Origin: Richelia sp. SL_2_1
GTDB lineage: Bacteria > Cyanobacteriota > Cyanobacteriia > Cyanobacteriales > Nostocaceae
Direction: 5' to 3'
DNA length: 52,733 nt
Assembly: GCA_012033205.1 (NCBI GenBank)
Contig: JAAUSO010000027.1
Coordinates: forward strand, 1-52,733
Of this stretch, positions 1 through 52,733 are shown piece after piece (within the stretch, counting starts at the first letter, position 1; the number at the start of each line of letters is the position of its first letter). Under the pieces are notes generated by a model that was given only the letters and a program-made list of their open reading frames with translations, did not search any database and was not told the origin of the DNA. The position numbers and the translations under genes were made by a program.

Positions 1-98
1 ATAGGGTACGTGAAGTGCATCTGATAGTTGTCGTTGGGTTATTCCCATTGGTTCGAGAAAATCTTTGAGTAATATTCACCGGGATGTATTGGAGGTCC

Positions 99-228
99 AT
101 ATAGCAAATTTCAGTTGAGTTCAATACAGTAAACCTCACCCCCTTCCCCTCTCCTTGCTAAGGAGAGGGGTGCCCGGAGGGTGGGGTGAGGTAAAATTTG
201 TATTGCACCCAAGTGAAAACCGCTATAT
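99..228. mobile_element. MITE copy 1, inserted in higA
   Basis: A 130-bp element with imperfect terminal inverted repeats of about 30 bp. The left end starts ATATAGCAAATTTCAGTTGA, and the reverse complement of the right end starts ATATAGCGGTTTTCACTTGG; both inner parts continue with CAATACA. There is no coding capacity. Removal with one TA restores the higA frame, so the target duplication is TA, as for IS630/Tc1-mariner elements. The core holds a separate 58-bp palindrome (134-191). A second copy lies at 1455-1566 in the same orientation with a different core. Confidence 0.75.
134..191. repeat. Nested palindrome in the MITE core
   Basis: An 11-bp perfect inner stem, CCCCTCTCCTT/AAGGAGAGGGG, with a 3-base loop is enclosed by a 9-bp outer stem, CCTCACCCC/GGGGTGAGG. 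It is G/C-rich against an A/T-rich background, and it replaces the core that MITE copy 2 has at the same place, so it probably moved in separately. Confidence 0.6.
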
Positions 229-255
229 TTAGGAATTTTCATCTGTTTTTTATTC

Positions 256-425
256 TTAATGGTAATCGACTATTTCAACTTCCGATGCATCTTGCAGTGT
301 CCATATAAAGCAAATTCGATATTGGTCATTAATGCGAATACTATACTGACCTTGGCGTTAGCGTAGCTTTCTGAAAGAATCGCCTTTTAATGCTTAACCT
401 CCAATTTCTGTTATTCAAATGTCAA
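256..425 (-). pseudogene. higB: HigB/RelE-type toxin remnant (3' half)
   Basis: Minus-strand translation ending at TAA 256-258 gives GQYSIRINDQYRICFIWTLQ followed by DASEVEIVDYH. This is the C-terminal signature of HigB (plasmid maintenance killer) toxins, ribosome-dependent mRNA interferases of the RelE fold. Upstream, ALKGD is recognisable, but between GGCGAT and CGCC a 21-bp insertion (358-378) adds an in-frame TAA. Further 5' the reading frame is scrambled (NR-LE-ALKGD with extra bases), and then a 68-bp hairpin repeat (451-518) replaces the start region. The toxin must be dead. The 5' boundary is approximate. Confidence 0.75.
358..378. repeat. 21-bp insertion inside a former HIP1 site of higB
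   Basis: On the + strand the context is GGCG, then 21 bp beginning TTAGCGTAGC and ending GAAAGA, then ATCGCC. Without it the flanks join as GGCGATCGCC, a HIP1 palindrome, and the toxin frame reads KGD-RQGQYS as in intact HigB proteins. The size is like the small dispersed repeats described from Nostoc genomes. See the equivalent insertion at 25609-25635. Confidence 0.65.
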
Positions 426-450
426 ATTATATAAAATACCGAACATGAAA

Positions 451-518
451 TGTTGGGTTACGGCGCATCTTAATTTTTCGTAAACCATACACATATCTGT
501 GCGCCTAACCCAACCTAC
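451..518. repeat. 68-bp hairpin repeat (TGTTGGGTT...AACCCAACCT)
   Basis: The left arm TGTTGGGTTACGGCGCA pairs with the right arm TGCGCCTAACCCAAC around an A/T-rich loop. This type of intergenic hairpin is common in filamentous cyanobacteria. Here it sits where the 5' part of the higB remnant should be. Confidence 0.6.
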
Positions 519-526
519 ATTATATT

Positions 527-565
527 ACCTTTGACCTTTGACCTTTGACCTTTGACCTTTTACCC
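527..565. repeat. Heptamer tandem array (TTTGACC)n
   Basis: About five head-to-tail copies of TTTGACC. It is a typical short tandemly repeated repetitive sequence of heterocystous cyanobacteria and abuts the 3' end of the FAD-domain gene. Confidence 0.85.
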
Positions 566-1414
566 TTTCCTCCTCTTCCCTTTCTGATAACTTTGACTAT
601 TGGGCTGATTTGTAAAGTCTTTTTTGGGAAACAATTTCTCTTCTAACTGTTCATAACTACCTTCAAAATCGCATTTACCGTATAAGGGACATTCTTTACA
701 ATAAACCCCATCGGTATAACGTTCTAAGTTCTCACGATTAAAGAAATAAGGTTTATGACTAAAGGTACTTGCTACCCATTGCCATGACATATTATTACTG
801 GCGGGGTCTCCATCTAATAAATGCTCTAAAAACCATTTTGCCCCTGCTTGCCAGCGAATTCGTCGCCAATGGACGATATATGCTGCAATCCACATCCGCA
901 TATGATTGTGTAGATAACCAGTTTCACGCAATTCTTGACTAAAGCTATCAATACAAACTAATCCTGTATTACCTTGTTGGATATCTTCGGGTAAATCCGG
1001 TGCGTATTCGGCTATGCTGTAACCTGTTTTATATTCTTCTCTATCTTCCCAAATACCGTTTTCTAATTTTACATACAACCTTTGCCAATAATCGCGCCAA
1101 CCTAATTCGTTAACTAACTTTGTCGCATCTTCATCATTACTGACTTTATTTAATGCATAGTCGCGCACTTCTCGCAAGCTCAGAACACCGTAACGCAGAT
1201 AAGCGGAAAGTTTGGTAACTCCACCAGTCAAAAAATTACGTGTTTTTGCGTATTTTTTGGGGTCTACTTTTTGTAGCGTTTTTTCAGCAGCTTTACGTCC
1301 ACCCACGGTTTCGCTGATGTGTTCGTCTCGTTTTGCAGCTTCGGGAAATTGTTCTTTGAGGTAAGCTATCAATTCTTCGCGGTGGTTAAAGTCGCGACGC
1401 ATTTCGTTAGTCAT
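560..1414 (-). CDS. Photolyase/cryptochrome FAD-binding-domain protein (no antenna domain)
   Basis: A 284-residue protein matching only the C-terminal, FAD-binding half of the photolyase/cryptochrome superfamily. Recognisable blocks in order: TKLSAYLRYGVLS, ELGWRDYWQRLY, LRETGYLHNHMRMW, and DGDPASNNMSWQWVASTFS followed by KPYFFN. These form the flavin pocket, and the asparagine in NNMSWQW is the FAD-contact region. The N-terminal alpha/beta antenna domain is absent. Cysteines at about 239, 242 and 248 (CxxCx5C) near the C-terminus could bind a metal or cluster; this is inference. The frame is open up to a TTG/ATG at 1489, but that start lies inside MITE copy 2, so the ATG at 1414 (MTNEMRRDF) is preferred; no clear ribosome site decides it. 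The role may be light-dependent DNA repair or flavin photochemistry; the substrate cannot be told. Confidence 0.85.
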   Translation of the reverse strand: MTNEMRRDFNHREELIAYLKEQFPEAAKRDEHISETVGGRKAAEKTLQKVDPKKYAKTRNFLTGGVTKLSAYLRYGVLSLREVRDYALNKVSNDEDATKLVNELGWRDYWQRLYVKLENGIWEDREEYKTGYSIAEYAPDLPEDIQQGNTGLVCIDSFSQELRETGYLHNHMRMWIAAYIVHWRRIRWQAGAKWFLEHLLDGDPASNNMSWQWVASTFSHKPYFFNRENLERYTDGVYCKECPLYGKCDFEGSYEQLEEKLFPKKDFTNQPNSQSYQKGKRRKG

Positions 1415-1454
1415 TGGTAATAGGGCATTGGTAATAGAGTATTGGGAATGGTAA

Positions 1455-1566
1455 ATATAGCGGTTTTCGGTTGAGTAAAATACATTCAAATTGTGGGGTG
1501 GACATCTTTTTTCGCCCAGTTTTTAGTAATTTTATTTGTATTGCACCCAATTGAAAACCGCTATAT
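1455..1566. mobile_element. MITE copy 2
   Basis: A 112-bp element with the same ends as 99-228: left ATATAGCGGTTTTCGGTTGA, right end TATTGCACCCAATTG then AAAACCGCTATAT. Flanking TA dinucleotides are consistent with a TA target duplication. The core differs from copy 1. It lies directly 5' of the FAD-domain gene and contributes an upstream in-frame start codon to it. Confidence 0.7.
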
Positions 1567-1639
1567 CCCGTCAACCCGACTTAAATGTTAAGGTTGATTC
1601 ACGAAAAAAAATAATGTAACTATTATTACTTGAAATTTA

Positions 1640-2317
1640 ATGAATTTAAAATATCAAAACCAAATAAAAATTATTTTGCTTTTAATTTTTAGCACATCTG
1701 CACTATATTTTCTACTAGCTCGCTTGGGATTTATTTTTCCATTGACGGATATTACAGAAGTTTTATGTATTAAAGGTTGTCCATCACTGCAAGCTGTTCA
1801 CTATCCCGTTTCTGGAAACGAATTACTAAATTACAGTCAAACAGTAGAAGAAATAATTGGAAAAAACATAGATAAAGCCAAAACCTCAATTTTGATTGAA
1901 AAATCCAAGTATCGAATTACGCTTTACTATCACAAAAAGCCGGTTAAATCTTATCCCGTAGTTTTTGGTAGTAGTCCGAAAGGGGATAAGCTGCAAGAAG
2001 GTGACAGACGCACTCCTGAAGGTATTTTTCGCATTAAAGATTTATATCCTCATCCTTCATGGTCTAAGTTTATGTGGTTAGATTATCCCAATGCTGCATC
2101 TTGGAGAAAGCATTTTCAAGCCAAAAGCCAAGGTGAAATTTCCTGGTTCAATTCTATTGGTGGTCAGGTTGGTATACATGGTGTATTCCAAGGAAGGGAT
2201 AAAATCATAGATAAGCAACAAAATTGGACTTGGGGTTGTCCGTCACTAAAAAATCAAGATGTCGATGAGTTATACAAGGTAGTTGAAGTGGGAACATTAG
2301 TAGAAGTTGTTCCTTAA
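1640..2317 (+). CDS. L,D-transpeptidase (YkuD domain), membrane anchored
   Basis: A 225-residue protein with one N-terminal membrane segment (about residues 8-32, KIILLLIFSTSALYFLL) and a C-terminal YkuD/ErfK domain beginning near residue 80 (SILIEKSKYRITLYYHKKPV). The catalytic signature is HGVF at about 180 and TWGCPSL at about 200, giving the His and nucleophile Cys of peptidoglycan L,D-transpeptidases. The family makes 3-3 cross-links or attaches proteins to peptidoglycan in the periplasm. No operon partner: the next gene is convergent. The ATG at 1640 is followed at once by basic residues and the membrane helix, which fits an anchor. Confidence 0.85.
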   Translation: MNLKYQNQIKIILLLIFSTSALYFLLARLGFIFPLTDITEVLCIKGCPSLQAVHYPVSGNELLNYSQTVEEIIGKNIDKAKTSILIEKSKYRITLYYHKKPVKSYPVVFGSSPKGDKLQEGDRRTPEGIFRIKDLYPHPSWSKFMWLDYPNAASWRKHFQAKSQGEISWFNSIGGQVGIHGVFQGRDKIIDKQQNWTWGCPSLKNQDVDELYKVVEVGTLVEVVP

Positions 2318-2407
2318 CGTTTACTTCCTTGGGATTATTAATCGCTTTAAAGATAAGTTAGTAATGGCGATTGATTAGTTTATTGAAAAATGGTTACATG
2401 ATTATTA

Positions 2408-2424
2408 GGGAGCGAGACGCTCCC
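2408..2424. repeat. Perfect hairpin GGGAGCGAGACGCTCCC
   Basis: A 7-bp perfect stem with an AGA loop lying between convergent genes. It resembles a short dispersed cyanobacterial palindrome (GGAGCGAGACGCTCCCACTA). It could also end transcripts, although no T-run follows directly. Confidence 0.5.
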
Positions 2425-2480
2425 ACTACGATATCTTTTTTAAAAATTCAGATGCACTTAAGGTAACTAAGAACTAATTT

Positions 2481-2852
2481 TCATTCATTATCAACAGCGT
2501 ATTGCTTCAATTCATCCAAAGAAACATACTCTAATGCAGCTTCGTGAGTAGCGGATAAAACTACTTTTGGTGCGACTCCATCATCCATTGCTTCCTTCCA
2601 TCGAGAAGCACACAAACACCATTTATCCCCTGGTTTTAAACCGGGAAAATCATACATTGGAACTGGAGTACTCAAATCATTTCCCATAGATTTCGTGTAG
2701 GTGAGAAATTCTTCTGTAACTTCTGCACAAACTACGTGTACACCAAAATATTGAGGTCCCGTATCGCACATTCCATTCCGTAAAAATCCTGTCATCGGAG
2801 AAGTACAGCAAGGTTGCAGCTTTTCTCCAAGTACGTTTTTTGCTTCTGACAT
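2481..2852 (-). CDS. DUF2237 family protein
   Basis: A 123-residue soluble protein that fits the DUF2237 family along its whole length: NVLGEKLQPC near the start, TGFLRNGMCDTG, and GDKWCLCASRWKEAMDDGVA. Several conserved cysteines (C14, C15, and those in GMCDTG and WCLCASRW) suggest metal binding or redox chemistry, but no function is established. The frame opens at 2867, but MSEAKN at 2852 is the more usual start; bases upstream of it are part of an ATTACCAATTATC-like repeat. It is followed by the glycosyltransferase on the same strand. Confidence 0.85.
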   Translation of the reverse strand: MSEAKNVLGEKLQPCCTSPMTGFLRNGMCDTGPQYFGVHVVCAEVTEEFLTYTKSMGNDLSTPVPMYDFPGLKPGDKWCLCASRWKEAMDDGVAPKVVLSATHEAALEYVSLDELKQYAVDNE

Positions 2853-2895
2853 AATACCAATTACCAATTATCAATTACCAATTATCAACCATCAA

Positions 2896-4083
2896 TTACC
2901 AACTAACCAGCTTTCTTTCCTTGATAACCTGCTGATAAACTATTTCTGTTTGTTTAGCAATTTTTGCCCAATTAAACCGCTTTTCTAAATCGGAGTAAGC
3001 ATTATCTTTTAACCACTGACAATAACCGGGATTTTTCAACACTTCCAAAATTCCCCAAGCAAGAGAATCTGGATTATTCACATAAGTAACAACACCTGTT
3101 TTAGTATGTTGAACTACTTCTGGAAAACCGCCTGTATCGGAAACTACTACTGGTACGCGAGCGGCAAAGCTCTCTAAGGCAACTATACCAAAAGGTTCGT
3201 ACAGACTGGGAAATACTGCACAGTCGGCAATTGTTTGAAATTTATCTAAGTATTCATCAGCTATAAAGCCAGTGAAATAGCATTTATGCCAAATACCCAA
3301 ATCCCAAGCTTGTTGTTTGAGTTGATTGGTATTACCACCACCGATAATCACAAATTTGACTTTAGCTCCCATGGAAGAAAGTACTTTGGGTGCTGCATTT
3401 AATAATACAAATATACCTTTTTCATAGGTCATACGACCGACATAATAAACGATTTTTTCATCATCTTCAGCAAATTGACGGCGGAAATCTTGTTTATGAA
3501 ACTGTTGATGATGCTGCTTTTTTTCCGGACGGATACCGTTATAAATTACATCAATTTTATCCCAAGGACTGTTAAGAGAATGTTCTACTTCCCGACGCAT
3601 ATAATTACTGCAAACAATAATTCTCCAAGCCTCAAAAGTCAATTCGTTTTCTTTGCAATCGATGTAGCTTTGAGTATGATTATGAATACCGTTGTGTCGT
3701 CCCGATTCGGTAGCGTGAATGGTGGCAATTAGAGGAACTTTGAAAGTATGTTTAAGAGCGATCGCCGCATCTCCAACCAACCAATCGTGAGCATGAATTA
3801 GATCGAAAGGACCCTCCTCTAACATTAATTTACCACCTTGTCGTCCCATGCTTTGATTCATGTTGACTATCCAGTGGAAAAAATCATGACTTGCTTGTAC
3901 GGGTACCCGATGTACTTTTATCCCTTCGACTTCTTCAAAAAGTGGTGCTTCTCCAAATTCCGGTGTAATCAAGTAAACCGAATGTCCTAACTTTACTAAT
4001 TCGGGGTATAATTCTCCAACATGACGGGCAATTCCACCAACAATACGAGGAGGAAATTCCCAACTTAATACCAGTATTTTCAT
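2896..4083 (-). CDS. Family 4 glycosyltransferase (glycogen-synthase-like fold)
   Basis: A 395-residue GT-B enzyme of family GT4. The N-terminal donor-loop start KILVLSWEFPPRIVGGIARH is typical of GT4/GT5 enzymes that make glycogen-like or sucrose-type products. AHDWLVGDAA lies in the N-domain. VYYVGRMTYEKGIFVLL marks the nucleotide-sugar domain, and the E-x7-E signature is in SLYEPFGIVALES. No signal or membrane segment. The acceptor cannot be deduced. It is separated by about 280 bp from the divergent tldD. Confidence 0.85.
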   Translation of the reverse strand: MKILVLSWEFPPRIVGGIARHVGELYPELVKLGHSVYLITPEFGEAPLFEEVEGIKVHRVPVQASHDFFHWIVNMNQSMGRQGGKLMLEEGPFDLIHAHDWLVGDAAIALKHTFKVPLIATIHATESGRHNGIHNHTQSYIDCKENELTFEAWRIIVCSNYMRREVEHSLNSPWDKIDVIYNGIRPEKKQHHQQFHKQDFRRQFAEDDEKIVYYVGRMTYEKGIFVLLNAAPKVLSSMGAKVKFVIIGGGNTNQLKQQAWDLGIWHKCYFTGFIADEYLDKFQTIADCAVFPSLYEPFGIVALESFAARVPVVVSDTGGFPEVVQHTKTGVVTYVNNPDSLAWGILEVLKNPGYCQWLKDNAYSDLEKRFNWAKIAKQTEIVYQQVIKERKLVSW

Positions 4084-4229
4084 CTTTTACTCCCTACTCT
4101 TTACAAATTGTTGATTTTTTTAACCAATTAAAATAATTAAAAGTGCGATCGCTATTTTTGACGGGAGTATAATTACTCAATTTTGACTAGTTGTAACAAT
4201 TCGGTGACACAAATATTTGAAAATGGGTC

Positions 4230-4285
4230 ACAACAGGTTAGAGGTTAAAGGTTAGAGGTTAAAGGTTAGAGGTTAGAGGTTAGAA
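4230..4285. repeat. Heptamer array (AGAGGTT/AAAGGTT)n
   Basis: Around seven copies of GGTTAAA or GGTTAGA between the divergent glycosyltransferase and tldD genes. The same heptamer family recurs at 16464 and 52630. Confidence 0.85.
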
Positions 4286-4383
4286 CATATTATCCTTATC
4301 TCCCCATCCCGAAAGTCTCCCCATCCCATTCCACGAACCCCGGAACGTGCTAGAAGATATAAGTGACTTATAATTCCGAAAAA

Positions 4384-5784
4384 ATGGCTACTTTAACTGC
4401 TGACACTCAAAATTTACTTGCTGACTTAATTGCTCGTTACTCTCCAAAAGTTGATTATTTGATGATTCGGCTTGAGGAAGCTGAGGGAACTGATATCTTT
4501 TTACGGGGTGATAAGGTGGAGACTCTGAGCGAATGTATTTCGGTTGGGGGACAGGTTAGAGCTTGTTATAAAGGTGGATGGGGTTTAAGCAGCTTTAATC
4601 ATCTTGCCACCATTGAAGACCGTATTCAAGAAGCAATTGCAGCCGCCAGAATTGTCGGTGATGAGGAAACTATATTAGCTCCGATTATTCCGTTACAAGC
4701 AGTATGTCAATTACCGTTAACGGGTACTGACCCCAGAAATATCCCTTTGAGTCAAAAAAAGCAGTTGTGTGATAATTATGCTGATTTACTCAAAAGTATA
4801 GACCATAGGATTACCACTACCTCCGTGCGTTATGGTGATAGCGCTCAAAAAGTAATTATTGCAACTTCCGAAGGTACATTGATCGAACAGTCATGGGTTG
4901 ATATGGAAATGCGTTTCGCTGCAACCGCTAGAAATGGTGATACCGTACAAACAGGTAGAGAAACTACAGGTTCCCGCAAAGCTTTTGAAGATTTAACCAG
5001 TTTAAACGAACAAATTACCAGCGCTGCACGTAGAGCTATATCTGCTTTATCTTTACCTCCAGTCAAAGGTAATACTTATACCGTAGTCATCGACCCAATT
5101 CTTACCGGCTTGTTTGTCCATGAAGCTTTCGGACATCTTTCTGAAGCGGATATGGCTTACGAAAACCCGGATTTATTAGAAGTAATGACTCTAGGAAGAC
5201 AATTTGGACCGGAAGATTTGCAGATTTTTGATGGTGCTGCACCGGAAGGACATCGCGGTAGCTATTATTACGATGATGAGGGTACTCCGGCTAGTACTAC
5301 TCAATTAATTAAAGATGGAATTTTAGTTGGACGTTTGCATTCTCGCGAAACCGCTGGCAAATTAGACGAAACTCCCACAGGTAATTCCCGCTGTCTGAAT
5401 TATCACTATTCCCCCATTGTACGGATGACCAACACCTGGATAGAAAGAGGAAAGACTCCTGTAAATGACTTGTTTTCTGAAATCAAAGAAGGAGTTTACG
5501 CCCTTAATTGGCTGGGTGGAATGACTAATGGGGAAATGTTTACCTTTAGCGCTGGGGAAGCATGGATGATTAGAAATGGTCAAATAGCCGAACCTGTTAA
5601 AGATGTCACTCTTTCTGGTAATGTTTTTCAAACTTTAAAAGATATTGAAGGTATTGGTGATGATTTTTATTGGGATGAATCTGGGGGTTGCGGTAAAGGT
5701 GGACAAAATGGTTTACCTGTAGGTTGCGGTGGTCCCAGTTTAAGGATAAAAAATGTAGTAGTAGGGGGAGAAGTTGATAGTTGA
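4384..5784 (+). CDS. tldD: TldD-type zinc metalloprotease
   Basis: A 466-residue protein of the TldD/PmbA (U62) family. The metal-binding HExxxH is HEAFGH, with H at about 246 and 251. The C-terminal NWLGGMTNGEMFTFSAGEAW and the glycine/cysteine-rich end GGCGKGGQNGLPVGCGGP are typical of TldD. The family acts with PmbA/TldE as a heterodimeric peptidase that trims peptides; no tldE is in this window. GTG at 4363 is an alternative start, but MATLTADTQNLLADL from 4384 matches the usual length. The last codons (EVDS-stop) are formed by the start of a GATAGTT array, so the repeat supplies the stop codon. Confidence 0.92.
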   Translation: MATLTADTQNLLADLIARYSPKVDYLMIRLEEAEGTDIFLRGDKVETLSECISVGGQVRACYKGGWGLSSFNHLATIEDRIQEAIAAARIVGDEETILAPIIPLQAVCQLPLTGTDPRNIPLSQKKQLCDNYADLLKSIDHRITTTSVRYGDSAQKVIIATSEGTLIEQSWVDMEMRFAATARNGDTVQTGRETTGSRKAFEDLTSLNEQITSAARRAISALSLPPVKGNTYTVVIDPILTGLFVHEAFGHLSEADMAYENPDLLEVMTLGRQFGPEDLQIFDGAAPEGHRGSYYYDDEGTPASTTQLIKDGILVGRLHSRETAGKLDETPTGNSRCLNYHYSPIVRMTNTWIERGKTPVNDLFSEIKEGVYALNWLGGMTNGEMFTFSAGEAWMIRNGQIAEPVKDVTLSGNVFQTLKDIEGIGDDFYWDESGGCGKGGQNGLPVGCGGPSLRIKNVVVGGEVDS

Positions 5785-5825
5785 TAGTTGATGGTTGATA
5801 GTTGATAGTTGATGGTTGATAGTTT
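5772..5825. repeat. Heptamer array (GATAGTT)n at the tldD 3' end
   Basis: About seven copies of TTGATAG/TTGATGG starting inside the last tldD codons and running into the intergenic space. Confidence 0.85.
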
Positions 5826-5890
5826 TTATTACCAAGCTTTGACCTTTGAACTTTGACCTATAACCTTTACTTGTTAATTGGTGATTGAAA

Positions 5891-6583
5891 ATGACTATTT
5901 TTGTAAAAAAGAATGTAAATACAATTCCACTTTTAGAAAGTGGAGATAGACTTACACGCAATGAATTTGAACGACGTTATACCGCAATGCCTGATAATAT
6001 GAAAGCGGAATTAATTGAAGGAATTGTATATATGACATCACCCTTAAGCATCAGAAGTCATGGGGAACCTCATGCTAATTTAATTGGCTGGTTATGGAGT
6101 TATAAAATTGCAACTCAAGGCTTGATTTTGGGCGACAATTCTACAGTACGTTTAGATTTAGATAACGAACCTCAACCTGATGTTGTATTATTCATAGATG
6201 AAAATTTGGGCGGACAAGCACGAATTAGTGAAGATGATTATATTGAAGGTTCCCCTGAATTAGTTGCGGAAGTTGCTGCTAGTAGTGCATCTTATGATTT
6301 ATATGATAAGAAAAATGCTTTCCGTCGCAATGGTGTTTTAGAATATATTGTTTGGCAGATTTTTGAAAACAAACTTGATTGGTTTTGTCTACAAGATGGT
6401 GAATACATATGTTTAGAAGCTGATGAGGAAGGAATAATTAAAAGTAGAGTTTTTCCTGGTTTATGGTTGGCTACTTCGGCATTACTCACAGGTGATATGA
6501 AACAAGTTCTCTATATTTTACAACAAGGTTTAAATTCATCAGAACACGCAGAAGTTGTTAAACAGTTGATAGTTGACAGTTGA
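5891..6583 (+). CDS. Uma2 family (DUF820) nuclease-like protein
   Basis: A 230-residue protein of the Uma2/DUF820 family, which is greatly expanded in cyanobacteria and carries a PD-(D/E)XK nuclease-like fold. Typical pieces are AELIEGIVYMTSP, HGEPHANLIGWL, EPQPDVVLFI, GSPELVAEVAASSASYDLYD, KKNAFRRNGVLEYIVW. The D of PQPDV and the E of LVAEV are the expected active-site acids. The biological role is unknown. ATG 5891 is preferred over an upstream TTG (5885). The C-terminal QLIVDS-stop is encoded by the beginning of a TTGACAG array. Confidence 0.88.
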   Translation: MTIFVKKNVNTIPLLESGDRLTRNEFERRYTAMPDNMKAELIEGIVYMTSPLSIRSHGEPHANLIGWLWSYKIATQGLILGDNSTVRLDLDNEPQPDVVLFIDENLGGQARISEDDYIEGSPELVAEVAASSASYDLYDKKNAFRRNGVLEYIVWQIFENKLDWFCLQDGEYICLEADEEGIIKSRVFPGLWLATSALLTGDMKQVLYILQQGLNSSEHAEVVKQLIVDS

Positions 6584-6690
6584 CAGTGGACAGTGGACAA
6601 TTGACAGTGGACAGTTGACAGTTGACAGTTATTTTATTAACCACTATCTACTAACTACTAACTACTAACTACTAACTACTAACTACTAAC
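6566..6690. repeat. Two adjacent heptamer arrays, (GACAGTT/GACAGTGG)n and (ACTAACT)n
   Basis: The first array begins in the last codons of the Uma2 gene. The second, six copies of CTAACTA on the opposite side, runs up to the 3' end of coaE. Confidence 0.8.
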
Positions 6691-7266
6691 GAAATATCGC
6701 AATATCAACTTGTTGTAATAATTCCTCTACATTTGAACTATTATCTAAAACAATATCAGCTTTTTGGATTTTTTCCTTTAAAGACATTTGACTGCTGATT
6801 CTGGCTTGTGCTTGTTCTAAGGTTAATTGATTTCGCTGCATCAATCTTTCTAACTGCTGTTGTTCCGAACAACTTACTACCCAAATTTCCGTTACTAAGT
6901 CTGTCATACCCGCTTCAAATAATAAAGGCACAACTGAGACTAGAGTTTCTACTGATGTTTCTTTGATGGCAACAGAAAGGCGATCGCCAACGTAAGGATG
7001 AATCAAGTTATCTGTCCACAAGCGTTCTTGTTGATTATTAAAGATGATTTCACCTAGTTTTTGTCGGTTGAGACTGCCATCAGTGAGTAAAATTTTTCTC
7101 CGTAACGTTTGACTATTTGCTGTAAAAGCAGCGAATTAACAGCAACAGCTTCTCTAGCATAAATGTCTGCATCCAATATCGGTAAATTATAAGCATCAGC
7201 TAAATAATTAGCGACAGTTGTTTTACCTGTCGCTATACCACCAGTTAATCCGATTATACGTTTCAT
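6686..7266 (-). pseudogene. coaE: Dephospho-CoA kinase, frameshifted
   Basis: CoaE performs the last step of coenzyme A synthesis, phosphorylating dephospho-CoA at the ribose 3'-OH. The 5' part reads MKRIIGLTGGIATGKTT with the P-loop at residues 9-16 and LDADIYAREAV. After IVKRYGEK the frame breaks. Adding one A to the five-A run (7093-7097, T on the + strand) gives GEKILLTDGSLNRQKLGEII and then IFNNQQERLWTDNLIHPYVG, continuing to the stop at 6686 as a normal 193-residue enzyme. The lid region LMQRNQLTLEQAQARI and the end KADIVLDNS are intact. CoaE is normally essential, so a sequencing slip in the homopolymer, or slippage that restores the frame, is as likely as a real null allele. The ATG at 7266 is the family start. 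Confidence 0.88.
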
Positions 7267-7349
7267 GAATGATTGACAATTAGGAATAGAAGTTGATTCG
7301 TAATTATCCATTATCTATCAACAATTCCCAATTACCCATTTTCTATTAC

Positions 7350-8213
7350 CTATTCCCTATTATTCGTTGTCCAATCAATAATTGCTTGAGTTAATCCTTC
7401 CAAAGTATAATCTGAAGCCTCAATATCAACCCTTCCGAAATAAGTTTGACAAGCAATAGAAGTCTGGGGACCAATGGAAGCAATACAAACATCTTCGAGA
7501 TAATTGGATACTACAGATGATTGATTGTCTTGAGAATCATCGGAAAAAATTTTTTCTGCTAATTGACTAAAAAACTTTACCGTTTTAGAGCTAGCAAAAG
7601 TAATTATATCAACAGTTCCACTTTGTAACGCTAATTCCGCAGAAGGTAAAACTTCATCGGGACAGCAAGATTGATAAGCACTTACTTCCATCACAGATGC
7701 TCCTTGATTTTCAAATTCCCTAACCAAATCTTCTCTTCCACCAGTTTCAACCCTGGGGAATAAAATCTTTTTACCCGCAAGTTGTTCGGGAAAATGTTCT
7801 ATTAAGGAATCAGCAATAAAATTGGGTGGAATAAAGTCAGGTTTTAAATGATGATTTTTGAGGATTTTCGCCGTTTTTTCGCCAACAACAGCAATTTTTA
7901 AATTCGCTAAGGTACGGGCATCTTTACCCAATACCATTAATCTTTCACAAAAATAACTGATGCCGTTGCCAGAAGTTAGAATTAACCAGTCAAATTCTGA
8001 TAAATTCGCGATCGCCTGATCTAAAGCGTCCCAACTTGAAGGGGGACAAATTTCTAATGCAGGCATTTCAATCACATTAGCACCTGCATCTGTAATCAAC
8101 CGAGCAAATTGACTTGATTGTCCTACTGAACGAGTAATTAGAACAGTTTTTCCACTCAAAGGCAGAGTAGAAGATACTGTTGCAGAAAGTTGGGGAGATG
8201 GAGTTGGTGACAT
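7350..8213 (-). CDS. hemD: Uroporphyrinogen-III synthase
   Basis: A 287-residue HemD protein. LSGKTVLITRSVGQSSQFAR opens the first Rossmann-like lobe, WLILTSGNGISYFCERL follows, then GEKTAKIL, and in the second lobe IITFASSKTVKFF and IASIGPQTSIACQ. It cyclises hydroxymethylbilane to uroporphyrinogen III, the branch point to heme, chlorophyll, siroheme and B12. It follows cobA by 43 bp on the same strand, a logical pair because CobA methylates the HemD product. ATG 8213 (MSPTPSPQL) is chosen over a TTG at 8228. Confidence 0.9.
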   Translation of the reverse strand: MSPTPSPQLSATVSSTLPLSGKTVLITRSVGQSSQFARLITDAGANVIEMPALEICPPSSWDALDQAIANLSEFDWLILTSGNGISYFCERLMVLGKDARTLANLKIAVVGEKTAKILKNHHLKPDFIPPNFIADSLIEHFPEQLAGKKILFPRVETGGREDLVREFENQGASVMEVSAYQSCCPDEVLPSAELALQSGTVDIITFASSKTVKFFSQLAEKIFSDDSQDNQSSVVSNYLEDVCIASIGPQTSIACQTYFGRVDIEASDYTLEGLTQAIIDWTTNNRE

Positions 8214-8256
8214 GAATTTGGAGTGCAAAGCGCCTCTAAGATGGGAAAGCCTCTAA

Positions 8257-8994
8257 TTACATATTCTCAAAAAACCTGGCATACTCTACCACTTCGCCAA
8301 TTACAATTACAGCGGGTGATAAATGCACCGAATGCACTTGTTCTACAATTGTGGAAAGCTTACCAATCCATACTTGTTGCTCGGCTGTACCGGCTTTACG
8401 AATAATCGCAATGGGAGTAATGCTTGTAAATTTATTTTTTCCATATTTGATTAATTGGTGTATAATTTCTGAGAGATGTTGTCCACCCATTAAAATTACC
8501 AGAGTATCTAACCTTGAAAGCGCCTCCCAATCGAGATTATCTGGTTGATGAGCGCTGAATACAGCGAAGCATCTACTCATCACTGCATCCGTAAGGGGAA
8601 TTCCTGCAAGCATTGGTGCAGCTATAGCCGAAGAAATCCCCGGAACAGCTTCAAAATTACAACCAGCAGCGTATAAGGCTTGAATTTCCGAAGTACAACG
8701 ACCAAAAATGAACGGGTCTCCAGATTTTAGCCGAATCACAATTTTACCCTGTTGGCAGTATTGTACCAACAATTGATTAATTTCTGTTTGCGGAGTACTC
8801 GGTAAACCCCCCCGTTTGCCAACATAAATCTTTAAGCAGTTATCCGGTACTAACTTTAGCAACTGTTCATCTACTAGAGCATCATAAATTAACACCTCAG
8901 CTTGAGCCAGCAGTCGATAAGCCTTTACCGTTAGATATTCTACATCTCCGGGTCCAGCACCCACAAGATAGACTTTGCCAGTAAGTTTATTCAA
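8257..8994 (-). CDS. cobA: Uroporphyrinogen-III C-methyltransferase
   Basis: A 245-residue SUMT of the tetrapyrrole methylase family. Key motifs are VYLVGAGPGDVEYLTVKA (SAM-site loop), YDALVDEQLL, GKRGG, RLKSGDPFIFGR and VPGISSAIA. It makes precorrin-2 by two SAM-dependent methylations, leading to siroheme and cobalamin. There is no fused HemD or siroheme synthase domain; hemD follows as a separate gene. No cobalamin riboswitch was seen upstream. Confidence 0.93.
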   Translation of the reverse strand: MNKLTGKVYLVGAGPGDVEYLTVKAYRLLAQAEVLIYDALVDEQLLKLVPDNCLKIYVGKRGGLPSTPQTEINQLLVQYCQQGKIVIRLKSGDPFIFGRCTSEIQALYAAGCNFEAVPGISSAIAAPMLAGIPLTDAVMSRCFAVFSAHQPDNLDWEALSRLDTLVILMGGQHLSEIIHQLIKYGKNKFTSITPIAIIRKAGTAEQQVWIGKLSTIVEQVHSVHLSPAVIVIGEVVEYARFFENM

Positions 8995-9048
8995 CCGATT
9001 TGAGATTTTAGATTATGTCCTACGAACAAAGTGCGTTAATGGATTGAT

Positions 9049-9077
9049 TCCACAGATAAATCTGGGAGCTTCTACCA
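9049..9077. repeat. Short hairpin repeat, copy 1 of 3 (CCACGGATAAATCCG-like)
   Basis: TCCACAGATAAATCTGGGAG is related to 19749-19772 and 20258-20280. Each has a small stem around TAAAT or CTAAT. All three copies are intergenic. Confidence 0.5.
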
Positions 9078-9108
9078 TTAACGAACAATTGGTCATATCT
9101 TAAGAATA

Positions 9109-9310
9109 CAGGATGAACAACGTGACGTAATCCACACACTCCCCTTCGGCCGGTAGCTTTTGGGGGGAAGCTCCCCCAAACGTGCCTTGTGAATGTGGGC
9201 TTCTCAGGGACTCTTCTATGAAGACATTGACTGAGCTTTAAGACCGTGCGCCCCACGGTTCTTCGATTGAATCGGACAATTAGCTTTTGTTTCAATAGGC
9301 TGCATTTCTG
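9109..9310 (-). mobile_element. Probable decayed 3' end of an IS200/IS605-type element
   Basis: On the minus strand, a short stretch coding RGAHGLKAQSMSS-stop resembles the tail of TnpB-like proteins. It is followed by TGAGAAGCCCACATTC, a GGGGGAGCTTCCCCC palindrome and GAGTGTGTGG, a layout like the structured right end of cyanobacterial IS605-family elements. Several stops and no catalytic region are seen, so it is a remnant at best. Confidence 0.35.
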
Positions 9311-9459
9311 CATTTAATTGGGTTACACCTATCGAGTCAAGCATACCATTTTCTCAGGAACAAATAAATATTTTGATAAAAAATAAACTATTATCTTTAT
9401 ATGTTCCTGCGTTGCAGAAAATCAATCAAGATAATGTTTCTTTTTTATCTCGCATTCAT

Positions 9460-9487
9460 CCCACGCTCCGCTATGGTGAGACGTGGG
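9460..9487. repeat. CCCACG/CGTGGG hairpin, possible IS605-type end
   Basis: The stem CCCACG-CTC pairs with GAG-A-CGTGGG, followed by GCTTCTG. On the minus strand this is AGAAGCCCCACG...CGTGGGATGA, a form common at right ends of IS200/IS605 elements in cyanobacteria. No transposase accompanies it. Confidence 0.4.
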
Positions 9488-9547
9488 GCTTCTGCTGTTT
9501 CAGCTAACACAATATTCTCATCTCAACAGTTAACTGTTAACTGATGA

Positions 9548-10225
9548 TTAAAACGCTCCTACACGAGCAATAATTACGTAAATTGTTTTAAAAATTAACA
9601 ATAGGTCATATAGAGGATACCATTTTGCTTGATATTGTAGGTCTAGCTCAAACACTTGCTCGAATTCCTTAATTTGAGAACGTCCATTTACTTGCCATTC
9701 ACCTGTTAAACCGGGTTTGACGTGCAAACGTTGCCAGTGATGTTCACAATAGTGCATTACTTCGTCATTCGTAGGGGGACGAGTTCCCACCAAACTCATT
9801 TCACCAACAAAAACATTCCAAAACTGAGGTAGTTCGTCTAAGCTCGTGCTTCTTAAAAAACGTCCTACTTTTGTGACTCGAAAATCATTTTTACTTTTAA
9901 AGAAATGTCCCTTCGCTTCATTTTTTACCTGGGATTTTAACTGTTCCGCATCCGGTACCATTGAACGAAATTTGCGAATCCGGAAAGTGCGTCCGTAAAG
10001 TCCGTGTCTTTCCTGGGTAAATAAAATTGGGCCGGGACTATCTATCTTAATTGCGATCGCGATTGGTACAAATACAATGGCTAAAATCGTCAAACCCACC
10101 ATACTTCCCAAAATATCGAGAAAGCGCTTGAATTTAGAAACAACTGAGGGATGTGGGGTAATTTGCCCAACCCAAGTATTAGAATTTGCACCTTTGATTA
10201 AACTTGTCATTTGTAATTGGAACAT
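9548..10225 (-). CDS. Polyprenyl-phosphate sugar-1-phosphate transferase (bacterial sugar transferase)
   Basis: A 225-residue short-form phosphoglycosyltransferase of the WbaP/PglC class. It has one hydrophobic segment (about residues 38-60, ILGSMVGLTILAIVFVPIAI) followed by the catalytic core: FRIRKFRSM, STSLDELPQFWNVF, MSLVGTRPP, KPGLTGEWQVNGRS. It loads the first sugar phosphate onto undecaprenyl phosphate to start exopolysaccharide synthesis. It stands alone here, 34 kb from the polysaccharide operon at 44.5 kb, which has no initiating transferase of its own and may use this one (inference). Starts at 10225 or 10210 are both possible. Confidence 0.9.
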   Translation of the reverse strand: MFQLQMTSLIKGANSNTWVGQITPHPSVVSKFKRFLDILGSMVGLTILAIVFVPIAIAIKIDSPGPILFTQERHGLYGRTFRIRKFRSMVPDAEQLKSQVKNEAKGHFFKSKNDFRVTKVGRFLRSTSLDELPQFWNVFVGEMSLVGTRPPTNDEVMHYCEHHWQRLHVKPGLTGEWQVNGRSQIKEFEQVFELDLQYQAKWYPLYDLLLIFKTIYVIIARVGAF

Positions 10226-10231
10226 CGTCAA

Positions 10232-10660
10232 GCAGCCGTTGTGAGCGAGAAACGTATTCCTACGTAACAGTATTTTGAATATAGACTTTGCCTTATATCT
10301 CTAATCCATTTCTACCAGTATATTTACTGAATCTTCATTGATTTTGCGGGGATCGCAATGATTTATAAACTTTATGTAAATAATAATAAATATATCTAAT
10401 GGTAGATTAGATAAAAAATAAATTATGAGTAAATTATGCATAAATAGCGCGAAGATATTCAAATTTGCTACTAACTGAATGCGTAATCCTGAATATTGGT
10501 TTGATATCTTAACTTTGTACTGTGTAGCGAATAGAACTAACTTTTTTTGTAATTTTTATCATTGATTTGATGAATATTTGATTGTATGGTAAGGCTTATA
10601 AACTATAGAAAAAGAATATCAATGAGTTAGAAATTTCGTTTATAAGTAGAAGGTGATACA
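10232..10660. other. Intergenic region without a recognised gene
   Basis: An A/T-rich 429-bp stretch. I see no coding, tRNA or clear terminator signal. It probably contains the promoter of the sugar transferase on its left side. Confidence 0.5.
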
Positions 10661-10732
10661 ATGCCTGCTACAAAAGGGTCAAATGATTTGGATGAATGTT
10701 TTAATACATTGCTTGTGATGAATCGGAGTTAA
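10661..10732 (+). CDS. Possible 23-residue peptide (very uncertain)
   Basis: ATG at 10661 follows a good ribosome-binding sequence (AGAAGGTGATACAATG) and encodes MPATKGSNDLDECFNTLLVM then NRS-stop. It may be a real small peptide, the 5' stump of a lost gene, or chance. No family is recognised. The strong ribosome site is the only support. Confidence 0.2.
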   Translation: MPATKGSNDLDECFNTLLVMNRS

Positions 10733-10901
10733 TAATCCGTTGTCAACTTCCTTGATGTGCATTTCATCCGGTTTTTGGGAAAGATGATCAATAGCATCCC
10801 TTTTAAAGTAGTGCTGCATAGTACTACATTCTGTATTAATTGCGGTAGGGGATGAGCGGCAGTTCCATGGTGGTGCTATCTCAAGATTAAGGTAATAAAA
10901 A

Positions 10902-11207
10902 ATGGTTGCAAGCGGAGTAGATAAAGTTAAAGTCAGTCGGTTAGAGTCGATAGTAGAGCAAATCGGAGAAGCTGTATTGGCTACCACTGAGACAATAGAA
11001 CGTCTTTCTGACAGGGTAGACAGTATCAGCATACAAGTAGAACAACAGGGAAAGCAGGTACAACAGCAAGGGTATCAGATATTGGCATTATGCGATGCAG
11101 TACAAACTCTTGCAGAAAGCCAAGATACTTCTTTGCAAAGACTTACTCAACTCACACAGACACTAAATCGTTTAATGACGATTTTGGAAACGGAAGATGA
11201 GGAGTGA
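10902..11207 (+). CDS. Small coiled-coil protein, function unknown
   Basis: A 101-residue acidic protein that is almost entirely heptad-patterned: VSRLESIVEQIGEAVLATTE, TIERLSDRVDSISIQVEQQG, then a Q-rich hinge KQVQQQGYQ and a second helix SLQRLTQLTQTLNRLMTIL. It resembles the many short cyanobacterial coiled-coil proteins of unknown role. AAGG lies 11 bases before the ATG. It is convergent with surE. Confidence 0.65.
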   Translation: MVASGVDKVKVSRLESIVEQIGEAVLATTETIERLSDRVDSISIQVEQQGKQVQQQGYQILALCDAVQTLAESQDTSLQRLTQLTQTLNRLMTILETEDEE

Positions 11208-11264
11208 GCAAAGCAAATTAATTTTAATTAATTAATTATCAATTAACAATTAATTGATTGATTG

Positions 11265-11966
11265 TTAATTGATAATTGTTAATTGTGTAACTGCGATTTT
11301 CCCTGAAAAACAAGCTTCTACATCGCTACCGGGGGTTTTCTCTCGTTGAGCATATTCCCCTATATAATAAAATTTATCATCGTCTTCAGTGCGATAATTA
11401 ACTGGTAGAGGTTTAGTACAAGCACGGCAAAATACTACTTCTGGTTGCGCTTCTTCTGCTGATAGATGTGGTAAATTGACATTCCAAAAACTTCCTAATG
11501 GTAATGGACGATTTAATAAGTCAGTGAGAATTTGAGTTGTCCATTTAACTGAATTATCCCAATTGAATTCCCAGCCTTTTTTCTTATATTGAGAAATCGC
11601 AATTCCTTTAATACCATGCATTGCGGCTTCTCTAACCGCAGCGACAGTACCGGAAATATAAGAATCAACTCCCATATTACCTCCGGCGTTAATTCCTGAG
11701 AGTACCCATTTGACATCGGGACAAATATGTGAAATAGATAAACGAACGCAATCAGCGGGAGTACCTGCGATAGCATATACATTATGGTCGCGACGTTGTA
11801 GAGTTAAAGGACGAACCGTAGTAACTTGATGTCCGCAACCGGATAAATGTTCTTGAGGAGCAGCGATAATAACTGGAGATGAAATAGCAGATTTTTCTAC
11901 AGCTTTGAGCAGTGCTTGAATACCCGGAGCATCAATCCCGTCATCGTTGGTTAAAATCAAACTCAT
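11265..11966 (-). CDS. surE: 5'/3'-nucleotidase SurE
   Basis: A 233-residue SurE protein. The metal site is TNDDGIDAPGI at residues 6-16 (D8, D9), with S-G-C-G-H near 43 and the loop LSGINAGGNMGVDSYISGTV carrying the conserved Asn and Gly residues. It dephosphorylates nucleoside 5'- and 3'-monophosphates in stationary phase or stress. The C-terminal VTQLTIIN-stop is encoded by a TTAATTG repeat, another gene whose end has been formed by an intergenic repeat. Confidence 0.93.
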   Translation of the reverse strand: MSLILTNDDGIDAPGIQALLKAVEKSAISSPVIIAAPQEHLSGCGHQVTTVRPLTLQRRDHNVYAIAGTPADCVRLSISHICPDVKWVLSGINAGGNMGVDSYISGTVAAVREAAMHGIKGIAISQYKKKGWEFNWDNSVKWTTQILTDLLNRPLPLGSFWNVNLPHLSAEEAQPEVVFCRACTKPLPVNYRTEDDDKFYYIGEYAQREKTPGSDVEACFSGKIAVTQLTIIN

Positions 11967-12018
11967 AAATTTTAATTTTTTTTGTTGGCTGGAAGTAACG
12001 TTATTTTAATACTAATAA

Positions 12019-12039
12019 AGACGTTGCAATGCAACGTCT
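12019..12039. repeat. Perfect palindrome of the AGACGTTGC family
   Basis: AGACGTTGCA-A-TGCAACGTCT followed by CTAC. It belongs to the intergenic hairpin family seen at 28387, 29851 and 31819. Confidence 0.65.
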
Positions 12040-12119
12040 CTACATAATTAATATAGATGGTGATTAAGCCGTGTGAAAAACTGTTACTTTGAACAAAAAG
12101 TTCTTCAGAACAAAAATTA

Positions 12120-12611
12120 TTAAACGGAAGCACCAGATTTGGGTTCAGCACCCATTGGCGCTACATAATCACGGAAAAGACTCATTTGTACACCAAAATC
12201 TAATTCTTTAATTTTATCCATCAATTCTTGAGATTGAGAAGAAAGTTGATAATTGCCGGGCATCGGTATGATAGTTTTAGCATCCATGCCTTGAGCTAAA
12301 CGATACCAAAATAGTAACTTGGTGGTATCGCTCATTGAACCGTATTCGCGAGTATGTAAAGTATCAGCCTTGTTGATTAAATCACGTTGTAGTTGTAATT
12401 GTTCTTCGTGAGATAATTCTTTAACTTGATTGAATAAACCATCAGCAATTGCTGGAGAAACGGTACTAGCTCCTGGTGCAGCAGGTGTGATTGAATCACC
12501 CATTTCTTTATAGATGAAATAGAACAAAGCTAACTGTTCATCTACATCTAACTTATTAAATGCTCCAACTAATTCGCGAATTTTAGGGTCGTTAGTTTGT
12601 GTAGCTTCCAT
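12120..12611 (-). CDS. Helical carotenoid protein (solo OCP N-terminal domain)
   Basis: A 163-residue protein covering only the carotenoid-binding N-terminal domain of orange carotenoid protein. Aligned pieces are ALFYFIYKEMGDSITPAAPG, KELSHEEQLQLQRDL, KLLFWYRLAQGM and ELDFGVQMSLFRDYV. The Tyr44 equivalent is present, Trp41 is replaced by Tyr (FYFIY), Trp110 is kept in LLFWY, and an Arg lies at the Arg155 position. No C-terminal NTF2-like domain is encoded nearby, so this is an HCP, a carotenoid-carrying effector or singlet-oxygen quencher related to the red active OCP state. ATG 12611 (MEATQTNDP) is the family-like start; 12632 is possible. Confidence 0.9.
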   Translation of the reverse strand: MEATQTNDPKIRELVGAFNKLDVDEQLALFYFIYKEMGDSITPAAPGASTVSPAIADGLFNQVKELSHEEQLQLQRDLINKADTLHTREYGSMSDTTKLLFWYRLAQGMDAKTIIPMPGNYQLSSQSQELMDKIKELDFGVQMSLFRDYVAPMGAEPKSGASV

Positions 12612-12632
12612 ATTTAAATCCGATTGCAACAA

Positions 12633-12892
12633 ATTTCTGTTAGTTTCAACCCTATCAAATTACTATCAAGTATTTAACCCTACTCAAGACAGATGTATTG
12701 ATGTCGTAAAGAATAAAAATTAAACAGATAATTTCAACCCAGAGAGTATTTTTAAAAGTACCATTATTTGAAGTTTACTTATTCTAAATAACCAAAATTT
12801 TGTCAGATAATATTTCCATGCAAAAAGTCAATCGTCTCAAGTAAGAAAATTAATATATAAATCTCTTTAATTTTACAGGTACCCAATTAAAA
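12633..12892. other. Upstream region of the HCP gene
   Basis: 260 bp of A/T-rich DNA with no coding signal. It must contain the HCP promoter. Confidence 0.45.
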
Positions 12893-12916
12893 AACCCGGT
12901 TTTTAAAAACCAGGTT
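12893..12916 (-). terminator. Rho-independent terminator for the DUF6335 gene
   Basis: On the minus strand AACCTGGTTTTTAAAAACCG then GGTT is a self-complementary stem followed by TTTT, 144 bp after the DUF6335 stop. Confidence 0.6.
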
Positions 12917-13059
12917 CCTTAATTATTAGAAATTATCAGACCAATTTCTATGATTAGATAGTCATAATTCAAGCATCTGTGTCATTCTTGATATATTTTA
13001 TTTCCATTTCTCTTTATTCCCTATTCCCCCCAACCCCTATTCCCTAATCACTATTCCCT

Positions 13060-13458
13060 TTATTTAGAATGATTCTGATAATCTTCGGATGATTTAGGGT
13101 CTAATTCCCAACGATTATCATCACGTCTATCTAAAATATCATTTGTTTGCAGGGGTTGTCGATCATCCATTTCCAAACCGACGGCTTTTTCTAATTCTTC
13201 TGTCACATTTTTATCTGGAGTTGCAGCAGTACCACCAACTGCTTCATCACCAACAGAATTTGCATCTTCCCAATAAGCATCAACATCACCTCCGGTTAAT
13301 TCCGGATTAGTTGCATTGTGTTGATTATTTTGTTCTTTTATGACTCTTCCACCAATATTCATTCCCGGTTGTTGACTAACTCCGGTTCCGTAGGATTCAG
13401 TGATTTCTTGAGGTAAATCGCTAACTTCAGCTTGATTATTGATATTTTCTTGGCTCAT
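13060..13458 (-). CDS. DUF6335 family protein
   Basis: A 132-residue hydrophilic, acidic protein with the DUF6335 signature: LPQEITESYGTGV, GGRVIKE, NPELTGGDVDAYWEDAN, VGDEAVGGTAATPDKNVTEE, and RWELDPKSSEDY at the C-terminus. The family occurs in cyanobacteria, often beside stress genes, and has no assigned activity. There is no signal or membrane segment. It is divergent from the DUF2267 gene across a 426-bp gap, so the two may share control sites. Confidence 0.85.
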   Translation of the reverse strand: MSQENINNQAEVSDLPQEITESYGTGVSQQPGMNIGGRVIKEQNNQHNATNPELTGGDVDAYWEDANSVGDEAVGGTAATPDKNVTEELEKAVGLEMDDRQPLQTNDILDRRDDNRWELDPKSSEDYQNHSK

Positions 13459-13884
13459 AATATTACTTATAATCTTGCACTATCACCATAGCTCTTTATT
13501 TTAAAATATTTCTCTTCCAAAAGAAGTATAACCAAAGTAGTAAGAGAATATCTCCCTTGCGAACGAAGTTAAATAGTTGATAAATACATATCGTTGTAAA
13601 TAACAATCCACATAAAAGCAACCTCACAAAGTTGTTTAAAGCTATGAATCAGCAAACACTTGTTATTGCCAAAAATATTCATAATTGTTGATTTATAGCT
13701 TTTTTTTTATCCATGGCGATATTTATGATGTGTAAGATTGAATTTTCGGAATATTTTTTGATTTATCTAAGATTTGTTTAATCAAGTTGAAAAAATATTT
13801 TTTGGTTGTAGATAGTAACTTATTAATTAAAATGCTCTACATATAACAGTGTCAAAAAAAAATGCATAAATCGGAGATGTTTTT
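13459..13884. other. Divergent intergenic region between DUF6335 and DUF2267 genes
   Basis: 426 bp, very A/T-rich, no coding signal. It probably holds back-to-back promoters; no specific operator was recognised. GGAG with spacing 8 precedes ATG 13885. Confidence 0.5.
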
Positions 13885-14286
13885 ATGAAGTATGAAGAAT
13901 TTATCAAACACGTCCAAAGCGTTGCTCAAGTTGATTCTCGCGAACAAACTGAAAGAGTAACTCGCGCAACATTAGAAACTATTAAAGAGCGAATTGTTGG
14001 TGATGAAGCCAAAAATTTAGCCGCACAATTACCAGAAGAAATTGCTCAATATTTGCGCGGACGTGAAGGTGAAAATGGTCAACATTTTAAATTACAAGAA
14101 TTTATTGAGCGTGTAAGTAAAAAAGCAAATGTAGAATCTACCGATGCAATCATGCACGTCCGGGCTGTTTTTACAGTATTACAAAATGCAGTATCTCCCG
14201 GTGAATTTGCCGATTTTAAGCATAATTTTTCTGATGATTATGCAGAATTATTTCCTATAGTATCTGAAAATAAAGCATTTGTATAA
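13885..14286 (+). CDS. DUF2267 domain protein
   Basis: A 133-residue helical protein matching DUF2267: MKYEEFIKHVQSVAQV, ATLETIKERIVGDEAKNLAA, QLPEEIAQYLRG, FIERVSKKANVESTDA, AVFTVLQNAVSPGEFADF. The family is frequent in stress loci with DJ-1/PfpI, SRPBCC and alcohol dehydrogenase genes; no biochemical role is known. It has a good ribosome site (GGAG) and is the first gene of a six-gene + strand run. Confidence 0.85.
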   Translation: MKYEEFIKHVQSVAQVDSREQTERVTRATLETIKERIVGDEAKNLAAQLPEEIAQYLRGREGENGQHFKLQEFIERVSKKANVESTDAIMHVRAVFTVLQNAVSPGEFADFKHNFSDDYAELFPIVSENKAFV

Positions 14287-14370
14287 TACAGGTTAAGAAC
14301 TTGAACATTTACATGAATTTAATTAATTTTTGAAGTAAAAAAACGTCAACTCAATTATAAAAGGAAAAAT

Positions 14371-15252
14371 ATGGTATCTACAAATAATTCGGGAAAAAAG
14401 AAAGTTGCAATTCTGATAGAAAATGGAGTCGAAGATTCAGAATTTCAAGTTCCTTATCAAGCTTTAAAACAAGCAGGAATGGAAGTATTTGTTTTAGGTT
14501 CTCAGATGAATGAAGCTTACAAAGGTAAGCTGGGAAAAGTTTCTCAAAAAGCTGATGGAACCACTACTGAAGCAATGGCTTCCGATTTCGATGCGGTGAT
14601 AATTCCTGGAGGAATGGCTCCCGACAAAATGCGTCGTAATCCTAATACTGTGCGGTTTGTTCAAGAAGCAATGAGTCAAGGTAAACTAGTTGCTGCGGTA
14701 TGTCACGGACCTCAATTGTTAATTGAAGGGGATTTACTTAAAGGTAAAACTGCTACTGGTTTCAGCGCAATTCGTAAGGACATGATTAACGCTGGTGTTA
14801 ATTATAAAGACCAACCTTTAGTAGTAGATGAAAATTTAATTACTTCTCGTCAACCTGGTGATTTACCTATTTTCGCTACAGCAATTTTAAGTCGTTTGGG
14901 TTACGGTGGAAAACCAGCAGATTTACCCAATGAAAATGACCCAAATGCTGAATGGTGGAAAATCGCAGATGCTTGGGGTGGTTCTCATAAAAGCGATATT
15001 ATTAATGGTTTAAATACCGTTTTATCTGGGGAACGTTATTCTCACGAAGCTTTAGGAAATTATGCTGAAAAAGAATCTGATACATCTGTAAAATCTCTGT
15101 TTCAAGAGATGATTACTAATAAGGAAGTCCACATCCAAAAATTAGAAGCACGTCTTGATCAATTAGCTGAAAAACCATCATTAACTACAAAGATTGCTGA
15201 AGGTTACGCTAAGGTAAAGAATGCCATTAAAGGTAGTGATGATATTTATTAA
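14371..15252 (+). CDS. DJ-1/PfpI glutamine amidotransferase-like protein with partial ferritin-like tail
   Basis: A 293-residue product. Residues about 10-180 form a DJ-1/PfpI domain with VAILIENGVEDSEFQVPY, FDAVIIPGGMAPDKMRRN and the nucleophile elbow AAVCHGPQ (Cys about 111); relatives act as glyoxalase/deglycase or protease-like stress proteins. Residues about 205-265 (SDIINGLNTVLSGERYSHEA and following) form the first helix pair of a ferritin-like domain. A TAA at 15250 stops the frame, yet the same frame continues as IRCALGDLQTGINDVGTMMV and on to 15459, which would be the second helix pair. The stop therefore looks like a point lesion in an originally longer fusion of about 360 residues. 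Confidence 0.88.
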   Translation: MVSTNNSGKKKVAILIENGVEDSEFQVPYQALKQAGMEVFVLGSQMNEAYKGKLGKVSQKADGTTTEAMASDFDAVIIPGGMAPDKMRRNPNTVRFVQEAMSQGKLVAAVCHGPQLLIEGDLLKGKTATGFSAIRKDMINAGVNYKDQPLVVDENLITSRQPGDLPIFATAILSRLGYGGKPADLPNENDPNAEWWKIADAWGGSHKSDIINGLNTVLSGERYSHEALGNYAEKESDTSVKSLFQEMITNKEVHIQKLEARLDQLAEKPSLTTKIAEGYAKVKNAIKGSDDIY

Positions 15253-15459
15253 ATTCGCTGTGCTTTGGGTGATTTACAGACAGGAATAAATGATGTTGGT
15301 ACAATGATGGTCGCATATACTGACCCAGTAACAACTCAAATTTTTACTGAAATTCAAAAAGATATGATGAGTCAGGAACAGCGATTAGTAGAACTTTATA
15401 AAGCAAAAATGGGTAGCGAACTTAAACCAGCTAAACCTACAACTAGTACTGCAATATAA
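15253..15459 (+). pseudogene. Cut-off C-terminal part of the DJ-1/ferritin-like fusion
   Basis: In frame with the preceding gene directly after its TAA: IRCALGDLQTGINDVGTMMV, VTTQIFTEIQKDMMSQEQRL, VELYKAKM, then an Ala/Thr-rich end. The helical pattern completes the four-helix bundle begun before the stop. The only start is TTG 15265, with no ribosome site, so separate translation is doubtful; readthrough or a real nonsense mutation are the alternatives. Confidence 0.65.
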
Positions 15460-15539
15460 TCAGTTAACAGTTAACAGTTATTAATTATTAGTTAAGAAAG
15501 ATAAATAGTTGATAACTGGTTTAAAAGAGGCATAAATTA

Positions 15540-16022
15540 ATGAGCAAAACCATAAAAGTTGAAAAGACAGTAACTATAAATAGACCCCAGGATGAACTTT
15601 ATAATTTTTGGCATAAGTTTGAAAATTTACCCCAATTTATGCATCATTTGAAGCTAGTCAAGGTGTATGATCAAAAATCTTCCCATTGGGTAGCAAAAGC
15701 TCCTTTAGGCACTAGTGTTGAATGGGATGCAAATATTATTGAAGACCAAAAAAACGAGTTTATTTCTTGGTCATCGGTAAAAGATGCCGATATTGAGAAT
15801 TCCGGTTTTATTCGTTTTAGTAAAGCTCCTGGAAATCGCGGTACAGAGGTAAAAGTAGTCATTGTTTATCAACCACCCGGTGGTACTATTGGTGCTGTTA
15901 TTGCCAAGTTATTTGGAGAAGAACCAAAACAGCAAATTGGTGATGATTTAAACCGTTTTAAAATGCTCATGGAAACGGGTGAAATTGCAACTACAGAGGG
16001 ACAATCGAAGGGTAGTTCTTAA
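15540..16022 (+). CDS. SRPBCC family (START-like/cyclase) protein
   Basis: A 160-residue protein of the SRPBCC fold: KVEKTVTINRPQDELYNFWH, FENLPQFMHHLKLVKV, SVEWDANIIEDQKNEFISW, GSxxIxNSG-like DIENSGFIRFS, RGTEVKVVIVYQPPGG. These proteins have a deep hydrophobic ligand cavity; the ligand is unknown. ATAAATTAATG gives a weak ribosome site (AGAGG 10 bases upstream). It lies within the stress cluster. Confidence 0.87.
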   Translation: MSKTIKVEKTVTINRPQDELYNFWHKFENLPQFMHHLKLVKVYDQKSSHWVAKAPLGTSVEWDANIIEDQKNEFISWSSVKDADIENSGFIRFSKAPGNRGTEVKVVIVYQPPGGTIGAVIAKLFGEEPKQQIGDDLNRFKMLMETGEIATTEGQSKGSS

Positions 16023-16078
16023 TTAGTTACAAATTTATTATTGAATAAATATTTTAGGCAACAAAATACAGGTGTGTA

Positions 16079-16465
16079 ATGAAAAGATTCATCAAAAAAA
16101 TAGTTTATTGGTTGCAAAATCTCATCAGTAAGAGAACAGATGCAGCAGTTTTAATTGGATTAAGCCTGATTTTTCTATCGGCTTTTAGTTATCAAAATAT
16201 CCCAATACAAGCCGCAACACTGACACCAGAAGCAACCGAATATCATGTACCTAATCCAGATAATCGGATTAATCTTGATAACAATAATCCCATTGAAAAT
16301 CTTCAAGAAAATCTCAAATATACTGCCGATAATGTTAGAGAAAAGCTGAATCTTGACGAACCATTACCTGAAAGTACCAAAGATTTTCTCCGGTCTACCG
16401 AACAAAAAATAGACGAGACAGTTGAACCAATAACTGGTAAACAAAAATATTATGACCATAATTAA
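16079..16465 (+). CDS. Membrane-anchored or exported small protein, unknown function
   Basis: A 128-residue protein with a basic N-terminus (MKRFIKKIVYWLQNLISKRT), one hydrophobic helix (AAVLIGLSLIFLSAFSYQ) and a possible cleavage site after IQAA. The rest is polar with repeated acidic/Asn segments (NPDNRINLDNNNPIENLQEN) and amphipathic helices. No family recognised. It lies between the SRPBCC and alcohol dehydrogenase genes in the same orientation, so probably acts with the stress cluster at the membrane or in the periplasm (inference). Confidence 0.65.
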   Translation: MKRFIKKIVYWLQNLISKRTDAAVLIGLSLIFLSAFSYQNIPIQAATLTPEATEYHVPNPDNRINLDNNNPIENLQENLKYTADNVREKLNLDEPLPESTKDFLRSTEQKIDETVEPITGKQKYYDHN

Positions 16466-16552
16466 AGGTCAAAGGTTAAAGGTTAGAGGTTAGAGGTCAA
16501 AGCTGAAAAACTATCAACTATCAACTATCAACTATCAACTATCAACTAATAA
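16464..16552. repeat. Two heptamer arrays: (GGTTAAA/GGTTAGA)n and (ACTATCA)n
   Basis: About five copies of the GGTTAAA type followed by about six of AACTATC, filling the gap between the 128-residue gene and the alcohol dehydrogenase. Confidence 0.85.
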
Positions 16553-16557
16553 TTAAT

Positions 16558-17727
16558 ATGAAAGCTGTTTGCTGGCATGGTGCTAATGATGTACGGGTAG
16601 AAACTGTACCCGACCCTAAGATTCTCAATCCCCGTGATGCTATTGTCAAAATAACTTCGACGGCAATATGTGGTTCTGATTTACATCTTTACGATGGATA
16701 TATCCCCACGATGGAAAAAGGAGATATCCTCGGACACGAATTCATGGGGGAAGTTGTCGAACTCGGTAGCGCAGTTAAGAATATTAAAATTGGCGATCGC
16801 GTTGTGATTCCTTTCACAATTTCTTGCGGTAGCTGCTTTTTCTGCAATCGAGATTTATGGTCTTTGTGCGATAATTCCAACCCTAACGCTTGGATAGCTG
16901 AAAAACTAATGGGACATTCACCGTCGGGTTTATTTGGCTATTCCCATATGTTGGGAGGATATGCTGGTGGTCAAGCGGAATATGCAAGAGTACCTTTTGC
17001 TGATGTCGGTTTATTTAAAGTCCCCGATGGTTTGGAAGACGACCAAGTATTGTTTTTAACCGATATTTTCCCTACCGGATATATGGCTGCGGAAAATTGT
17101 GACATCGAACCGGGTGACACTGTTGCTGTTTGGGGTTGCGGTCCGGTTGGTCAATTCGCGATTAGAAGCGCTTATTTACTAGGAGCAGAACAAGTTATTG
17201 CCATAGACCGTATACCAGAACGTTTGAAAATGGCGGAAGAATACGGTAAGGCAAAAGTTCTCAACTATACAGAAGTAAATGTAGGGGAAGCACTTAAGGA
17301 AATGACCGGGGGTCGAGGTCCCGATGCTTGTATTGATGCAGTGGGAATGGAAGCCCATGGGACCGATTTTATGGGTTTATTCGACCAGGTAAAACAAACG
17401 GTGCGTTTAGAAACTGACCGACCAACGGCTTTACGGGAAGCAATTGTCGCTTGTCGTAAGGGTGGTAATGTTTCTATTCCCGGTGTTTATGGTGGGTTTA
17501 TAGATAAAGTACCCATGGGTGCAGCAATGAACAAAGCCTTAACCATGAAAACCGGACAAACCCACGTTCATAAATACTTAAAACCTTTACTCGAACACAT
17601 TCAAAACGGTGATATCGACCCATCTTTTGTGATTACCCATCAATTACCTTTGGAACAAGCACCACAAGGTTACGAAATTTTTAAGCATAAGCAAGATAAT
17701 TGCATCAAAGTTGTGCTTAAACCGTAA
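16558..17727 (+). CDS. Zinc-dependent alcohol dehydrogenase (formaldehyde-dehydrogenase-like)
   Basis: A 389-residue medium-chain dehydrogenase. Catalytic zinc ligands are C38 in AICGSDLH and H60-E61 in GHE; the structural zinc site is C90, C93, C96 and C104 ([15 protein letters not shown]). The NAD(P) loop [13 protein letters not shown] follows, then [12 protein letters not shown]. Length and the long [19 protein letters not shown] segment fit the glutathione-independent formaldehyde-dehydrogenase-like subgroup found in bacterial stress clusters; the substrate is not determined. The cupin gene follows 29 bp downstream. Confidence 0.9.
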
Positions 17728-17756
17728 TTATTTTTTGATTATTAATGAGGAAAAAT

Positions 17757-18098
17757 ATGAGCGATACAACTGTTAAAAAAATCGATTCTAATTATTCTCC
17801 AACAGGGGAAATGGGACAAAAATATTTAGCTTCCGGTAAAACTGTTTCGATGCGTTTATGGGAAGATGAACAACCCGGAGAATCGAAAGAATTAAGCGCA
17901 CGAGAATACGAAACTGTTGGTTATGTAATTAAAGGTCGTGCCGAATTAATATTATCCGGTCAAAAAATCATCCTTGAATCCGGAGATTCTTGGGTAGTAC
18001 CAAAAGGCGCTATTCATACCTACAATATTTTAGACTCATTTACCGCTGTTGAAGCAACAAGTCCCCCTGCTGAAGTTCATGGACGGGATGAACCCTAA
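17757..18098 (+). CDS. Cupin-domain protein
   Basis: A 113-residue single-domain cupin: SMRLWEDEQPGESKELSARE, YETVGYVIKGRAELILSGQK, LESGDSWVVPKGAIHTYNIL. The first motif lacks the usual His-x-His, having Y/E instead; the second keeps PxxxxH, so metal binding may be weak or altered. AGGAAAAAT precedes ATG 17757, which is preferred over 17745. It is the last gene of the stress cluster; a GACAGTT array follows. Confidence 0.85.
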   Translation: MSDTTVKKIDSNYSPTGEMGQKYLASGKTVSMRLWEDEQPGESKELSAREYETVGYVIKGRAELILSGQKIILESGDSWVVPKGAIHTYNILDSFTAVEATSPPAEVHGRDEP

Positions 18099-18109
18099 AT
18101 AGGAGATAC

Positions 18110-18140
18110 TTGACAGTTGACAGTTGACAGTTGACAGTTA
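18110..18140. repeat. Heptamer array (GACAGTT)n
   Basis: About four copies of TTGACAG, followed by ATTACCA/CCCAATT-type repeats up to the end of the GAF-TPR gene. Confidence 0.8.
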
Positions 18141-18194
18141 TTTCTCCTCATTCCCAATTACCAATTACCCATTCCCAATTACCAATTACCATTC

Positions 18195-19691
18195 TTATCC
18201 CTTTCTTGCCCATACCATTTTATAATCTTCCATTGCGCCGGTATAATCTTTAAGTTTAGAACGGGCATTACCCCGACTAATATAAGCTTTATCATTATCA
18301 GGCTTTAAAATTAAAGCTTGAGTATAATATTCAATTGCTTTCTCATAGTTTTTCATTTCGCAACAAGTATTACCCAGTCCAATATAAGCTTTATCATTAT
18401 CAGGATTTAGCCGCAAAGTTTGGGTATAATCTTCGATTGCATCACCATAATTTTTCAACTTATAATTAGCATGACCCCGATTTAGATAAATCAAAGCATT
18501 GTTAGAATTTAGTTGTAACGCTAAAGTATAGTTTTCTAATGCTTTAGTGTAATTTTGATTTTTATAACAATCATTAGCTAGTTTTATATAAACTTCTACA
18601 TTTTCAGATAATGGTGGTAAATTTTCCGCAGATTCCGAAATTGCTCGATGGTATTCGTTGTTGAGTTCTGAACTGATAATATTAGAATCAACAGTAACTG
18701 TATAGTCAGGTTGAATTGATGTAGCTTCAATAGAATCTAAAGTTATTTTTTGATAATAATCTTCACTTTCAGGAAGAATTAATTCCGAATTATGGTTATC
18801 AACCTGGCTATAATTATTTATATATTCAGGATTAATGCTTAAACCTTGTGTATAATCAGCAGTTGCTCCATTGTAATCTCCAAGTTGAGAACGGATAAGT
18901 CCTCTACTATATCTAGCTTCCGCATCCGCCGGGTTGAAGCGTAAATATTGATTTAAATCTGCAATTGCATTTTGATAGTCTCCTAACTTGTGAAAAGCTA
19001 ATCCTCGTTGATGATAAGCTTTAATTCCATTGGGTTTGATTTGTAAATACTGGCTAAAATCTACTATTGCGGCTTGGTAATTACCTTTTTGAAGTTTATC
19101 TAAACCTCTTCGATAAATGACTTCAATAAACTCTTGTTTTTGGCGAATTTCTGCATCTTTTTGCTGTCGTTTTATGATATTACGCGATACAGTCAACACA
19201 TTACGTCGCATTTCCAATTGTGCTATTACTTGATTACTTAATGCTCTTAATCCTTCTTGTTGCTCTAAACTTAAATCTCGTGCTACTGTGTCAACTACAC
19301 ATAATGTTCCGATACCAAATCCTTCTGGTGTAATTAACGGTGCGCCAGCATAAAACCGAATTTTCGGTTCTTGAGCAACCAAAGGGTTGTCTGCAAATCT
19401 AGAGTCTTTTAAAGCATTAGGAACAACTAAGGGTTGCTGCTGCATTATTGCATAAGCACAGAAGGCTACATCTCTGGGTGTACAATCTACATCTACACCA
19501 ACCTTCGATTTGAACCATTGGCGATCGCCATCGACAAAACTAATCAATGCAATGGGGGTACGACAAATTTGTGCAGCTAAAAAGGTAAAATCATCAAATA
19601 CTTTTTCTGAGGGAGTATCGAGTATTTGATATTGTCTAAGTGCTGCTAATCTAGCTAGTTCGTTATGAGGTAGTGGTGGCTGCAAACCCAT
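18195..19691 (-). CDS. GAF-domain protein with TPR repeats
   Basis: A 498-residue protein. Residues about 10-165 form a GAF domain of the type that opens many cyanobacterial sensor kinases: RLAALRQYQILDTPSEKVFD, ICRTPIALISFVDGDRQWFK, CAYAIMQQQPLVV, and IRFYAGAPLITPEGFGIGTL. After a helical linker there are about seven TPR units with the A-Y-x-x-R-G / G-D-Y-x-x-A-I-x-D-Y pattern, three between about 205 and 315 and four from about 390 to the end, separated by a variable segment. No output kinase or cyclase domain is present, so it is a sensor/scaffold of unknown ligand. GGAG 10 bases before ATG 19691 decides the start over 19754. Confidence 0.85.
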   Translation of the reverse strand: MGLQPPLPHNELARLAALRQYQILDTPSEKVFDDFTFLAAQICRTPIALISFVDGDRQWFKSKVGVDVDCTPRDVAFCAYAIMQQQPLVVPNALKDSRFADNPLVAQEPKIRFYAGAPLITPEGFGIGTLCVVDTVARDLSLEQQEGLRALSNQVIAQLEMRRNVLTVSRNIIKRQQKDAEIRQKQEFIEVIYRRGLDKLQKGNYQAAIVDFSQYLQIKPNGIKAYHQRGLAFHKLGDYQNAIADLNQYLRFNPADAEARYSRGLIRSQLGDYNGATADYTQGLSINPEYINNYSQVDNHNSELILPESEDYYQKITLDSIEATSIQPDYTVTVDSNIISSELNNEYHRAISESAENLPPLSENVEVYIKLANDCYKNQNYTKALENYTLALQLNSNNALIYLNRGHANYKLKNYGDAIEDYTQTLRLNPDNDKAYIGLGNTCCEMKNYEKAIEYYTQALILKPDNDKAYISRGNARSKLKDYTGAMEDYKMVWARKG

Positions 19692-19748
19692 TTTTATGTT
19701 TCTCCAAAAATTATTTTTAGAAAATAAAATTAATTGATTTTGAATTAA

Positions 19749-19772
19749 CTCCACGGACTAATCCGCGAGTTG
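19749..19772. repeat. Short hairpin repeat, copy 2 of 3
   Basis: CTCCACGGACTAATCCGCGA, stem CGGA/TCCG around CTAA. Related to 9049 and 20258. Confidence 0.5.
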
Positions 19773-20257
19773 AAATGTTGTAGTAGGTCTATAACATGAG
19801 GAACGAATGAAGATGAGCCAAAATTCCTAAAATCTCTAATTGAAACTAGAATTTACAATCTAACATTTATTTGGTTGGTAATACCGCAATGTATAGCACA
19901 TTAAACAAATATGAAATCATCATATCTTTCATAGTTTTTTAAGTATTTTATATTATATATTTGTTTATATTTATCACTTAATTATCTCAAGTAATAGTAT
20001 TTTTTCTCACCTTAATTAAAAATTTACTTTGATTTAAATTTTTATGTATAACACCATGTGACAGTTTTAAAACAATCCTATTGGAGTTATGAAGATATTG
20101 GTTTTACTAGTTCACTGCTAGCTGTTAACAGCCAATATTTCATGAATCCTCAACGTAATATTATATTAGTATATCTAATTTTATTCAGGGGATGTGAGTA
20201 TAATTCGTAATTCGTAATTAATTCCCCATAAATAATGGTGCTTTTCGCGAGTATAAA

Positions 20258-20280
20258 TCCACGGATAAATCCGGGGGCTA
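20258..20280. repeat. Short hairpin repeat, copy 3 of 3
   Basis: TCCACGGATAAATCCGGGGG, stem CCGGATTTATCCG-like. It is followed by GGCTATGACC...GCTAACAAA, which resembles a diverged form of the repeat at 26001. Confidence 0.5.
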
Positions 20281-20427
20281 TGACCTGACGGTCACCATAA
20301 GCTAACAAACCTTAACAAATTAACTTGGTGATACAAGTAACATGAAAAAGTTGATTTTGAAAATTAATTAATGAATAAATTGAATGATTATTATCTATTA
20401 TTTAAATTTTTTTGACTTGACAATGTT

Positions 20428-20616
20428 ATGATCAATAAAACCGTTGCGGTGGCAATGATGTTAGCTGGAATATCCGCCGCTTTAATATGGAAAACCACCC
20501 CCGAATTATCAAGACTTGTTTACGAAGTACTTCCTGGAATGGCTGCGGGAATACTAGTTTATTTGATAGCTCAGTTTTTCATTGGTGGAAATTTGAAAAC
20601 AGTTAGTAGGCAATAA
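20428..20616 (+). CDS. Small two-helix membrane protein, unknown function
   Basis: A 62-residue protein with two predicted membrane helices (TVAVAMMLAGISAALIW and GMAAGILVYLIAQFFIGG) joined by a short loop with K, E and R. The end pattern resembles the last helices of some transporters, so a truncated permease is possible. It lies 26 bp before ureE on the same strand and could be co-transcribed with the urease accessory genes; a role in nickel or urea transport is only a guess from position. Confidence 0.5.
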   Translation: MINKTVAVAMMLAGISAALIWKTTPELSRLVYEVLPGMAAGILVYLIAQFFIGGNLKTVSRQ

Positions 20617-20642
20617 AAAACCTTTGAATTTACTTTTATATT

Positions 20643-21086
20643 GTGTTAACCTTCACTCACTTTCAACCTCGAAACGCCCATTTAACGGTTAGTTTAACAC
20701 TTTCACTGACCGCAGAACAACGTACTCGTTCCAGATATCATTTTCCAGCTTCCGATGGACAGATGGTATGTTTATGTTTACCAAGGGGTACTATATTAAA
20801 AGATGGTGATATTTTACAAGATGAAACTAATAATATTTCGATTAAAATTATCGCCAAACCGGAACCAGTTTTAACTGTAAAAACTCAAAATCAGCTAGAT
20901 TTAATCAAAGCCGCATATCATTTGGGAAATCGTCATGTAAAGTTAGAAATTACACCAAATTATTTACGTTTATCTCCTGATTCGGTGTTACATCAAATGT
21001 TAGAAAACCTTGGTTTACAAGTCACAGAAGAGATTTTACCATTTCAACCGGAAACAGGAGCTTATGGACAGCATCATCCACATTAA
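20643..21086 (+). CDS. ureE: Urease accessory protein UreE
   Basis: A 147-residue nickel metallochaperone. The N-terminal peptide-binding domain ([37 protein letters not shown]) is followed by the metal-binding domain with [14 protein letters not shown] (the conserved nickel His) and a His-containing tail YGQHHPH. It starts with GTG at 20643; no ATG is available in the right place. It delivers nickel to the UreFG(H) complex for urease activation. The structural urease genes and ureD/H are not in this window. Confidence 0.9.
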
Positions 21087-21170
21087 AGGTTCGGGGGGAT
21101 GGGGAGATGGGGGAAAGTAAATTCTTAACTTTTCATTTTTAATCTAAAGTCTAAAATCTAAAATCTAAAA

Positions 21171-21845
21171 TTGATTGACCATAATCTTCTTTGTCTTTTA
21201 CAGCTTGTCAGTCCTGCTTTACCCGTGGGAGCATATAGTTATTCTGAGGGATTAGAAACCCTAGTTGAAAATCAGATAATTAACAATGTTGAAAGCCTTA
21301 AACACTGGTTAAACCAGGAACTACGTTACGGTACAATTCGCATAGAAGCAGCGGTGATGTTAAGAGCTTATCGTGCTGTGAACAGTTATGATTTATCAAC
21401 TTTATCTTACTGGAATAATTGGCTATCAGCCGCACGAGAAACCGCAGAATTACGCAATCAATCCCAACAAATGGGGGGTTCCTTGATTCGCTTATTGAAA
21501 GAATTACAGCCGCAAATGATGCCGATAATTACAGCTTGTGGTAGTCCCTGTAACTTTGCGATCGCCTTTGGGATTGCTGCTGCAAATTGGCATATTAATC
21601 CACAAGCTGCGTTACTCGGATATCTACACAGTTGGGTTAATAATTTAATTACTGCTGGAATCAAGTTGATTCCTTTAGGACAAACCGCAGGACAATTATT
21701 ATTATTAGAATTGCAAGAATTAATTATCGCGATCGCAGTAGAAATTATCAACTTAACTGACGATGAATTAAGTTGTTGTAGTTGGGGTTTATCATTGGCA
21801 AGTATGGGACACGAACAGCAGTATACAAGATTATTTCGTAGCTAG
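21171..21845 (+). CDS. ureF: Urease accessory protein UreF
   Basis: A 224-residue all-helical Ure[21 protein letters not shown] near the start is the family signature, then [30 protein letters not shown], and the C-terminal [17 protein letters not shown]. It couples UreG GTP hydrolysis to nickel insertion. The start is a TTG at 21171, as no ATG lies upstream in frame; the region before it is a CTAAAAT repeat. It is followed by ureG after 30 bp. Confidence 0.9.
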
Positions 21846-21875
21846 AAATTATTATCAATTAAGAATTAAGAAATC

Positions 21876-22469
21876 ATGAGTTTTAGAGTTGGTGTTGCAG
21901 GTCCAGTGGGTTCGGGAAAGACTGCTTTAGTAGAAGCTTTATGTAAATCTATGCGCGATTCTTATCAAATTGCAGTTGTAACAAATGATATTTACACTCA
22001 AGAAGATGCAGAATTTTTAACCAAATCCCAAGCCTTAGAAAAAGAAAGAATTCTCGGTGTAGAAACTGGTGGTTGTCCTCATACTGCTATCCGAGAAGAT
22101 GCTTCAATGAATTTAGCTGCAATTGAACAGTTAGAGATGCGTTTCTCCGATTTAAATTTAGTATTTTTAGAAAGTGGTGGTGATAATTTGGCTGCAACTT
22201 TTAGCCCCGAATTGGTCGATTTAACTATTTACGTTATTGATGTTGCTGCTGGTGATAAAATTCCCCGTAAGGGTGGTCCAGGTATTACTAAATCTGATTT
22301 ACTAGTAATAAATAAAATTGATTTAGCTCCCTATGTTGGTGCGGATTTACAGATTATGGAAGCAGATGCTCGCAAAATGCGTGGTGAAAAGCCTTTTATA
22401 TTTACAAATTTGAAAAAACAACAAGGTTTAAGTAAGATTGTTGAATTTGTTTCGGCAAATATTTGCTAG
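21876..22469 (+). CDS. ureG: Urease accessory GTPase UreG
   Basis: A 197-residue SIMIBI-class GTPase. P-loop GPVGSGKT at 9-16, then [15 protein letters not shown], the Cys-Pro-His nickel site [32 protein letters not shown], and the guanine-binding NKIDLAPYV. It hydrolyses GTP during nickel transfer to urease. It closes the ureE-ureF-ureG group. Confidence 0.95.
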
Positions 22470-22570
22470 TAATAATAATTTTAGTGGGCGTTGAACAAGC
22501 TACTAGTACTACTTTTTGTTATCTGTTAATTGATGACTGTTTTTAATATCAGAAATTATTATATATTTTT

Positions 22571-22584
22571 GTATCATGAAATAC
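22571..22584 (+). promoter_or_regulatory. NtcA-type site upstream of cphB
   Basis: GTATCATGAAATAC is a perfect GTA-N8-TAC match. A possible -10 box TAAATT (TAN3T) begins 20 bases downstream at 22605, close to the 22-base spacing usual for NtcA-activated promoters. cphB starts at 22644. Nitrogen control of cyanophycin turnover is biologically expected; binding is inferred. Confidence 0.55.
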
Positions 22585-22643
22585 ATTATAATAATATTAA
22601 GATTTAAATTATATTTATTCTTAAATAGATATTCGGAGGGTAA

Positions 22644-23471
22644 ATGGCGCAGGATAGCACCCGTGGAGCGTTGTTAATTATTGGCGGTGCGGAAGATAAA
22701 CAAAGGGAATGCGAGATTCTGCGAGAATTTATTCGCTATGCAGGAGGTACGAAAGCAAGAGTTGTAATTATTACATCTGCAACGGACTTACCGATAGAAG
22801 TAGGACAGGAATATATTCGCGTATTTGAGCAGTTGGGTGTAGAAGATGTCCGCATCGTTGATACCAGAAGTAAAGAAGATGCAGATTCTGAGAGTGCATT
22901 GCAAGATATTGATAAAGCTACTGGTGTATTTTTTGGTGGGGGAGATCAAGCTAGAATTGTCGATACGATTAAAGATACTCAATTGGATGCAGCGATTCAC
23001 CGGCGCTTATCTGAGGGAATGATAGTAGCAGGTACCAGTGCTGGGGCTGCGATAATGCCGGATATTATGATTGTTGATGGTGATTCGGAAACACATCCTC
23101 GAATAGAAATTGTCAAAATGTGTCCTGGAATGGGTTTTTTCCCAGGAGTAATTGTAGACCAACATTTTTCCCAGCGTGCGCGTATGGGACGTTTAATTTC
23201 AGCTTTAGCACAGCAAGAACAAGCAGTTTTAGGATTTGGAATTGACGAAAATACTGCGATGTTAGTTGTAGATCGCAAAATTAGAGTGATTGGAGAAGGT
23301 GCACTCACCATAATTGACGAGACAGATGTCACTCATAGTAATATTGATGATATTTTGATCGATGAAGGGTTGGCAATTATTGGTGCAAAGCTGCATATTC
23401 TGCCACGGGGATATGAATTTGATTTGGAGACTCGTAAAGCGATTCCAAATCAGTTAATAGTTAAGAGTTAG
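22644..23471 (+). CDS. cphB: Cyanophycinase
   Basis: A 275-residue serine peptidase (S51 family) that degrades cyanophycin to beta-Asp-Arg dipeptides. Signature blocks are ALLIIGGAEDK, VVIITSAT, GVFFGGGDQARI, and the nucleophile motif VAGTSAGAAIM with Ser at about 132, followed by GMGFFPGVIVDQHFSQRARM and GFGIDENTAMLV. GGAGGG 7 bases before the ATG is a strong ribosome site. Cyanophycin synthetase, often next door, is replaced here by rpsO. The last residues NQLIVKS-stop come from a TTAATAGTTAAGAG repeat. Confidence 0.95.
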   Translation: MAQDSTRGALLIIGGAEDKQRECEILREFIRYAGGTKARVVIITSATDLPIEVGQEYIRVFEQLGVEDVRIVDTRSKEDADSESALQDIDKATGVFFGGGDQARIVDTIKDTQLDAAIHRRLSEGMIVAGTSAGAAIMPDIMIVDGDSETHPRIEIVKMCPGMGFFPGVIVDQHFSQRARMGRLISALAQQEQAVLGFGIDENTAMLVVDRKIRVIGEGALTIIDETDVTHSNIDDILIDEGLAIIGAKLHILPRGYEFDLETRKAIPNQLIVKS

Positions 23472-23570
23472 GAATTAGTGTCTCCCCGAACCCCATCTTA
23501 ATTAATCACACAGTGAAATGGCTATGATAATATAGGAGACTGCTGCCTAGATTCAAGAAAAAGTCGATTT

Positions 23571-23840
23571 ATGAGCCTAACACAAGAGCGAAAACAAGAG
23601 TTAATCTCACAATACCAAGTTCACGAAACCGATACTGGTTCTGGTGAAGTGCAAGTTGCGATGCTCACTGACAGGATTAACCGCTTGAGCAAACATTTGC
23701 AAGTTAATAAAAAAGACCATTCTTCCCGTCGGGGACTATTGAAAATGATTGGTCAACGTAAGCGTCTTTTGTCTTATATTCAAAAAGGAGACCGCGAACG
23801 TTATAAAACTTTAATTCAAAGTCTCGGTATTCGTGGATAA
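23571..23840 (+). CDS. rpsO: 30S ribosomal protein S15
   Basis: An 89-residue S15: [59 protein letters not shown]. It binds the central domain of 16S rRNA. It has its own promoter region (TATGATAATAT about 40 bp upstream) and is followed 18 bp later by the PAM68 gene. Confidence 0.97.
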
Positions 23841-23858
23841 ATAAAAGAGCCGCTGATT

Positions 23859-24326
23859 ATGTCTGCCGAATCTGAACGCAACCGCTTACCTTTTGAACCG
23901 AACAAAAAGCGCCAAAAGCCAAAAACAAAGGCTCAAGTGCCAATTGTCAAGGAAGAACTTTCTTCTGAGACAAAGCAAAAAAAACCTCCTTTTACTAAAC
24001 AGGAAATGGCTATTCCCCAAGTTGTTAGCCAGCGGATGATAAGAAGAGTAGCTTGGTTATGTGGAGTACCAACCATTTTGGGTATTCTGACTTTAGTCGT
24101 GAGTTATTTGCTGATCATCTACAGTGATATCAAGCTTCCTCCAATACTGGTATTGCTTGTCAATATGGGGCTGTTTGGTTTGGGAGTTTTGGGAATTACT
24201 TATGGAGTTCTTTCTGCTTCTTGGGATGAAGATAGAGTGGGGACTCGGCTTGGTTTGAACGAGTTTACTACCAATTGGCGACGAATGGTAGCAGGTTGGC
24301 GCGAGACTCGGCAAAAAAAAGTATAA
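23859..24326 (+). CDS. PAM68-family photosystem II assembly protein
   Basis: A 155-residue protein: a basic, Lys/Pro-rich N-terminus (FEPNKKRQKPKTKAQVP), VVSQRMIRRVAWLCGVPTIL leading into membrane helix 1, helix 2 (VLLVNMGLFGLGVLGITYGV), then LSASWDEDRVGTRLG and a C-terminal Trp/Arg helix. These are hallmarks of PAM68, which helps insert chlorophyll and CP43/CP47 into photosystem II early intermediates in the thylakoid membrane. The rpsO-PAM68 neighbourhood is common in cyanobacteria. Confidence 0.9.
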   Translation: MSAESERNRLPFEPNKKRQKPKTKAQVPIVKEELSSETKQKKPPFTKQEMAIPQVVSQRMIRRVAWLCGVPTILGILTLVVSYLLIIYSDIKLPPILVLLVNMGLFGLGVLGITYGVLSASWDEDRVGTRLGLNEFTTNWRRMVAGWRETRQKKV

Positions 24327-24473
24327 AAAAGATGAAGGATGAATAATCCAACTTTCATTCTTCATACTTAATTTTGGTTAAAACCTGTAAAATTCATGTG
24401 AGTTCGATATTCACTACTTTGATTGCTGATTAAATTATAAGCAAGCTGTAAAAACTTGATTTTTTGTGCGGTT

Positions 24474-24537
24474 AGAAGTCGGGTTTTTATCAAGATTGTC
24501 TGTTACCACTGAAATTTATCCTAAAAACCCGACTTCT
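24474..24537. repeat. Palindromic repeat, AGAAGTCGGGTTTTTA family, copy 1
   Basis: A 16-bp perfect inverted repeat AGAAGTCGGGTTTTTA/TAAAAACCCGACTTCT around a 32-bp loop, between the convergent PAM68 and P450 genes. The same arms occur at 37905-37965 with a different loop. It may serve as a two-way terminator. Confidence 0.7.
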
Positions 24538-24568
24538 TTGAGGGTGTCGAACTCACGTTAACTGTTGC

Positions 24569-25939
24569 CTACTCCCTCTTCCCTGCTCTTTTAACTTTCA
24601 ACGACACTCCACCACTGGGAACAATTGTAATTCCCCGTCGCATCGGTTTTACTGGTTTTTTATCAGTTAATTCCAATTCAAATTTGGATAAAATTGTTGT
24701 TAAAATCAACTTCATTTCGTACATTGCAAAAGCGGAACCAATACAACCACGATAACCTCCTCCAAAAGGCAGGTATTCAAATGCGGAAAATTTTTGATTG
24801 AGAAATCTTTCGGGAATAAATTTATCTGGTTGTTGGTAAGTTGCTTCTCGACGATGGGCTAAATAGATGCAGGGAACTAAAACTGTACCGGAATCATATT
24901 TTTTTCCAGCAACTTCTATTTTATCTAGAGTCATCCGGGGAGTACAAATTAAAGCGATGGGGTGAAGTCGCATTGTTTCGCAGCAAACCGCATTTAAGTA
25001 AGGTAATTGAGTTATTCTTTCGGGAGAATTTTCATTATCTAAAGTTTGTAATTCATTGATTAACTTCTTCTTTACTTCTGGATGTGAGTGAATCAGATAA
25101 AATAACCAAGCTAAGACTCCAGAGGTGGTTTCGTAACCTAAAAGTAGTAAAGAAACTAATTGGTCTCGCAATTCTTTATCTGTCATTTTCTCATTTTCTT
25201 CGTCACGCGCTGACATTAATAAGCTTAAAATATCTGTATCTAAATTATCTAAATTATTGCACTTAGTTCTACGTTCGGAAATTTCTGCATAGATTAATTG
25301 ATCAATTTCTTTGCGTCTTTGGAGATAATTTCCCCAAGGACTCCATTTTCCCAAATCTTTTTGTAAAGGTGGAAAGAAAAACAAACTAGAATACCAAGGT
25401 TTAGTAATGTCATTTAATAGTGCAGTTAATAATTTTCTTAACTTCTGATAACGTTCTCCTGGAGTGATTCCAAATACAACTTGCAGGATAATTTGTAAAG
25501 TGATATCCGGCATTACTTGCTGCATGGAAACAATATTATCAACCTGCCAACTGCTTGTGACATATTCAGTTATACGACAGATTGTATTCCCATAAGATTT
25601 AAGGCGATTAGCTCCGCTAAACGTCTTCGACGTAACGCCATGAAAGGGAGGCATCAATAATTGTCTTTGACGGTTGTGGGATTTACCTTCTTGAAAGACG
25701 ATGGAATCACTGCCAAATAAGGGTTTGAATACGTGGGTAGCTCTTTTGAAATCTAATTTTTTGCTGGGAATTGCAAAACAATCATCAATCGCTTGAGGAC
25801 TGCTAAAAAAGACAACTGGTGGCGAATTTACACCTAATACTCTTAAAGTAAAAATATCACCGTATGTTGCTGCTTGGTTATCAAAAAATTTTGTAGGATT
25901 AGCAATTAGTTGTAAGGTTTGGATTAAGGAATTGGTCAT
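24569..25939 (-). CDS. Cytochrome P450 with a 9-residue in-frame insertion
   Basis: A 456-residue heme monooxygenase resembling the cyanobacterial CYP110 group. I-helix LLLLGYETTSGVLAW, K-helix ETMR, and the heme loop FGGGYRGCIG with Cys at about 399. Compared with the paralogue at 26926 the segment after MPPFHG has ten residues (VTSKTFSGAN) where the paralogue has one Asp (HGDRM): a 27-bp insertion at 25609-25635 in what would read GGCGATCGCC. It sits near the B'/C helices, so substrate access could change. The substrate is unknown; fatty-acid or terpenoid oxidation is typical for the group. Confidence 0.9.
   Translation of the reverse strand: MTNSLIQTLQLIANPTKFFDNQAATYGDIFTLRVLGVNSPPVVFFSSPQAIDDCFAIPSKKLDFKRATHVFKPLFGSDSIVFQEGKSHNRQRQLLMPPFHGVTSKTFSGANRLKSYGNTICRITEYVTSSWQVDNIVSMQQVMPDITLQIILQVVFGITPGERYQKLRKLLTALLNDITKPWYSSLFFFPPLQKDLGKWSPWGNYLQRRKEIDQLIYAEISERRTKCNNLDNLDTDILSLLMSARDEENEKMTDKELRDQLVSLLLLGYETTSGVLAWLFYLIHSHPEVKKKLINELQTLDNENSPERITQLPYLNAVCCETMRLHPIALICTPRMTLDKIEVAGKKYDSGTVLVPCIYLAHRREATYQQPDKFIPERFLNQKFSAFEYLPFGGGYRGCIGSAFAMYEMKLILTTILSKFELELTDKKPVKPMRRGITIVPSGGVSLKVKRAGKRE
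25609..25635. repeat. 27-bp insertion inside a former HIP1 site of the P450 gene
   Basis: On the + strand GGCGAT is followed by 27 bp starting TAGCTCCGCTAAACG and ending CGACGTAA, then CGCC. The flanks join to GGCGATCGCC. Insertion point and the ending (ACGTAA versus ACGCTAA) match the higB insertion at 358-378 read on the opposite strand. The length keeps the P450 frame open. Confidence 0.65.
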
Positions 25940-26300
25940 AGTTAGGTTAAAGGTTAAAGGTTAAAAATTTCAAAGATAATCCTCATAAATAATAGCGGCT
26001 ATGTCCTACTGAACACGCTGCGCTAACAAAGCGATTTTATTCCTATGCTCTTTTTATTTTTTACTTTTTAATCAAAGTCTTGTTCGGTGAAATATCTCCC
26101 TATATTTCTATATTTGAATATATATCGATAATTTTGGCAATTATACAAGTTTAAATAAATCTAAGTACCCCTGCGGGGGATTAAGCTACCATGTCGAATT
26201 CTCGATTAATGAATCAGATAATTGAAAAAAATCATCAAAAATTTTGTGATACAAAAACGAATTTAAGTAACACAACATTTACAAATCTAGAGCAGATTTT
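25940..26300. other. Intergenic region with two repeats
   Basis: 361 bp. It contains GGTTAAA heptamers next to the P450 start, the dispersed repeat at 26001-26028, and a CCCCTGCGGGG hairpin near 26168. No convincing gene; a 37-codon open frame at 26191-26304 was judged chance. Confidence 0.5.
26001..26028. repeat. Dispersed 28-bp repeat (reverse orientation)
   Basis: The reverse complement begins TGTTAGCGCAGCGTGT and ends AGGACAT, the same as 32938-32965 with about four differences. Confidence 0.65.
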
Positions 26301-26765
26301 TTAAGCTATTTTTCTAAGTTGAGCTTCAATTTCTTGATAAGTGCAGCCGTTGGTTGCTATTGGTTGTGAAAAAGTCTCAATCCAAGCTCTTGCTTTGCAT
26401 CCTGGCATGGGATTTTCATGTTCATATACGACAACACAAGGTCCAGGAATTACTACTCTACTAGAATAAATATTCTCGTTCCTACACTTAACGCTTATAG
26501 CTGGTAGGAATTCACCATCAATTTTCTTTTTGCCGATTAAGTGACGGTTGATGTGAACAAAGCTTTGAGCAGGAGTCCTTACTTTCTTCCAGATTGACTT
26601 GGGACCGCGAGACGCTGTTTTTATCTTGGGATAACCTTCTACCAAAGGAATTATCCAAGTCCGACCTACTTTATAAGCTCCATAAACTCTATTTTGAGCC
26701 AATAGACATCTTAATCTTCTTGTAGAAATATTTAATAATTTTGCTGCTTCGGTAGTACCAATCAT
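26301..26765 (-). CDS. Helix-turn-helix (excisionase/MerR-like) protein with unknown C-domain
   Basis: A 154-residue basic protein. Residues 1-45, MIGTTEAAKLLNISTRRLRC and VGRTWIIPL, form an excisionase-type winged helix-turn-helix as in small recombination directionality factors or regulators. The rest (GPKSIWKKVRTPAQSFVHIN, AWIETFSQPIATNGCTYQEI) is not recognised; its two GPxxVV/CxxR patches with several Cys suggest a compact domain. It lies alone between two P450 genes on the same strand; it may regulate them or be left from a mobile element. ATG 26765 is preferred over GTG 26771. Confidence 0.7.
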   Translation of the reverse strand: MIGTTEAAKLLNISTRRLRCLLAQNRVYGAYKVGRTWIIPLVEGYPKIKTASRGPKSIWKKVRTPAQSFVHINRHLIGKKKIDGEFLPAISVKCRNENIYSSRVVIPGPCVVVYEHENPMPGCKARAWIETFSQPIATNGCTYQEIEAQLRKIA

Positions 26766-26925
26766 ATACACTCACTGAATATTCCCATAACGGAATAGTA
26801 CTATAGTAATAGGGCAATTTAGCAAAAATTTATTTTTGCAGTGTAAACAACGAAACATCAGAAACAGGAAAGATTTGGCGTTAACTATGAACTATCTCAA
26901 CGCCAAATTTTGGCAAAATCTCAAA

Positions 26926-28299
26926 TTAATTAACCACTGACAAACTGCGAGACTTCACCGCTCGCTTTCCTTTAACAACCATTTGAATCGGACGATTTGG
27001 ACCAGTTACCAAACCGCGACGCTGGGGTTTTATCTCCCCATTATCAATTAAATCTAAATCTAGATTTCTCAGAATATTTGTGAGTATCAATTTCATTTCA
27101 AATTGAGCAAATGCCATACCAATACAGCGTCTTGCACCTCCACCAAAAGGTATAAATTCATAAGGTGAAAACTGTCTTTCTAAAAAGCGTTCTGGTTTAA
27201 ATTTCTTGGGTTCGGGATATAAATCTTCCCGTTGATGAGTCAAATAAACTGAACCATATAATAATGTACCTGCTTCTAAATCGTGACCGCACAGTGTAAC
27301 TGTCTTTTGTACTTGTCGCTGAAATAGAAGTATTCCTACTGGATAAATTCTTAAGGTTTCATTACAAACTGCGTTGAGATATGGCAATTTATTGATAGTA
27401 ATAAAGTCGGAATTTTCATCTAAACTATCAAGTTCTGTTAACAACTTTTCCCGTACTTCCGGAAATTTGTGAATCCAATATAAAGCCCAAGCTAAAGCAG
27501 TTGCGGTGGTTTCATGACCTGCAAATAACAGCGTGATTAATTCATCACGCAATTCCACATTAGTCATTGCTTCACCGTTTTCATCCCGCGCTGCCATTAA
27601 CATACTCAGAACATCAGTACGCGAATCATCTGGTGAGGCTCTCCGTTCTTCTATTTCATCATTTAACAATTGATAAATTCGTTCTCTCTGACGAAGAAAA
27701 TTTCCCCAATAGCTTTTTGCTCCCCAATCCCGTTGTAGAATCGGGAAAATCAGAAAAACTGCTTTGAGAGGGGTACTTCCTCCGGCATCTAAAATTGAAC
27801 CGAGAAGTTTTTCTAATTTAGTCGCGCGATCGCCCGAATAAATTCCAAACACTGCTTGCATAATTACCCGCATGGTAATAGCTTGCATCCCATCTCGGAC
27901 AGAAAATTGTTGACCAACTTCCCACTGATTCATAATTTCCGACGTAACTCGATCAATTGTTTGTGCATAGCAACGCATTCTATCGCCATGAAAAGCAGGC
28001 ATTAATAATTGACGTTGACGACGATGGCGATCGCCATTTGCCATAATCACAGAATGTTTTCCCATCAATGGTTCAAAAGCTTTGTTTGTGGATGATGGAG
28101 CGCTAAAATCTTTGGTATCGTTGGTTAGTATCTGCTGTAGTGCTTGTGGATTACTAATAAAAACCACAGGAGATTTTAAGTTTAAAGTAAAAATATCTCC
28201 GTAGCGTTTAGCACAGTTTTCCATCACCGATAAAGGATTGAGGATAAACTGAAATGTTTGAATGAATGAAGGAGTTTGTGGTCCATTTGGTAGTTTCAT
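26926..28299 (-). CDS. Cytochrome P450 (CYP110-like)
   Basis: A 457-residue heme monooxygenase, paralogous to the P450 at 24569. I-helix LLFAGHETTATALAW with the acid-alcohol pair, K-helix ETLR, PERFLERQFSPYEFIPFGGG then ARRCIG with Cys at about 392. The start MKLPNGPQTPSFIQTFQFIL is typical of cyanobacterial P450s that need external ferredoxin; no redox partner gene is adjacent. The C-terminus has an extra basic tail (GKRAVKSRSLSVVN). Confidence 0.93.
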   Translation of the reverse strand: MKLPNGPQTPSFIQTFQFILNPLSVMENCAKRYGDIFTLNLKSPVVFISNPQALQQILTNDTKDFSAPSSTNKAFEPLMGKHSVIMANGDRHRRQRQLLMPAFHGDRMRCYAQTIDRVTSEIMNQWEVGQQFSVRDGMQAITMRVIMQAVFGIYSGDRATKLEKLLGSILDAGGSTPLKAVFLIFPILQRDWGAKSYWGNFLRQRERIYQLLNDEIEERRASPDDSRTDVLSMLMAARDENGEAMTNVELRDELITLLFAGHETTATALAWALYWIHKFPEVREKLLTELDSLDENSDFITINKLPYLNAVCNETLRIYPVGILLFQRQVQKTVTLCGHDLEAGTLLYGSVYLTHQREDLYPEPKKFKPERFLERQFSPYEFIPFGGGARRCIGMAFAQFEMKLILTNILRNLDLDLIDNGEIKPQRRGLVTGPNRPIQMVVKGKRAVKSRSLSVVN

Positions 28300-28386
28300 C
28301 GGCTTTTACCAATTAATCTAATCTTTTATCTATTAATGGTAATTGTTTTTAGAAGATGGGGGAGATGAGGGAAAAGATAACTCCCC

Positions 28387-28415
28387 TAGAGACGGGGCGT
28401 ATTACTACGTCTCTA
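28387..28415. repeat. TAGAGACG hairpin repeat
   Basis: TAGAGACGGGGCGTATTACT then ACGTCTCTA. A member of the GTAGAGACG...CGTCTCTAC family, upstream of the P450 gene. Confidence 0.7.
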
Positions 28416-28458
28416 CACTACAACTAACTCCTCACTCTTTTAATCCAAAATCCGTCTT

Positions 28459-28499
28459 GGAAAGTTTTGGGGTTCGAGAATCTACACCCCAAACTTTCC
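28459..28499. terminator. Strong hairpin after the LCP gene
   Basis: The arms GGAAAGTTTTGGGG and CCCCAAACTTTCC pair with one bulged T around a 14-base loop, 8 bp past the LCP stop codon. No T-run follows, so it may be an RNA-stabilising stem or repeat rather than a classical terminator. Confidence 0.45.
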
Positions 28500-28506
28500 G
28501 CAAAAT

Positions 28507-29541
28507 CTAAAATCCAAAATCAAAATAACGAGTCATGATCACATCTATTTCTTGTTCATCTGGTAGCCAGTAACTAGTATTAAACTCCGAACTGCTACTA
28601 ACTCTACCGGGTAAGGTCAACATTTGGATATTTGAGCGATTAATTTGGACACCAAAATTAACTAAAGTTAGTAAACTATCAAGGTTTAAGTTGGTATCAA
28701 TATTTTCTTTAACTGTATTTAGAATAATTGGCGATCGCGCTAATGTTGCAGGATTTAATGACTGTTCTATCAAGGCTTGCATCACCATCTGTTGACGTTG
28801 AATGCGTCCGATATCACCTTGTCCATCGTTACGAAAGCGTAATAATTGTAATGTTTGGTCGCCGTTGAGATGTTGTTTTCCGGCTTTGAGATTAATATAT
28901 AAATGTTGGGAATCATCTTGATATTTCAAATCTTTGGGAACGTTAACTGTTACACCTCCCAAAGCGTCAACAAGTTTACCTACTCCTAAAACATTGATAC
29001 GAACATAACCATTTATATCTATATCTCCTAATAAATTACTGACGCTTTTAGCACTTAAATAAGCACCACCTAAACGATTAGTAGCATTGATTTTTCTAAT
29101 ACCATATCCTTCTATATCCGTGCGTGTATCTCTGGGAATAGAAAGTATATTTAATTGTTTACTTTTGGGGTCAAACCGAATCAATAACATCACATCTGTT
29201 AGTCCGTCAAAGGAATTTACTTGTGGTAAATATCCCAAATCTTTTGTTTCTGACGGTGCATTTTGGGTATCTGGAGGAAGTACACTCATTCCCATCACTA
29301 AAATATTTACGGGACGATTTAACTGCAAAAATTGTCCTTGAGAAACAACACTATCTGCAAAAAAATCTGCTTCTTCTCGACTGAGATTAACTTGCATCAA
29401 CGGCTTGCTTGTCAAAAAAATGCCAAATAATCCTCCTGCTACAGCGGATATTATGGCAAGTTTAAGCATTTTTCCCCGGAACTCTCCTTTACTATTTATC
29501 TGAGGTTTTTGCTTATGAATCAATTCCGGCAATTTTTTCAT
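28507..29541 (-). CDS. LytR-CpsA-Psr (LCP) family cell-wall polymer transferase
   Basis: A 344-residue membrane-anchored protein. A membrane helix at about 26-44 (LKLAIISAVAGGLFGIFL) is followed by the LCP catalytic domain: VNILVMGMS, LTDVMLLIRFDPKSKQLNIL, SIPRDTRTDIEGYG, KINATNRLGGA, and LLRFRNDGQGDIGRIQRQQM, containing the conserved Arg/Asp residues that bind polyprenyl pyrophosphate. LCP enzymes transfer polysaccharide from lipid carriers to peptidoglycan or other acceptors. A partner role with the polysaccharide operon at 44.5 kb is possible but not shown. Confidence 0.9.
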   Translation of the reverse strand: MKKLPELIHKQKPQINSKGEFRGKMLKLAIISAVAGGLFGIFLTSKPLMQVNLSREEADFFADSVVSQGQFLQLNRPVNILVMGMSVLPPDTQNAPSETKDLGYLPQVNSFDGLTDVMLLIRFDPKSKQLNILSIPRDTRTDIEGYGIRKINATNRLGGAYLSAKSVSNLLGDIDINGYVRINVLGVGKLVDALGGVTVNVPKDLKYQDDSQHLYINLKAGKQHLNGDQTLQLLRFRNDGQGDIGRIQRQQMVMQALIEQSLNPATLARSPIILNTVKENIDTNLNLDSLLTLVNFGVQINRSNIQMLTLPGRVSSSSEFNTSYWLPDEQEIDVIMTRYFDFGF

Positions 29542-30311
29542 AAATGAAATTAGGATGAGTAACTCAAATTTACTAACTTAATTAATGGCACATTTTTATA
29601 AATACAATTCCGTTGCTGTTGATTGCGTAATTTATAGAACAAAAATAGAACAAAATTAGCAAAATGTTGGATTCTCTTCCTGAAGCAGCGACTGTTCCCT
29701 GTAAATTTTACAATAATGTAGCCGATGGATAGATTTTGATAATTATCCGATCAACTTGAAATTGTTTACTTGGCATTGGTTACTCAATATATTAAGTGAT
29801 TATTTCACATCCTTTGAGACGGGGTCTATTGCGACATCTCGGAAAAAGATGTAGAGACGGGGCGTATTGCTACGTCTCTACAAAGGTTCTGGACAACGCA
29901 TAATTAATTTTCACCAGATGTCTATTTAGGATAATTTACGATTGATTATAGGTATAGATATAGTTATATTGATAGTTATTCTTCATCACCGGCTTAAATT
30001 CATCCCCAAAACTTAAATTAGCCGTAAAGCGATCGCCATTCATCAACTACAATTTTATTTCTTCACAATACTACCGATAAACTTTTGATTGTTTTTATAT
30101 AACGAGCGGTAAAAAGTGATTTTATTGCAGAGAAACAACTGACTAAACTTGATATTAATGTCAAATAAAATACTTTTTATTTCATAAAATAAAAATTTTA
30201 TATTTCAGTAAATATCACCTAACTTTTGTCTTTAATGCAACGCACAATTTAGATATCGACTCGAAAGAGAAGATTAATAAAGAGAGAATTAAAGAGAAAG
30301 GAATTAGATTG
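29542..30311. other. Long intergenic region between LCP and PEP-CTERM genes
   Basis: 770 bp. It holds one TAGAGACG hairpin (29851-29881) and a degraded partner just upstream (29816-29850, GAGACGGGGTCTATTGCGAC), plus A/T-rich DNA. No gene or tRNA recognised. AAAGGA 10 bases before 30312 is the ribosome site of the next gene. Confidence 0.55.
29851..29881. repeat. GTAGAGACG hairpin repeat
   Basis: GTAGAGACGGGGCGTATTGC then TACGTCTCTAC, nearly identical to 28387-28415 over its whole length. Confidence 0.7.
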
Positions 30312-31115
30312 ATGTTTAAAAAGTTATTTGCTGTTACCGCTTTATCCGCTATTGCTACCGTTTCTTATGCAGCTTCTGCACAAGCTGCTAATTTTACCTA
30401 CAGTTCTGGTGGTTATCGTGATGCGAATGTAAAAAATCAAGGTTCTTTTTCACAGAGCGTTAATCAACAAGGTTACGAAACATTCGATTTTAATGGCAGC
30501 ACCACTTTACCAGGTAATGATAGAGTCAAGTACTCCTATGAAGGCAGTAACAACAAAACCCAAGTTGTGACACTTAACAATTCCGAAATTAAATGGGCAC
30601 CTGCTGGGGTGAATGGGGAGAAGAATGAATCGCAGTATTTACAAGTATTTCAAGGTAAAAGTGCTGTTATCGAAACAGTAAAAAAAGGCGACACTTTTAA
30701 TTACTTCGGTTTAAATTTAGGTGCTTTAAGTGGAGGTAACACTCTAGAATTCTTCAATGCAGGTAATGCAGTTGAGTTCAATTACCTAGATACTAAAGGT
30801 GTGGCACAAGTTGCGACGACATTAACATACAATATCTTAACCGCACTTGCTCCGACATCAGCTCAACAGCACGGTGGTCAAACAAATGGTTTCTTCGAGT
30901 TCTTTTCCGAAGGTTTCAATGATAACTTTGACAAGATTGTAATTTCTCAAGTCGGTGGTGGTGGTTTTGAAACGGATAACCACACATTCCGCATTGCTAA
31001 AGGAAAATATTCACAAGCAGCAAGCGTACCTGAACCAAGCATCGCTTTAGGAATCTTAGCTATTGGTGGCAGTATGTTTGTAGGAAAGCGCAAACAACAA
31101 AAGTCTGCAAAATAA
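30312..31115 (+). CDS. Exported PEP-CTERM protein
   Basis: A 267-residue secreted protein with a signal peptide (MFKKLFAVTALSAIATVSYA, cleavage near AQA-AN), a central beta-rich region without known domain, and a C-terminal sorting signal: VPEPS, then a hydrophobic helix (IALGILAIGGSMFVG) and a KRKQQ basic tail. That tripartite signal is the PEP-CTERM motif recognised by exosortase. The mature part has Asn/Gly-rich segments and a NTLEFFNAGNAVEFNYLDTK stretch typical of cyanobacterial choice-of-anchor domains. ATG 30312 is preferred over TTG 30309. Confidence 0.88.
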   Translation: MFKKLFAVTALSAIATVSYAASAQAANFTYSSGGYRDANVKNQGSFSQSVNQQGYETFDFNGSTTLPGNDRVKYSYEGSNNKTQVVTLNNSEIKWAPAGVNGEKNESQYLQVFQGKSAVIETVKKGDTFNYFGLNLGALSGGNTLEFFNAGNAVEFNYLDTKGVAQVATTLTYNILTALAPTSAQQHGGQTNGFFEFFSEGFNDNFDKIVISQVGGGGFETDNHTFRIAKGKYSQAASVPEPSIALGILAIGGSMFVGKRKQQKSAK

Positions 31116-31137
31116 GTTTTAATTTCTTTAATTTTAC

Positions 31138-31179
31138 GGGACTTAGACTGTTAAAAATCTTCACTATTGTCTAAATCCC
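31138..31179 (+). terminator. Possible terminator after the PEP-CTERM gene
   Basis: GGGACTTAGAC pairs with GTCTAAATCCC around a 20-base loop, 22 bp past the stop. A second hairpin with a long T-run (GGTTGTAGGTTTTTTTTT) follows near 31260. Confidence 0.45.
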
Positions 31180-31315
31180 ATTCTGAGTAGAGATATTCCG
31201 AAAAAATATTCCCTTTAGAACTATTTCAAGTTCAAATTTCCTGCTACCTGATTAAAGGTTGTAGGTTTTTTTTTAGATATTTTACTTATTACCTCTACTT
31301 TCTACTCCCTACTCC

Positions 31316-31771
31316 CTATTGATTCAATTTTTCTAATAACTGACTAATTTCTTCTGCTTTCTCCGGTTGACGTTTTTGTAATACTTCTTGAGCTTTTTGT
31401 AAATATTCAATTGCTAGAGATTTTTGTTCTTGCTGCATATAAATTCTACTTAAACGTAAATAAGCATCTACTTTTTTAGGTGCGCGAGTAATCACTTCTT
31501 GATATTTTTCGATTGCTTGTTCAACTTTGCCTTGTTTTAATAAAGTATCACCTAAAAGTAAACGAACTACATCATTAGTAGAATTGATCGAAGTCACTTG
31601 ACGAAAAACAGCTTCTGCATTTTGATAATCTTTTTCTTGGTAAAAGTTGAGTCCTTTCTGAAATAAATTAGAAGTAATTAAAGTTTTCCATGCAAAATAA
31701 ATTAGTAGAGAAATACTTGAAATAACAATGATAATGGGAATAATGGTATCTAGTTGCAGATTTTTTAACAT
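31316..31771 (-). CDS. Membrane-anchored TPR protein
   Basis: A 151-residue protein with an N-terminal membrane helix (IIPIIIVISSISLLIYFAW) and three tetratricopeptide units (GLNFYQEKDYQNAEAVFRQV, LGDTLLKQGKVEQAIEKYQE, LRLSRIYMQQEQKSLAIEYL). It is probably a scaffold on the inner membrane; the partner is unknown. Upstream of its start lies a GTAGAGACG repeat. Confidence 0.82.
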   Translation of the reverse strand: MLKNLQLDTIIPIIIVISSISLLIYFAWKTLITSNLFQKGLNFYQEKDYQNAEAVFRQVTSINSTNDVVRLLLGDTLLKQGKVEQAIEKYQEVITRAPKKVDAYLRLSRIYMQQEQKSLAIEYLQKAQEVLQKRQPEKAEEISQLLEKLNQ

Positions 31772-31818
31772 AAAAATAAACTGTTAAAAGTTAGGAATTA
31801 GTAGCACCGAAATTTGTT

Positions 31819-31847
31819 GTAGAGACGTAGCTGGGCGTTACGTCTTT
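31819..31847. repeat. GTAGAGACG hairpin repeat (diverged)
   Basis: GTAGAGACGTAGCTGGGCGT then TACGTCTTT, a diverged member of the family at 28387 and 29851. Confidence 0.6.
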
Positions 31848-31927
31848 TATTAGAATTGGGTTACAACTCTAATACAACAGAAAATTAAACGAAAAAATGG
31901 ATAAAGTCCGACTCAGATAAAAAAGCA

Positions 31928-32869
31928 CTAACTCAAAAGACAAGAAATCGGAAAAACTAAATATTCAAGATAAAATAACTTCCAAATAAACTTGTAAGCA
32001 GTAGTTATAGAACTTTTATCTTGTAAATCTGTTTGCTGAGTGTACCACCACATCAAGCCTAAAAATACAAAATGAACTGCGATGAAAAACATTGAATTAA
32101 CTTGTGTAAAACCCAATATTCCGATCAAAATCATTCCAGCGTAACAAAAAGTTAATAGCCAACGAGAAAGATTAAAAACCGCTTCCTTACCTAATTTGAG
32201 AGTAAAAGTCGTGATATTGTACTGGCGATCGCCTTCCATATCGGGAATATCCTTAAAAATTGCGATCGCGATTGTAAACACCAAGATAAACCAGGTCAAA
32301 GTCCATACCGCAAGTGGAATAGATTGTTGAGCTTGTAGTACCCAAGAAAAGTGCAAAAATAATCCTAAATTAACAACAGCCCCTCGTACAGAAAAGATAC
32401 AAATCGCTGCCCAAAAAGGAAATCTTTTTAAACGAATTGGAGGTAAAGAATAAACAGTACCAATTGTTAAACTAATAGCCACCATTGCAAATAAAAAAGG
32501 TCCGAGCAACCAAGATAAACCCAGCGCTAAAACACCCGTAAGAATTACAATAATTTCTCCCGTGCGTTGGCTAAACTCACCAGAAGCAACAGGTAAATGA
32601 GGCTTATTAATTTTATCGATTTCGACATCTTGTAATTGATTAAGTCCGACAATATAGATATTTCCTGATAAACAAGCCACCCAAGCACCTAAAAGAGAAA
32701 GTAGGGAATAATAATTTGGAAATGGGAAATCATTATTAGTCAAAGCAATCGCAATGACATACACTCCCAAAACACTCAAACTCGTACCATAAATCGTATG
32801 CGGACGAGAAAACTTCCAAAAAGCATACAACCAACTACTTAGCAACCCTGTTTGTGACACTTGACTCAT
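31928..32869 (-). CDS. Homogentisate phytyltransferase
   Basis: A 313-residue UbiA-type prenyltransferase with eight to nine membrane helices. First Asp-rich motif NQLQDVEIDKINKPHLPVAS and second motif FKDIPDMEGDRQYNITTF are those of homogentisate phytyltransferase (plant VTE2, Synechocystis slr1736 type), which joins phytyl diphosphate to homogentisate, the committed tocopherol step. KFSRPHTIYGT near the start is also characteristic. The next gene upstream on the same strand (33036) is the tocopherol methyltransferase, supporting this over a chlorophyll synthase or menaquinone enzyme. Confidence 0.92.
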   Translation of the reverse strand: MSQVSQTGLLSSWLYAFWKFSRPHTIYGTSLSVLGVYVIAIALTNNDFPFPNYYSLLSLLGAWVACLSGNIYIVGLNQLQDVEIDKINKPHLPVASGEFSQRTGEIIVILTGVLALGLSWLLGPFLFAMVAISLTIGTVYSLPPIRLKRFPFWAAICIFSVRGAVVNLGLFLHFSWVLQAQQSIPLAVWTLTWFILVFTIAIAIFKDIPDMEGDRQYNITTFTLKLGKEAVFNLSRWLLTFCYAGMILIGILGFTQVNSMFFIAVHFVFLGLMWWYTQQTDLQDKSSITTAYKFIWKLFYLEYLVFPISCLLS

Positions 32870-32937
32870 AACAATTTTGGATTTTAGATTTTAGATTTTG
32901 GATTGAAGAATGGGATTTAGGAGTTGGGAATTAGGAG

Positions 32938-32965
32938 TGTTAGCGCAGCGTGTCCGTGAGGACAT
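32938..32965. repeat. Dispersed 28-bp repeat (forward orientation)
   Basis: TGTTAGCGCAGCGTGTCCGT then GAGGACAT; inverted copy at 26001-26028. It lies between the phytyltransferase and methyltransferase genes, inside a run of TTAGGAG/AGTTGGG heptamer-like repeats. Confidence 0.65.
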
Positions 32966-33035
32966 GGAGTTGGGAGTTAGGAGTTTAAATTTCTCCTTGT
33001 CCCCTTGTCTTCTTGCCTCCATGCCCCATGCCCAA

Positions 33036-33893
33036 TTACCCATTCCCCATTCCCTTAATTCCAGTTAACAAACCAAATTTAATCAAACCACATTCATAAC
33101 CACGACTCATTAAACCCAAAGACATTGCTCCTTGAATTGTTTTCCAACCAGCACGGAGTAAACCAAAAAATGCTTGGGGAGTAAACGCCGAGTCAATTAC
33201 TATATTCCAAAAAGGTGCTACAGCTTGCGACCAATCGGCAGTACGGATATTTTGTAAAGGTAGTAGACGAGCGATCGCCTCATATTCGGGTAATGAAATT
33301 ACATAAGGTAAACAGTAAACGTCATAAATCTGGTTTAAATGCTTCTTTTCGTGGGCAGTTAAAGGCACTTGCTCTGTGGGACGATGACACCAAGTCACTA
33401 AAATCAACTTTCCTCCCGGCTTGAGTACCCGATAACATTCTTGTAAAAACCTGTTTTTATCCGGCATATGTTCGCCACTTTCCAAAGACCAAACTAAATC
33501 AAAACTATTGTCCTCAAAAGGCATATTTAAGGCATCTGCAACTTGAAAATGAGTTCTACCTTGTAAACCAAATTCCACAGCCCTCTCACAAGCTCTCCGT
33601 GCCTGTACTGGACTCAAAGTAATACCAGTTGCCGCAGCGTTAAATTTTTGCGCCAAATACAAAGAACTTCCACCGATTCCACAACCGACATCTAAAATAT
33701 TTTCAGCTTGTTGCACCTGAACCCATTGCAGCAATTCCTCAATTAAATCAATTTGTGCCTGACGACGGTCTTTTTGTTCTTTACCATCTGCACCATAATA
33801 ACCGTGGTGCATATGTTCCCCCCATATCTCTTCCCAAAGACCGGAGGAAGCATCATAAAACTGTTGAATTTGCTCGCTTAGTGTTGCACTCAT
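33036..33893 (-). CDS. Gamma-tocopherol methyltransferase-type enzyme
   Basis: A 285-residue SAM-dependent methyltransferase. FYDASSGLWEEIWGEHMHHG at the start is characteristic of gamma-tocopherol methyltransferases (VTE4) and related cyanobacterial enzymes; the SAM site is ILDVGCGIGGSSLYLA, then ITLSPVQARRA, DALNMPFEDNSFDLVWSLES and GEHMPDK. It would convert gamma- to alpha-tocopherol. Its position just upstream of homogentisate phytyltransferase makes a two-gene vitamin E unit, although 166 bp of repeats separate them. Confidence 0.88.
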   Translation of the reverse strand: MSATLSEQIQQFYDASSGLWEEIWGEHMHHGYYGADGKEQKDRRQAQIDLIEELLQWVQVQQAENILDVGCGIGGSSLYLAQKFNAAATGITLSPVQARRACERAVEFGLQGRTHFQVADALNMPFEDNSFDLVWSLESGEHMPDKNRFLQECYRVLKPGGKLILVTWCHRPTEQVPLTAHEKKHLNQIYDVYCLPYVISLPEYEAIARLLPLQNIRTADWSQAVAPFWNIVIDSAFTPQAFFGLLRAGWKTIQGAMSLGLMSRGYECGLIKFGLLTGIKGMGNG

Positions 33894-34240
33894 GAATTAA
33901 GTAATGTGTTATGACTATCGCACAATCTAAAATATATATATTGGTATACCATGTGTATTTTTAATTAAGTCAAATTAATTAAATAAACTGTTTTGTTTGG
34001 GGATGATAAACACTCAATCCGCAATAAGATGGAATAATCCAGGATACCTAACTTGGGAATTTTCAATCTAAAATCCTAAATCTACAGTCTGTAGGTCTTT
34101 TTTTAGAAGAGCAATAAACTGATCGCGTTTGGCTTTCCATTCTCAAAGCATTCATCAAGCAATAATTGCCTAGGTTTACCTAGCTTTCATATAGCAGGAT
34201 AGGAAAATCCAAAATCCAAAATCCAAAATCTAAAATCGAT
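33894..34240. other. Divergent intergenic region between the methyltransferase and ktrB genes
   Basis: 347 bp. It contains a TTGGTATACCA palindrome near 33942 and CTACAGTCTGTAG followed by a T-run near 34083, which looks like a small terminator or attenuator facing ktrB. No gene seen. Confidence 0.5.
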
Positions 34241-35575
34241 ATGACCGTCTCTCAAAAAATTTGCTTTGGCTTTTTTGCAGTAATCTCTGTAGGAACAATC
34301 CTATTATTGATGCCTTTTTCTACAGCTACTGGTACGTGGAATGACCCAATAGTGGCTTTATTTACGGCAACTTCTGCTGTTTGTGTGACGGGTTTAGCTG
34401 TAGTTGATACTGGTACTGATTTTTCCTTCTGGGGTCAATTGTGGATTATGTTACTTGCACAAGTCGGTGGGTTGGGCTACATGACATTTACAACCTTTTT
34501 AATCATGTTGACTGGGCGTAGATTTAATTTAAGACATAAAATTGCCATTCAACAATCCTTAGATAGACGAGAAATGCAGGGTAGCGGTCAAATTATTCGT
34601 TCAATTATCGCCACAACCTTATTTTTTGAAATAACGGGAATCTTTTTATTGTTGTTAGTTTTTGTCCCAGATTTTGGATGGAATAAAGGAATGTGGTTGG
34701 CAATTTTTCACAGTGTTAGTGCTTGGAATAATGCCGGTTTTAGCTTATTTCCCAATAGTTTAATTGATTATAATTCTTCCGCTATATTAGTATTAACCAT
34801 TTCCGGTTTAATTATCTTTGGCGGTATCGGATATCAAGTAATTCTAGAAATGTTTTTCTGGCTCAGCTCTCGCTTTCGCAAAACACCGCGTCATATTGTA
34901 CTATCACTTGACTATAAAGTTGCCACTAGTACAACAATATTTTTACTAATTTTAGGTACGATAGCGTTTTTTTTCGTAGAGATAAAAAATCCTAAAACTG
35001 TAGAATATTTCAATTTTCGTAGTCAATTACTAGCAGCTTTATTTCAATCTGTGACTACTAGAACCGCTGGTTTTAATAGTATAGATATTGGTAGTATGAC
35101 AACTACAGGACTATTTATTACCATTGCATTCATGTTTATTGGAGCCAGTCCCGGAGGTACTGGAGGAGGCATGAAAACAACCACTTTGAGAGTATTTAGT
35201 AGCTGTACTAAATCAATTTTGCAAGGCAAAGAAGAAGTTTTGCTCTACGAACGTCGTATTGCTATATCTTTAATTTTAAAAGCTGTTGGCGTTGTGGTTG
35301 GTTCTGTAACCGCTGTGATTATCTCTACTATTTTAATATCGATTACAGACCCTAGCTTTGATTTCATTCAAATCTTGTTTGAAGTAGTTTCAGCTTATGC
35401 AACTGTCGGACTTTCTACAGGCATAACCAGCAATATCTCTATCTGGGGTAAGTTGATATTAATTCTAACTATGTATATGGGCAGAGTTGGTGTTTTACTG
35501 TTAATGTCTGCTGTACTTGGTGACCCTAAACCTACTAGAATTCACTATCCTGAAGAAAATTTACTTGTGGGATAA
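34241..35575 (+). CDS. ktrB: KtrB/TrkH-type potassium transporter subunit
   Basis: A 444-residue membrane protein of the Trk/Ktr superfamily with four M1-P-M2 repeats. The four filter loops are visible: SAVCVTGLAVVDTG, WNNAGFSLFPNS, TRTAGFNSID and YATVGLSTGIT, each with the conserved filter Gly. GASPGGTGGGMKTTT is the gating-loop region after repeat three. The length is that of KtrB rather than TrkH. It forms the Na+-dependent or Mg-ATP-stimulated K+ uptake system with the KtrA subunit encoded 200 bp downstream. Confidence 0.92.
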   Translation: MTVSQKICFGFFAVISVGTILLLMPFSTATGTWNDPIVALFTATSAVCVTGLAVVDTGTDFSFWGQLWIMLLAQVGGLGYMTFTTFLIMLTGRRFNLRHKIAIQQSLDRREMQGSGQIIRSIIATTLFFEITGIFLLLLVFVPDFGWNKGMWLAIFHSVSAWNNAGFSLFPNSLIDYNSSAILVLTISGLIIFGGIGYQVILEMFFWLSSRFRKTPRHIVLSLDYKVATSTTIFLLILGTIAFFFVEIKNPKTVEYFNFRSQLLAALFQSVTTRTAGFNSIDIGSMTTTGLFITIAFMFIGASPGGTGGGMKTTTLRVFSSCTKSILQGKEEVLLYERRIAISLILKAVGVVVGSVTAVIISTILISITDPSFDFIQILFEVVSAYATVGLSTGITSNISIWGKLILILTMYMGRVGVLLLMSAVLGDPKPTRIHYPEENLLVG

Positions 35576-35775
35576 ATTTGAAAAAATGAGCAGTTTACAG
35601 TTCCATATCTCTAAACTGTTCGTTTACCATTTTCTATTCCCGATTTCCTATAGGTTTAATTAAACTGAAATGATAAGATAATCACAATCGGATCAAAGAA
35701 TAATTATTTATTCACAATCACAATCACCGATTTTCAAACCTAGGCAAAGGCAGCAATAATTAAGGATAATAAACT

Positions 35776-36480
35776 GTGAATCTGTCGTCATTAGGGTTTT
35801 TTCGCAACTTAAATAAAACCAATCAGCAATTTGCTGTAATTGGTTTAGGACGCTTTGGTCGTTCTGTTTGCTCAACTTTACACAAATTAGGTCATGAAGT
35901 GTTAGCAACAGATATTGATGAAAAACGTGTATCCCAAGCCTTAACAGAAGAAATAACAGGTCATGCTTTACAACTAGACTCAACAGAACCTGCTGCACTT
36001 AAAGAAGCAGGTATTCTGGAGTTTGATACCGTAATTGTCGCAATTGGTAATTATATTCAAGAAAGCATCATCACGACTTTAAATGTCAAAGAAGGTGGTG
36101 TACCGAATGTAGTCGCTAAAGCTTCTAGCGAAGTTCACTGTAAATTATTACGAAAAGTTGGTGCGGATAGAGTTGTGTTCCCCGAACATGAAGCTGGTTG
36201 TGCTTTAGCTCAACGACTAACGAAACCAGCGATATTGGATACATTTGACCTCGACCCGGAAAATAGTATTGTTGAAATAACTATCCCTAAAGAATTTCAC
36301 GGTAAAACCGTTGCAGAATTGCAACTCCGTAATCGTTATGGTTTAAACGTCATAGCTATAAGTAATAATAGTAATGGTGGAAAATTTATTATTAATCCAG
36401 ACCCCAATAAGCGTCTGTCTAAGGGTTCTGCTATGGTGGTGATTGGTCAAAATAAAGATATAGAGCGCTTACCTATTTAA
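35776..36480 (+). CDS. ktrA: KtrA-type RCK regulatory subunit
   Basis: A 234-residue cytoplasmic protein: an RCK-N Rossmann domain with AVIGLGRFGRSVCSTL and TDIDEKRV (NAD/ATP-binding GxGxxG and acidic residue) and an RCK-C (TrkA-C) domain from about residue 145 (NSIVEITIPKEFHGKTVAEL). It forms the octameric ring that gates KtrB on nucleotide binding. The start is GTG 35776 with AAGGAT upstream. Confidence 0.92.
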   Translation: MNLSSLGFFRNLNKTNQQFAVIGLGRFGRSVCSTLHKLGHEVLATDIDEKRVSQALTEEITGHALQLDSTEPAALKEAGILEFDTVIVAIGNYIQESIITTLNVKEGGVPNVVAKASSEVHCKLLRKVGADRVVFPEHEAGCALAQRLTKPAILDTFDLDPENSIVEITIPKEFHGKTVAELQLRNRYGLNVIAISNNSNGGKFIINPDPNKRLSKGSAMVVIGQNKDIERLPI

Positions 36481-36542
36481 CAGTTAACAGTTAACAGTTA
36501 ACTGATAACTGATAACTGATAACTGATAACTGATAACTGATT
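36480..36542. repeat. Heptamer arrays (ACAGTTA)n and (ACTGATA)n
   Basis: Three copies of AACAGTT then five to six of AACTGAT, filling the gap between the convergent ktrA and fasciclin genes; the first copy overlaps the ktrA stop. Confidence 0.85.
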
Positions 36543-37403
36543 TTACAAATCTGGAGGCAAAATCACGTTATCGATGACGTGAATCACTCCATTACTGGCT
36601 TTAATATCTGGTTGAACCACGGTAGCATCATTAACCTGTACTCCTGTAGCAGGGTCAACTTTAACGCTAATTGGTCCACCTTCAACGCTTTTAACTTGAC
36701 CAGATTTTAAATCGGTGGAAAGTACCTGACCTGGTACGACATGATAAGTCAATATCTTGACCAATACTTCTTTATTTTCTGGCTTTAATAAATCTTGTAC
36801 AGCATCTTGTGGTAACTTCGCAAATGCTGCATCACTAGGAGCAAAAACTGTAAAAGGTCCTTCTCCTCTCAAGGTATCTTCTAATCCTGCTGCTTTCAAA
36901 GCCTGAGTTAGCACACTAAACGAAGGATTTGACTGCGCTATGGCAATAATGTCCTGATTTTCAGTTCCTGTGGATGGTTGAGTTGGTTCGGTTTCTGCAC
37001 CCGGTACTGTTGGAGGTAACCCAGGTGTAGTTTCCGGAATTGGGGCTGGTAGTGGTGCTGGTGCTGGGACGCTTGGAGGTGTTCTATCTGGACAAGCAGC
37101 GCGGTTATAAGGACACTCATCTAAAATGCTCGGTCTAGGATTGAGCGCTCCACCGCTTTGCGCCAACAAGGTTTTACTCGGTTTACTGCTCTTTTGCGTC
37201 CCTATAGCTGCTTGATTATCGTTAGTTTCAGTACTTAGGGGAACTGTTCGACTGCGGTTATAAGGAGCCTCTGTGAAAACACTAGGACTCGGATTGAGTG
37301 CATTGTTTGCTCTGACTGGCAAACCCATCAGTAAAGAAACGCCCGTCACTCCCACAATGCCAGTTAATTTACTCAGCAAGTTGCTGTAATAGTATACCTT
37401 CAT
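36543..37403 (-). CDS. Exported fasciclin-domain protein with a duplicated N-terminal motif
   Basis: A 286-residue protein: signal peptide (about 1-32, SKLTGIVGVTGVSLLMGLPV), a low-complexity region, a Pro-rich linker (PPSVPAPAPLPAPIPETTPG), and one C-terminal FAS1 domain from about 150 (NPSFSVLTQALKAAGLEDTL, GPFTVFAPSDAAFAKLP, LVKILTYHVVPGQVLSTDL, NGVIHVIDNVILPP). FAS1 domains mediate adhesion at the cell surface. Ahead of it the motif ALNPxPSxxxExPYNR occurs twice, ALNPSPSVFTEAPYNR and ALNPRPSILDECPYNR; this repeat is not part of FAS1. Confidence 0.9.
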   Translation of the reverse strand: MKVYYYSNLLSKLTGIVGVTGVSLLMGLPVRANNALNPSPSVFTEAPYNRSRTVPLSTETNDNQAAIGTQKSSKPSKTLLAQSGGALNPRPSILDECPYNRAACPDRTPPSVPAPAPLPAPIPETTPGLPPTVPGAETEPTQPSTGTENQDIIAIAQSNPSFSVLTQALKAAGLEDTLRGEGPFTVFAPSDAAFAKLPQDAVQDLLKPENKEVLVKILTYHVVPGQVLSTDLKSGQVKSVEGGPISVKVDPATGVQVNDATVVQPDIKASNGVIHVIDNVILPPDL

Positions 37404-38015
37404 GTTGATTTCTCTGGCTTTTATTCCACACTTTACATTAAAGACTTATAACATTTTATTAGGCAAAAATCTAACCCGTAAGGTGGGATTTTTATTGCTT
37501 TATCACAATGTTGTTGATACATTCTCTGTCAAATTTGATTTAATCCAATCATCGCGATAGCTTCCCTTGCACTACGCGATCGCAATCTACTGCGACATCT
37601 CAATTTTGAGAAAGATTTCTCTGTCTGATATTTTGTATTTATTTTAACATATCAAGGTAACTATAGATATTTATCATACATTTAAGCTGAGTAGAGAAAA
37701 TAGACATAATTTAAATCTAATAAATCCCATAAATCCAGAAATGTTTTAATTCCGATAATTATTTTATTTTTATTTCAACTAACTAATTTTTTAAATCATT
37801 TGTTAAATTTATCAAAATGATGTATTAACAAATAAAACGAATTATCAAAAATCTCAAAAGCCTGAAAAACCGGAAAAACTAATTTATCAATGGTAAATGT
37901 ACATAAGTCGGGTTTTTAGTAGAAATATCTGTAACACCGTTACAACTATTATAAAAACCCGACTTCTCAATCTAAAGGTGTAATCCGTATAATTCTTCTA
38001 AATTAGTAGTCAAAG
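37404..38015. other. Intergenic region with a palindromic repeat
   Basis: 612 bp. It contains GCGATAGCTTCC...ACTACGCGATCGC near 37553-37582 (possibly another interrupted HIP1) and the AAGTCGGGTTTTTA palindrome at 37905-37965. No gene recognised. Confidence 0.55.
37905..37965. repeat. Palindromic repeat, AAGTCGGGTTTTTA family, copy 2
   Basis: The arms AAGTCGGGTTTTTA/TAAAAACCCGACTT are identical in sequence to the arms at 24474-24537, with an unrelated loop. It lies 3' of the methyltransferase gene. Confidence 0.7.
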
Positions 38016-38936
38016 CTATTTAATTACTTTGGCGATAATAGTACGATGACGGGGACTGTTAGGAGTAATTATCGGAGTTTGGAAACCAGCATTAACTAAA
38101 GCTTCTGTAATGTCTAAAGTAAAGTATTGATCTAAATAAGGTTCAGTACTTTTGAGTAAAGTAAAAACATAAGGTGGCATTTGCTGATAAGCTTTACTTT
38201 GGGGATTCATATCCATAATTGCCAAATAACCATGAGGACGCAATAATCGTCGCGCTTCTGTAAATATTTCTCTACTTGCAGATTGGGGTAATTCGTGACA
38301 AGTTAAAAAAATTGAAACTAAATCAAATGCAGCATCGGGTAAACCTGTAGATTCCGCTGCTCCATGAACCCAATTAATATTAGCTTGACGCTGTTGTGAA
38401 CGGTAGTTAGCTACTGATAGAAAATAAGCAGATAAATCTAAACCTGTAACTTTGGCTTGGGGATAAGTTTCTTGTAAAGCAAAAGTACTTAAACCGACAC
38501 CGCAAGCTAAATCTAAAATATCTTGTGGTTGGGGAATTTGTGAAAAAACAATATTGTGAAAAGAACTGCGTAATTTTGAATCTCCTGCTAATTCACCAGT
38601 TTGATTAAATAGTGTAGAGTGAACTGTCAAAGCTGCAACTTCTAATTCTAAAGCGGGTTTCCAACCGAGATTACCTTCTTCATAAGCATGGAAGGAAGTG
38701 AGATAATAATCGGGATAAGAAAGACTGGGATTTTCTACCTTCTTTATTTCACTTTCCCAATCAACAGCTTTCATTTCTTCGACTTGTTTTTTCCAAGGTA
38801 CACCAATTCTTTCTCCGCGTTTAACCATCATTTGACGGGCTTGATGTTTGGCTATACTGTACAGTGGCTTAATTTCTAATAATCCATTAATCAAGCGTGT
38901 AGATAGTGGAACAGTGTCTTTTGTCGCGATAACCAT
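38016..38936 (-). CDS. Class I SAM-dependent methyltransferase
   Basis: A 306-residue protein. An N-terminal helical part of about 130 residues (LYSIAKHQARQMMVKRGERI, SYPDYYLTSFHAYEEGNLGW) precedes a Rossmann methyltransferase domain: ILDLACGVGLSTFALQ (SAM loop), VTGLDLSAYFL, AAESTGLPDAAFDLVSIFLT, and ARRLLRPHGYLAIMDMNP. The N-terminal part occurs in a cyanobacteria/plastid methyltransferase subgroup whose substrate is not known to me. It is monocistronic. Confidence 0.85.
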   Translation of the reverse strand: MVIATKDTVPLSTRLINGLLEIKPLYSIAKHQARQMMVKRGERIGVPWKKQVEEMKAVDWESEIKKVENPSLSYPDYYLTSFHAYEEGNLGWKPALELEVAALTVHSTLFNQTGELAGDSKLRSSFHNIVFSQIPQPQDILDLACGVGLSTFALQETYPQAKVTGLDLSAYFLSVANYRSQQRQANINWVHGAAESTGLPDAAFDLVSIFLTCHELPQSASREIFTEARRLLRPHGYLAIMDMNPQSKAYQQMPPYVFTLLKSTEPYLDQYFTLDITEALVNAGFQTPIITPNSPRHRTIIAKVIK

Positions 38937-39295
38937 CAGTAATATTAACTAATTTACTTGTTGATTTTGAAATTAGGAAAAAGTGTATCTGTAAGAATAA
39001 TAAGCTTTGCAGGTAATTATTGACTAAGTTGAAAAGAATATTAATAGGGAATGGGTAATTGGTAATGGGTAATGGGTGATGGGTAATTGGTGATGGGTAA
39101 TTAAATCTGTGAAATCCCTGGTGGGGAATTGGGAATAAATCATTAAAACTGTGAATCAAGGATTAACCTTAATCCTTAACTGAACCGTATTGCGCTATCA
39201 GGTGCCTTGAAGTTGATTTTTTTAATTTTAAGCACAAGGGCTTGAAGCCATTCCCAATTACCAATTCCCAATTACCAATTACCCATTCCCCATTT
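38937..39295. other. Intergenic region filled with GGTAATG/GGTAATT repeats
   Basis: 359 bp. 39040-39100 is a run of GGGTAAT/TGGTAAT/GGTGATG heptamer-like units, and 39243-39295 an ATTACCAATTCCC-type array. No gene seen. Confidence 0.6.
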
Positions 39296-40936
39296 TTATT
39301 CTTTTGGTTTCAATGCTAATAACATTTCCATTTGTGTGAGAGATTTATTGGGACTAGTTGCGGTAACACCGATTCCGCGAATTGAGTTGAGGATTGCGGT
39401 TGTTTCTGATGTGGGTGGGGAAAAACGATTGACGAATGGGATGGCTTTTTCCATATCTATATACAAGTAACCGCCGTTTTCTTTTGGTAATGTTGCGCTG
39501 ATGCCTTGAAAAGTTTCGTTGCTGTTGAGGGGTTGAAATGATTTATCACTTAATATTTCAGCAATAGGGCTACCGAGGGCTAACAGAGCAGTATTATTAT
39601 CTAACCAACTGTGGGCTAGTAATGCACCTTGTCCGGGGATTTGCCATTCGGTGATGATTTTACCGTTGATATCTTTTTGGGCTATTTGGATTGATTGGGC
39701 TTTGGCAAGATTATCTAACTTACTCAATGTTGCTTCCGCTGTTTTGCGATCGCTAGTATGAAACAAAAATGCACCACCGAAACCAACTTGTTTTAATAAT
39801 CCTTCTTCTACAGGAATAGCAGCGATACCAAATTCCCCATCCATCCAGCCAAAAATATCTTGATCTAAGTCTAAATCGACTGATTTTAATTGTCCCCTGG
39901 CTTGTTGAAGGATGACATTAAGTTCAGGAGCGTCTTTTGCTTGTTCGACAAAAGCTGTCCACCATTTATTAATACCTCCTCCACTAATTAGAGCGATGGT
40001 ATTTTGGGGAAGTTGGGACAATACTTTACCATTAGTTTTTTCGTAGTGATATTTGACTAATTGGGAATCTAAGTTGGCGTTTGCTTTCATCCGCAATCCG
40101 CTATCATCAACACCAATACCGGCAACCACGGATTTTACCTGTTTTAACTGTTCCAAGGTTTGCGCTGGTAATCGGGTTTGCTGATTATTGGCAATTAAAT
40201 TCTTTACCATACCTGGGTAATCAGGTACATAAATTTGTGCCAAGGTATTCTCTAAATTGAGATTATTCCCCATAACTTGGGAAGCACCTGATTTACTTAA
40301 AAAAGAAGGTTCTCCTTTTGATGTGTCGATTGCTTGCTGTACTGCATTTTGAGAAGCAGAAAATAATACACGGTCATTTAAAATGGTGCTGTATGTAGAA
40401 TTTGTTGTACTTTTGGTTTCTTGAATTTTCTGACCTTTATAGTCGATTTCGGTGCTTTTAACGTCTTTTTGTTGTTTGAGTTTGTTGGCAAAATTTAAAG
40501 CTTGTACTTTGTCTTTGATTCCTACTACCATCAAGATATTCGGCTCTCCTGATGCTGAGGGACTATCTTGTACTGGTTGGTTTTTTTGTGGGGGTAATAC
40601 GGCTACCATTACACCACCAACCCAAGGTTTTAAATCTTGCTCGTAAGAAATACTATTATCACTTGACAAATTGTCATTAAAACTCTTTAAACCGGATGCG
40701 ATTATTTTTTGAGCTTCGGGAGTACCAAATTGTTCCAACTTTGACCAAACTGTTGAGTCTGTGGCAATATAAGTTGCCATCATCGCATCATCTGGAACTA
40801 GTTTGGCACTAGCGGTAGCATCGGCAATTCCTCCTGATGGTCCGCTTTTTAAGTATAAATAAGTCGCTATACCACCAACTAAAATGATACCAGCACCAAT
40901 TACCGGAATTAAAAACTGAAGCTTGAGTTTAGACAT
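39296..40936 (-). CDS. DUF3352 family protein, membrane anchored
   Basis: A 546-residue protein with an N-terminal membrane helix (LKLQFLIPVIGAGIILVGGI) and a large periplasmic-type region matching cyanobacterial DUF3352: ASAKLVPDDAMMATYIATDS, LKPWVGGVMVAVLPP, MVVGIKDKVQALNFANKL, LFGWMDGEFGIAAI-like IFGWMDGEFGIAAIPVEEG, ALLALGSPIAEIL. The family is conserved in cyanobacteria with no assigned activity. The last codons border an ATTACCA-type repeat. Confidence 0.88.
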   Translation of the reverse strand: MSKLKLQFLIPVIGAGIILVGGIATYLYLKSGPSGGIADATASAKLVPDDAMMATYIATDSTVWSKLEQFGTPEAQKIIASGLKSFNDNLSSDNSISYEQDLKPWVGGVMVAVLPPQKNQPVQDSPSASGEPNILMVVGIKDKVQALNFANKLKQQKDVKSTEIDYKGQKIQETKSTTNSTYSTILNDRVLFSASQNAVQQAIDTSKGEPSFLSKSGASQVMGNNLNLENTLAQIYVPDYPGMVKNLIANNQQTRLPAQTLEQLKQVKSVVAGIGVDDSGLRMKANANLDSQLVKYHYEKTNGKVLSQLPQNTIALISGGGINKWWTAFVEQAKDAPELNVILQQARGQLKSVDLDLDQDIFGWMDGEFGIAAIPVEEGLLKQVGFGGAFLFHTSDRKTAEATLSKLDNLAKAQSIQIAQKDINGKIITEWQIPGQGALLAHSWLDNNTALLALGSPIAEILSDKSFQPLNSNETFQGISATLPKENGGYLYIDMEKAIPFVNRFSPPTSETTAILNSIRGIGVTATSPNKSLTQMEMLLALKPKE

Positions 40937-41430
40937 TTTTTGGATTATTTTTTTTCATAAGTTGGCAGTAATGAAATAAAAAGTTAGGCATTGCTTATCT
41001 AATATCAGTTATCAGTTAAGGTTTGAGAGTCCCCTTCCTTGGTATATGGTGTTTGTTCACATAGGGAGCAACCAATATGTCATAAAGGACACGCTTTATT
41101 GATAACTGTTTACTGATTTACCTTTAATACTTCCTATTTCATTGTTTAGATTATCGGGATTTACTGATAAAATTAGTAATTCTATACACCATCGATTTCT
41201 AAATTTGGCAAAATTTACATCAACAACAATGCAATTTTGAGTAACGGTGACAAATTATTCTAATCTACATAAAAAATCTTTCCCAAAGTCTTTATACTCT
41301 AGGAAAACCATTTGAGACGTAAAATAAATAATGCGGACACGCTCTTTCTAACAGACCCCAACTGAACTCCCCATAAATGCCTTTAACCTTTAACCTTTAA
41401 CCTTTAACCTTTTACGGTCAATAGATATAG
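40937..41430. other. Divergent intergenic region before the M1 peptidase gene
   Basis: 494 bp. It contains short ATCAGTT repeats and, directly before the peptidase start, a (CCTTTAA)n array at 41383-41412. No gene seen. No ribosome site is clear for 41431. Confidence 0.5.
41383..41414. repeat. Heptamer array (CCTTTAA)n
   Basis: About four copies of ACCTTTA lying 17 bp before the aminopeptidase ATG, the reverse complement of the GGTTAAA heptamer used elsewhere. Confidence 0.8.
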
Positions 41431-43833
41431 ATGTTACAGTCACATTTTGATACGGAAAATCCGCGCCATAAATCTTTTGTATTGCCGGGTGCAAAACCGC
41501 AGTACAATCCCGATCGTCCCGGACAGGTCAAGCATATTTTTCTCGATTTAAGTTTGGATATCTCTAACCAAACTGTACTTGGTACTTGTAAAATAACTTT
41601 AGCGCCGATACGGGACGGAGTAGACCGCTTACGTTTGGATGCTGTCAATTTAAATATTGAGTCGGTTGCTGTTGCTGGAACCCCACAGAAGTTTGATTAC
41701 GATGGTCAATATTTAGATATTGAATTGGATTCGCCGACTCAAGTCAATCGACGAGTTGAAATTATTATCGGCTATGGAGTAGAAAAACCCCAGCGCGGGA
41801 TTTATTTTATTCTCCCAGATGCACATTATCCCGATAAACCTACTCAAGTTTGGACTCAGGGAGAAGACGAAGATTCCCGCTTTTGGTTTCCTTGCTTTGA
41901 TTATCCCGGACAGTTGTCTACTTCGGAAATTAGAGTCACAGTTCCTAAACCTTTGATGGCAATTTCTAATGGTGAATTAGTCTCTGCTGAGGATGATGGG
42001 GAAAATAAAGTTTATCATTGGTTACAAAAGCAGGTTCATCCGACTTATTTAATGACTCTCGCTGTAGGTGATTTTGCCGAGATAAGTGATGAGTGGCATG
42101 GTAAACCTGTTACTTATTACGTAGAAAAGCCACGGTCAGCAGATGCTAAACGCACTATGGGTAAAACTCCGCAAATGATGGAGTTTCTCAGCGAAAAATA
42201 CGGTTATCTTTATGCTTTCCCGAAATACGCTCAAGTCTGCGTTGATGACTTTATTTTTGGGGGGATGGAGAATACGAATACTACGCTGTTAACTGATCGA
42301 TGTTTACTCGATGAAAAAGCAGCTGTTGATAATCGTAATGCTGAAAGTTTAGTTGTTCATGAATTAGCTCATCAATGGTTCGGTGATTTAGTTGTAATTA
42401 AACATTGGTCTCATGCTTGGGTTAAGGAGGGAATGGCTAGTTATTCTGAGGTGATGTGGACGGAACATGAATATGGTTCCCAAGAAGCAGATTACTATCG
42501 TTTACAGCAAGCACGTCGTTATATTGCTGAAGATAGTAGTCGCTATCGTCGTCCGATGGTAACTCATGTCTACCGAGAAGCTATTGAACTATATGACCGC
42601 CATATTTATGAAAAGGGTTCTTGTGTTTATCATATGTTGCGATCGCAGTTGGGAGATGATTTATTTTGGCGAGCGATTGCGACGTTTGTGAACGATAATG
42701 CTCATCAAACTGTGGAAACTATAGATTTATTACGAGCAATTGAAAAAGCAACTGGTCGTAATTTAACGTTTCTTTTTGACCAATATGTTTACCGTGGTGG
42801 ACATCCCGATTTTAAGGTTGTTTATAGTTGGGATGGTGATGCTAATTTAGCAAAGGTAACGGTTACTCAAACTCAAGTAAGTTCTGATGATAAAAATAAT
42901 GAAAATTTATTCGATTTAAAAGTTCCTATCGGTTTGGGTTATATCGAACAAGATGATTTGCAAGTTTTTACGGTAAGGGTTGCGGAAAAAGAACAAAGTT
43001 TTTACTTCCCCTCAAAGAAGAAACCCGATTTTATCAGCTTTGATGTCGGAAATCATTATCTCAAAACTGTAACTTTGGAATATCCGATACCAGAGTTGAA
43101 AGCTCAGTTACTCCACGATCAAAATCCTGTTTCCCGGATTTATGCTGCTAGTGCTTTAGCAAAGAAAAACAGTTTGGAAGCGGTGAAAGCTCTATCAGAA
43201 TCTTTAAAAAATGATGCTTTTTGGGGTGTACGTGTTGAAGTTGTTAAGCAACTAGGAGAAGTTCAGTTAGACCAAGTTTTTGACGTTTTGATTGAATATT
43301 TATCAGATGAAAATCCCTATGTCCGACGTGCAGTAGCCCAAACACTTGGCAAAATCAAAACTAATTCCAGCTATGAAGTTTTGAAAAAAGTTCTATCAAC
43401 TGGGGATGAAAGTTATTATGTTGAAGCCGCTGCTGCTGCTGCTATCGGTTCGATTGCTGCAACAATGGGAGAAGAAAAACCCGATGAAACCGAAGTATTG
43501 CAACTGTTTGAGCATATTTTACAATCAAAAGCCGGTTGGAATGAAGTTGTGAGAAATGGTGCTATTGCAGGTTTATCTGAATTAAAAACTAGTGAGGCTG
43601 CTTTAAATTTAATTCTAAATTATACCAAATTAGGTGTACCGCAACCTCTACGTTTGGGAGCAATTCGCGCTTTAGGAAAAATATCTGTTGCTCAAAACAA
43701 TGTAAATTTAGAAAGAATTTTAGAAAGATTAACCCAGCTCTCTCAAGAAACTTTCTTTTTAACTCAAGTTGCTGTAGCATCTCACTCGGACAAATGGAAA
43801 CTAAAAAAGCAATTGCAATTTTACGTACTTTAG
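41431..43833 (+). CDS. M1 family aminopeptidase (PepN-like), C-terminus frameshifted
   Basis: An 800-residue product as read. N-terminal beta-sandwich (RPGQVKHIFLDLSLDISNQT), then the catalytic domain with substrate motif FGGMENTN and the zinc site HELAH (H310, E311, H314) plus E333 in KEGMASY. Residues about 560-790 are HEAT-like repeats (VRRAVAQTLGKIKTNSSYEV and similar). After QVAVAS the frame ends in an unrelated SHSDKWKLKKQLQFYVL; adding one G between 43782 and 43783 gives VASALGQMETKKAIAIL and continues to 44012, as in longer relatives of about 860 residues. It removes N-terminal residues from peptides in the cytoplasm. Confidence 0.9.
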   Translation: MLQSHFDTENPRHKSFVLPGAKPQYNPDRPGQVKHIFLDLSLDISNQTVLGTCKITLAPIRDGVDRLRLDAVNLNIESVAVAGTPQKFDYDGQYLDIELDSPTQVNRRVEIIIGYGVEKPQRGIYFILPDAHYPDKPTQVWTQGEDEDSRFWFPCFDYPGQLSTSEIRVTVPKPLMAISNGELVSAEDDGENKVYHWLQKQVHPTYLMTLAVGDFAEISDEWHGKPVTYYVEKPRSADAKRTMGKTPQMMEFLSEKYGYLYAFPKYAQVCVDDFIFGGMENTNTTLLTDRCLLDEKAAVDNRNAESLVVHELAHQWFGDLVVIKHWSHAWVKEGMASYSEVMWTEHEYGSQEADYYRLQQARRYIAEDSSRYRRPMVTHVYREAIELYDRHIYEKGSCVYHMLRSQLGDDLFWRAIATFVNDNAHQTVETIDLLRAIEKATGRNLTFLFDQYVYRGGHPDFKVVYSWDGDANLAKVTVTQTQVSSDDKNNENLFDLKVPIGLGYIEQDDLQVFTVRVAEKEQSFYFPSKKKPDFISFDVGNHYLKTVTLEYPIPELKAQLLHDQNPVSRIYAASALAKKNSLEAVKALSESLKNDAFWGVRVEVVKQLGEVQLDQVFDVLIEYLSDENPYVRRAVAQTLGKIKTNSSYEVLKKVLSTGDESYYVEAAAAAAIGSIAATMGEEKPDETEVLQLFEHILQSKAGWNEVVRNGAIAGLSELKTSEAALNLILNYTKLGVPQPLRLGAIRALGKISVAQNNVNLERILERLTQLSQETFFLTQVAVASHSDKWKLKKQLQFYVL

Positions 43834-44012
43834 CTGAACAAACCCCAGATGGAAGGGTACGTCGTTATGCTGAGGAAGAAATTGAACAAGTGGTTAAGAA
43901 AACTGCATCCGATGGTGCGGTAAATGATTTACGTTCCCAACTAGAACAACTCAAAGAGCAAAATCAACAACTTAGAAGTCGTTTGGAAAGTTTGGAAGCT
44001 AAATCCAGTTGA
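43794..44012 (+). pseudogene. Displaced C-terminus of the M1 aminopeptidase
   Basis: In the +1-shifted frame: METKKAIAILRTLAEQTPDG, RVRRYAEEEIEQVVKK, then a coiled coil (LRSQLEQLKEQNQQLRSRLE) ending LEAKSS. It continues the HEAT-repeat domain of the preceding gene and has no ribosome site of its own. It is the natural end of the peptidase, separated by a one-base deletion or a sequencing error. Confidence 0.8.
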
Positions 44013-44037
44013 CAGTGGACAGTTGACAGTGGACAGT
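44010..44037. repeat. Heptamer array (GACAGTGG/GACAGTT)n
   Basis: About four units directly overlapping the TGA that ends the shifted peptidase frame. Confidence 0.75.
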
Positions 44038-44454
44038 TCCTAGATTATGGTCTGGGAACTATTTTGACTGCAATGGGGTTTTGATTGAATTTTAGATGAA
44101 GTTATTGTAAAATTTGTCACTCTGTGGTTAAATAGCATTCATTTGATGTTTATAAAATATAGTTTTATGCATTTTAAATAAAATTTTCGTAAAGATTGGA
44201 CTAACTTGGTAATTCTGATAACATTAAGATTACTATTTTAAAGATGTGATAAATTTTCTGTGAAGAGACTAAAGCTGTTTTAGCTAAAATTCACAGCACT
44301 ATTGATGTTTTTATGTTCCTGGTAAAGGATTATTTATATCTATTTCAAGATTTTGTTAAAGCTTTTGTTCAAGATGTAGTTTTCAGTACTGAGTAAATTA
44401 AATCGTTAAAAATACCGCTATTGGAGGAGTATTTTTTTTGAACAATGTACTATT
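44038..44454. other. Promoter region of the polysaccharide operon
   Basis: A/T-rich DNA with no coding signal, leading to the possible structured leader at 44455-44510. GGAGGAG near 44423 is followed by a T-run and has no start codon in range. Confidence 0.5.
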
Positions 44455-44510
44455 TTAGACGGCAAGAGATTATTCTTGTCGATGTCATGACTAAAAAATT
44501 GCGCGTCTAA
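44455..44510 (+). promoter_or_regulatory. Possible structured RNA leader before the polysaccharide operon
   Basis: The outer stem TTAGACG (44455-44461) pairs exactly with CGTCTAA (44504-44510). Inside it CGGCAAGA pairs with TCTTGTCG (one G-U) around GATTAT; the two stems share the CG at 44460-44461, so they may be alternatives. The element ends 24 bases before the first ATG (44535). It may be a regulatory leader or operator; inferred from pairing only. Confidence 0.35.
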
Positions 44511-44534
44511 TATTATTGTGCGGGATGGTTAGCA

Positions 44535-45752
44535 ATGCGTAAGCCAGTTTTAACAATTTTTTACCAATATAATCCTTGGAACACTACGATTGGAGGAATA
44601 CAAACATTAATTAATATTTTTATCAAGTATGCTCCGAAGGAATTTGAGGTCAGACTTGTTGGAACGGCAAATGATAAAAATGAGACTTTAGATAGATGGC
44701 AAACCAGAGGATTTCTAGGAAGAGAAATTAAGTTTCTACCTTTATTTGTAGTCGAAGACGATAACGTTAGGGGTGTGGTACCGACAACGGTAAAATATGC
44801 CGCTGCCATGATGGGGCGTTGTTATGCTTCTGATTTTATGCATTTTTATAGACTGGAGCCGACAATCGCGACTTTGAAATGGAAAGGGGAAAAGACGCTG
44901 TTTATCCAGAACGATATCAAAAAGCAGATGACATCTATAAATGATAAAAATGCAATTTTGTGGCGGAGATTGCCATTGGCTTATTTCGCTTTAGAACGTT
45001 TATTGGTCGGACAATTTGACCACATTTACTCATGCAATAGTGACTCTATCTCACTTTATCAACAGCGTTATCCCGATATCTCCGACAGAGTGAGCTTGTT
45101 GAACAATACTTTTGACGAAGAGGTTTTTTATCCAGTTTCCGATCAACAACGCGATCGCCAAAGAGGGGAATTAGCAAACAAATTGAATCTTGACGAAAAT
45201 ACCCGTTTTGTGCTGTTTGCTGGTAGACTGCATCCACAAAAAGACCCTTTATTATTAATACGTTCGATCAAAGCATTAGACGAGCCGAATATTCACTTGT
45301 TGATTGCGGGTGAGGGAGAATTAGCAGCTAGAGTAAAAAATGAAATTAATTCCTTGGGATTAGAGCAGCGAGTCACCATGCTAGGAATAGTTCGACAACA
45401 GGAATTATCTAATTTACATCGGGCTAGTAATGCTGTAATCTTAACCAGCGCTTTTGAAGGATTGCCGTTTGTGGTTTTAGAAGCCCTTGCTTGCGGAACC
45501 CCAATCGTCACAACAGAAGCTGGTGACACTCCGAGGTTACTATCTCCCAAAAGTGGGGTTGTTTGTCAAAGGCGAACACCCGAATGTATCGCTTCAGCTT
45601 TACGTAAAGTTGCGATGCATCCAGAAAGTTATCCAGTCGCAGAATGTATAAAAAGCGCCCAGCCTTATGCTGCCAGCACTGTAGTCAATCAAGTTTACAG
45701 TCAAATGTGGCAACGTTGGGAAAGGCGCTTCAAACAATCTGTTAGTGTTTAA
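44535..45752 (+). CDS. Family 4 glycosyltransferase 1 of the polysaccharide operon
   Basis: A 405-residue GT-B fold enzyme. The N-terminal YQYNPWNTTIGGIQTLINIF has the glycine-rich acceptor loop; the donor domain shows VLFAGRLHPQKDPLLLIRSI, LLIAGEGELAARVK, and the E-x7-E region SAFEGLPFVVLEALACGTPI followed by VTTEAGDTPRLL. It adds a sugar to a lipid-linked oligosaccharide in the cytoplasm. It is the first gene of the operon; the next ATG follows within 40 bp. Confidence 0.9.
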   Translation: MRKPVLTIFYQYNPWNTTIGGIQTLINIFIKYAPKEFEVRLVGTANDKNETLDRWQTRGFLGREIKFLPLFVVEDDNVRGVVPTTVKYAAAMMGRCYASDFMHFYRLEPTIATLKWKGEKTLFIQNDIKKQMTSINDKNAILWRRLPLAYFALERLLVGQFDHIYSCNSDSISLYQQRYPDISDRVSLLNNTFDEEVFYPVSDQQRDRQRGELANKLNLDENTRFVLFAGRLHPQKDPLLLIRSIKALDEPNIHLLIAGEGELAARVKNEINSLGLEQRVTMLGIVRQQELSNLHRASNAVILTSAFEGLPFVVLEALACGTPIVTTEAGDTPRLLSPKSGVVCQRRTPECIASALRKVAMHPESYPVAECIKSAQPYAASTVVNQVYSQMWQRWERRFKQSVSV

Positions 45753-45789
45753 CGGTTATAACCATCTTGAGAGCAAAAACGAGCGAAAG

Positions 45790-46974
45790 ATGAAAATTGC
45801 AGTAATTGGTGCAAAAGGTCTACCTCCCAGACAGGGCGGAATTGAGCATTACTGTGCGGAAATTTATCCCCGCATGGTTACTCAGGGTCATCATGTAGAT
45901 TTATTTGCTCGTTCTTCTTATATCGATAGTTCTTGGTTAGAGAACTACTATTTTGAAGGTGTGAAAGTGATTTCTTTACCAGATGTACGGATGAGAGGTG
46001 TAGATGCTTTTATTACATCTGCATTGGGAGCATTAGCTAGCACTGGTAATAGATACGACATCATTCATTTTCAGGCTCTGGGTCCATCTTTATTTACAGG
46101 ATTATCGAGGATTGCCACAAAGTCCAAGATTGTTGTTACCTGTCATGGATTAGATTGGCAGCGGGCGAAATGGGGGAATTTTTCGACTCGTTTGATTCAA
46201 ATGGGCGAACAGACGGCAGTACGTTACGCTCACGGAATGATTGCGGTTTCTGATGCGCTCAAGACCTATTTTTTACAAACCTACGGTAGGGAAGTAGTAT
46301 ATATTCCTACTGCTCCTGCTAATTATGTAAATTCCGATCCAAATTTTGTCTACGGTACAAAATTAGGTCTTGAGCGGGGACGATATATGTTGTTTTTGGG
46401 TAGATTAGTACCGGAAAAACGTCCCGACTTACTTGTGGAAGCCTTTATGAATTTACAACCATCAAACTGGAAGTTAGTTTTAGCTGGAGGTGTGAGTAAT
46501 ACAAAAAATTTTACTGTCAAATTATTAGAGCAAATTGCTCGCGATCGCAATATTGTATTTGCAGGGGAATTGCGAGGAGCGCGGTTAGCAGAAATTGTCC
46601 GGGGGGCTGGATTATTTGTCCTACCTTCGGATGTAGAAGGATTACCAATGGCAATGTTAGAAGCGATGCGTGAAGGTATTCCCATATTAGCAAGTGATAT
46701 ACCACCTCATCAGCAATTGATTGGTGAGGAACGAGGTAAGTTATTTGCAGCCGGTTGCTTAGAATCTTGTATTCAAGAACTATCCTGGGCTACCGAAAAC
46801 TCAACTCATATGGCAGTAATGGCTCATCATGCACAGAATTATGTTTGTGGCAACTATAGCTGGGAATATATTACTAATGAAACTTTGAAATTATATGAAA
46901 ATCTGCTCGGCTTACCTTCAGAAGTGAATGTGAAAAAATCTGAAAATAATAAACAGTTAACAGTGAGGAGTTAG
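45790..46974 (+). CDS. Family 4 glycosyltransferase 2
   Basis: A 394-residue GT4 enzyme: MKIAVIGAKGLPPRQGGIEH at the start is typical of rhamnosyl-/mannosyl-type transferases in exopolysaccharide loci; HFQALGPSLFTGLSR, TCHGLDWQRAKWG, YMLFLGRLVPEKRPDLLVEA, and LPSDVEGLPMAMLEAMREGI follow. An in-frame earlier start at 45745 would overlap the previous gene; GAGCGAAAG before ATG 45790 favours the latter. The C-terminal QLTVRS-stop comes from an AACAGTGAGGAGTTAGGAG repeat, so the tail is repeat-derived. Confidence 0.9.
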   Translation: MKIAVIGAKGLPPRQGGIEHYCAEIYPRMVTQGHHVDLFARSSYIDSSWLENYYFEGVKVISLPDVRMRGVDAFITSALGALASTGNRYDIIHFQALGPSLFTGLSRIATKSKIVVTCHGLDWQRAKWGNFSTRLIQMGEQTAVRYAHGMIAVSDALKTYFLQTYGREVVYIPTAPANYVNSDPNFVYGTKLGLERGRYMLFLGRLVPEKRPDLLVEAFMNLQPSNWKLVLAGGVSNTKNFTVKLLEQIARDRNIVFAGELRGARLAEIVRGAGLFVLPSDVEGLPMAMLEAMREGIPILASDIPPHQQLIGEERGKLFAAGCLESCIQELSWATENSTHMAVMAHHAQNYVCGNYSWEYITNETLKLYENLLGLPSEVNVKKSENNKQLTVRS

Positions 46975-47085
46975 GAGTGAGGAGTGAGGAGTTAGGAGTG
47001 AGGAGTTAAGAGTTAGTGGATAGTGGTTAAGATTCAAGAAGCAACCATCAACTGTCAACTGTCAACTGTCAACTATTAATTATCA
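46955..47085. repeat. Heptamer arrays (GGAGTGA/GGAGTTA)n and (CAACTGT)n
   Basis: About seven units of GAGGAGT and four of TCAACTG between the second glycosyltransferase and the wzc-like gene, inside the operon. Readthrough must cross them. Confidence 0.8.
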
Positions 47086-47087
47086 AC

Positions 47088-49241
47088 ATGGAGAAAGGTA
47101 TTTCATCCTTACTAATGGTGTTAAAGCGACGAAGCTTACCTACGCTGGCAACTTTTGCAGCGGTGATTGGTGGAGCTGTGGCTTATCTTAGTGTTACTCC
47201 GCGAGTTTATCAAACATCTGCGCGGTTGATGCTAATAGGAAAACAGGTGAGTGTTTCTGAATTGGGTAGAGATTTAACTCAGGTTGGAAATGCGACTCCG
47301 GGTGGTCCGAGTCCATTGGCTGACCAAGCTGAGTTGGTAAAATCGCAACGGGTGTTGGATAAAGCAATTGAAATATATAATTCTCAATTCCAAGGTACAA
47401 ATCAGCAGAGTGTTGAAGAAGACAATATAGATACAGGATATTTACGTAAAAATTTGAGTGTGAAAATCGTTCCGGCGACTAATATTCTGCAAATCAACTA
47501 TGAAAATCAAAACCCAGTATTAGCGGCTCAATTGCTCAATGCTTTATCAACAGCGATGGTTGAGTATGATATTAAAGCTATTAATTCCGAAGCGACAAAA
47601 GTTCAAGAATTTTTAGAAAATAAACAACTGCCGATAGCAACAAAGAAATTGCAACAAACGGAAGCGGCAGAAAATCAGTATAGACAAGCCAGCGGTATTG
47701 TTGCATTTGACGAACAAACCGAAGCTTTGGTAAAGAATTTAGCATCTCTCGAAGAGCAAGAACGAACTTTGAGCGCTTTACTCCAAGAAGTGCGATCGCA
47801 ATCCGCTTCTTTACGAGAAATAACCAATGCGGATAATTTGAGCAATGCTTATTCTGCGGTACGCAGTGGTTCAGATGAAGAATTAGTAAAAATGCGAGCA
47901 GCTTTAGCAGAGTTGGAACGTCAATTGGTAGAAGTGCGGTTGCGGTTTACTCAAAATCATCCCCAAGTCATAGAGTTAGAGGAAAAACGCAATGCTTTCC
48001 GTCAGATGTACCAACAGGAGTTAGCTCAAGTATCATCGACAAATCAAGCAGTTGCTTCCAACAAGATAGCGAGCGATCAACTTTCTCAACAGTTAACTTC
48101 TGAATTAATATCCAAAGAAGTTGAACGTTTAGCAATTGAAAATAAATTAGCAACTGTACAAACACAAACATCGAATTTACAAGCTCGTTTAGCTCAATTA
48201 CCAATTAAACAGCAGCCTTTAACAACACTTGTGCGTCAACGGGAAGAAGCTGCGGCAAGTTTAAAGTTTTTGCAAAGCAAGTTGGAAGAAGCAAGAATTG
48301 CTCAAGCCCAAAAGGTAAGTAATGTCCGAGTGATCGAATCAGCAACAGTACCAAATTCACCAGCATCGCCGAAAAAATCGGTAGTTTTGGCTTTAGCGAC
48401 GATTTTTGGTGGTGTTTTAGCGAGTGGCGTGATTTTACTCTTAGAATTGATGGATAACACCTTAAGAGACCCAAGAGAAGCCGAAGAATTACTCAATTTA
48501 CCATTATTGGGAGTATTACCGCGTTTACCTGTTAAGACTTTGGTTTTAGAACCCTCAGACAGATTTTTAGACCAAATTGGTTTGGTAGAACCCTACCGAA
48601 TGCTATTCAAAACCTTGGAGTTTCGCAATGATGCTGTATTGCACCTGATTGTGGTTAGCAGCACCATTTCCGGTGAAGGTAAATCTGTGGTAGTTTCTCA
48701 CCTAGCCGCAGTTTCTGCAATGTTGTCTCGAAAAACACTGATAATCGATGCAGATTTACGCAGACCAGCACAGCATACTCTATTCAATTTACCACCGAAG
48801 CCAGGGATTACTGAAATAATTGAGGGTAAAAGAAGCTTTGTTGATGCGATACAAAAGACAGATGTAGAGAATTTAGATATTCTAACTTGTGGTGAACTCC
48901 ACGGAAGACCTTCGCAATTGTTAGAGTCTGTAGAAATGAAATCGATTCTAGAATCAGCGCAGAAAGAATACGATTTAGTTATTGTAGATACTCCACCTTT
49001 AAGTGCTTGTGCGGATGCATCAACTTTGGGTAAACAGAGTGATGGAGTTGTTTTGGTAACACGTCCGGGCTTTACTAACAAAGAAATATTGCAAAGAGCG
49101 GTATCAGAATTGACTAGTAATCAAATATCGATTTTAGGAGTAGTAGTTAATGGAATGTCCAATCTGACAGAAGAATATTATCGTTATCCGGTGAAAAGTT
49201 ATCAACCGACAAGATATTTGACTCCGGGGGGAAGAAGATAA
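47088..49241 (+). CDS. Wzc-type polysaccharide co-polymerase / tyrosine autokinase
   Basis: A 717-residue protein: Wzz-type N-terminal domain with membrane helix 1 (LATFAAVIGGAVAYLSV), a long periplasmic coiled coil (about 190-390), a PxxP-flanked second helix (VPNSPASPKKSVVLALATIF then GGVLASGVILLLE), and a cytoplasmic BY-kinase domain with Walker A SSTISGEGKS (Lys about 532), Walker A' TLIIDADLRRP and Walker B LVIVDTPP (Asp about 634). Five tyrosines near the C-terminus (EEYYRYPVKSYQPTRY) are the likely autophosphorylation cluster. It controls polymer length and export of exopolysaccharide. The next gene starts 3 bp after it. Confidence 0.92.
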   Translation: MEKGISSLLMVLKRRSLPTLATFAAVIGGAVAYLSVTPRVYQTSARLMLIGKQVSVSELGRDLTQVGNATPGGPSPLADQAELVKSQRVLDKAIEIYNSQFQGTNQQSVEEDNIDTGYLRKNLSVKIVPATNILQINYENQNPVLAAQLLNALSTAMVEYDIKAINSEATKVQEFLENKQLPIATKKLQQTEAAENQYRQASGIVAFDEQTEALVKNLASLEEQERTLSALLQEVRSQSASLREITNADNLSNAYSAVRSGSDEELVKMRAALAELERQLVEVRLRFTQNHPQVIELEEKRNAFRQMYQQELAQVSSTNQAVASNKIASDQLSQQLTSELISKEVERLAIENKLATVQTQTSNLQARLAQLPIKQQPLTTLVRQREEAAASLKFLQSKLEEARIAQAQKVSNVRVIESATVPNSPASPKKSVVLALATIFGGVLASGVILLLELMDNTLRDPREAEELLNLPLLGVLPRLPVKTLVLEPSDRFLDQIGLVEPYRMLFKTLEFRNDAVLHLIVVSSTISGEGKSVVVSHLAAVSAMLSRKTLIIDADLRRPAQHTLFNLPPKPGITEIIEGKRSFVDAIQKTDVENLDILTCGELHGRPSQLLESVEMKSILESAQKEYDLVIVDTPPLSACADASTLGKQSDGVVLVTRPGFTNKEILQRAVSELTSNQISILGVVVNGMSNLTEEYYRYPVKSYQPTRYLTPGGRR

Positions 49242-49243
49242 AG

Positions 49244-50623
49244 ATGTTAACAAATAAACAGTTCAACAGTTCTTCTTACCTGTCATTTTTAGTAGGATTG
49301 GCAGGAGTTGGAATTGGTGTAGCTGTGGGATTTGGGGCTGGTGCAATACCCGTGGTGGTAGGTTTGCTTTTGGGTGTAGTAGCGGTACTCATATTCTTTT
49401 TTGCTCGATTTGAACAAGCGGTATTAACTTTATTAGTATTACGTAGTTCTTTAGATCCTTTTTCTGCACAGCAGGTACCTGCGGCTTTTGCAATTGGTTT
49501 GGATGGGTTAACAATACTTTATGTCATAGTTCAAATATTAATTGGAAGAAAGGTTCATACAGATAAATTCTTCTGGGTTTTTGCGGGATGGGTAGGGTTT
49601 TTAGGAATATGGGTAATTTTACCAATAGTCGGTTGGGGATTATTAGGAAAAACCTATTTACTAGATGGAATTAGAGAATGGACGCGGATATTTTCTTGGT
49701 TAATGGTATATTTGCTGGTGATGCAATTAAAAGGGAAAATTCATCCACAAAAAGCAATTTCTGCCTTATTTTTTAGTCTTTTTATCCCACTGACAGTAGG
49801 ATTATTACAGCTTTTTGTACCTTCACAGCTACCTCGGATACTAGCTTGTCCAAATTGTATTAATTCAACAATTGGTCATCCTAGTGCTTTCGGGAGCTTT
49901 TTATTTTTATTTATTTGTTTAACTTTATGGAAGTTAGGACAAGCACGCAACCGCTGGGGATGGATGACGTTATTAGGTTTAATTGCTTTTCTAATGGTAA
50001 TGAGTAGGTCATTAACCAGCTTATTAATGTTTTCTGTATTTATAATTGCTTTAATCGCGCCAAAATTAAATTTATTAAGATTAATTGGAGGAGTTTTATG
50101 TATTGTATTAATATTTTACCTATTTGCAAGTACAGAATTTGGGCATGAAAAGCTAAATGCACTTTTGGAAACACCATTATTTAATCCAGATTTAGATATA
50201 TCTCGAACAATATTATTATCATTTGGAGATGGAAACAGCGCCAATTGGCGAATTGCTCAATGGTCATTTTTAATAGATGCTTGGAAACAATCACCGCTTT
50301 TAGGATACGGTTTGGGTACTAGTCAATATATAACTTATTTTCAAAATTATGCTCATAATGATTACCTGCGATTTCTTGCAGAAACTGGAATTATCGGATT
50401 TGTCAGTTTTATTGTATTTCTGGGAATACAAATGCTTAGGTTAGTTAAAATTTTGCAGTCTTCTCCTATATTAAGTCAGCGTCGCAAACTATCATCAATT
50501 ATGATAGCTATTTTTGTGGCGATACTTGTAGGAATGGCGACTGATAATGTTTGGAATCATACAACTTTGTTTTTCTACTGGAGTTTGTTATGTGCAGTAA
50601 TAGGTTGGGAATCAAAATACTAA
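49244..50623 (+). CDS. O-antigen ligase / Wzy-type polymerase
   Basis: A 459-residue integral membrane protein with about 11-12 helices (FLVGLAGVGIGVAVGFGAGA onward). The large periplasmic loop carries GYGLGTSQYITYFQNYAHND, where the YGxG...HND pattern (His followed by Asn-Asp) is the hallmark of the Wzy_C/WaaL superfamily. It polymerises or ligates lipid-linked repeats at the outer face of the membrane. Only 2 bp separate it from the wzc-like gene, so translation is probably coupled. Confidence 0.9.
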   Translation: MLTNKQFNSSSYLSFLVGLAGVGIGVAVGFGAGAIPVVVGLLLGVVAVLIFFFARFEQAVLTLLVLRSSLDPFSAQQVPAAFAIGLDGLTILYVIVQILIGRKVHTDKFFWVFAGWVGFLGIWVILPIVGWGLLGKTYLLDGIREWTRIFSWLMVYLLVMQLKGKIHPQKAISALFFSLFIPLTVGLLQLFVPSQLPRILACPNCINSTIGHPSAFGSFLFLFICLTLWKLGQARNRWGWMTLLGLIAFLMVMSRSLTSLLMFSVFIIALIAPKLNLLRLIGGVLCIVLIFYLFASTEFGHEKLNALLETPLFNPDLDISRTILLSFGDGNSANWRIAQWSFLIDAWKQSPLLGYGLGTSQYITYFQNYAHNDYLRFLAETGIIGFVSFIVFLGIQMLRLVKILQSSPILSQRRKLSSIMIAIFVAILVGMATDNVWNHTTLFFYWSLLCAVIGWESKY

Positions 50624-50699
50624 AAAAATATCAATTTACTTTTTGCAGCTAAAGAAACAAGATGAAAACGTTTTTTTGTAAATATTGGGAGTTGATAAT

Positions 50700-51404
50700 A
50701 TGTCATTTGCTTATAAAGTATCTGCTTGGAATCGCAAACGTAAATGGGAATCGTTTCTCAAAGAAATTAAACCAACTGCCGAAAGTACTATTCTAGATAT
50801 TGGTTTTAGTGAAGAAGAATATAGCGATACAGATAATTTTTTAGAAAAACATTATCCTCATACAGAACAAATAACGGCTTTATGTTTGGAGACACCAGAA
50901 TCCTATCTTCATGCGCGAAAAAACAGAGATTTTCAAGTACCACAAGAAGCAATTGCATTAAAAAACAAACAAGCTTCTAAAAAATATCCCCAGTTAGAAA
51001 TTATTACATATGACGGCAAGACTTTTCCATTTGCTGATAAAACGTTTGATATTTGTTGGTCAAATGCTGTTTTAGAACATGTAGGAAATCATCAAGAGCA
51101 AATATTTTTTTTAAAAGAGATTAAAAGAGTAGCAAAACAGTCATTTATTACAACTCCAAATAGATATTTTCCCATAGAAGTTCATACACGTATACCTTTA
51201 TTACATTTCTTACCAAAGAAAGTATTTGACCGTTTTCTTCACTTTATTGGTAAAGGATGGGCTGCTGACGAATATATGTATTTGTTGTCATTAAGTGACT
51301 TATGTAAACGATTAGAAGCTGCAAATATTACTCAATACAGAATTATTAAAAATAAATTACTGTTTTTCATCCTTGATTTTGTGGTTATCTTTGACAATGA
51401 TTAA
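50700..51404 (+). CDS. SAM-dependent methyltransferase of the polysaccharide operon
   Basis: A 234-residue class I methyltransferase: STILDIGFSEEEYSDTDNFL is a degenerate SAM loop (DIGFSE instead of D-x-G-x-G-x-G), then LEIITYDGKTFPFADKTFDI and CWSNAVLEHVGNHQEQIFFL. The weak glycine loop means activity should be checked. GGGAG 8 bases upstream supports ATG 50700 over TTG 50685. In this setting it would methylate a sugar or lipid-linked intermediate (inference). Confidence 0.83.
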   Translation: MSFAYKVSAWNRKRKWESFLKEIKPTAESTILDIGFSEEEYSDTDNFLEKHYPHTEQITALCLETPESYLHARKNRDFQVPQEAIALKNKQASKKYPQLEIITYDGKTFPFADKTFDICWSNAVLEHVGNHQEQIFFLKEIKRVAKQSFITTPNRYFPIEVHTRIPLLHFLPKKVFDRFLHFIGKGWAADEYMYLLSLSDLCKRLEAANITQYRIIKNKLLFFILDFVVIFDND

Positions 51405-51456
51405 AAGATGAAAAAGGGAAAATGAGAGATTTAGAAAAAATAAATGTCTATTGACT

Positions 51457-52650
51457 ATGAGCCAACAACTAATAAATTCTACCAATATTCCGCAGGGAGA
51501 GTTAATCAATAAAAAACATCCTTATAAGATTACTATAATTCATCCGAGTGCGGGTGTGAATTGGAGTGGTGGTTCGGAAATTTTTGCGATTGAAATGACT
51601 CGTCGTCTGAGTAATTACTTTGATGTAGAGCTTTTGAGTGGTGCTGATTGTGGTGAATTCTCTCGTTTGTCTGGGGGTATTCCTCGCGCTTATACTTATG
51701 ATTTTATCAACCAATCCTTGATTAAAAATTTAGTCCATCGCTTTGCAAATCATCCTGAAATTATTATTGAACATTTAACTAATTTCTTCCCTTGTGTCAC
51801 TCGTTGTTTATTTAATTCTAGGGATTTAATATTTCCTTGTAATGATTATGGTGGGTTAGCAATTGCTGCTGCTGTACGTGCTATTAAAGGTACTCCCATA
51901 CTTTATACTGAACATAATAGTTTATTAGCAGAGGGAAAATGTTTAAAACGCAATCTGCTTTTTTCTCCTGATAGTTTAGTAGTTTACGATGAAAAAACTG
52001 CTGCATTTGCTCGTAATATTAAACCAACACAAACAGTAAATATTATTTCTAATGGAGTTGATTTAAAGCAGTTTACTCCTCAAGGAAATAAGATAGATTT
52101 TGGTTTAAATCAACCAGTTATATTGTGTGTCGCTTCTTTAAATCGTAATAATCATAAAAGAGTCGATTTAGCAATTAACGCAGTTTCTCGTTTATCTCAA
52201 GCTAGTTTATTACTATGTGGAGATGGACTTGATAAAACTTATTTCCAAACACAAGGAGATAAATTACTTGGTTCAAATCGGTTTAAAATATGTACTTTTC
52301 CTTTTCAAAAAATGCCAGAAGTTTATCGTAGTGCGGATATATTTACACTTCCTTCTCTCAATGAACCCTTTGGTTTCGCTTATATTGAAGCAATGGCAAG
52401 TGGTTTACCAGTAGTTGCAACAGATGACGAAATGCGTAGTTATATTGTTCGTGATAGCGGTATTTTATGCGATGTGACAAACCCAGAGATATACGCTGAT
52501 GCATTATCTCAAGTTTTAACAAAAATCACAGAAAATTGGCAGCAAAAGGCGATAAATAATGCTTTAAGATTTAGTTGGGATGCAATTGCTTTAAAGTATC
52601 GTGATGTGATTTTAGAAGTAATTAAAGACAGGTTAAAGGTTAGAGGTTAA
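51457..52650 (+). CDS. Family 4 glycosyltransferase 3
   Basis: A 397-residue GT-B enzyme: YKITIIHPSAGVNWSGGSEI at the start, EHLTNFFPCVTRCLF, then VILCVASLNRNNHKRVDLAI, LLLCGDGLDKTYF and the E-x7-E segment SLNEPFGFAYIEAMASGLPV. It is the last gene of the operon in this window. Its final residues DRLKVRG-stop are encoded by the first units of the GGTTAAA array. ATG 51457 is chosen over TTG 51451. Confidence 0.9.
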   Translation: MSQQLINSTNIPQGELINKKHPYKITIIHPSAGVNWSGGSEIFAIEMTRRLSNYFDVELLSGADCGEFSRLSGGIPRAYTYDFINQSLIKNLVHRFANHPEIIIEHLTNFFPCVTRCLFNSRDLIFPCNDYGGLAIAAAVRAIKGTPILYTEHNSLLAEGKCLKRNLLFSPDSLVVYDEKTAAFARNIKPTQTVNIISNGVDLKQFTPQGNKIDFGLNQPVILCVASLNRNNHKRVDLAINAVSRLSQASLLLCGDGLDKTYFQTQGDKLLGSNRFKICTFPFQKMPEVYRSADIFTLPSLNEPFGFAYIEAMASGLPVVATDDEMRSYIVRDSGILCDVTNPEIYADALSQVLTKITENWQQKAINNALRFSWDAIALKYRDVILEVIKDRLKVRG

Positions 52651-52733
52651 AGGTTAAAGGTCAAAGGTTAAAGGTTAAAGGTTAAAGGTTAAAGGTTAAA
52701 GGTTAAAGGTCAAAGGTTAAAGGTCAAAGGTTA
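52630..52733. repeat. Long heptamer array (GGTTAAA/GGTCAAA)n running off the window
   Basis: About fourteen head-to-tail heptamers, mostly GGTTAAA with GGTCAAA and GGTTAGA variants. It begins within the last codons of the third glycosyltransferase and is the longest array in the window. Confidence 0.9.

Follow-up and report, generated by a model that had tools for sequence, protein, structure and literature searches.

Short two-hairpin inserts at HIP1 in Richelia sp. SL_2_1 are very probably SDR5-type mobile repeats

In 2008, Elhai et al. (Genome Res 18:1484) reportedly described SDR5, a small dispersed repeat (SDR) of Nostoc punctiforme and its relatives, which is said to measure 21–27 nt, to reside exclusively in HIP1 (a palindrome that abounds in cyanobacteria), to adopt a common secondary structure backed by compensatory changes and to have been recently mobile. 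SDR4 and SDR6 are said by the same authors to share this fold and not to lie in HIP1. A mobile repeat at HIP1, as proposed in a preliminary description of two inserts in a 52,733-nt stretch of Richelia sp. SL_2_1 (here called the window, i.e. the whole stretch of DNA analysed), is already in print as SDR5 and thus not a new idea. By insertion point, length and fold the two inserts fit SDR5, as judged by comparison with its description. Like SDR5 as reportedly summarized, they measure 21 and 27 nt, with related inserts of 22 and 29 nt also present, and combine a fold showing compensatory changes with recent mobility and a cyanobacterial host. Repeats of similar fold outside HIP1, as is said of SDR4 and SDR6, occur in the window (26001–26027 and 32939–32965) and in genome G276. 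For SDR5, PMC4390886 gives an insertion between nucleotides 3 and 4 of HIP1, or 5 and 6 when the opposite strand is read, and both inserts sit at this same step, in the case of higB that of a presumed former HIP1.

With REPs and REPINs moved by RAYT, the inserts have very short hairpins and a non-autonomous nature in common, whereas they differ in having HIP1 as their target, in the lack of GTAG in the P450 insert and in the lack of a Y1 match in the window's contig. GTAG-tagged REPs occur in Anabaena and Nostoc according to PMC3733652. In the P450 insert an unpaired GTAG/CGTC tag at the foot of the hairpin is absent, CGTC and GACG lying inside the second stem. MITEs such as Nezha resemble the inserts in being non-autonomous and without an ORF, but the inserts are far shorter, and by eye the alignments of the 27-nt class (class A) contain no consistent terminal inverted repeats and no clear target duplication, i.e. 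the marks of MITEs, with a duplication of AT being possible only for copies that end in ATCGC. For REPs and REPINs, PMC3116915 suggests that its approach may also help to explain the origin of SDRs.

Both inserts (table 1) lie between GGCGAT and CGCC, with limits that proved exact to the base. They thus occupy one point of HIP1, GCGAT|CGC, a step on which a random point falls with a probability of about 0.0006 (sample of the same genome), and the ending ACG(C)TAA that had been noted for both is correct. The P450 insert is predicted to form the stems TTAGC/GCTAA and ACGTC/GACGT with 3-nt loops and a tail AA, the first T of TTAGC being the last base of GCGAT; taken alone, it folds weakly better than shuffled sequences (z −1.75). 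The reading frame indeed survives, with nine extra residues that start at codon 102 and split HG|DR, where the paralogue P0002 reads HGDR. The notion that HIP1 has been retained at the corresponding place in this paralogue was dropped, its HIP1 (28027–28034) falling in an upstream NGDR. The insert is common to three close genomes and absent from 12 of 13 more distant loci (L015–L027, with L021 unscored), and at L015, L016 and L027 the site is the intact, i.e. empty HIP1 GGCGATCGCC. Compared with the two genomes that share the insert, the P450 gene of the window has dN/dS values of 0.218 and 0.235, and it is under purifying selection among genomes that carry the nine extra residues.

Table 1. 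Inserts, flanking halves of HIP1 and host genes in the window.
Feature	Position	Strand	Basis
Insert of 21 nt in the higB remnant, two-hairpin 21-nt class; introduces a stop codon	358..378	-	
GGCGAT, left half of putative HIP1 in higB	379..384	-	read from sequence
CGCC, right half of putative HIP1 in higB	354..357	-	read from sequence
HigB-like toxin gene remnant, 3' end only, insert included	256..395 (approximate limits)	-	
Class A insert in the P450 gene, 27 nt, two hairpins	25609..25635	+	sequence, predicted fold, empty relatives
GGCGAT, left part of HIP1 split by the P450 insert	25603..25608	+	read from sequence
CGCC, right part of HIP1 split by the P450 insert	25636..25639	+	read from sequence
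Cytochrome P450 gene, 456 aa, insert carried in frame as nine extra residues	24569..25939	-	
Third candidate, 22 bp, dispersed repeat splitting HIP1	37559..37580 (equally 37553-37574; placement ambiguous)	+	

The second host gene, higB, does gain a stop codon through its 21-nt insert, but only its 3′ end, some 38 codons, is left; an intact relative in genome G001 matches Pfam PF05015. The 21 nt are missing from its relatives in G001, G005 and G007, which read GGTGAACGT or GGTGAACTT at the site, i.e. no HIP1 is present there in the relatives compared, so that a former HIP1 in higB is something we infer and do not see. A former HIP1 is seen for P450, with its empty sites, and is putative for higB. 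Taken alone, the higB insert folds no better than shuffles (z −0.13). The remark that both lengths are multiples of three is true of 21 and 27 but expresses no rule, as repeated members of 22 and 29 nt exist.

For three further 27-nt copies of this genome, too, a relative reads an intact GCGATCGC in place of the insert, the gap being exactly 27 nt. At locus C331, G004 is empty (GCGATCGC) and G001 has an exact 27-nt gap; at C38:8852, G004 is again empty (GCGATCGC) and G002 has a 27-nt gap; at C38:10836, G002 is empty (GCGATCGC) and both the genome itself and G001 are filled, which makes a precise loss possible. Filled and empty pairs at an intact HIP1 at all four class A loci examined demonstrate recent mobility, with higB showing absence at a non-HIP1 site only. 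Relatives were found to have intact empty HIP1 sites and not the same segments as ancestral sequence; together with sequence and fold shared by the inserts beyond controls, this supports the proposal that HIP1 is the target of a very small mobile repeat. The exact empty sites of close relatives confirm precise insertion of 21–27-nt elements at HIP1, and the cases can be placed on a tree, with one insert in frame in a gene still under selection.

By covariance model, class A occurs at 15 places in this genome and in all eight genomes of the genus searched (84 rows, about 81 places; 14, 6 and 12 rows in G002, G004 and G007, respectively), whereas among 147 further genomes of the order it turned up in just six, once in each. 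This class, almost confined to one genus among the genomes sampled, is another yield of the analysis and may be a subfamily absent from the 2008 SDR5 paper. Of 388 genomes in the order, 137 contain the 21-nt class, with as many as 184 matches in one genome and none for the reversed control, a count that can be used to correlate candidate enzymes. A core of the 21-nt type is present 21 times in the stretches scanned, ten times in HIP1 and 11 times without GCGAT before it, and the latter may represent other SDR families. In G276, insert lengths of 21, 24 and 27 are counted 38, 43 and 37 times against a mean of 26 (lengths 6–44), with length 44 reaching 37 and lengths 7, 15 and 29 reaching 34. 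Rfam gives no match above gathering score in the window.

Both classes consist of two adjacent hairpins with covarying stems. In class A (16 sequences), 22 cells show changes on both sides, compared with 6.5 ± 2.2 in shuffles (0/500), and in the 21-nt class (50 sequences) 65 do, compared with 21.0 ± 3.9 (0/500), where the shuffles leave relatedness in place and the structure is drawn from the very sequences tested. Two other measures do not exceed shuffles: in class A the number of further pair types (8 versus 8.2), and in the 21-nt class the number of pairs with both sides changed (4 versus 3.3; 169/500). Both alignments were picked by hand. That of class A (A3) comprises 16 35-nt sequences (11 from the genome itself, four from G001, one from G033) and leaves out the inserts of 29 nt found in G006 and G007, the genome's own C281, the G123 copy and G001_C85, a row misaligned by MAFFT which in the nine-sequence alignment A1 was counted as unpaired. 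The other (A4) has 50 distinct sequences, i.e. the higB insert, 46 from among the matches listed in the 388-genome search and 2 + 1 from earlier searches, some distinct listed sequences being unused. A model built from mixed members (R2) had a poor consensus structure and was set aside. The 21- and 27-nt classes have fold and target in common more than sequence.

Plain patterns cannot decide the matter; the elements number at most tens per genome of the genus and need fold or sequence to be seen. GGCGAT-N(12-40)-CGCC has 156 matches in this genome versus 142 for the reversed pattern; GCGAT-N(10-26)-TAACGC exceeds its control in four of eight genus genomes and falls below it in the other four; and GCGAT-N(10-40)-CGC occurs 26 times in the window against 10.6 expected, where GCGAT itself is enriched through HIP1. 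The genome-wide pattern search suggested at the outset therefore gave no clear excess by plain counts, and what held was that inserts share sequence and fold beyond controls. A loose two-hairpin scan was uninformative (1160 versus 994 in a Markov control; own-genome part of 1.25 Mb), and a fold-energy anchor scan of a 1.25-Mb sample of three genomes gave no excess at GCGAT..CGC. A stricter two-hairpin scan of 1.25 Mb from three genomes retained six of 558 inserts at GCGAT..CGC versus 48 of 15902 for 59 permuted anchors; two of the six rows refer to a single place, and some look like chance.

Overall, both inserts are very probably SDR5-type non-coding, non-autonomous repeats of 21 or 27 nt with two hairpins, which insert between T5 and C6 of HIP1 and are moved by a putative enzyme. 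Encoded elsewhere, this enzyme would recognize a folded single strand, which may be DNA or RNA, because the fold is conserved more than the sequence, and would join it at a cut or nick in HIP1, GCGAT^CGC, duplicating either nothing of the target or at most two bases (AT). A narrower version, in which fold and target define an element that is a 21- to 27-nt single DNA strand of two hairpins, cut and joined at GCGAT^CGC by a cellular enzyme via DNA and not RNA, appears unlikely to us; if true, it would be about the smallest mobile DNA.

For the route taken, Elhai et al. are said to have proposed in 2008 an RNA copy, i.e. a folded transcript that is reverse-spliced, or copied by reverse transcriptase, into HIP1. 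This is a tentative possibility, to which the two-hairpin fold with compensatory changes and a length of 21–27 nt, too short for any ORF, are well suited. The fold of one RNA strand should, however, tolerate G-U, and in the stems G-T pairs are not above A-C mismatches (6 versus 9 in the 21-nt set and 5 versus 3 in class A, both small and hand-picked), a first weak hint against an RNA fold.

Transfer as single-stranded DNA by a Y1/HUH transposase (IS200/IS605 or RAYT-like), as for REPINs, seems somewhat improbable. Enzymes of this family act on paired hairpins, leave no target duplication and insert 3′ of a short fixed sequence, features that suit the elements, and Y1 (PF01797) matches are present in all eight genomes of the genus. 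However, the one IS group mapped, at a single end and from four copies, terminates in TTTTGATAG and is flanked by unrelated sequence and not by HIP1, and this genome has its 12 Y1 matches outside the window's contig. Moreover, divergent long-frame Y1 matches (‘RAYT-like’ by score and length) occur in G000, G001, G003, G005 and G006, whereas G002, G004 and G007 have none and nevertheless carry class A (five versus eight of eight genomes).

Rather doubtful, too, is a passenger role in HIP1-directed recombination or repair, in which a nick at CGAT^CG, PvuI-like or arising in repair, would be sealed with a short strand copied from another SDR, without any dedicated transposase. Enzymes of CGAT^CG or GCGAT^CGC specificity cut at the very position of insertion, and nine of the 16 class A sequences end in ATCGC, as if AT had been duplicated, but the other seven end in AACGC, a misfit with simple AT duplication. 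PMC4390886 describes HIP1-linked site-specific recombination and, in Calothrix PCC 7103, a CGATCG-endonuclease-like gene that is partly deleted. Recombination or repair would, however, leave unexplained the two-hairpin constraint as well as the similar-fold repeats outside HIP1. Finally, ordinary small indels or hairpin-templated errors striking HIP1 by chance are highly improbable, given that the same sequences recur with exact lengths at unlinked loci, that HIP1 is intact where empty at all four class A loci examined and that the reversed pattern has zero matches for the 21-nt class, despite other 12–60 bp indels in the alignment used for the third candidate and plain pattern tests without clear excess.

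This third candidate, suggested near 37553–37582, turned out to be real but to belong to a separate sequence family. Its 22 bp are absent from one relative, Plectonema (G001), where the site is the intact HIP1 CGCGATCGC, and its pattern, with no match when reversed, recurs at 20 places in three genomes.

Both small inserts of contig C338, which belongs to a genome of 7.55 Mb, could be read directly at the positions originally assigned to them, and each lies at a junction GGCGAT|CGCC. The window, which consists of this one contig, contains 22 copies of the palindrome HIP1 (GCGATCGC), versus 0.1 expected. For the window gene encoding a cytochrome P450 (Pfam PF00067), the nearest named records come from Rivularia sp. 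T60_A2020_040 (96%; G002) and then Plectonema cf. radiosum LEGE 06105 (94%; G001).

Inserts and other repeat features of the window
Feature	Position	Strand	Observation
higB insert	358-378	minus	at GGCGAT|CGCC
Heptamer array	531-571		TGACCTT units; copy number varies among relatives
Inverted repeat	9159-9180		TTTGGGGGGAAGCTCCCCCAAA
Extra segment	12063-12088		26 bp extra versus Rivularia (G002), exact joint, outside HIP1
P450 insert	25609-25635	plus	at GGCGAT|CGCC
Further repeat	26001-26027	plus	type ATGTCC....GGACACGCTGCGCTAAC, imperfect, outside HIP1; probably another SDR family
Further repeat	32939-32965	minus	type ATGTCC....GGACACGCTGCGCTAAC, outside HIP1; probably another SDR family
Third candidate	37553-37582		differs from Plectonema (G001) by 22 bp

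An identical P450 insert is common to the window and loci L013 and L014, which lie in the same genomes as G002 and G001, respectively, so that the filled site is found in three genomes. No extra residues are present in 12 of the 13 loci L015-L027, which read HGDR (L015, L016, L018, L020, L022, L023, L027), HGGR (L017), HGDC (L019), HGDQ (L024, L025) or HGER (L026); L021 and many more distant loci (L028 onward) were missed by the motif used for this comparison. The DNA at the empty site is GGCGATCGCC in L015, L016 and L027, contains GCGATCGC in L018 and L020, and contains GGCGGTCGCC in L017. Relative to the window gene, dN/dS is 0.218 for L013 and 0.235 for L014 (its 1371-nt segment without terminal stop), and in the predicted structure (32 sequences, mean pLDDT 83.5) the extra residues fall within a segment modelled with low confidence (residues 101-110), flanked by the helices at 85-100 and 109-128. 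The P450 insert is thus a derived feature that the gene tolerates, and the reading frame survives with its extra residues as first proposed.

The P450 copy belongs to the 27-nt two-hairpin inserts (class A), of which this genome has 14 others; three of these were compared with relatives. At the C331 site the insert is present in G002; G004 has GGCGATCGC and a gap of exactly 27 nt, and G001 likewise lacks exactly 27 nt. C38:8852 is empty in G004, with GCGATCGC, and 27 nt are missing from G002 at GCGCTCGC; at C38:10836, G001 is filled and G002 empty with GCGATCGC. The remaining relatives gave no alignment at these three sites or aligned too poorly there for scoring. At least one intact empty HIP1 was found at all four class A loci compared (P450, C331, C38:8852 and C38:10836), in keeping with the initial reading of a very small mobile repeat that targets HIP1.

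For the higB insert the former HIP1 is inferred. Its 21 nt are missing from relatives in G001 (where the protein is a HigB-like toxin, PF05015), G005 and G007, and it splits GGCGAT|CGCC, but none of these three relatives has a HIP1 there. The stop that higB was said to gain is real, but the gene was also truncated, earlier or later: roughly its last 38 codons are left, preceded by unrelated sequence.

A model (R1) built from nine class A sequences matched 84 rows in the eight genus genomes searched (17, 6, 25, 12, 6, 14, 2 and 2), i.e. about 81 places, since three palindromic copies were counted on both strands; 15 of these places are in this genome. Across 148 genomes of the order, this one included, a search with stricter filters, which lost weak matches, found class A in seven (16 rows here, one in each of six others). 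Four class A copies lie at G000:C237:390-533 and 1699-1733 (L214, L219), and three of the four form a head-to-tail array with a repeat unit of 54-55 bp.

The shorter 21-nt class, which includes the higB copy, was searched with a pattern of 17 fixed bases, found in 137 of 388 genomes; its reversal gave no match among the genomes listed. Matches number 62 to 184 in each of 12 genomes of one genus (g87) and five in this genome. Over 632 kb of one g87 genome (G276), insert lengths 21, 24 and 27 occur 38, 43 and 37 times (mean 26 over lengths 6-44); length 44 also reaches 37, and the peak at 27 is therefore by itself no proof. By eye, 11 places of length 21 there are two-hairpin elements, as are several places with inserts of 24 or 27 nt. 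Opposite-orientation pairs of 21-nt copies, spaced 328-503 bp and identical in sequence in two of three cases, lie at G160:C1:4025122-4025657, G209:C1:2335541-2336100 and G198:C60:94274-94658.

The two-hairpin fold rests on covariation, because the inserts folded singly give weak scores (z -1.75 for the P450 insert, -0.13 for the higB insert). For both classes the rows were hand-picked, and relatedness is still present in the shuffles. Class A shows pairing in 95.6% of cells and 22 cells changed on both sides (6.5 ± 2.2 in shuffles), with no excess of further pair types (8 versus 8.2). In the 21-nt class, where just four of six pairs are free to vary and the others are fixed by the search pattern, pairing is 93.0% and the number of cells changed on both sides 65 versus 21.0 ± 3.9 in shuffles, with no excess of pairs changed on both sides (4 versus 3.3). 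G-T pairs in the stems are no commoner than A-C mismatches (11 versus 12).

A fold conserved more than the sequence, together with the exact join, points to a mechanism in which a folded single strand would be recognised and a cut would be made at GCGAT^CGC, which is also where PvuI-type and GCGATCGC-cutting enzymes cut. Class A copies end in ATCGC in 9 of 16 cases, which would fit a two-base AT duplication, and in AACGC in 7 of 16, which would not. Resident IS200/605 elements, with one end mapped, are not an obvious source.

Elhai et al. in 2008 reportedly described eight repeat families of 21-27 nt, among them SDR4, SDR5 and SDR6 with a common fold and SDR5 in HIP1 only, and are said to have proposed RNA intermediates. 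We file the inserts as putatively SDR5-type, by insertion point and this description. As HIP1 is a palindrome, the SDR5 insertion point given in PMC4390886, between nucleotides 3 and 4, is the one seen here, on the other strand. SDRs are also listed in PMC3116915 among repeats whose origin the REPIN approach may explain.

The suspected third candidate does differ from Plectonema, which reads CGCGATCGC; G002 has other sequence at this site, with the right part the same. Its motif (at most three mismatches) occurs at 20 places, six in this genome and seven each in G001 and G002, and at none in the five other genus genomes; the reversed pattern gave no match. No two-hairpin fold was predicted for this candidate. 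Opposite window position 37553, G002:C81 (L179) carries a different segment between two HIP1 copies, GCGATCGC-AATGAGCTTGCACTAC-GCGATCGC.
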